24,061 bases of DNA from a virus. The DNA is taken from positions 465-24,525 of the IMG/VR virus record IMGVR_UViG_3300030116_005269, one strand, 5' to 3'. Shown here piece by piece: positions 1 through 24,061 of this stretch. Made by a program: the position numbers and the translations under genes. Under the pieces are notes generated by a model, which was given only the letters and a program-made list of their open reading frames with translations, was not told the origin of the DNA and ran no database searches. Positions within the stretch are counted from its first letter, which is position 1; each line of letters starts with the position of its first letter.

Positions 1-791
1 CTACCCATATATAAGTGCATAATGGTTGGCTCGTCAAATAAAGGAAAGACAAAGTTAAAACCTGCGTCAAATAAGTTTATAGTCCACGGCATCTCCTCGT
101 CCTCAAATATAACCCACTCAGGTAAATGTTCTACTAAGTTATACCTAGAAAAACTAAAATTACCGGAAAATCTTACATTAGGTACAATTTCGTCGCCATT
201 TGGATTTAGATCTGTCATAACATGAGTTGGTAATCTATCATGCCAATTAAATCTCATCATTTTTTGGTGTATATCATTTTCGTCGTCAACGACAAAATAT
301 TGATAGCGTAGATTAGTCAATTCTTTTCTAAAATGCGGGACTCTATTACCCTCGTCATCAAAATAATACAATCCTGCATAACCGTTAATAATTGGCTTAG
401 TTATTCCTCGATCGTCTGCTATTTTGTGCTTTTCTTTAATTTTAGTGTCCCAACCATTAGCAAACATCATGTGTCCGTCGATAAGCATTTTATACTCTTC
501 GTCTTGACACATAGCATACGATTTTATACGACCTTTAGCTAGACCAATAACATCTACAATATTATCTTCCGTAATATGCTCGTAATCTACTCTAAACTCA
601 TTATCAAATTGACTTATAAAATCTGTAAATGCGTATCGTGTATAATTTTTGGTGTATTGAAAATATATTCCAAACACTAAATTTTCAGGTTGATCAGCAC
701 TTAAAATACAATTTGATATAGTAGGACATACTTCGCTGTCATTAAAACAGGCGAAATACACATAAATCTTTTCAGCATTGTCCTCCTTCAC
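1..791 (-). CDS. GT60-type GlcNAc glycosyltransferase, 3' end beyond window
   Basis: About 263 residues are visible; the C terminus lies off the left edge. I read it in the frame opening at a GTG at 791. The N terminus (KIYVYFACFNDSEVCPTI, residues 8-25) followed by a PENLVFGIYFQY segment is the opening of the GlcNAc glycosyltransferase family (Pfam GT60-like, Skp1 GlcNAc-transferase relatives), which starts IxVSIasyRDpel...kP..l.fGv..Q. The family metal/nucleotide-sugar motif appears as LIDGHMMFANGWD (about 103-115), matching the usual iDSHmrF..gWD. Known relatives transfer GlcNAc to hydroxyproline or Ser/Thr. The start is uncertain: GGTGG lies 6 bases before the GTG, and the open frame continues upstream to a TAA inside the preceding gene without an ATG. 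It overlaps that zinc-ribbon gene by 20 bases. Family call is fairly confident; acceptor is unknown. Confidence 0.85.
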   Translation of the reverse strand, partial: MKEDNAEKIYVYFACFNDSEVCPTISNCILSADQPENLVFGIYFQYTKNYTRYAFTDFISQFDNEFRVDYEHITEDNIVDVIGLAKGRIKSYAMCQDEEYKMLIDGHMMFANGWDTKIKEKHKIADDRGITKPIINGYAGLYYFDDEGNRVPHFRKELTNLRYQYFVVDDENDIHQKMMRFNWHDRLPTHVMTDLNPNGDEIVPNVRFSGNFSFSRYNLVEHLPEWVIFEDEEMPWTINLFDAGFNFVFPLFDEPTIMHLYMG

Positions 792-909
792 AGCACGCCA
801 CCACCTTTTGATTAAATTGCGGACATTTGTAATTATAGCAATATAATCCCGCGTGTCTTTCCATTAATGTATGGTTGCATACAGGACACGGCGGGTCACT
901 CTTCTTCAT
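772..909 (-). CDS. Tiny zinc-ribbon-like protein, 45 aa
   Basis: A 45-residue protein with Cys at 8, 11, 24, 29, 39, 40 and 45. The CPVC knuckle followed by C-x4-C is the arrangement of a small zinc ribbon that could fold around one Zn ion. The ATG lies inside the end of the preceding 52-aa gene in another frame (14-base overlap), and its own 3' end overlaps the glycosyltransferase start, so the three look translationally coupled. Function is unknown; small Zn ribbons in phages are often nucleic-acid or protein adaptors. The CC...C tail beyond the ribbon is odd and might bind a second metal. Confidence 0.7.
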   Translation of the reverse strand: MKKSDPPCPVCNHTLMERHAGLYCYNYKCPQFNQKVVACCEGGQC

Positions 910-1054
910 CTTTTTTTTCCGGATTGTCTAAAAATATAACTTTTATAGACATACTACAATTACTCGGTGATTGATCACACATCCATTTATTATTTGCTAT
1001 GTGTTTAAGTGGCGCATTGCACTCAACACATCTATTGATTCTTTTTCTGCTCAT
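896..1054 (-). CDS. Tiny Cys4 zinc-finger-like protein, 52 aa
   Basis: Begins MSRKRINRCVECNAPL with a basic N terminus. Cys 9 and 12 form a CxxC knuckle, and Cys 26 and 33 could complete a Zn site. It ends in a charged EKKDEEE tail. The ATG is preceded by AGGAG at good spacing, within the end of the 47-aa membrane gene (23-base overlap). A second Cys-rich mini-protein follows immediately, so two zinc-ribbon candidates sit in tandem. No specific family recognised; the reading frame, ribosome site and Cys spacing support a real gene. Confidence 0.7.
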   Translation of the reverse strand: MSRKRINRCVECNAPLKHIANNKWMCDQSPSNCSMSIKVIFLDNPEKKDEEE

Positions 1055-1175
1055 CTAAAATCTCCTGTACTACTTCGCCGAAGTATTTAAAAAATCTTGT
1101 ACCCATAACAGCTAGCCATACTAAAAGACCAATAGAAGTTATAGATACTGTTAAAACTAAAATTATTTCTGTCAT
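1032..1175 (-). CDS. Small single-span membrane protein, 47 aa
   Basis: Begins MTEIILVLTVSITSIGLLVW: one hydrophobic N-terminal helix (about residues 3-25) followed by a charged tail containing KYFGEVVQEILDEQKKNQ. GGGAG lies 5 bases before the ATG. It is the last of a run of small membrane proteins downstream of the endolysin and r1t-like holin, so a role as holin, antiholin or other lysis accessory is plausible but inferred only from size, topology and position. Its 3' end overlaps the next gene by 23 bases. Confidence 0.65.
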   Translation of the reverse strand: MTEIILVLTVSITSIGLLVWLAVMGTRFFKYFGEVVQEILDEQKKNQ

Positions 1176-1198
1176 TAGAACTCCCTTCTGGGACTAAT

Positions 1199-1393
1199 TT
1201 ACATAACTGCTTGAACAAGAACTACTAAAGCGGAAACTGCTACTAGCCACCCGCTTAATTCAGCTCTTGATATTTTTGAATTTACCTTTTCGTGTAATTG
1301 ATCGATACGGTCGTTTATTCTTTCCTGCCCATCTAATACAAGCATAATCATTTCCTTTTGTGTAAGACCAACAGGATGCTTATGCTCACTCAT
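1199..1393 (-). CDS. XhlA-like membrane protein, possible holin accessory
   Basis: A 64-residue protein with a soluble N-terminal part containing a short heptad-like helix (DGQERINDRIDQLHEKVNSK, about 21-40) and a C-terminal hydrophobic helix (GWLVAVSALVVLVQAVM). This order, coiled coil then C-terminal anchor, is that of the hemolysin XhlA family of phage lysis accessory proteins. The ATG follows directly on the TAA of the upstream holin-like gene, with GAAGAG as ribosome site. Assignment rests on architecture and neighbourhood, not on a diagnostic motif. Confidence 0.6.
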   Translation of the reverse strand: MSEHKHPVGLTQKEMIMLVLDGQERINDRIDQLHEKVNSKISRAELSGWLVAVSALVVLVQAVM

Positions 1394-1651
1394 TTAAAAC
1401 TCTTCTTTTTTTCCGCCAAATGCTTCATTTATTTCATCAATAGTTAGTTTACCGTCATCGAGAAAACCACGAGCTAGTGCTTCTGTGACTTTGGCGACAC
1501 CCAAAGACCCGGCCAAAAGCACGGAGCTAAGGGTGTCAATACCAATAATTGATCCTGCTCCAATGATTGCTAGTCCGTTAGCAACGAATACAGCGACCAT
1601 ACGAGCCATGATCATTTTGATTTTTTGCAATTTGGATAAACCGCTAGGCAC
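1394..1651 (-). CDS. Small holin-like membrane protein, 85 aa
   Basis: GTG start preceded by GGAGGT at 6 bases, the strongest ribosome site in this stretch. The protein has a basic amphipathic N terminus (SKLQKIKMIMARM), then hydrophobic stretches around 17-32 and 40-55 separated by a short GSIIGIDTLS turn, and a charged C terminus (DDGKLTIDEINEAFGGKKEEF). Two short spans with a turn between resemble class II phage holins. A second, better holin candidate lies near 5170, so this could be an antiholin, a partner holin or an unrelated envelope protein. Confidence 0.6.
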   Translation of the reverse strand: MPSGLSKLQKIKMIMARMVAVFVANGLAIIGAGSIIGIDTLSSVLLAGSLGVAKVTEALARGFLDDGKLTIDEINEAFGGKKEEF

Positions 1652-1689
1652 TATTTACCTCCGCAGCATCCATTTCCGCAACATTCCAT
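1651..1689 (-). CDS. Possible 12-residue double-CC peptide
   Basis: An ATG two bases after the stop of the 101-aa gene opens a 12-codon frame, MECCGNGCCGGK, ending in a TAG that overlaps the next gene's GTG (TAGTG). The CCGNGCC pattern could bind a metal. The alternative is that this stretch only carries the ribosome site (GGAGGT) of the next gene and the peptide is incidental. No strong ribosome site of its own. Confidence 0.3.
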   Translation of the reverse strand: MECCGNGCCGGK

Positions 1690-1691
1690 AG

Positions 1692-1997
1692 TTAATCTCG
1701 CAATCTAATAGTCACTAACCATATAATTGTAGATACGACTATTGCAATACCTACAATATCTTGTGCCGTTCCGGTCAAAGTAAACCAAGCAATAAAAAAA
1801 CCAAGTAAGGTGAAGATCTGCGCTATTGACTCTTTAACAACATCAAATAGCCACTTTGCTATACCTTTTATACTTATTTTCTTTATTTGCTTCCAAGTCC
1901 ACTTTGTAGAACTTATAAAACTTTTTATGGACAACTTAACAAATTGATAAGGTAGTCCCAATACATTATTTAAAAATCTAAAAATCTTTTTGATCAT
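1692..1997 (-). CDS. Cationic membrane protein with two C-terminal spans, 101 aa
   Basis: The N-terminal half is rich in Lys and Trp (for example KWTWKQIKKISIKGIAKWLF) and looks like an amphipathic membrane-surface helix; two hydrophobic spans follow (about 57-75 and 79-97), ending in RLRD. I recognise no family. It lies directly after the large secreted protein and before the holin-like gene, inside the lysis/envelope module. A membrane-disrupting role is conceivable from the cationic amphipathic character but is inference only. It starts right after the previous stop, with AGGAG upstream. Confidence 0.6.
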   Translation of the reverse strand: MIKKIFRFLNNVLGLPYQFVKLSIKSFISSTKWTWKQIKKISIKGIAKWLFDVVKESIAQIFTLLGFFIAWFTLTGTAQDIVGIAIVVSTIIWLVTIRLRD

Positions 1998-4751
1998 CTA
2001 AAATCTCCTAATTAAAGCACCCGCTTGAGCGATAATTTGAGAAGCAATAATAACCGGTACTACTACTTCTTGTGCTTTTTCTTTTTGGTCGCTTGTCATG
2101 TCAGCGCCTATCGACCCCAGATCCATCTCTCTAATATCTATATTAACACTTGTCAGCTCACCTATTGGATTTTCCAAAAACGCCTCTACTTGTACCTCTG
2201 TGACAACATCTGCAAGTGTAAAATTTTCAACATCTTCGTTAGCAATAGCTCTTTCAACATATTCCTCAACAGCTGTAGCTATGTTTTCTTCTTCGGCTGC
2301 TTGTTGTGCAATAATTTCAACATCTTCCGCCGCTGTTTCTTCTTCAAAACCTAACACTTCACCAACGGCTTGTTTTTCTTCTTCGTCTAATTCAGCTACG
2401 GTTTCTACCTTTGTGACTTCTTTAACAACAGCTTTTACAACAGCTTTAGTTGTTGTATCAGCATTACCTAAGTTTTGTACGGAAACCTTAGCTACTTCTT
2501 TTACGACTTCTACTTTTTCTTCTGTATCAAGTTCGGCAACAACTTCCGCTACCGCCTCTTCTACCTGTTCTATGTACTCTTCTTGCTCTTCAACCGACAG
2601 ATCTTCTAACTCTTCTTCCTCGATAATTTCTATTTCATTATCCTCAAATACTTCGGTCAACTCCTCTACTTCTACTACTTCTGTAATAGCTTCCTCAGCA
2701 GCCTCTACTAAAACTTCTACTTCTTCTTCTGTGAGTTGTACCTCTTGATCTCCCTCCGTACCAAAAAATGAGTTATCCTCATCTTGTTCAGGTTTATCTG
2801 GGATAGTCGTTGTAGTAGTGGTTGTAGTCGTGGTCGTAGTCGTCGTAGTAGGAGGTACGACAATAACAATCTCTTCCAAGTTAATTTCTGGCGTTGTGTC
2901 AACTTTATAATCATCAAAATCCGTATTTTCTTTTATTTCAATTATAGTTTCTACTAACTCAATTATGTCTATTGGCTCTCCACCACCACCAAATTGTGAT
3001 TGGTCATCATCGTCTGTGTCTGTAGTTGTAGTAGGTAATACAATAGAGTCTTTAATTTCTTGCTCAATACGAGCCTTTTCTTCCGCTAATTCTCTAGCAA
3101 CTCTTTCCTCGTCTGTTTCGCTATAACCTGTTTCAGCTTCGTTTTTGTCACGCTGTCTTTGTAATTCTGCCAATCTATCTTGTTCTTCTTGATATTCCCT
3201 GTCAGCACGCTCTTGGTTAGTTTCATAATATCCTGTTTCGGCAAAGTTAGATTGTCTTTCTTGCTCTAAAGCCTCTTCAATAGCTTTTAGACGGGCTTGC
3301 TCTTCTTCATACTCTCTTTGCTCACGATCTCTACGCTCTTGATCTGTTTCGTAATAACCTGTTTCGTTAAAATTTTTATTTTTTTCGTTTTGTATAGCTT
3401 GTTGTCTTTTGCGTTCAGCCTCTTCTTCAGCTAAACGCTTTTGTTCAGCGTCGTAATCGTCTTGTGCTTTTTGATTAAATACTGTTAGCGTCGGCTCGGT
3501 AGAATAACCACTATAAACATTATAAGTAGAGCTATAAGCTCTAATTGAAAATTCGTAAGTGTTGTTAGTAATTGCACTATAAGGTATAGTGTACTCTGTA
3601 TTTGTTATGTTATAGACAACAGTTTCGTTTTCTGCGTCTATTCTGTAATATAAATCATAAGACTCAGCAATTCTAGTTCCTGTGTTAGGCATATCCCATA
3701 CAACTTTGACACCACTATTGTAAACATTTTCTACTGTAGGATTCATTGGTGGTCCAACAGTATTATCTACTGTATAAGTCGCCTCAACATCATTACACAT
3801 CCAATTAGTAGCACAAGTTGATAAACGATAGTAGTAAGTGCCGTTTAGAGTGTCATATTCTATTGCGTCATTGTTATCTACCCACGGTAAAGTAAATTCC
3901 GTAGTATCGGTATCTGTACTTCTATACACCTCAAACCAAGTGTTAGCGTTATAGTCTTGATCATAGGTTTCTGCTACTAATATTCTATACCCACCTATTG
4001 TGACACCGTTATCGGATGGTGTGTCCCAATCAACTGTTATACCACTTGAGCTTTCACTAATTGTATAACTAGATATTCCGTTAGGCGCAGGGGGTAAAGT
4101 TGTGGTAGTAGTGGTAGTAGTAGTCGTTGTGGTAGTTGTAGTTGTAGTTGTAGTTGTCGTAGTGCTAGAAGTCGTAGTTGTTGTAGCAAAACTACCTGTA
4201 GATATAGCATCGTCGTATTGAAAATACATATCGTCAAAGCTAGACCAATCGTGTATGTCAATAACAAACTTTGTTATAAATTTATCTGTGTTTTCTGCTA
4301 CTGCATTGTAATCAGTAAATGATTTATAAAATGTGTCATACATATCTGCACCATTATTTCCATAAGCCTGTGCAGACTTGTTTTCTGTTTCGGTTGTATC
4401 ATCCGAATAATAAAAAGTGACTGAGTATGCTTGATTGACTGCACCTACTTCAAAACCTACTTCATATACATCTATATCACTTGAAAATTCAAAAGTATAT
4501 TCGTGAGTACAACTACCATGAACTTGATGACATAAACTTAGAAATTGTCCCTGCGTTCCGTAATTACTACTTTCTGTCCAAACAGTATTATGTGAATTAC
4601 TATTTTCTCTTGTAATAGTAAAGTAGCCATCCCAATCTTGATCACTAAAACCCTCGTTGACGGTGACTTCTTGTGCTACTGCTAAGGGGAAAGGATATAT
4701 TAGTAAAGCAACAATTAATAAACGAACTAAGGTATTGAACTTACGAAGCAC
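1998..4751 (-). CDS. 917-aa secreted FN3/coiled-coil protein with poly-Thr linkers
   Basis: GTG start. Parts in order: Sec signal peptide (1-26, hydrophobic core LLIVALLIYPFPL, likely cleavage after AVA); an all-beta-looking domain (27-188) with a Cys pair in LCHQVHGSC; Thr linker of 5 plus 22 Thr (190-218) ending LPPAP; two fibronectin type III-like domains (about 222-328 and 333-426); a charged coiled coil (427-570) with three ETGYYET-type repeats; a second Thr linker (635-649) ending IP; a very acidic Glu/Val helical region (655-890); and a C-terminal hydrophobic/basic tail (VVVPVIIASQIIAQAGALIRRF region) that may anchor it. Signal peptides on long phage proteins are uncommon; the style is that of marine actinobacterial surface proteins, suggesting host origin. 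Role unknown: surface adhesin, superinfection blocker or envelope-remodelling factor are options. Confidence 0.8.
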   Translation of the reverse strand: MLRKFNTLVRLLIVALLIYPFPLAVAQEVTVNEGFSDQDWDGYFTITRENSNSHNTVWTESSNYGTQGQFLSLCHQVHGSCTHEYTFEFSSDIDVYEVGFEVGAVNQAYSVTFYYSDDTTETENKSAQAYGNNGADMYDTFYKSFTDYNAVAENTDKFITKFVIDIHDWSSFDDMYFQYDDAISTGSFATTTTTSSTTTTTTTTTTTTTTTTTTTTTTLPPAPNGISSYTISESSSGITVDWDTPSDNGVTIGGYRILVAETYDQDYNANTWFEVYRSTDTDTTEFTLPWVDNNDAIEYDTLNGTYYYRLSTCATNWMCNDVEATYTVDNTVGPPMNPTVENVYNSGVKVVWDMPNTGTRIAESYDLYYRIDAENETVVYNITNTEYTIPYSAITNNTYEFSIRAYSSTYNVYSGYSTEPTLTVFNQKAQDDYDAEQKRLAEEEAERKRQQAIQNEKNKNFNETGYYETDQERRDREQREYEEEQARLKAIEEALEQERQSNFAETGYYETNQERADREYQEEQDRLAELQRQRDKNEAETGYSETDEERVARELAEEKARIEQEIKDSIVLPTTTTDTDDDDQSQFGGGGEPIDIIELVETIIEIKENTDFDDYKVDTTPEINLEEIVIVVPPTTTTTTTTTTTTTTTIPDKPEQDEDNSFFGTEGDQEVQLTEEEVEVLVEAAEEAITEVVEVEELTEVFEDNEIEIIEEEELEDLSVEEQEEYIEQVEEAVAEVVAELDTEEKVEVVKEVAKVSVQNLGNADTTTKAVVKAVVKEVTKVETVAELDEEEKQAVGEVLGFEEETAAEDVEIIAQQAAEEENIATAVEEYVERAIANEDVENFTLADVVTEVQVEAFLENPIGELTSVNIDIREMDLGSIGADMTSDQKEKAQEVVVPVIIASQIIAQAGALIRRF
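2805..2849 (-). repeat. Poly-Thr linker coding tract 2
   Basis: Encodes about 15 consecutive Thr preceded by VVPP and followed by IPDKPE, with mixed ACN codons. It separates the middle part of the 917-aa protein from its acidic helical C-terminal region. Confidence 0.8.
3096..3365 (-). repeat. Three ETGYYET-type repeats within coiled coil
   Basis: Three copies of a motif close to ETGYYETDQERxDRE begin at residues 463, 505 and 540 of the 917-aa protein. Spacings of 42 and 35 residues are both multiples of seven, so each copy sits in the same heptad register of the coiled coil. The third copy has diverged (ETGYSETDEERVARE). Confidence 0.75.
4098..4184 (-). repeat. Poly-Thr linker coding tract 1
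   Basis: Encodes five Thr, two Ser and 22 Thr in the 917-aa protein. Codons are a mix of ACA, ACT, ACC and ACG rather than one repeated triplet, so the tract looks maintained at protein level, as an extended and possibly O-glycosylated spacer, rather than as a simple slippage array. Confidence 0.85.
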
Positions 4752-4765
4752 TCTCTCATCACTTC

Positions 4766-5137
4766 CTACCTCTTCCCGCCATCATATTTTACTGCGTGTC
4801 CTTCCTTAACCATTAGTTCGTTTATATTGACCTCATTTATGTAGATCTCCCCCAAGACACGGCCATATTTACCTACACCATAAGATTTCATTTCTAATTC
4901 GTCCTCGGCGGACTCAAGTTTGTCTATAAGCCAAGATTTCGCAGCCAACCCTCGTTTTTTCTCTTCTTTATCTCTTGTTCGTGATTCAGGAGCATTAATA
5001 CCCACGAGTCGAATACGACATTTATGCCACACATTAAAACCCAAATCAATTCTGACATCGATCGTATCTCCATCTACTACTCTTAATAACTCTATTTTAT
5101 AATAATACATTTGATCCTCTAAACAATAGGAGGACAT
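4766..5137 (-). CDS. Staphylococcal-nuclease-like (thermonuclease) protein
   Basis: 123 residues as drawn. The segment RVVDGDTIDVRIDLGF is the SNase opening with its Asp residues, RIRLVGINAPES carries the conserved Arg and NAPE motif, YGRVLGEIYI supplies the second Arg region, and NINELMVKEGHAVKY is the family C-terminal helix. It should be a calcium-dependent phosphodiesterase acting on DNA or RNA. No signal peptide is visible. Two starts are possible: the first ATG has GGGGGA upstream, while the ATG nine codons later (5110) has AGAGGA at 5 bases and begins MYYYKIELL, closer to where the SNase fold starts. It sits between the holin-like gene and the secreted protein; host or competitor nucleic acid degradation is a guess. 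Confidence 0.85.
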   Translation of the reverse strand: MSSYCLEDQMYYYKIELLRVVDGDTIDVRIDLGFNVWHKCRIRLVGINAPESRTRDKEEKKRGLAAKSWLIDKLESAEDELEMKSYGVGKYGRVLGEIYINEVNINELMVKEGHAVKYDGGKR

Positions 5138-5169
5138 ATAGTCCCCCTATCGACGCACTTGTAATTAAA

Positions 5170-5394
5170 TTAACCTTTTGGAAAGTTAGACATAAATTTG
5201 AACGGTGCTTCCTCAATAACATTTTGTAATGCTGAGAAAAACGCAGCGCCTGCTGCGACAACTGCACCCTCAAGTACACCCATATCCAACCATCCGGTTT
5301 GGGCTGCAACAATTACACCAAAACCTGCTTGAAGTCCTGTTCTAACTGCTCTTATTAATGACACTTTAAAAGCGTCTGTTAATTCCCAATTCAT
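5170..5394 (-). CDS. r1t-type holin
   Basis: 74 residues. The pattern LIRAVRTGLQAGFGVIVAAQ, then TGWLDMGVLEGAVVAAGAAF and SALQNVIEEAP is that of the phage r1t holin family (RAxRTxxQA, a Gly-Trp-Leu-Asp turn, two short hydrophobic helices, LQNxxEE). Such holins form inner-membrane lesions that release endolysin. It follows the endolysin candidate by 9 bases and has AGGAG at good spacing. This is the best holin candidate in the window, although four other small membrane proteins lie downstream. Confidence 0.8.
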   Translation of the reverse strand: MNWELTDAFKVSLIRAVRTGLQAGFGVIVAAQTGWLDMGVLEGAVVAAGAAFFSALQNVIEEAPFKFMSNFPKG

Positions 5395-5403
5395 ACGAAT
5401 CTC

Positions 5404-6198
5404 CTAACTTTCTTTTGCAAAAGAAATGTCCCAAGTTTGTTTACCTAAGACACCATCTTCTGTCAACCCAAATTCTTTCTGGATTTCCAGAACTTTTCCT
5501 TTAGCCTGATTACCAAACCACCCGTCAGCTGTTATGCCAACTTGCTTTTGCCAATCTTTAAGCTTTTCGTCAAAAATCATTGGCGATTGTTTTTTGTATA
5601 ATTTATTAGGCCATTTAGGAAAATCTTTAGAAAAATCAAATACTTCAGTTTTTTTCTTTTGATCAATAGGACTATAAGAAATTACAGGCTCACTTCCTGA
5701 TACGGTTTTAAATTCTTGTCCCTCTATGTAGTCAAAATCTATATATCTTACTAATACTTTTTCGCCACTAAGTATTGCATCTCTTATAAGCGGGTAAACG
5801 GTCTTATACGCATTTACGGAAGATCCCACAAACCCGTCACTTTGCACAAGATTACTTGTTTGTGAATTTCCTAAAATTAAACAACCGCTGGTCGATTCAT
5901 CTGTATTCCCCGTGTGCCAAAGTATATACTCGAATCCCGGGACATTGTTGACATAGATCATGCCACGATGCCAATCAGCACCATACTTGGAGGTATAACG
6001 CGAGTGAAAGCCACCTTCGCTACGAAGTGTTAATGTGTATGTCCCTGCGGGAATACGCGTTTCATGTTTTATTTTTTCGGCTCGAAATTCATCTTCGACG
6101 GTGTAGCAAAGAAACTTGCGTTTGTTGTCGGTGACATCAAATAAAATACCACTTGTGGAATCTTCTTGTGAGCTGATTCTTAGGACTTCTAATTTCAT
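5404..6198 (-). CDS. Endolysin candidate: DUF5675-like domain plus peptidoglycan-binding domain
   Basis: 264 residues. Residues 1-155 match my memory of DUF5675: a beta-rich opening (KLEVLRISSQEDSTSGILF), FLCYTVEDEFR, TRIPAGTYTL, and ILWHTGNTDESTSGCLILGN (93-111). The His95...Ser104-Gly105-Cys106 arrangement resembles the active site of L,D-transpeptidase/YkuD-like enzymes. Residues 208-262 form a peptidoglycan-binding type 1 domain, with DWQKQVGITADGWFGNQ and QKEFGLTEDGVLGKQTW as two halves of the helical repeat. With the adjacent holin this points to cell-wall lysis. There is no ribosome site before the ATG; a TATAGT hexamer lies 5 bases upstream. Catalysis by the N-terminal domain is inferred; a tail-associated wall protein is the alternative. 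Confidence 0.75.
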   Translation of the reverse strand: MKLEVLRISSQEDSTSGILFDVTDNKRKFLCYTVEDEFRAEKIKHETRIPAGTYTLTLRSEGGFHSRYTSKYGADWHRGMIYVNNVPGFEYILWHTGNTDESTSGCLILGNSQTSNLVQSDGFVGSSVNAYKTVYPLIRDAILSGEKVLVRYIDFDYIEGQEFKTVSGSEPVISYSPIDQKKKTEVFDFSKDFPKWPNKLYKKQSPMIFDEKLKDWQKQVGITADGWFGNQAKGKVLEIQKEFGLTEDGVLGKQTWDISFAKES

Positions 6199-6203
6199 AC
6201 ATG

Positions 6204-6209
6204 ACTATA
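6204..6209 (-). promoter_or_regulatory. Candidate -10 element for a leaderless endolysin transcript
   Basis: TATAGT ends 5 bases before the endolysin ATG, and no Shine-Dalgarno sequence lies between. Transcription would begin at or next to the start codon, giving a leaderless mRNA, a common arrangement in Actinobacteria. No good -35 hexamer is seen. It sits in the 40-base gap after the metallophosphoesterase gene, a natural place for a lysis promoter. Confidence 0.4.
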
Positions 6210-6238
6210 TTAAATGACAAGAAGTTGGTTTCAGGTAT

Positions 6239-7480
6239 TTAAGAGTTGTTTGGAAAAAATATTTGATCTTTTACAAAATAAGTGTCACTTTTAGCACTTA
6301 TAGTAAAGCAAACTTGTGCAGGTCCCGAATCATCACCTGTCATATCCTTAAACCATTTAGAGCCACCGTCCATAGATGGTGCTTGTATAAACCACCTACC
6401 ACGATTAGGGTGCATAAAGTAATGATGAAAATGACCCCATACAAGTAGATCTGCGTCTCCTACCGGCGTTCTACCCATAGATTGACCTGCAAACCATTTA
6501 ATACCTTTATCAAATGCAAACCTACCAGATTTTACTGAAACTCCGGAACGAAATTGGTGTCCGTGAGCAAATCCCACAATTTTACCTGAAATTTCTACTG
6601 TTGCTGACAACTCGTCGTCTGGTATATAAAATTTAACATGACCAAATGCTTTAGGGTTTTGTTCAAGTATTTCTTGTACTTGCTCAACAACTGCAACATC
6701 GTGATTGTCTGCAAAATCCGTGTAAGTTTTTCCGTTGTTTCTGTTTTCCCCGTGATTCCCGGCTATTGCACATACAACTACATTTTTAAATAATGGCGAC
6801 CACTCTGTCAAAGCTTTGACCATTATTCTACGAGCAACCTTAACTTGATCACGAAGATTCAGCTCGCCACCCCACTCTTGAGTCGGGTAATGCCCACTAC
6901 AATTTTCGATAATATCACCTAAAGATAATATGTATAAGTTTTGGATCTTCCTACCATTTTTGCGTTGTGTTTCTACATAATCAACAAAGTCAGGTATCAT
7001 TTGATTTAATCTTTCTACAATACCTTTTGTACCATCTCCATCCGGCTTGCCTAACTGCCAATCACTCCAACAAAAGACAATGCTATCGTCGGTGCTTGTT
7101 TGTAGCTTTTTAGGTTTCTTTGCTTTCTTTACTTCTTTTAGCAAAGCGTCGTAGTCAGGATCGTTAGGGTTTACTTTCCCACGAGATTGTATTCGTGCTT
7201 TGTAATAAAATAGTCGTTTCCCACCATCGACCATAGAATCCCAACTACGAACTTCTACCGGCTCTATAACCTCGTATTTCTTTGGATCAAGCTCAAGTTG
7301 TTCTAATATATCGTCAAAGACTTTTATATTACTATCTTCTTGAGGTTGCGAAGTTATTTCACCCTTACTCCCTTTGAGCCTATAACCCGGCTCAAAACCT
7401 TTAGGATGTACATTTTTAGATTTTCTTTTAGCGTTTGTTAAATCGCTTTTATTTTTATTATATTCGTCAAGACTTGACAT
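6239..7480 (-). CDS. Calcineurin-like metallophosphoesterase
   Basis: 413 residues with the five metallophosphoesterase blocks in order: FCWSDWQLGK (137-145; D140 and Q142 where many relatives have DxH), SLGDIIEN (186-193), AGNHGE (240-245), AHGHQF (305-310) and WGHFHHYF (348-355). These bind two metal ions and cleave phosphoesters. The first 125 residues are a basic, probably flexible region followed by a Lys-rich stretch (KEVKKAKKPKKL). Similar enzymes are common in actinophages, often near packaging or tail genes; the substrate is unknown. The gene overlaps the upstream HTH-like gene by 14 bases. The family call is strong, the biological role is not. Confidence 0.88.
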   Translation of the reverse strand: MSSLDEYNKNKSDLTNAKRKSKNVHPKGFEPGYRLKGSKGEITSQPQEDSNIKVFDDILEQLELDPKKYEVIEPVEVRSWDSMVDGGKRLFYYKARIQSRGKVNPNDPDYDALLKEVKKAKKPKKLQTSTDDSIVFCWSDWQLGKPDGDGTKGIVERLNQMIPDFVDYVETQRKNGRKIQNLYILSLGDIIENCSGHYPTQEWGGELNLRDQVKVARRIMVKALTEWSPLFKNVVVCAIAGNHGENRNNGKTYTDFADNHDVAVVEQVQEILEQNPKAFGHVKFYIPDDELSATVEISGKIVGFAHGHQFRSGVSVKSGRFAFDKGIKWFAGQSMGRTPVGDADLLVWGHFHHYFMHPNRGRWFIQAPSMDGGSKWFKDMTGDDSGPAQVCFTISAKSDTYFVKDQIFFPNNS

Positions 7481-7703
7481 ATTGTTCCATAGTATTTCTC
7501 AAAGCTGTTCTAATAGAGTCTATGGACAAAGGACAATTTTTCTCTTCAATTAACCATTTTGCTGCTGTTTGTGCGGGTACACCTTTTAATTTCACGCCCT
7601 CACAAGCTTCTATCCACGCAGCCCTGTTAGACTCGTTTTGCTCTCGCCACGCCGTTGATCTTCTTGTGGGTTGAGATGATGCATACTCTTCTAAAGAAGA
7701 CAA
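7467..7703 (-). CDS. Small HTH-like protein, possibly DNA-binding
   Basis: 78 residues, TTG start with AGAGGA 6 bases upstream. The core (TAWREQNESNRAAWIEACEG, then GVPAQTAAKWLIEEKNCPLSIDSIRTALRN) has the look of short helices around a helix-turn-helix, with AAKWL and the C-terminal SIDSIRTALRN as candidate recognition elements. It could be a small-terminase-like protein or a transcription factor; neither is proved, and no large terminase is present. Its first seven residues, MSSLEEY, nearly repeat the MSSLDEY opening of the next gene. Confidence 0.6.
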   Translation of the reverse strand: MSSLEEYASSQPTRRSTAWREQNESNRAAWIEACEGVKLKGVPAQTAAKWLIEEKNCPLSIDSIRTALRNTMEQYVKS

Positions 7704-7705
7704 AA

Positions 7706-7939
7706 TTATTCCTCTTCTGCTTGAGTTGGTGCTGTTTTTTGTGCGCCAATATCATTTAACACTTGATTTAAAGCATTGTTTTGTACTTTTAGCTCACTAT
7801 TTCTCAACTCAAGATTAGCTATTTTATTAGCAGTATCTTGCACTATTTCTTTATATGTTTTGTTTTCTGCTAACAAACGATTAACTAAGTCCGCTGTTTG
7901 TTCAGGGGATAGTTCTTGTTGTTGTTCTGGATTAGCCAT
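7706..7939 (-). CDS. Coiled-coil protein, 77 aa
   Basis: MANPEQQQELSPEQTADLVN leads into a long heptad-patterned helix (LLAENKTYKEIVQDTANKIANLELRNSELKVQNNALNQVL region) and ends in an acidic AEEE tail. It probably forms a dimeric or trimeric coiled coil; scaffold, chaperone or structural adaptor are possible. AAGG lies 6 bases before a TAAGGT that precedes the ATG. It is the first gene after a 71-base gap holding a hairpin and promoter-like hexamers, and so opens the operon through the metallophosphoesterase. Confidence 0.6.
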   Translation of the reverse strand: MANPEQQQELSPEQTADLVNRLLAENKTYKEIVQDTANKIANLELRNSELKVQNNALNQVLNDIGAQKTAPTQAEEE

Positions 7940-7966
7940 ACCTTACCTTTCAACTATTTATACATC

Positions 7967-7993
7967 AGTATATTCATTATTATATACACTCAA
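7967..7993 (-). promoter_or_regulatory. Candidate promoter upstream of the coiled-coil gene
   Basis: TTGAGT and TATACT are separated by 15 bases, short of the usual 17, and TATAAT occurs within the spacer. The DNA is AT-rich, so chance hexamers are expected; support comes from the position in the only sizeable gap between the oxygenase cassette and the next gene group. Confidence 0.3.
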
Positions 7994-8009
7994 GAAGACA
8001 TTTTCTTGA
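7990..8009 (-). terminator. Hairpin after the 49-aa gene, terminator-like without a clear U tract
   Basis: A perfect 7-bp inverted repeat, TCAAGAA / TTCTTGA, with a 6-base loop starts one base after the TAA of the 49-aa gene. The sequence downstream on the minus strand is GTGTATATAAT, not a T run, so it could be a weak terminator, an RNA-stabilising 3' hairpin or a processing site. Confidence 0.4.
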
Positions 8010-8010
8010 T

Positions 8011-8160
8011 TTATGAAGAAGTTTTTTTAGATTCCTCTTTACCGTAAATTTCGTTAAATGGTTGGTCACTAAGGGGTTGATCTACAATACTTCTTGGTGA
8101 TCTGTCCGTTATTTTGCTTTTTTTAAGCAAATCATATTCTAAGTTGTAGTTATTTACCAT
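8011..8160 (-). CDS. Small hypothetical protein, 49 aa
   Basis: MVNNYNLEYDLLKKSKITDR opens a 49-residue hydrophilic protein, ending KEESKKTSS. No Cys, no membrane segment and no recognised motif. It starts 6 bases after the ferredoxin stop, with only a weak GAG upstream, and ends next to the hairpin, so it appears to be the last gene of the oxygenase/ferredoxin operon. Confidence 0.55.
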   Translation of the reverse strand: MVNNYNLEYDLLKKSKITDRSPRSIVDQPLSDQPFNEIYGKEESKKTSS

Positions 8161-8166
8161 AATACT

Positions 8167-8430
8167 CTATGGTACTATAAAAATACATTCTCCCGGGCAT
8201 TCCTCTGCTGCTTCGGTCACTAAATCCTCTTGACCTTTAGGTACTCGTGCTAACCCCTCTGCGCCCTGATCGTTGTTGTGTATTTCGCTAAAAATTTTTA
8301 ATTCACCAAAATTACCAACTACTTCTTGAACATAAGCTAAACCGTCATTTTGCATAACAAAAACATCAGGTGCTATTTCAGCGCAAAGTCCGTCACCTGT
8401 GCAAAGATCTTGATCTATCCATACTTTCAT
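8167..8430 (-). CDS. Actinobacterial-type [3Fe-4S] ferredoxin
   Basis: 87 residues, close to family length. The opening MKVWIDQDLCTGDGLCAEIA with PDVF, the AEGLARVP segment and the ending AAEECPGECIFIVP are, in my memory, very like small ferredoxins of Actinobacteria that serve cytochrome P450s and other oxygenases. Cluster residues visible are C10, C16 and C78 followed by Pro; D13 stands where a fourth Cys would be in a [4Fe-4S] type, so a [3Fe-4S] cluster, or a [4Fe-4S] with Asp ligand, is expected. C82 is extra but usual in this subgroup. It overlaps the preceding DUF6065-like gene by 4 bases (ATGA), so it is co-translated with the modification cassette. No reductase or P450 is seen here; it may plug into host partners. 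Confidence 0.9.
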   Translation of the reverse strand: MKVWIDQDLCTGDGLCAEIAPDVFVMQNDGLAYVQEVVGNFGELKIFSEIHNNDQGAEGLARVPKGQEDLVTEAAEECPGECIFIVP

Positions 8431-9173
8431 TGAAACCTATTCTTGTTAATCTGTCTGTACCCACCTGTCATTTTACTTCTTAATTTAAAACTTTCGTCCC
8501 TTATAGCGTGATCGTGTTTTTCATCCCACTTACTAACTACAAGATTCTTTTTTTCTCTTTTAAAAGGTATTACATGTAAAAACGGCATACCTCTTTTAAT
8601 TAATCTTTCACCCTCACTATGCCATACGCTAGGAAAATTTACTTGATGGAAAGTGTCTGTTTCTACAACACCCGGAAACAAAGTAAAATCTTTATTAGGG
8701 TGTAGTTGCGGTTGTAAAAATAGTGTTGACCAACCCGGTGGTGTCCAAAAAAACCACGGGCTAGTAAACTTTACAGCTCTACGATAATCATTTCTTTCAA
8801 AAGGATATGTGCTAAATTGTTGCTCGTCATGAAACTCTAAAGTACTTCCTATGCCATTGTCGTCACTAAAGTTAGTTTCAAAATGGAAAGTTTCACCTAC
8901 TCTTTGTATTAACATATCACACCAAAAAGGAATAATATAACCTTCTGTGAAGTAATCAACAACAGCAGGACACTTCTTTATTGTATGCAAATTCAAATCT
9001 TTTATAAGAGAACTCATAATAGGAAATGGTTTGTGATTGTCTTGTTGAAGATCTAAAGGTAGTTTTTTAAACCACTCCGGTATCATTTGACTTGCAGGTA
9101 CAGGTGGTGCTATGTCGGGTAATGCAGGTATAATACTTGCAAACTCTATATTATTTTTTTTTACCCACCTCAT
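8427..9173 (-). CDS. DUF6065-like protein B
   Basis: 248 residues. It shares with the protein at 10478-11296 a core of KFTSPWFFWTPPGWSTLFLQ (about 137-156), then VVETDTFHQVNFP, WHSEGE and RGMPFLHVIPFKRE. The conserved VETDxxHQ and HxxGE pieces could supply metal or substrate ligands in a jelly-roll-like fold, but this is inference. From memory the TPPGWS...VETD...IPF pattern belongs to DUF6065, found in bacteria and marine phages and uncharacterised. It lies between a short oxygenase-like gene (ATGA overlap) and the ferredoxin (ATGA overlap), so a joint role in one modification reaction is plausible. Confidence 0.65.
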   Translation of the reverse strand: MRWVKKNNIEFASIIPALPDIAPPVPASQMIPEWFKKLPLDLQQDNHKPFPIMSSLIKDLNLHTIKKCPAVVDYFTEGYIIPFWCDMLIQRVGETFHFETNFSDDNGIGSTLEFHDEQQFSTYPFERNDYRRAVKFTSPWFFWTPPGWSTLFLQPQLHPNKDFTLFPGVVETDTFHQVNFPSVWHSEGERLIKRGMPFLHVIPFKREKKNLVVSKWDEKHDHAIRDESFKLRSKMTGGYRQINKNRFQ

Positions 9174-9676
9174 TTTTCACCTGTAAAAAACCAATGTTCC
9201 GGCTCAACAAAATGAAAAAACGCAGCCCCTACACCATTGTTATCTACATTTGGAAAAGGCGGTCGCCAATGTTCTTGTTCTTCACCGTAAAATGCTAAGG
9301 CTTGATTTGGTTTCAAAATATATTCTCGACCTTCTACAATTAAAGGCCAATCCGTATCACTATACAAATGTAAATCTATTGTATATGTACAAGCATTGTT
9401 GTCTTTGTGTTTTACTAATTCAGCAAGCTCGCCCTCATAATGACAGGCTAAAGCATAGCTAGGTAATAGGGTAGGGGATTGGAACACATCTCTAGCAACC
9501 GCTACTGATCTGTTAAAGTACGGCATAATCGCACGCCATAAATCACTACTACACCCATACCTACCAAAAAATTCGTTGTATTCAAAGTTTTTGTAATTTC
9601 TTTTTACTAGTCCAACAAGACGATTAAAAATATCTTGTGGGAATAGTTCTTCAATTAGTATTTCTTTTCTTTCCAT
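9170..9676 (-). CDS. Short 2-oxoglutarate/Fe(II) oxygenase-like protein (HKD type) 2
   Basis: 168 residues. H90-K-D92 (in LVKHKDNNACTYTIDLHLYS) and H136 (in GEEQEHWRPPFP) form the HxD...H iron triad of a double-stranded beta-helix oxygenase, with GREYILKPNQALAFYG between. The C-terminal strand is VGAAFFHFVEPEHWFF. It is a clear paralogue of the protein at 12010-12567: HKD, ending strands and the 46-residue spacing between the two His are the same. A typical 2-oxoglutarate-binding Arg or Lys is not obvious after H136 (R138 is near). The substrate is unknown. It overlaps the preceding gene by 22 bases and the next by 4. Confidence 0.7.
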   Translation of the reverse strand: MERKEILIEELFPQDIFNRLVGLVKRNYKNFEYNEFFGRYGCSSDLWRAIMPYFNRSVAVARDVFQSPTLLPSYALACHYEGELAELVKHKDNNACTYTIDLHLYSDTDWPLIVEGREYILKPNQALAFYGEEQEHWRPPFPNVDNNGVGAAFFHFVEPEHWFFTGEK

Positions 9677-10485
9677 AATTTCTGTTTCTTTGGTACTAGT
9701 CTTCTTGGTCTTCTACTCAAAGCTTCGGGATATAATTGATTAGTATCTCTACGATTAACTGAGGATTGACTAATCAAATTCCATTGTTTACTAAACTCCT
9801 CGTTCCACGGTACATATTCTAGTTTTACCGGTTTAGAGAATAATAAATTAAACATAATTACATCGTGATTTAATAAACACTCTTCACGATCAAGATCAAC
9901 CCACTCAAAAGCCCAAGATAAACCTCTAGACCAAGAGTGTATAGGCATAAATCCGGGTATTGTACTAATAGGTAAATCTTTACCCACATTTCTATCACTA
10001 GGTAGTACATCCATCCATACTTCCGGATCGTCACAAAATAACATAACCGGCATAGATATTTGCATAGTAGGTACTCCCGGTCTAGCCCAACCTTCTTTTT
10101 CTTCAACAATAAGCTGATTAAAAGGTCCGTGGTGTTTTACATTACCGTAAAAATGTGCGTTAAAATCAAAACCACCGTATCTATCTACATCGTCAGCCAA
10201 TTCATTTTTTCTCATTTTGATTTTTACATAACTATATGGAAAGTTAACTTCATATAATCTATTTCTCATAAATTGTGTAGATACACAACCATTAGGGGCT
10301 TTTACAAACTTTTTAGGTAGTTCATAATTAACTGAGGGTAAAGCATTACTTTCCTCATTTTCTAATTGACCCCATTGTAAATTAGGTACGGGTACTGTGT
10401 ATGCAACCCTAGGTGCGCTTCTGCTTATATCTTTCATAGGCTTTGACCATATATCAGTAATTCTAGGTATTGGACATTTACTCAT
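9655..10485 (-). CDS. Divergent DUF6065-like protein C
   Basis: 276 residues, GGGGG 6 bases before the ATG. No signature as clear as in the neighbours, but the order of blocks is similar: ISMPVMLFCDDPEVWMDVLP where they have the PPGWS block, IPGFMPIHSWSRGLSWAFEW where they have PGVVETD, and IMFNLLFSKPVKLEYVPWNE where they have TPLIQVIPYKR. I therefore place it as a distant third member. It has lost the TPPGWS and VETDxxHQ residues, so it may be a non-catalytic partner or have another substrate. The basic C terminus (RRPRRLVPKKQKLWKEKKY) could bind nucleic acid or a membrane. Overlaps at both ends indicate co-translation. Confidence 0.5.
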   Translation of the reverse strand: MSKCPIPRITDIWSKPMKDISRSAPRVAYTVPVPNLQWGQLENEESNALPSVNYELPKKFVKAPNGCVSTQFMRNRLYEVNFPYSYVKIKMRKNELADDVDRYGGFDFNAHFYGNVKHHGPFNQLIVEEKEGWARPGVPTMQISMPVMLFCDDPEVWMDVLPSDRNVGKDLPISTIPGFMPIHSWSRGLSWAFEWVDLDREECLLNHDVIMFNLLFSKPVKLEYVPWNEEFSKQWNLISQSSVNRRDTNQLYPEALSRRPRRLVPKKQKLWKEKKY

Positions 10486-11296
10486 CTATAACCCCCTCTT
10501 CTTTCCATATCTTTTTATTTTGTTGCGTAAGCCAACGGTAAAAACCGTTTTGTCTTGTTCTTTCCGCAGACCTGCTTTTTGAGTAATAAAGTTTGTCTAA
10601 ATCATCCATATCTCTACTTTCGTAGTCTTTTAAATCAAAACCACTTCTCTTGTAGGGTATTACTTGTATTAGAGGCGTACCCTGTCTAAATGTTTTTTCA
10701 CCAACTCCGTGATATATAAAAGGTATATTCATTTGATGATAAGAGTCAGTTTCTACAAGACTAGGCATAATTTCTATTTCCCAAATACGATGATACCACG
10801 GCTGAGTTATGATAACTGACCAACCCGGTGGTGTCACTATATCCCACGGATTTGTAAATTTTAATGCTGTGTTAAAACTTGTAGGTTGAAAAGGCATATT
10901 ACCTATGGACGCGGGATCGTGATATGTAATAGTTTCATTGTAAGCGTGCTTGTTGTACCAATTAAATCCTGTTTGCTTATTATGACTAATTTTAAGATCA
11001 AGCCATAAAGGTATAATATATCCCGCCGTCATCATATCTTTTACAGTAGGACATTTTTTTAAAGAATTATCTTTGTAAGGAACTGTATTCCAACTATCGT
11101 CGTCTTCTCTTAACTCTGTCCACTCTCTTTGTAAATGTTTGTACCAAGCAGGTATAAACTCTTTAGCAGGACGAGGTGGAGCTAGATCAACATATTCAGG
11201 ATCACCTGTAAGGAATAGGATTTTATCGTCGCCAACTTTATGTTTTTTGACTTCTAAAAATCTACTATATTCTTTTCGTTCCCACCATTTAGCCAT
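10478..11296 (-). CDS. DUF6065-like protein A
   Basis: 272 residues. Core blocks shared with the 248-aa protein are: KKCPTVKDMMTAGYIIPLWLD, LKFTNPWDIVTPPGWSVII, PSLVETDSYHQMNIPF, YHGVGE and GTPLIQVIPYKRS. Conserved His in DSYHQ and YHGVGE, with Asp/Glu in VETD, could form a metal or substrate site. The N-terminal APPRPAKEFIPAWYK region also matches the APPVPASQMIPEWFK region of the paralogue. Its ATG overlaps the methyltransferase stop (TAATG). Cellular role unknown; in marine phages such proteins tend, in my recollection, to sit beside 2-oxoglutarate oxygenases, as here. Confidence 0.65.
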   Translation of the reverse strand: MAKWWERKEYSRFLEVKKHKVGDDKILFLTGDPEYVDLAPPRPAKEFIPAWYKHLQREWTELREDDDSWNTVPYKDNSLKKCPTVKDMMTAGYIIPLWLDLKISHNKQTGFNWYNKHAYNETITYHDPASIGNMPFQPTSFNTALKFTNPWDIVTPPGWSVIITQPWYHRIWEIEIMPSLVETDSYHQMNIPFIYHGVGEKTFRQGTPLIQVIPYKRSGFDLKDYESRDMDDLDKLYYSKSRSAERTRQNGFYRWLTQQNKKIWKEEGVIDE

Positions 11297-12009
11297 TATT
11301 CCATCAACACCATTGCTTGTTCTACTATTTTTAAATTGTCGTCTGGAAAATCACCTGTATATTGGTTTCTTAAAGATATAGCATTTGTATCTTTATCCCA
11401 ATGGATTATTTTATAAGTTGTAAAAGGTTGTGCTTTCAAATCGTCAATTTTGTCGTCTATATTATCCATAAGATCGGGTGTCCAACTAATAATAACTTTC
11501 ATATCGGGATTGTCTGCAATAGTATCTACACAACCGTCAAGAACATCTAGTTCGCTACCATTTGTAGTTATGACTAACAGATCAAGATCTGTTAAATCTA
11601 AGCTATCTACTGTAATAACCTCAACTGCTTGTTCACCCTCACCAAAATCAACATCTAGTTTTGCACCAGATTTGTTATTGTCAAAGTAGTACATTGTACC
11701 GCTACGACTTGTGCTTGCACAAGCTTTGTTTATATTTGTAGCGCTAGAACAATTTGTTTCTAAATCTGCAAATCTTGAAGTTATTGGCTCAACATTTATT
11801 ACTTCTTTACCATTTGAAGTAAGCACTTTACTTGCTACTCCTACTCCTGCACCAACAAATAATGCTTTGTCAATATTTGTAATGTTTTCATTTACATAAA
11901 ATTCTAAAGAAGGATCAAGTGTAAGCCTGTTGTTCATTAATAGTTGTTCAGCCCTATCACTTGCGTCGTATTCTATTGATTCCCCCACACTTAAATCTAT
12001 TTCTACCAT
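11296..12009 (-). CDS. FkbM-type SAM-dependent methyltransferase
   Basis: 237 residues. ALFVGAGVGVASKVLTSNG (49-67) is the glycine-rich SAM motif I, VINVEPITSRFADLETN gives the acidic residue of strand 2 (E74), and VEVITVDSLDLTDLDLLVITTNGSELDVLDG (129-159 region) matches the FkbM pattern TLDsl....DlLKIDvEGaElevL.G. The Asp of the usual KIDVEG is replaced by Thr (ITTNGSE), so acceptor or metal handling may differ. FkbM enzymes O-methylate sugars and polyketides. Placement between the oxygenases and the DUF6065-like genes suggests it methylates the product of the cassette, perhaps a hydroxyl group or sugar. Confidence 0.7.
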   Translation of the reverse strand: MVEIDLSVGESIEYDASDRAEQLLMNNRLTLDPSLEFYVNENITNIDKALFVGAGVGVASKVLTSNGKEVINVEPITSRFADLETNCSSATNINKACASTSRSGTMYYFDNNKSGAKLDVDFGEGEQAVEVITVDSLDLTDLDLLVITTNGSELDVLDGCVDTIADNPDMKVIISWTPDLMDNIDDKIDDLKAQPFTTYKIIHWDKDTNAISLRNQYTGDFPDDNLKIVEQAMVLME

Positions 12010-12567
12010 TTAGTACCAATCTTTCTTAATTTCTGTATAGTGACGACCGGACGGAAATACCGGCTCACCACCACTAAATTCACCTAAAACAAAGTGGTAG
12101 TTGTCTGGTCGTGCATAATTAAAGTATAGCGCAACAGTCACTCCTCCCGGATTTTGTAATCGACCGTGATCTGTTTGTTGTCCTTCATAAGCTAAAGCCT
12201 CTTCGTCTGCTAATACTATTTCTCTACCATTTACATTCATGTTCCAACCGCTCTCGCTGTAGTAGTTGTACATAATTGTAAACTCAACAGGATCTGTATC
12301 TTTATGCACAGGATAGTTTGCATTAGTTTCATACCAATTTAAAGTAGCAAAGGTAGGAAGTAAATTGGGAACATCAAAGACTTCTCTTGCTTTGTCAATA
12401 CTAAATATATGGTACATATCGAGTTCGGGACAAGTCTTTTTCATCATACCTGTTTCGTGTCTTTCCCAAGTTTGATCGTCATAGTAAGGCGACTCATTGT
12501 CTAACCAATGTCGCATTTCTTCTACTTGATTTCCCTTAAATAAATCTGTGATGATTATTGCATCCAT
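12010..12567 (-). CDS. Short 2-oxoglutarate/Fe(II) oxygenase-like protein (HKD type) 1
   Basis: 185 residues from the ATG at 12567, chosen because AGAGGA lies 5 bases before it; ATGs at 12573 (ATGA overlap with the upstream stop) and 12630 are alternatives, the last less likely because it only extends into the neighbour. H88-K-D90 (in YPVHKDTDPVEFTIMYNYY) and H134 (in GQQTDHGRLQNPGGVTVALYF) give an HxD...H iron triad with NVNGREIVLADEEALAYEG between them. It is paralogous to the 168-aa protein near 9170. R136 may take the 2-oxoglutarate contact. The substrate is unknown; the small size suggests a minimal oxygenase or cupin-type enzyme. Confidence 0.7.
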   Translation of the reverse strand: MDAIIITDLFKGNQVEEMRHWLDNESPYYDDQTWERHETGMMKKTCPELDMYHIFSIDKAREVFDVPNLLPTFATLNWYETNANYPVHKDTDPVEFTIMYNYYSESGWNMNVNGREIVLADEEALAYEGQQTDHGRLQNPGGVTVALYFNYARPDNYHFVLGEFSGGEPVFPSGRHYTEIKKDWY

Positions 12568-12569
12568 TT

Positions 12570-13244
12570 TCATCCTCTTGGTAAATAAAAATCTGGTAAT
12601 CCATCTGTGTCTATTTGATGACCTAACCATGTGACTATTGCATACTTAGTACCACTAATTATAGGCATAGCCCTATGGGAATAAGCGTAATTGCTAGGAA
12701 ACAAAACTAAAGCAGGTTTATCGGGTTTAACATTTTCGTCAAAGTGTATGAAATATGTACCGCCACCCTCATACTCAGTAGGATTTAAAAGTATTAGCGC
12801 ACTTAAATATCTAGGCATGTGTGGTGCATAATCACAATGAGCTTTATATTCTTGACCGCCCTGATAACGCAATAAAGTATATCCCTCATCAAACATAATT
12901 GGAAACTCATACTTTTTAGTGTATTCATTTACATACTCACTTAACTTTTGTGTGAGTAAGTCTTGTAAGTTAGCTATATCTCTAAAATACTTGTCATTAC
13001 CATTTTTAACGGACTCTCTGTATAGTCTTGATTCTTTAGGTAAAAAGTAATGTTCAGTAATACCAAAAGTCTTATTTGACCTAATATCTCCGCCTTTGTG
13101 TCCTTTACCAACGGACGCATCTTTAAAACCTAATTCAAATGTTTCGTCTTGATCAATATCTTCACATATTTTTATAATTGTTTTAGCTTGATCTTCTGTA
13201 ATGAAATCCTCATAGATTTCAACACAACCCATAATTTTTTTCAC
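12570..13244 (-). CDS. Prolyl-4-hydroxylase-like 2OG/Fe(II) oxygenase
   Basis: 224 residues. H136-C-D138 (in EYKAHCDYAPHMPRYLSALI), H190 (in SNYAYSHRAMPI) and K200 (in SGTKYAIVTWLGHQ) are the iron triad and 2-oxoglutarate-binding basic residue, in the spacing of prolyl 4-hydroxylase superfamily members; EYEGGGTYF is the usual GGxxxF strand. It should hydroxylate a peptide or small-molecule substrate using O2 and 2-oxoglutarate, releasing succinate and CO2. It overlaps the preceding oxygenase by 4 bases (ATGA). Related genes are frequent near tail genes in marine phages; the target here is unproven. Confidence 0.85.
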   Translation of the reverse strand: MKKIMGCVEIYEDFITEDQAKTIIKICEDIDQDETFELGFKDASVGKGHKGGDIRSNKTFGITEHYFLPKESRLYRESVKNGNDKYFRDIANLQDLLTQKLSEYVNEYTKKYEFPIMFDEGYTLLRYQGGQEYKAHCDYAPHMPRYLSALILLNPTEYEGGGTYFIHFDENVKPDKPALVLFPSNYAYSHRAMPIISGTKYAIVTWLGHQIDTDGLPDFYLPRG

Positions 13245-13957
13245 GAAAACTCCCTCATCTTGATTTGGTCTATTGGATTACCATTATTATAGCTATCCAT
13301 ATCAAAATTACTACTAAGTGAAACTAAAAATGCAGACTTACGACCGTTCAACAAAGGCGTTGTTGCATGTGAATAAACAAAAGAACTAGGCATGATTACA
13401 ACCGATCCGGCAGGTGGTTTGTATGGATCAGCCTCCGGAAAGTATCTAAATTTCAAACTACCACCCATAAAGTTGTCATTGAGATAAGTTAATATAGTTA
13501 TTCGACGCATATACGGTGCAATGTAATATTGATTTGTTTTAGGGTTTCTAACTGAGTGATTGTCACTATGATATGTCATGTGTTTTGGCGGACTATAAGT
13601 TATGTATTGGTACTTTTCTAACCAATTAACTTCTTTTTCTACATCTGGGTACAATTCAAAATATTGTGCTGCTTTGTTTAAAGCGTTTGCTTGTACTTGT
13701 TTTAAAAATTGATAATGTGTTTTTTTTGTAAATTGAGCTTCTGGATCAAATCTTATAGGTCCGTTATCGTTATATAAAGATTTTGCTGCTTCGTCTGTTT
13801 TAGTAGATTCTAAAGTTTGTTGGGCTTTCCAATTATCTACATCTTCGTCCATAGATTCTATTATGCCGTCTGGTACTTCTAAGCAATTTTCCCAAGCGAC
13901 AACACCTCTAATAACTTCTTTAGGTGTACCACTTACCCATAAATTATTCTTCTTCAT
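13241..13957 (-). CDS. 2OG/Fe(II) oxygenase, prolyl-hydroxylase-like
   Basis: 238 residues. The triad is H130-S-D132 (in HMTYHSDNHSVRNP) and H197 (in SSFVYSHATTPLLNGRKSAFLVSL), with R206 or K207 in the 2-oxoglutarate position. RRITILTYLNDNFMGGSLKF is the core strand pair seen in prolyl hydroxylases, and PPAGSVVIMPSS the following turn. The iron and co-substrate sites look complete, so it should be active. It begins inside the end of the preceding 156-aa gene (14-base overlap) and leads the modification cassette, just after the tail-fibre genes, which makes fibre proteins likely substrates by location. Confidence 0.85.
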   Translation of the reverse strand: MKKNNLWVSGTPKEVIRGVVAWENCLEVPDGIIESMDEDVDNWKAQQTLESTKTDEAAKSLYNDNGPIRFDPEAQFTKKTHYQFLKQVQANALNKAAQYFELYPDVEKEVNWLEKYQYITYSPPKHMTYHSDNHSVRNPKTNQYYIAPYMRRITILTYLNDNFMGGSLKFRYFPEADPYKPPAGSVVIMPSSFVYSHATTPLLNGRKSAFLVSLSSNFDMDSYNNGNPIDQIKMREFS

Positions 13958-14414
13958 CTGCTTTTTCGTATATAGCGATTTCTTTTTTATCTACTTCTTT
14001 TTTGTCTTTATAAAAAATTATGTCATACCATCCGGGTTTAAGAGCAATATGTTCACTATAAAAATATTTTTTATGGTTGTCGTATTGTAGTAAATGAGTA
14101 TCTATTTTATTTTGTTGCTCACTAGGATTGTCTAAATTTTTTGACCAGACCTCCATTGAGTATTGAGGCATATTGTCTTTGTCAATAAATTCGTCAATAT
14201 ATATGTATTGTACAAATTCTGTTGAGGGTGCATTAACAGGAACATGAGCTTTTCTATATTCAGGTATTTCAACAAGTTGTGCGACACTAGGGTCTTTTAC
14301 AAAGTCTTCTATGTTTGGTGATAACCCTGTATGCACTTCGGCAACTACTTGTTCCCATTCTTGTTTGTAATCATCAATAGATTCACCTTCGGGTATGTAG
14401 TATATTAATCTCAC
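13944..14414 (-). CDS. Hypothetical protein, 156 aa
   Basis: MRLIYYIPEGESIDDYKQEW leads a mixed alpha/beta, acidic protein. The C-terminal half (YSEHIALKPGWYDIIFYKDKKEVDKKEIAIYE) looks like an Ig-like or carbohydrate-binding-like beta sandwich edge. No family recognised. It lies between a tail-associated gene and the first oxygenase, so it could be a fibre accessory or assembly chaperone; this is position-based only. Confidence 0.6.
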   Translation of the reverse strand: MRLIYYIPEGESIDDYKQEWEQVVAEVHTGLSPNIEDFVKDPSVAQLVEIPEYRKAHVPVNAPSTEFVQYIYIDEFIDKDNMPQYSMEVWSKNLDNPSEQQNKIDTHLLQYDNHKKYFYSEHIALKPGWYDIIFYKDKKEVDKKEIAIYEKADEEE

Positions 14415-14431
14415 AATCCTCCCTTCTTTTA

Positions 14432-15355
14432 TTAGGCTGTGAGTGTTGCTCGAATATCTAGTTGTGCCTTTAAGTAATCGATTGTTGCACCAAAGCTAAC
14501 ATCTTTTGTAGCTTTATAAGCATCAACATCGGCCAAGAACGCAGTTTCGTCAAATGCGTCTATATCTTCACCAAGTTTGTAAAGACAGTTAGCAACTGCT
14601 TTCTCACAGACTTGTAGGGCATCAGCTTTTTCCGTTGCTAAGGCATCGGCGCTAATTGATAGATCCATATCTTCTCCTATATTGTAAGTGTTTCCTAGAC
14701 AGTATAGCATTGAATATTCACGAATATCTTTTATTCCCGGACTACCCTCGACAGGCCAAACCCAATCGTCAGGTATTTCGACAAAATATGCGTGAGCTTT
14801 ACTGTAAAATATTTTTATAAACGAATATGACCCCTGATCAGTTCCGTCATCTCCGTCATCTGTTGATATTGTATCAAGTTCTTTATCAAAATTGTCTATT
14901 GTAGTACAAGTAATATCGGTAGCTAAAACATCTGTATAGGTATTATCTGCATAAACATAAGGGCTATCATTTTTTATATAAAAATTTACATTAGGATTTA
15001 CATTTGTGTCAATATCCCAAACATAACCTACTTCATATTTATATTCGTTTAACAAATCGTCTGTCAATTTAAGTGGTGTATCATATTCACCGTTATAATC
15101 TGTTATAAAATCTTTGCGTCTTATATATAAAGAAAACCTTTTTGCATTGTTTAACTCAACATCAACATAACCAAGTGTTCCGTCAACTACAAAATTTAAT
15201 TTTTTTCTTGGACCATAAGGATATACATTATCGATTAAATCACTAGGAAATAAATTAGGTGCGTCTTGTGGATATAAAGTGCCGGGAAAATAAAATAAAT
15301 CCCAATTACTATAATCTTGATCTTCTCGTTTGTAATAAACTCTAACTGTCGCCAT
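14432..15355 (-). CDS. Tail-associated protein with CBM41-like opening and helical C terminus
   Basis: 307 residues. The opening TVRVYYKREDQDYSNWDLFY resembles the start of pullulanase-type carbohydrate-binding modules (CBM41: vHYhRpdgdYdgWgLw), and the first 200 residues are beta-rich and aromatic. A stretch of TDDGDDGTDQG separates blocks, and the last 80 residues are helical (DALATEKADALQVCEKAVAN onward), like a fibre trimerisation or chaperone segment. Sugar binding would suit a receptor-binding protein, but the CBM41 resemblance is short and from memory. Confidence 0.55.
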   Translation of the reverse strand: MATVRVYYKREDQDYSNWDLFYFPGTLYPQDAPNLFPSDLIDNVYPYGPRKKLNFVVDGTLGYVDVELNNAKRFSLYIRRKDFITDYNGEYDTPLKLTDDLLNEYKYEVGYVWDIDTNVNPNVNFYIKNDSPYVYADNTYTDVLATDITCTTIDNFDKELDTISTDDGDDGTDQGSYSFIKIFYSKAHAYFVEIPDDWVWPVEGSPGIKDIREYSMLYCLGNTYNIGEDMDLSISADALATEKADALQVCEKAVANCLYKLGEDIDAFDETAFLADVDAYKATKDVSFGATIDYLKAQLDIRATLTA

Positions 15356-15467
15356 AAATCAACCGCCTATTTTCTTCTAAAGCTTCTAGCCATTCCTCTT
15401 CTGGTACATTATGTACGCCTATACAATTACCTATTGGGCTTCTACCACAAGTACATTTTTTAGCCAT
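15342..15467 (-). CDS. Tiny Cys-containing protein, 41 aa
   Basis: MAKKCTCGRSPIGNCIGVHN has Cys 5, 7 and 15 plus His 19, a compact possible CxC...C..H metal knuckle, followed by an acidic/aromatic helix (VPEEEWLEALEENRRLIYG). The CxCGRSPxGxCxGxH pattern reminds me of small proteins in other marine phages and bacteria, but I cannot name a family. AAGG precedes the ATG, and its 3' end overlaps the 307-aa gene by 14 bases. Confidence 0.65.
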   Translation of the reverse strand: MAKKCTCGRSPIGNCIGVHNVPEEEWLEALEENRRLIYGDS

Positions 15468-15469
15468 AA

Positions 15470-16129
15470 TTAGACCTTAAATGTTTTTACATTACCGTCA
15501 TTGTGTCCTGTGACATCTGTGGCTAGTCCTGTAAGTGGTATGTCTTGACTAACTATAAAAATTGCACCACCACCGGTAGTAGATTCTCCTGTAGCATATA
15601 CAGTTCCATAACCACTAATATTTCTTGCACATAAAACTACAATTCCACCACCTGCGTTTGTTGTATCTCCTGATCCGCCAACTACAGCTTCGGGTGTTGT
15701 TTGACCACCGTGTACAATAACTCCGCTTATAGCTAAGTCTGGGTGGTTAAAATATTCTATACCTTCGGTAGGCGCTGTAGCACTTGTACCATTTCCCGCA
15801 CCACCAATACTGTTAGTTGCATTACCTGTAGTACCGCCTTTTAATGTTCCGTCTGTACTAGCTGCGCCTTTTCTACCTAATGAACAAGTAGCTTGTTCGC
15901 TTGGTGTACTAGATAACATTAAAGAGTTTCTAACAAAAACTCTATATCCTGCTGTGTTTAAATGTATATCGTCATTTATAGTTAAGTTGTTGTAGTGCAT
16001 ATCACGAGTCAATGTTGTATTAGATGATATTGTGACATTACCGTCATTACCAGAGCCATAAATACTGTCTGGTATCACATCAAAAGTTTCAAAGTCGCTT
16101 GGTACTACACCTATTTCTTTTATAGCCAT
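15470..16129 (-). CDS. Glycine-rich tail-fibre protein, 219 aa
   Basis: Start chosen at the ATG beginning MAIKEIGVVPSDFETFD, 6 bases after GGAG; an ATG 11 codons earlier lies inside the upstream gene and is unlikely. Residues 25-75 (YGSGNDGNVTISSNTTLTRD, then HYNNLTINDDIHLNTAGYRVFV) match the next gene upstream in the same order, as does KGGTTGNATNSIGGAGNG. The rest is a Gly-rich beta structure with NAGGGIVVLCARNISGYGTV. It is a shorter paralogue of the 442-aa protein and lacks its Tyr/Asn/His insert. Likely a receptor-binding tip or fibre component. Confidence 0.75.
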   Translation of the reverse strand: MAIKEIGVVPSDFETFDVIPDSIYGSGNDGNVTISSNTTLTRDMHYNNLTINDDIHLNTAGYRVFVRNSLMLSSTPSEQATCSLGRKGAASTDGTLKGGTTGNATNSIGGAGNGTSATAPTEGIEYFNHPDLAISGVIVHGGQTTPEAVVGGSGDTTNAGGGIVVLCARNISGYGTVYATGESTTGGGAIFIVSQDIPLTGLATDVTGHNDGNVKTFKV

Positions 16130-16130
16130 T

Positions 16131-17459
16131 TTACGCTCCCGGATCTGTGTCGCTAGCAGCAATATTGTAAACGGTTAATACAGTTCCGGCACCTGCTGTT
16201 CCTGTACCACTCGTACCTGCGGCTGCTGCTAATGTCAAACCGCTAGGTAAAGGTTTTGTTCCTGAAATTAAAATTACTGTTCCGCCCCCCGCGTTATACC
16301 CGTCTGATGCTGTTCCGCCTGCGCCACCTGCACCGCCGGGGTGATAAACTGTTGGGTTTGTGGTAGAAGGATTTGTACCGTAGTTGGTAGGGTTGCTTCC
16401 ATAGTTAGTTGGATTTGACCCGTAGTTTGCGCCATAATTAGTATTGTTAGACCCATAGTTTGTTGTAGGGTTATTACTTCCATAGTTTGTGTATGGATGT
16501 GAGTGGTTATAGTGATAATGATAATATCCGGATTGATAGTTATTAATTGTTGGACCGCCGTGCCAATGATAATGTGTGTGAGGATTTGATCCGCTGTAAG
16601 AGTATGGGTTTCCGGGTGATGTGTAGGAATAGTTGTTCCCCGGATAGCTATATCCGTATGAATAATTATTTCCTGAATAAGAATAGTTATTTCCCGGATG
16701 TGTATTTGTATTACCCGGAACTGTGTTTCCCGGTGTACTAGCGTCTGGTGCAGGAGCGCCTGTTGTTCCATCCGTTCCAGCAGAAGCGTCATCACCGTCG
16801 GCTCTAACTGTACCGTCACCTACTATTGTCTTAGCAATAACTAAAACAACTCCACCGCCTACCGCACCTGTACCCGCTGTTGCTGCATTACCGGTTGCAC
16901 CTTTACCACCCGGCGCACCAACTGTTTGATAGTCACTCCAATTTGAGTCACCACCGTCTGCACCTGCTGAGGCGTTTGCTGTAATCGATCCGTCACCCCC
17001 ACCAGATCCACCTCCTATAAACTTATAAGAGCCAGACGCAGGATCAAACTTTGACCCCTGTATAGCTACTGTTAAATTAAAAAATTCGTTTTCCCCACTA
17101 AAAAATTTGTTTGCGTTATGTGCTGAGTCTGATTGTGATCCTGATTTACCGCCTAATGTATCAGTTGCTGCTGTACCTTTAGCAAAGCCACCCTTAAGAG
17201 TTCCTACAGTAGTTTTGTTTGTAAATCTACCTATTCTTGAAGTGCTATTTGTAAATGTAAGTGTTCCTTTGACAAAGATACGATAGCCGTTGCTATCTAA
17301 TGTACAGTTAGCATTTATTGTTAAATTGTTGTAGTACATATCTCTTGATAGTGTGGTATTTGAGGTTATTGTGACATTACCATCTTGTCCAAAACCATAT
17401 ACCTCCTCACCACCAAGTCTGTCTAAAAAGACCGGCTCGGGTATTTCTATGGAAGGCAT
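16131..17459 (-). CDS. Glycine-rich tail-tip protein with PGN/TNYGSN repeat insert
   Basis: 442 residues. A fibre-like N terminus (DGNVTITSNTTLSRDMYYNN) and Gly-rich core (GGGSGGGDGSITANASAG, VGAPGGKGATGNAATAGTGA, GGGVVLVIAKTIVGDGTV) are shared with the 219-aa paralogue downstream. Between about 241 and 372 lies an insert absent from the paralogue: five PGN motifs (243, 248, 255, 273, 282) alternating with NNYSY, a His/Tyr/Trp stretch (NPHTHYHWHGGP; YYHYHYNHSHP), and tandem TNYGSN-type units (324-361). Gly-rich tips of this kind determine receptor choice in phages such as S16; the insert may be the receptor-contact or metal-binding tip, and its X-Pro-Gly sites are possible targets of the prolyl-hydroxylase-like enzymes downstream. 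Confidence 0.78.
   Translation of the reverse strand: MPSIEIPEPVFLDRLGGEEVYGFGQDGNVTITSNTTLSRDMYYNNLTINANCTLDSNGYRIFVKGTLTFTNSTSRIGRFTNKTTVGTLKGGFAKGTAATDTLGGKSGSQSDSAHNANKFFSGENEFFNLTVAIQGSKFDPASGSYKFIGGGSGGGDGSITANASAGADGGDSNWSDYQTVGAPGGKGATGNAATAGTGAVGGGVVLVIAKTIVGDGTVRADGDDASAGTDGTTGAPAPDASTPGNTVPGNTNTHPGNNYSYSGNNYSYGYSYPGNNYSYTSPGNPYSYSGSNPHTHYHWHGGPTINNYQSGYYHYHYNHSHPYTNYGSNNPTTNYGSNNTNYGANYGSNPTNYGSNPTNYGTNPSTTNPTVYHPGGAGGAGGTASDGYNAGGGTVILISGTKPLPSGLTLAAAAGTSGTGTAGAGTVLTVYNIAASDTDPGA
16374..16742 (-). repeat. PGN / NNYSY / TNYGSN tandem repeats in tail protein
   Basis: The DNA encodes degenerate short repeats: (x)PGN(x)n with NNYSY units, a His-rich middle, and TNYGSN units near 16374-16490. 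Neighbouring units differ in synonymous codons, yet long stretches are similar enough for slippage or recombination to change copy number. The repeat also creates a long open frame in another phase on the same strand (16274-16819), which I treat as a shadow. Confidence 0.75.
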
Positions 17460-17788
17460 TAGCTTACCTCAACACCGGAAACATGTACATTTATAGAACT
17501 AGCCGCGCTTGCCTTACCTCTAATAGACGCGTTTGCTGCAACAACCATAGCCAAGTCAATAACTTGAGTTGTGTTAGCTTGCACAGTTATATCACCAAAT
17601 ATAATGTGACTATCTGCTGTTGATCCACCGTTAGGTACAACTTTTATCTGTGCTGTTCTATCAGTAGCTGTGTAATTTGCAAGTATGAGTTGCTTGATAA
17701 TGATCTTGTTGCTGTTTGTAAATATTTCAGCTTCGGATGTACCAAGCGTTTCACTAGCATTTAGTTCTGCTGCTGTATATACTGCCAT
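17459..17788 (-). CDS. Small beta-rich virion protein, 109 aa
   Basis: MAVYTAAELNASETLGTSEA leads alternating hydrophobic strands (KIIIKQLILANYTATDRTAQ; HIIFGDITVQANTTQVIDLA) ending SINVHVSGVEVS. It has the size and strand pattern of small jelly-roll or Ig-like structural proteins seen between fibre genes of marine phages, and resembles the 110-aa protein near 20874 in layout. Its ATG overlaps the next gene's start at the stop codon. A head-decoration or fibre-adaptor role is inferred. Confidence 0.6.
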   Translation of the reverse strand: MAVYTAAELNASETLGTSEAEIFTNSNKIIIKQLILANYTATDRTAQIKVVPNGGSTADSHIIFGDITVQANTTQVIDLAMVVAANASIRGKASAASSINVHVSGVEVS

Positions 17789-17796
17789 TTATTCTC

Positions 17797-18252
17797 CTAT
17801 AATCCCAACCACTGTAAAGCTTCAGTAGTATGTAATTGTTGTGCTTTCACTTTTACCATTGCACTTGCAGAGTTGTCATAAAGCATAACTAAATCGTTAT
17901 CTTCATCTACATCAATACTTGTACCGTCGGTAAGTCTTGTAGCATCTATAACAAGTGTGACCGCCCCACTATCAGCACCACCGTCCAAACCAGAAGTAGC
18001 CGCGGTTGTGACACCTGTGACATCTCCTGCTTCTATTGACTGCCAACTTGAGCCATTGTACACTTGAAGTCTTGAATCCGTGCTGTTGTATATAATTTCA
18101 CCGGTTGTAGCCGAACTTATTGCATTTCTTTGCGTTGTAGTAAAACTAGGTATTAACGGTCCGCCATCGGTTGATCCGGCGACAAATTCACTAAAACCGG
18201 TAGTATCACCACTAGTCGTGACTACTCTAATTAAATGTTTTCTATTTGCCAT
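17797..18252 (-). CDS. Tail-fibre protein with TTTQRNA...YNGSSW module
   Basis: 151 residues. It contains FTTTQRNAISSATTGEIIYN followed by STDSRLQVYNGSSWQSI (residues about 37-73), a module that occurs twice more in this window (near 21214 and 21879). The C-terminal half (VTLVIDATRLTDGTSIDVDE, DLVMLYDNSASAMVKVKAQQL) is typical of marine phage fibre proteins. Its start is preceded by a 77-base gap, so it may open a transcript. Confidence 0.7.
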   Translation of the reverse strand: MANRKHLIRVVTTSGDTTGFSEFVAGSTDGGPLIPSFTTTQRNAISSATTGEIIYNSTDSRLQVYNGSSWQSIEAGDVTGVTTAATSGLDGGADSGAVTLVIDATRLTDGTSIDVDEDNDLVMLYDNSASAMVKVKAQQLHTTEALQWLGL

Positions 18253-18329
18253 GATTTCCCTTAATTAAGATTCTTTTATAGTTTAGCATTAGATACCTTT
18301 CCTATTGGGTTTTAATAGTTTGCATAGTG
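18253..18329 (-). other. 77-base intergenic stretch between fibre genes
   Basis: This is the longest gap in the structural module. On the minus strand it holds AGGAAAGG followed by an ATG opening a 14-codon frame that runs into the next gene out of phase, an AT-rich CTATAAAAG stretch and a TTAATTAA palindrome. I see no convincing promoter, terminator or tRNA, and the mini-frame looks incidental. Confidence 0.4.
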
Positions 18330-19148
18330 TTATAAAGTTTCTATTGGGTATATTCCTTTAAAATATCCCTGTAGGTCTGCAATATCTTGTGCTGATATAA
18401 CTTCATCATATAACATAAAAGCACTGATATACCATTGTGATGATTGATTAGAATCGTAAGTAAATCCTGAAGAAGCACTACCATCTTGTTCTTGATTTAA
18501 TATAAATTGCCCACCTGAAATTCTTATATCGTTTTGCGTACCACCAATATTTTGTGTTGCCTCATTTCTACTTTCATAAAGCTTTGCATTAGTTCCATTG
18601 TATGAATACACCAACATTTGATAATAAGTAGTATTTGTTGTGTTATCTATACCATTTTTCCAAGTTTTCCAATTATTACTACCTGTCATAATATGATTGT
18701 TGTCTGTACTATTAGTAGATATAGAAATTCCATATCTATTGCTACCAAATGGCGCTCTGCAAACAAATACCATAGACCAAGCATTTGCACTAGATAAATT
18801 CCTATACCCTGTTCCCATATTTAATCTATTAGAAGTTTGATTATGAGCAAAATAAAAGCTACCTACAGTTCCACCATAAGTTGTGCTTTGTGAGATTGTC
18901 CCATAGAAAGTAGCATCATAACCATTACCTGTTTGATCTGTCCAACTAGAGCCACTTGTGTAAAATTGTTTATCCAAATATTGAAGTAAGTTTTCCTGTG
19001 GATAATCAAATTGATTTGCTGCTTTTAACATATATGCTTCTTCGTGAGTTTTAACACCCTGTAGTACTTCAGTAGCTGTTTCTTCAGTACCTTTAGTTCT
19101 AGGAGGTCTGCCTTTATATCCCCAATTAGGTAATCTTCTATTCGACAT
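18330..19148 (-). CDS. Tail protein with anchor domain and LamG/concanavalin-like domain
   Basis: 272 residues. The N-terminal anchor (NRRLPNWGYKGRPPRTKGTE, then ETATEVLQ and THEEAYMLKAAN, residues 3-45) is shared with the 253-aa protein two genes upstream. The C-terminal part is LamG-like: TDQTGNGYDATFYGTISQST, then AWSMVFVCRAP, YQMLVYSYNGTNAKLYESRN, and the usual ending WYISAFMLYDEVISAQDIAD. Such jelly-roll lectin domains bind glycans, fitting a receptor-binding role. Different C-terminal domains on one anchor suggest modular exchange. Confidence 0.75.
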   Translation of the reverse strand: MSNRRLPNWGYKGRPPRTKGTEETATEVLQGVKTHEEAYMLKAANQFDYPQENLLQYLDKQFYTSGSSWTDQTGNGYDATFYGTISQSTTYGGTVGSFYFAHNQTSNRLNMGTGYRNLSSANAWSMVFVCRAPFGSNRYGISISTNSTDNNHIMTGSNNWKTWKNGIDNTTNTTYYQMLVYSYNGTNAKLYESRNEATQNIGGTQNDIRISGGQFILNQEQDGSASSGFTYDSNQSSQWYISAFMLYDEVISAQDIADLQGYFKGIYPIETL

Positions 19149-19359
19149 TCCACTCTCCTGACATTATTTGGTTTACTTGTTCTTCAGTATCTACAACAAT
19201 TTCTAATAATCCGTGTAAAACAGGTGGTGTGTCTCCTATCCAACTAACCATAAACATACTTTCATCATCTGTGTATCTTACATTTTGATACAATTCAATA
19301 ATATTTATATATTGCAAATCTTCTTTTAAAATAAATCCATAGCTTATATCTAATGCCAT
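19138..19359 (-). CDS. Small hypothetical protein between paired tail genes, 73 aa
   Basis: MALDISYGFILKEDLQYINI opens a small acidic alpha/beta protein ending EEQVNQIMSGEWNVE. No family recognised. It overlaps both neighbours (TAATG at its start, 11 bases at its end), two tail genes with a common N-terminal anchor, so it may be a fibre chaperone or adaptor; this rests on position only. Confidence 0.55.
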   Translation of the reverse strand: MALDISYGFILKEDLQYINIIELYQNVRYTDDESMFMVSWIGDTPPVLHGLLEIVVDTEEQVNQIMSGEWNVE

Positions 19360-20120
19360 TATCTAAACCACATTGACTGAATACGCCATATTGAGCCACT
19401 ACCCTCTCTTAACCAAATATGATAACCACCTTCTAAGTGATTATTAGGACTACCTGAATTACGCCATTGATCTGTGTTAGATATTCCATTGTGATGTGTT
19501 GTCCAGCCACCTGATCCATTTTTAGAATAGTATTGAATATCTGTACCTGCGGCAGAGCCACAACGGATTCTTGTTTGCGTCACTTCATTTGTAAAAGGTA
19601 TTGTATTGTACCAATGAGCCACATTACCACTAGAGCCAAAAAAAGCTACGAAACCTGTACCTCTGTGATAACCATAACCCGAGTTAGTATTTCCATCGTG
19701 CCAATTTGTCCAACCACTATCGTGCCAACCGCCCTGATTAATTAATATTCTATTACCATACAAACCTTTAACATTAGAAGTTGTAAAAGCATTATCGCTA
19801 GCAAATGATTGATACAAAACCCAATGATTTGAACTGTCGTCTGTATATGTCCCATCTCCATCTACATAAGCAGTAGTAGCACCATTAGATAAGTTAAAGT
19901 AATATGTTCCGTTCTCTACATTGTCTGCGCCGGGTTGTGACAATTCAGTAAAAGGATTTTCGGCTGACAACCCCCTGCCCGAGTTATTGACTGCTAAAGC
20001 GTATGCTTCTTCGTGATTTTGACTACCAACTAATTTTTCAGTTGCTGTAGATTCTGTTCCGGTAGTTCTAGGATATTTACCCCTATAACCAAATACTCTG
20101 GGCAGTCTTCTATTAGTCAT
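19359..20120 (-). CDS. Tail protein with shared anchor and possible fibrinogen-like domain
   Basis: 253 residues. Residues 3-46 (NRRLPRVFGYRGKYPRTTGT, then ESTATEK and HEEAYALAVNN) match the anchor of the 272-aa protein downstream. The rest differs: ENGTYYFNLSNGATTAYVDG followed by SSNHWVLYQSFASDN resembles a fibrinogen-type opening (sGvYwI...vyCDm...gWtLv), and the C terminus is rich in Trp, Gly, His and Asn (GGWHDSGWTNWHDGNTNSGY; GGYHIWLREGSGSIWRI). A carbohydrate or protein receptor-binding domain is likely; the fibrinogen-like call is tentative. Confidence 0.68.
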   Translation of the reverse strand: MTNRRLPRVFGYRGKYPRTTGTESTATEKLVGSQNHEEAYALAVNNSGRGLSAENPFTELSQPGADNVENGTYYFNLSNGATTAYVDGDGTYTDDSSNHWVLYQSFASDNAFTTSNVKGLYGNRILINQGGWHDSGWTNWHDGNTNSGYGYHRGTGFVAFFGSSGNVAHWYNTIPFTNEVTQTRIRCGSAAGTDIQYYSKNGSGGWTTHHNGISNTDQWRNSGSPNNHLEGGYHIWLREGSGSIWRIQSMWFR

Positions 20121-20863
20121 TATGAAATACCCACTAAGTTTTTTATATATGAAACTACTTGATCACGATCACTTGTTCCTAAAGTAGTGTTGTAATACCA
20201 AAAACCATAACAAGCCCAATCGCTATCTTCAGCTCTATCGCCTGCGTTTAAACACCAATAACTACTATTGCTATTGCTACCACCTGTACCACCATAGCTT
20301 GTTCCATTATAATATCCTCTAAAATAGTTATATTGATCAACTGTCACAATCCAACTTGTACCTGCTCTGTCGCCTTGATCTGTAAGCCAACCTTCGTGAT
20401 AGGCTACAGGACAATTACCGCTCCAATGACCTGAAAGCCAATTACCACTTTTTCCTTCCCAAATTCTTCCTTCAGTTCCATTGTATCTTGTCACAGTAAA
20501 TCCTGTATATCCAGAACTACAAGTGGTATGACTAAACCTTAAACCTGCTGAGGTATTACCCTGTACCCATTCCGTAATATTTGTTGCATTGTTAGATGAA
20601 CTACCTGTTGTATAAGAAGGACTACCTCTATAACTACTAGAATTATTATTACCCATATAGTCTTCCCATACTTTTGTAGTATCGTTAAATGTACTTGGTA
20701 CATATATGTTTAAAGGATTAGTTGAAATATCAGGAATAACATCGGAAGTATTGATGTTAATTTGTTGAGAAGACATTTGTGTATCAAATTTTCCCTCTAG
20801 TTGTTTTATTTCATCAAACTCAGGTGATTTACCTATGTAGTTAGGGTTGATACTTTTAGGCAT
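20120..20863 (-). CDS. Tail protein with LamG-like domain
   Basis: 247 residues. After an N terminus (MPKSINPNYIGKSPEFDEIK) unlike the two neighbours, residues 50-245 look LamG/concanavalin-like: TTKVWEDYMGNNNSSSYRGS, SAGLRFSHTTCSSGYTGFTV, TSWIVTVDQYNYFRGYYNGT, and the terminal DSDWACYGFWYYNTTLGTSD with DQVVSYIKNLVG. Cys pairs may form disulfides. Probably a receptor-binding or fibre component. Its stop overlaps the next start (TAATG). Confidence 0.65.
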   Translation of the reverse strand: MPKSINPNYIGKSPEFDEIKQLEGKFDTQMSSQQININTSDVIPDISTNPLNIYVPSTFNDTTKVWEDYMGNNNSSSYRGSPSYTTGSSSNNATNITEWVQGNTSAGLRFSHTTCSSGYTGFTVTRYNGTEGRIWEGKSGNWLSGHWSGNCPVAYHEGWLTDQGDRAGTSWIVTVDQYNYFRGYYNGTSYGGTGGSNSNSSYWCLNAGDRAEDSDWACYGFWYYNTTLGTSDRDQVVSYIKNLVGIS

Positions 20864-20873
20864 ATCAAAACCT

Positions 20874-21206
20874 TTATGTTATTTCTAAGATACTCGCAAA
20901 GGCTTCAAGATCTCCCGACGAAGCACCGCCCTGTAATTGTATGTAGTCTCCTGCCTCTAAAACAATTTTAGAAGTACCGGCTAATTCAAGTGTCGAGTCG
21001 GCGGGAACAGTTATTGTGTAAGCTATTCTAGCGTTTGCTGATCCACCACTATCAATAACATCTGCTGTAATTGTATCGTCATTTGTACCGTCAATATTTG
21101 TAATTCTTAGTGTTAAAACGATTGCTGTTGTTGATGCCGGACAAGTATATATAGTAGCGGCGGACGATGTAATATCCTGATAAGCATTTTTAAATGTTTC
21201 TGCCAT
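20874..21206 (-). CDS. Small beta-sandwich virion protein, 110 aa
   Basis: MAETFKNAYQDITSSAATIY starts a protein of regular beta strands: AIVLTLRITNIDGTNDDTIT, NARIAYTITVPADSTLELAG, KIVLEAGDYIQLQGGASSGD. Length and strand pattern match small structural proteins found beside fibre genes in marine phages. It resembles the 109-aa protein near 17459 in layout. Exact place in the virion unknown. Confidence 0.65.
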   Translation of the reverse strand: MAETFKNAYQDITSSAATIYTCPASTTAIVLTLRITNIDGTNDDTITADVIDSGGSANARIAYTITVPADSTLELAGTSKIVLEAGDYIQLQGGASSGDLEAFASILEIT

Positions 21207-21213
21207 AATTATC

Positions 21214-21459
21214 CTAACTTAGCGCTACAACTAGACCTAAACTTGCACCTGCTGATCCTGTAGCTACTGAATCCCAACTGCTACCATTGTACACTTCCAT
21301 TTTTGAAGTTGTGGTATTCCATATCACTTCCCCGGCTGATAAAGACGACAAAGCATCTCTTTCCGTGGTTGTGTAAGCTTTTAAACCAACGGGTACTGTA
21401 AAATCTACACTTGCACCTGTCGATCTTGGTCTTATCTCATTTACTTTTAATATTGACAT
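21214..21459 (-). CDS. Short fibre-module protein, 81 aa
   Basis: MSILKVNEIRPRSTGASVDF, then YTTTERDALSSLSAGEVIWN and TTTSKMEVYNGSSWDSVATG. The protein is almost only the fibre N-terminal tag (LKVNEIxPRSTG) plus one TTxxRDALSS...YNGSSW module, and ends in a hydrophobic LGLVVALS. This minimal form marks the module's boundaries. AGGAG at normal distance supports the start. Confidence 0.7.
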   Translation of the reverse strand: MSILKVNEIRPRSTGASVDFTVPVGLKAYTTTERDALSSLSAGEVIWNTTTSKMEVYNGSSWDSVATGSAGASLGLVVALS

Positions 21460-21462
21460 AAT

Positions 21463-21870
21463 TTACTCCTGTACTTCAAGCAGTTCCCAACCTGCTGTAA
21501 TATCTCTCAAATGTGCATTTTCGTTCCAATAATAACCTTTATCGTCGTCTGGGTAGTCAATAGGTGCTTCCCATAACCAAGTTGTTTCGTTAAGTGTCCA
21601 ACTTGGATAAGGTTGCGGTTGAATAAATACATCGTTTTGAGCGTCATAGTAAAATCCTTTACCTGCGTAATTACCTCTAAAGGCTGTACCACCTTCTTTA
21701 TGTTCGTTTCCGTAAGTATTGTATGAAGTCCTCCTACAGTTTTGTCCCATTTCATTTGCGTAAAAATTTTCCCAAGAACTAAAACCTGTTGGCAGATCTT
21801 CTGTTTCGTCTTTTCCAACTATTACATTTGTCACTATTGAGTTGCTGTCTAAAAATGCGTAATGAGCCAT
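21463..21870 (-). CDS. Conserved marine-phage protein, 135 aa
   Basis: MAHYAFLDSNSIVTNVIVGK, then RRTSYNTYGNEHKEGGTAFR, GNYAGKGFYYDAQNDVFIQP, QPYPSWTLNETTWLWEAPID and YYWNENAHLRDITAGWELLE. The QTSYNT...FRGNYAGxGYxYD...FIxPQPYPSWxL pattern is, from memory, one of the most recurrent uncharacterised proteins of marine phages, usually beside tail fibres. Presumed structural or fibre-associated; biochemical role unknown. The sequence looks complete. Confidence 0.75.
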   Translation of the reverse strand: MAHYAFLDSNSIVTNVIVGKDETEDLPTGFSSWENFYANEMGQNCRRTSYNTYGNEHKEGGTAFRGNYAGKGFYYDAQNDVFIQPQPYPSWTLNETTWLWEAPIDYPDDDKGYYWNENAHLRDITAGWELLEVQE

Positions 21871-21878
21871 ATTATCTC

Positions 21879-22979
21879 CTAACTAAAAGTTATTGTTCCT
21901 GTTCCTGCTGTAAATGTAGTTATTTTTGTATTTCCTGATCCATTTGATGTACTAGCAGTCAAACCTGCACTTGCAGTTATAGTAAAGTTATCAGGATAAC
22001 GAAGTATTACAACACCGCTACCACCTGAGCCTGATGTCGCTCCACTATGGTAAGTACCTGTTCCCCCACCGCCCCCACCGGTATTAGCTGTACCTGAAGT
22101 TGCTGAGAAATTTTCATTTTGTCCACCGGCGTTTCCTGCACCGTTGCCCCCACCGTCTTGACCTAAACCCCGCCAAGAAAGAGTAGCACCTGTTGTACCT
22201 TTATAGATACCTCCACCACCGCCTCCTGCTCTTTCTACACTAGCGTCGGTAATAGTTGAGGCTACACCGTCCCCACCATTACCTGCTTTTTGATTTACAC
22301 CATTCACACCTACTGATCCTGCTCCTCCGCCTCCGCCGGCAAAGTGATCGCTAACATTTGATCCTGATCCACCTGCGTAGCCCTGATTAGCTGTTCCTGC
22401 ACCGCCTGCCGCTCCATGCGTAGCTCCGCCCCCGCCTGAGCCTCCTGCTGTCCCGACATGACCGCTCCATTGTCCGCCAGATCCTCCTCCAATAGAAGTT
22501 ATTGTATGAAATACTGAATCGCTACCCTCATTACCGTCACTACCAAATTCCGAAGATCCTCCACCTGCGACACCTGCGCCACCTGCACCAACTGTCACCG
22601 TATAAGATGTTCCCGGCACTAAAGATAATTGTGATTCCGATGATCCTCCGCCACCTGACGCTTCATTATTGTAAGTTGCACGATAGCCTCCGGCACCTCC
22701 ACCTCCGCCGTGTTGGTGTCCGCCCGCTCCACCACCTGCTATTACTAAGTAATCGCAAGCAATACTAAAAGTGCTACTTGACATAGCGTTCCAAGATGAC
22801 CCGTTATATAGTTTTATAGTTCCTAGATCAGAGTCATATACTGCGGCACCTGCACTCATACCTGATAGAGCGTTAATCTGCGAGGTTGTAAGAGATTTTA
22901 AATTTAGGTTGTGTCCAATATTTACACCACCATTTGAAGTATTTTCCTCTATATTATCTACTTTTATTTTGCTAGCCAT
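21879..22979 (-). CDS. Glycine-rich receptor-binding tail protein, 366 aa
   Basis: The N terminus MASKIKVDNIEENTSNGGVN is a fibre tag; LTTSQINALSGMSAGAAVYD and GTIKLYNGSSWNAMSS are the fibre module shared with two other genes. From about residue 78, DYLVIAGGGAGGHQHGGGGG begins a long Gly-rich domain with runs of GGGG, ending GSGGSGVVILRYPDNFTITA. This matches Gly-rich domains built of packed polyglycine II helices in phage adhesins. Loops between Gly runs (His, Asn, Ser-rich) would contact the receptor. AGGA is 7 bases from the ATG. Confidence 0.8.
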   Translation of the reverse strand: MASKIKVDNIEENTSNGGVNIGHNLNLKSLTTSQINALSGMSAGAAVYDSDLGTIKLYNGSSWNAMSSSTFSIACDYLVIAGGGAGGHQHGGGGGAGGYRATYNNEASGGGGSSESQLSLVPGTSYTVTVGAGGAGVAGGGSSEFGSDGNEGSDSVFHTITSIGGGSGGQWSGHVGTAGGSGGGGATHGAAGGAGTANQGYAGGSGSNVSDHFAGGGGGAGSVGVNGVNQKAGNGGDGVASTITDASVERAGGGGGGIYKGTTGATLSWRGLGQDGGGNGAGNAGGQNENFSATSGTANTGGGGGGTGTYHSGATSGSGGSGVVILRYPDNFTITASAGLTASTSNGSGNTKITTFTAGTGTITFS

Positions 22980-22987
22980 TATTTATC

Positions 22988-23542
22988 CTAACTTGCTGTT
23001 ATGTACCAACCTGAAATTACAATACTGCCTGAACTTCCATAGCATCGTAATTTACCTTGCCCTGTACCATTTGTTCCATAAAATTGAGTTCCTGCTGTGC
23101 TTGTGCTTGACCCTACAGAACAGACTGCATAACCATTTGTGTAATCTGTAGCGTTATACCTACCCTGTAAGTTATATCCATAAACCATATTTGCAGTATT
23201 GTTCGTTGAAGAAGACGCTTCAGGTAATGAAATATCATTAACAATAAAGTCTGCACTTTGCGACATACTTGTTCTATTTATTGTTGGTAGCCAAAAATGT
23301 AGTAGTTTACCAACTTTGTAATAGTTCCCTGTAAGAGTAGTTGTTGAATACCCTGATGTAGCATTTAAATTCGTAGAATAACTTATTGTACTTGACCAAG
23401 TTGATTCGCTTACAGCAGGACCTGAAGTAATACCTGATACATCTACACCATCAACTTGACCATCTTTAATTAAAACACCGTCAATAGTCACACCATTAGC
23501 TGATGTTTGTTCGTTTATTGTATCTACATTAAGTTCGCTCAT
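22988..23542 (-). CDS. Tail-fibre protein, 184 aa
   Basis: Start chosen at MSELNVDTINEQTSANGVTI (AAGGAAGGAA upstream) rather than nine codons earlier. The tag SELNVDTINEQTSANGVTIDGVLIKDG is a standard opening of marine phage fibre proteins. The C-terminal part (GKLLHFWLPTINRTSMSQSA; YATDYTNGYAVCSV region; SGSIVISGWYITAS) is a beta-rich domain typical of fibre tips. It overlaps the preceding membrane gene by 14 bases. Confidence 0.72.
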   Translation of the reverse strand: MSELNVDTINEQTSANGVTIDGVLIKDGQVDGVDVSGITSGPAVSESTWSSTISYSTNLNATSGYSTTTLTGNYYKVGKLLHFWLPTINRTSMSQSADFIVNDISLPEASSSTNNTANMVYGYNLQGRYNATDYTNGYAVCSVGSSTSTAGTQFYGTNGTGQGKLRCYGSSGSIVISGWYITAS

Positions 23543-23774
23543 TATGATAATTCCTTCCTTTACCTGCAAAATAGTTTTCAGGATCGTATTTTGAGTCCAC
23601 CATTTCTTGAAGTGTAGGTCCGCCTACATTATTATACTTTACGCCATCGTCGAAATCGCTCCTTTCCAACCTGTTGATCTTTTCTTTTTTATCGTCAATA
23701 ATAAGACGGACTATAAATCCAAGACCATAGCCAAGAGCCATAGAGCCTAATATTATAATTATTTGATCTGTCAT
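23529..23774 (-). CDS. Small membrane-anchored protein, 81 aa
   Basis: MTDQIIIILGSMALGYGLGF with VRLII forms one N-terminal transmembrane helix, followed by a charged soluble part (DDKKEKINRLERSDFDDGVK) and a Tyr-rich tail. Small membrane proteins inside tail operons may be assembly or entry factors. Its ATG overlaps the stop of the fibre gene upstream (ATGA); GGTGG precedes it. No family recognised. Confidence 0.6.
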   Translation of the reverse strand: MTDQIIIILGSMALGYGLGFIVRLIIDDKKEKINRLERSDFDDGVKYNNVGGPTLQEMVDSKYDPENYFAGKGRNYHNERT

Positions 23775-24061
23775 ACAACCACCAATGTTCCGGCTACATC
23801 AACAGTACCCTCTATATCTAATGGTCCTGCTGCTACTGTTCCTGTGTTGGCTGATATTGTAAAAGTTTCACCTGACGCCATAGTTGTTCTATGTATAAAG
23901 AAACCACCATTTGCTGACATTGTTGCATTATTGTCAATTATCATTCTTTCTGTACCGGCGGTATCTATTCTTACTTTGTCCTCGTCGGAGCTTTCCTCTA
24001 CATGAACTCTTGTGTCACCGTCAGCATCTTCTATATTTGTAGGTCTTTGAGGTACAAAGTT
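23771..24061 (-). CDS. Tail-fibre protein, N terminus beyond window
   Basis: The last 96 codons of a gene entering from the right edge. Visible pieces: NFVPQRPTNIEDADGDTRVH, VEESSDEDKVRIDTAGTERM, and the beta-repeat ending MASGETFTISANTGTVAAGP then LDIEGTVDVAGTLVVV. The RVHVEESSDEDKxRIDTAGTERM segment is a fibre/tail-spike repeat common in marine phages. The N-terminal virion-binding part cannot be seen. Confidence 0.75.
   Translation of the reverse strand, partial: NFVPQRPTNIEDADGDTRVHVEESSDEDKVRIDTAGTERMIIDNNATMSANGGFFIHRTTMASGETFTISANTGTVAAGPLDIEGTVDVAGTLVVV

Follow-up and report, generated by a model that had tools for sequence, protein, structure and literature searches.

Gene content of the window

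The window, that is, the whole 24,061-nt stretch of DNA analysed here (positions 465 to 24,525 of IMG/VR record IMGVR_UViG_3300030116_005269), comes from an uncultured phage, the host of which is probably an actinobacterium, as indicated by a WhiB gene (E 3.4e-23) in the phage genome. The gene positions and reading frames given in a preliminary description of this DNA were borne out, the genes concerned lying on the minus strand:

16131..17459, minus: putative large fibre/adhesin, pair member 1; PGNNYSY and YGSNPT repeats, five HxH steps; homologues in related contigs
15470..16162, minus: putative fibre, pair member 2; N-terminal TLTRDMxYNNLTI module common to both members (alignment A9)
14432..15355, minus: structural-type protein with low similarity to PUD (pullulanase-associated); PF03714 E 4.4e-5, 24.7 bits versus a cut-off of 25; collinear in relatives
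13944..14414, minus: conserved cassette protein without a Pfam family
13241..13957, minus: prolyl-hydroxylase-like 2OG-Fe(II) oxygenase a; PF13640 E 1.5e-7; H, D, H and K kept in the family alignment
12570..13244, minus: prolyl-hydroxylase-like 2OG-Fe(II) oxygenase b; PF13640 E 1.9e-13; phrog_61 E 1.5e-31
12010..12630, minus: short HKD protein 1, putative oxygenase; HxD...H motif
11296..12009, minus: FkbM-type methyltransferase; PF05050 E 2e-7
10478..11296, minus: DUF6065-like protein b (phrog_7084, E 5e-53); in alignment A2
9655..10485, minus: highly conserved protein without a Pfam match; alignment A3, mean column identity 75% in 10 sequences
9170..9676, minus: short HKD protein 2, putative oxygenase; phrog_2954 E 1.6e-14
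8427..9173, minus: DUF6065-like protein a, predicted dUTPase-like beta-clip fold; AlphaFold2 pLDDT 84.8
8167..8430, minus: ferredoxin, 4Fe-4S single cluster type; PF13459 E 1.5e-18
1998..4751, minus: Thr-run protein, 917 aa, which GT60 might use as an alternative substrate; by inspection, its N terminus resembles a signal peptide
3..791, minus: GT60 glycosyltransferase, truncated at the window edge; PF11397 E 8.8e-12; second GT60 gene beyond the edge

As far as their sequence extends, 14 viral contigs share the order of genes running from the fibre pair through to the ferredoxin, with identities of oxygenase a down to 61%. The methyltransferase of the preliminary description proved to be of the FkbM type; the two DUF6065-like proteins, the ferredoxin and the partner fibre (15470-16162) had been absent from it. 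We infer that the 16131-17459 protein is a fibre from its position, its Gly-rich and repeat composition and its five HxH steps; its AlphaFold model is poor (pLDDT 43).

Protein families of the cassette

The assignment of two prolyl-hydroxylase-like (P4H-like) oxygenases was sound: in addition to the PF13640 matches, the best solved relatives of the oxygenase profile (A6) bear the name prolyl 4-hydroxylases (E 1.5e-11). Across 24 sequences of the family, H136, D138 and H190 (HxD...H) are invariant, and K200, located 10 residues past the distal His at what we take to be the 2OG-binding residue of P4H, is kept at 90% or more. The two short HKD proteins, likewise first described as oxygenases, retain the HxD...H motif (H, D and H invariant in 21/21 sequences) but match no known family; since no solved relative was found and an hhalign comparison with the P4H profile found no link (1.1%), it is from the motif that their putative oxygenase label derives.

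A family search agreed with the earlier GT60 call (PF11397, 45.6 bits versus a curated cut-off of 21), and three other phage members score 59-69 bits. A scaffold gap and the edge of the window interrupt this gene here, while the near-identical contig L003 carries a whole GT60 gene (333 aa) followed by a second one (277 aa). D100 and H102 (DxH) are invariant in 22 aligned sequences, and EE is conserved; DxH, in place of DxD, is given for GT27 and GT60 in an excerpt of PMC7185993. Because GT60 enzymes are described both for Thr, namely, GlcNAc-alpha-Thr on mucin-like molecules in T. cruzi (excerpt of PMC9472816), and for the Skp1 pathway, in which Gnt1 acts (excerpt of PMC6939170), the acceptor of the phage GT60 could be Thr as well as hydroxyproline.

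DUF6065 (PF19541, phrog_7084) is abundant in viral contigs, with at least 592 confirmed stretches. PF19541 is matched by 43 of 60 aligned members, the two window proteins scoring below its curated cut-off. For protein a, a dUTPase-like beta-clip fold is predicted: its model aligns with dUTPase 3ecy_A (Z 10.1, rmsd 2.7, 118 aligned; further matches Z 8.6-9.6), with Foldseek TM scores of about 0.3 by query and 0.46-0.63 by target in the first six rows. A profile alignment to dUTPase 3c3i, at E 0.46, places GIVDTD and GTPxxQ opposite GVIDSD and GDRIAQ, and PF00692 is matched by one of the 60 members, at E 0.11. Protein b would share this fold, judging from its paralogue; hhalign found no link between the 9655-10485 protein and the DUF6065 profile.

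Association of oxygenases with fibre repeats

A scan with the partner fibre as query identified 58 loci with at least 2.5 kb downstream. All 58, of which 36 belong to the same clade as the window (at 66% identity or above) and the others include near-duplicates, carry both P4H-like and DUF6065-like genes, compared with 0/6 for lone-domain homologues. GT60 is present in 18/58 of these loci.

The pairing extends to fibres with other proline-and-aromatic repeats. A DNA scan for FFPPFFPP yielded 80 in-frame loci that are 5 kb or longer (52 listed and 28 unlisted), 62 of which have a P4H-like gene (37/52 and 25/28, respectively), versus 7/90 and 5/83 in control scans for collagen-like GPT repeats (GPTGPTG) and poly-Thr. 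Counted by clusters, P4H is present in 25/32 FFPP, 7/86 GPT and 5/81 poly-Thr clusters; a P4H match is absent in 18 of the 80 FFPP loci and 7 of the 32 FFPP clusters. No more than 1 kb separates the P4H gene from the FFPP frame in 33/37 listed and 17/25 unlisted cases. Removal of FFPP loci sharing a 40-mer with those that had suggested the idea left P4H in 39/49, and removal of whole clusters so touched left it in 14/20 (p 2.7e-8 versus GPT). In L173, 12 PPGFF units precede two P4H genes by 58 bp, and two DUF6065 (D65) genes and four further P4H genes come next.

Proline hydroxylation by the window's two P4H-like proteins is putative, being supported by association with proline-aromatic repeats. 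Of the earlier proposal that the phage hydroxylates and glycosylates its own fibre, the first half is favoured by association, the GlcNAc step being weaker. The locus is best read, with a probability of roughly 0.6, as a fibre-coupled protein-modification island, in which P4H acts on proline repeats and GT60 is a separable writer. The substrate would be the fibre pair at 15470-17459, with the two oxygenases hydroxylating prolines within its PGNNYSY and YGSNPT repeats, and in other fibres, FFPP, PPGFF or PFGFT repeats may be acted on likewise by related P4H arrays. As the second writer, GT60 would add an alpha-linked HexNAc, probably GlcNAc, to hydroxyproline or Thr/Ser, either in this fibre or in another phage protein, and the predicted dUTPase-like DUF6065 proteins would be constant partners of the island. 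In this reading, the genes, their families, their conserved order and their co-occurrence are observed, and the fibre role, the catalysis, the acceptor residues and the identity of the sugar are deduced.

A broader generalization, to which we give slightly less than an even chance, is that many tailed phages, mostly uncultured, use dedicated islands (P4H arrays, DUF6065 and GT60) to place hydroxyproline, joined in certain lineages by O-GlcNAc, on the tandem proline-aromatic repeats that their receptor-binding fibres contain, with DUF6065 as a new dUTPase-fold partner. Marine phages commonly carry 2OG-Fe(II) oxygenases, and the usual pairing of such enzymes with proline-and-aromatic repeat fibres suggests what role they may have; if true, a function would be provided for a large share of the phage-encoded enzymes, and host-recognition proteins of phages would be modified by collagen-like chemistry, which would matter for the stability of fibres and for the recognition of hosts. 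So close an association with a single type of fibre repeat makes the substrate question testable at the bench on one gene pair, and singles out the abundant DUF6065 as a protein worth solving.

Alternative readings and known systems

GT60 might instead be a mucin-type O-GlcNAc transferase that acts on the 917-aa Thr-run protein independently of the oxygenases, which is unlikely but carries some weight. This protein is located 1.2 kb from GT60 on the same strand, the T. cruzi product (excerpt of PMC9472816) provides a precedent, and a Thr/Pro repeat protein adjoins GT60 in 6/16 bacterial GT60 loci (L113, L116, L117, L118 at 472 bp, L119 and L120, some of which look related). By a formal threshold over 22 loci, the counts are 4/42 for adjacent versus 2/153 for elsewhere (p 0.02), a value that takes in the loci that prompted the idea. 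However, GT60 occurs in only 2/83 viral poly-Thr loci, such a neighbour was found in 0/6 further bacterial loci (one of them a contig of 3.5 kb; the sample omits nine genomes in which matches were weaker), and in the L013-L017 clade GT60 adjoins the cassette on the opposite strand.

Quite unlikely is the strict form of the preliminary description, in which GT60 adds GlcNAc to hydroxyproline that P4H has formed at PGN, as Gnt1 of GT60 works in the Skp1 pathway (excerpt of PMC6939170). The link between GT60 and oxygenases had been drawn by content, which holds for the window, where about 11.8 kb separates GT60 from the closest P4H gene and 15 kb separates it from the fibre pair; in eight relatives, however, adjacency is direct, GT60 following the fibre by 10-40 bp, then two DUF6065 genes and P4H, in one gene run. 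Consistent with the strict form are also FTPGT (L170 fibre), YSPGS (L159 fibre) and VPGN (L180) repeats, as well as L644, with 26 PG and 9 PGN alongside two GT60 and two P4H genes. The five PGN motifs described for the 16131-17459 protein are present and exceed the shuffled expectation (5 versus 0.49, reached in 1/5000 shuffles; PG alone, 8 versus 4.4, reached in 262/5000). Nonetheless, PGN is not conserved and is unsupported as the modification site: homologues have 1 to 6 copies while the cassette is retained, the L014 and L016 fibres have one PGN and 16 prolines (the window protein having 5 and 25, respectively) with P4H genes retained, and a frame with at least three PGN occurs in only 1/43 P4H-positive loci outside the window's clade. 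The L014 and L016 counts, like the distance of GT60 in the window, also weigh against the favoured island reading itself, as do the PG data: PG enrichment is modest in P4H-positive fibres relative to P4H-negative homologues (median z 1.1 versus 0.2, p 0.006; the latter set being 12 loci, six of them truncated) and absent in many P4H-positive relatives, and an earlier test of PG richness in frames near islands found no association with P4H.

A single hydroxylation-then-GlcNAc pathway is also not supported by gene distribution. GT60 occurs in 3/80 FFPP loci and 3/20 whole FFPP records, and PF13640 in 4/20 whole GT60 records (two of the window's clade), although records may be fragments. P4H is found in 6/29 GT60 clusters by locus, with at least three more (L041, L042 and L049) having P4H farther along the contig, and among 80 D65 loci the association is not significant (12 with both, 9 with GT60 only, 25 with P4H only and 34 with neither; p 0.31). 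The data do not support a Skp1-like order as obligate: GT60 and hydroxylase co-occur in the window's phage, not as a rule.

It is improbable, a shade more so, that the oxygenases and transferases, instead of acting on phage proteins, modify small molecules or the envelope of the host, or have a part in redox or nitrogen metabolism. The FkbM methyltransferase and ferredoxin of the cassette would fit such roles, and excerpts propose a part in DNA repair for phage 2OG-Fe(II) oxygenases (PMC9146016) or place them within nitrogen metabolism (PMC5628999), but so tight a pairing with a single kind of repeat in fibres is not what host metabolism would lead one to expect. An EGLN3-like fold has been noted for such phage enzymes (excerpt of PMC12774648). 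DNA hypermodification by a C5 methylase, TET-like oxygenase and glycosyltransferase is highly improbable, for despite the C5 DNA methylase and SAM synthetase in the genome and the predicted dUTPase-like fold of DUF6065, no Tet_JBP (PF12851) match was found in the record (a control likewise matched in no genome), and the oxygenases are P4H-like and adjoin fibres.

The proposed modification island, with P4H on fibre repeats and GT60 as separable writer, resembles the Skp1/Gnt1 (GT60) pathway of Dictyostelium and Toxoplasma in that a P4H-like oxygenase and GT60 share a genome and, in the eight relatives, one gene run; in contrast, the substrate there is Skp1 and here probably a repeat fibre, P4H and GT60 occur apart in many phages, and hydroxyproline-GlcNAc is putative. 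With TcOGNT1-type GT60 of T. cruzi, which makes GlcNAc-alpha-Thr on mucins, the window enzyme shares the family, the DxH motif and Thr-rich candidate substrates, but it is phage-encoded and its acceptor is a candidate. The 2OG-Fe(II) oxygenase clusters of cyanophages such as Syn9 likewise combine an oxygenase array and one DUF6065 near tail-fibre assembly genes; unlike the window island, a 12.6-kb stretch of Syn9 is without short tandem repeats or a GT60 match. Collagen and extensin undergo prolyl hydroxylation, then glycosylation; with these and their prolyl 4-hydroxylases the island has in common proline repeats with small or aromatic residues and, as nearest solved relatives of its oxygenases, prolyl 4-hydroxylases, while it differs from collagen in the FFPP and PFGFT repeats of phages, in having up to 11 P4H-like frames in a single locus and in its DUF6065 partner.

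The fibre-oxygenase cassette

The virus record is 85,160 bases long, and the window covers its bases 465-24525; all of the genes concerned are on the minus strand. Downstream of the tail genes, the order is as follows:

fibre-type genes
16131-17459, minus strand, 442-aa protein with PGN motifs (large fibre)
15470-16162, minus strand, second fibre-type protein (small fibre)
minus strand, protein with weak PUD similarity
minus strand, small conserved protein
13241-13957, minus strand, prolyl-hydroxylase-like 2OG-Fe(II) oxygenase P4H a
12570-13244, minus strand, prolyl-hydroxylase-like 2OG-Fe(II) oxygenase P4H b
12010-12630, minus strand, HKD1
minus strand, FkbM methyltransferase
10478-11296, minus strand, DUF6065 b
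9655-10485, minus strand, conserved protein without known family
9170-9676, minus strand, HKD2
8427-9173, minus strand, DUF6065 a
8167-8430, minus strand, ferredoxin
phosphoesterase-like and lysis-type genes
minus strand, 917-aa protein with threonine runs
small membrane-type proteins
minus strand, GT60 glycosyltransferase

In the 14 viral contigs matched in a scan with P4H a, the genes from the fibre pair through to the ferredoxin keep their order up to each contig's end; the cassette is real. The ferredoxin is a member of this conserved cassette, and the protein at 9655-10485, which has no Pfam family, is highly conserved, its columns averaging 75% identity in an alignment of 10 sequences. 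The whole GT60 gene, with a second GT60 gene behind it, is visible in a near-identical contig, and in one clade of related loci (L013-L017) GT60 lies directly behind the ferredoxin on the opposite strand. A WhiB gene elsewhere in the virus record (E 3.4e-23) suggests an actinobacterial host.

The assignments of GT60 (PF11397) and P4H (PF13640) stand on profile matches and conserved residues and, for P4H, also on solved relatives. HxD...H is present in all 21 HKD-protein sequences, and neither a solved-structure search nor hhalign tied these proteins to oxygenases. No TET/JBP match was found in the record, in a search whose control was also without a match in any genome. A C5 DNA methylase gene overlaps a SAM synthetase gene in the same phage (contig L022, 16909-18516 and 18503-19591).

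Association of oxygenases with fibre proteins

The preliminary description proposed that the phage hydroxylates its own fibre at PGN and then adds GlcNAc to the hydroxyproline, as in the Skp1 pathway. Hydroxylation of the fibre is supported by association: the pairing of fibre and oxygenase recurs with several repeat types and in two fibre architectures. No paper naming such a link was found among the titles and abstract openings searched.

Scanning with the window's small fibre gave 80 loci, of which 68 had at least 2.5 kb downstream and the other 12 end too early to judge. The fibre pair is present in 58 of the 68 (36 from the window's own clade, at ≥66% identity, and 22 more distant), and all 58 carry P4H and DUF6065, with GT60 in 18. 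Among the ten loci with a single fibre frame, four start no more than 1.4 kb ahead of the small fibre, which cuts off the large one, and these contain P4H and DUF6065; the remaining six are distant single-domain homologues with neither. Large fibres in these loci bear repeats such as FTPGT, YSPGS and VPGN, with 26 PG in that of locus L644. PG enrichment is higher in P4H-positive than in P4H-negative homologues (median z 1.1 vs 0.2; n=29 and 12; p 0.006), six of the twelve negatives being truncated loci in which P4H may sit past the end. Two fibre queries, run with the low-complexity filter on, matched no isolate phage.

An initial test of frames for PG richness gave no P4H link (1/51 P4H-positive vs 4/106 P4H-negative loci), because the repeats are mostly FFPP-like rather than PG. 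Tandem-repeat inspection, which took its place, covered frames within 5 kb of the islands in up to 161 loci and found tandem repeats that combine proline with Phe or Tyr (FFPP, PPGFF, PFGFT, PFFPPYF, NYGSNPT and others) in 21 loci, all with P4H-like genes, several being near-duplicates. Towards its C terminus, the PPGFF fibre of locus L173 (3349-4710) resembles an intein (PF14890, E 0.0012, below the cut-off).

Since this pairing was noticed post hoc, DNA was scanned for FFPPFFPP, and loci ≥5 kb long with the repeat in frame were counted. P4H was found in 37/52 loci among the matches listed and in 25/28 further loci, DUF6065 in 34/52 and 19/28, GT60 in 1/52 and 2/28, and three or more P4H genes in 29/52 and 18/28, respectively. 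By comparison, P4H occurs in 4/56 and 3/34 loci for the collagen-like control GPTGPTG, and in 5/58 and 0/25 for poly-Thr. Pooled, the FFPP frequency is 62/80 vs 7/90 for GPTGPTG (p 7e-22), leaving 18 FFPP loci without a P4H match; counted by clusters of shared protein words, the frequencies are 25/32 (FFPP), 7/86 (GPTGPTG) and 5/81 (poly-Thr). The scan returned some contigs that had prompted the FFPP idea, and after removal of all loci sharing a 40-mer with those contigs, P4H is present in 39/49 loci and in 14/20 untouched clusters (p 2.7e-8 vs GPT). PF11397 occurs in 3 of 20 whole FFPP records.

PGN as the hydroxylation site was not borne out. The window protein does contain more PGN than expected by shuffling (5 vs 0.49, matched in 1/5000 shuffles), with a weaker excess of PG (8 vs 4.4, matched in 262/5000). 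As a conserved target PGN was rejected on its variable copy number, which is 5, 5, 5, 5, 6, 5, 6, 1, 2, 1, 1, 5 and 6 across 13 homologues, and outside the window's clade a frame with at least three PGN is found in 1 of 43 P4H-positive loci. The predicted structure of the PGN protein was uninformative. Five HxH steps (HTHYHWH ... HYHYNHSH; window 16131-17459) are constant across the 12 large-fibre rows of the alignment, which we take to be reminiscent of the metal-binding HxH needle of T4 gp37.

DUF6065 islands

Three DUF6065-like copies were found in the phage record (window 8427-9173 and 10478-11296; L021, 11615-12379). That DUF6065 might be a further oxygenase is unlikely, because its predicted fold matches dUTPases and HxD...H is not conserved. 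A model of DUF6065 a built from 60 sequences (pLDDT 84.8) has a dUTPase-like shape: of the top six Foldseek rows, at E 5e-4 to 9e-4, five are dUTPases and the other is a dCTP deaminase. Their TM-scores are ~0.3 when taken by query and 0.46-0.63 when taken by target, and VIA-align against a dUTPase gives Z 10.1 over 118 residues. By sequence, the best solved match of the DUF6065 profile is also a dUTPase, but at E 0.46. The 50 matches listed in the fold search include no cupin or oxygenase. DUF6065 homologues adjoin ribonucleotide reductase in haloviruses (HRTV-5), and that of cyanophage Syn9 adjoins an oxygenase array and two genes annotated as tryptophan halogenase. The library searched contained no paper on DUF6065 or on a GT60 glycosyltransferase in phage.

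A GT60 alignment, used to scan viral sequences, matched 77 loci, which fall into 29 clusters when grouped at 60% identity. The family that most often adjoins GT60 is DUF6065 (17/29 clusters by BLAST; 20/29 in the locus by HMM), which abuts it 10 times vs 2.3 expected under a within-locus null (maximum 8 in 2000 draws). A GT60-specific partnership was nevertheless rejected: among the best 80 of at least 592 DUF6065 loci, 37 have P4H, 21 have GT60 (six weak) and 12 have both. P4H and GT60 show no significant linkage in these loci (p 0.31). Therefore, P4H and GT60 are both members of DUF6065 islands, yet separable.

GT60 and its candidate acceptor

This separability leaves GlcNAc addition to hydroxyproline, the proposed follow-on step, unsupported. 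P4H occurs in 6/29 viral GT60 clusters, and at least three more (L041, L042 and L049) carry it further along the contig; among 20 whole GT60 records, picked mostly for loci without P4H, PF13640 is present in four, two belonging to the window's clade and two having it far from GT60. A link between GT60 and the window's fibre family is supported by adjacency: eight loci have a GT60 gene beginning 10-40 bp after the fibre gene, and next to it come two DUF6065 genes and P4H.

One GT60 query matched a single isolate phage record, Xanthomonas phage XacN1 (L104), in which the GT60-like gene, annotated as a glycosyltransferase family protein, lies beside a carbamoyl transferase; a second GT60 query matched none.

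Repeats in GT60-positive loci contain threonine (PPPPT, PEPT, PFGFT, QGTTGT), a post hoc pattern that has exceptions (GYSY, L081) and in which the GT60 matches of the PFGFT loci are weak (E 1e-6 to 1e-8). Poly-Thr was rejected as a general mark of GT60 in viruses, where 2 of 83 poly-Thr loci have GT60, and this rarity counts against a threonine acceptor. In bacteria, a Thr/Pro repeat protein adjoins GT60 in 6/16 loci (L113, L116, L117, L118, L119 and L120), all adhesin-type with TTEPP, EPPVTT or PTTTT repeats, from Thauera, Azospirillum, Azoarcus, Thiobacillus and Burkholderiales; mucin-type O-glycosylation of these adhesins is possible. No such neighbour occurs in six further bacterial loci, drawn from the stronger matches in 399 and 385 genomes with nine weaker-match genomes left out, and a formal adjacency test over the 22 loci gives p 0.02. 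Given this bacterial result, threonine stays a possible GT60 acceptor, in line with reports on the T. cruzi GT60 (PMC9472816) and on the grouping of GT60 with GT27 as Ser/Thr-type (PMC7185993).
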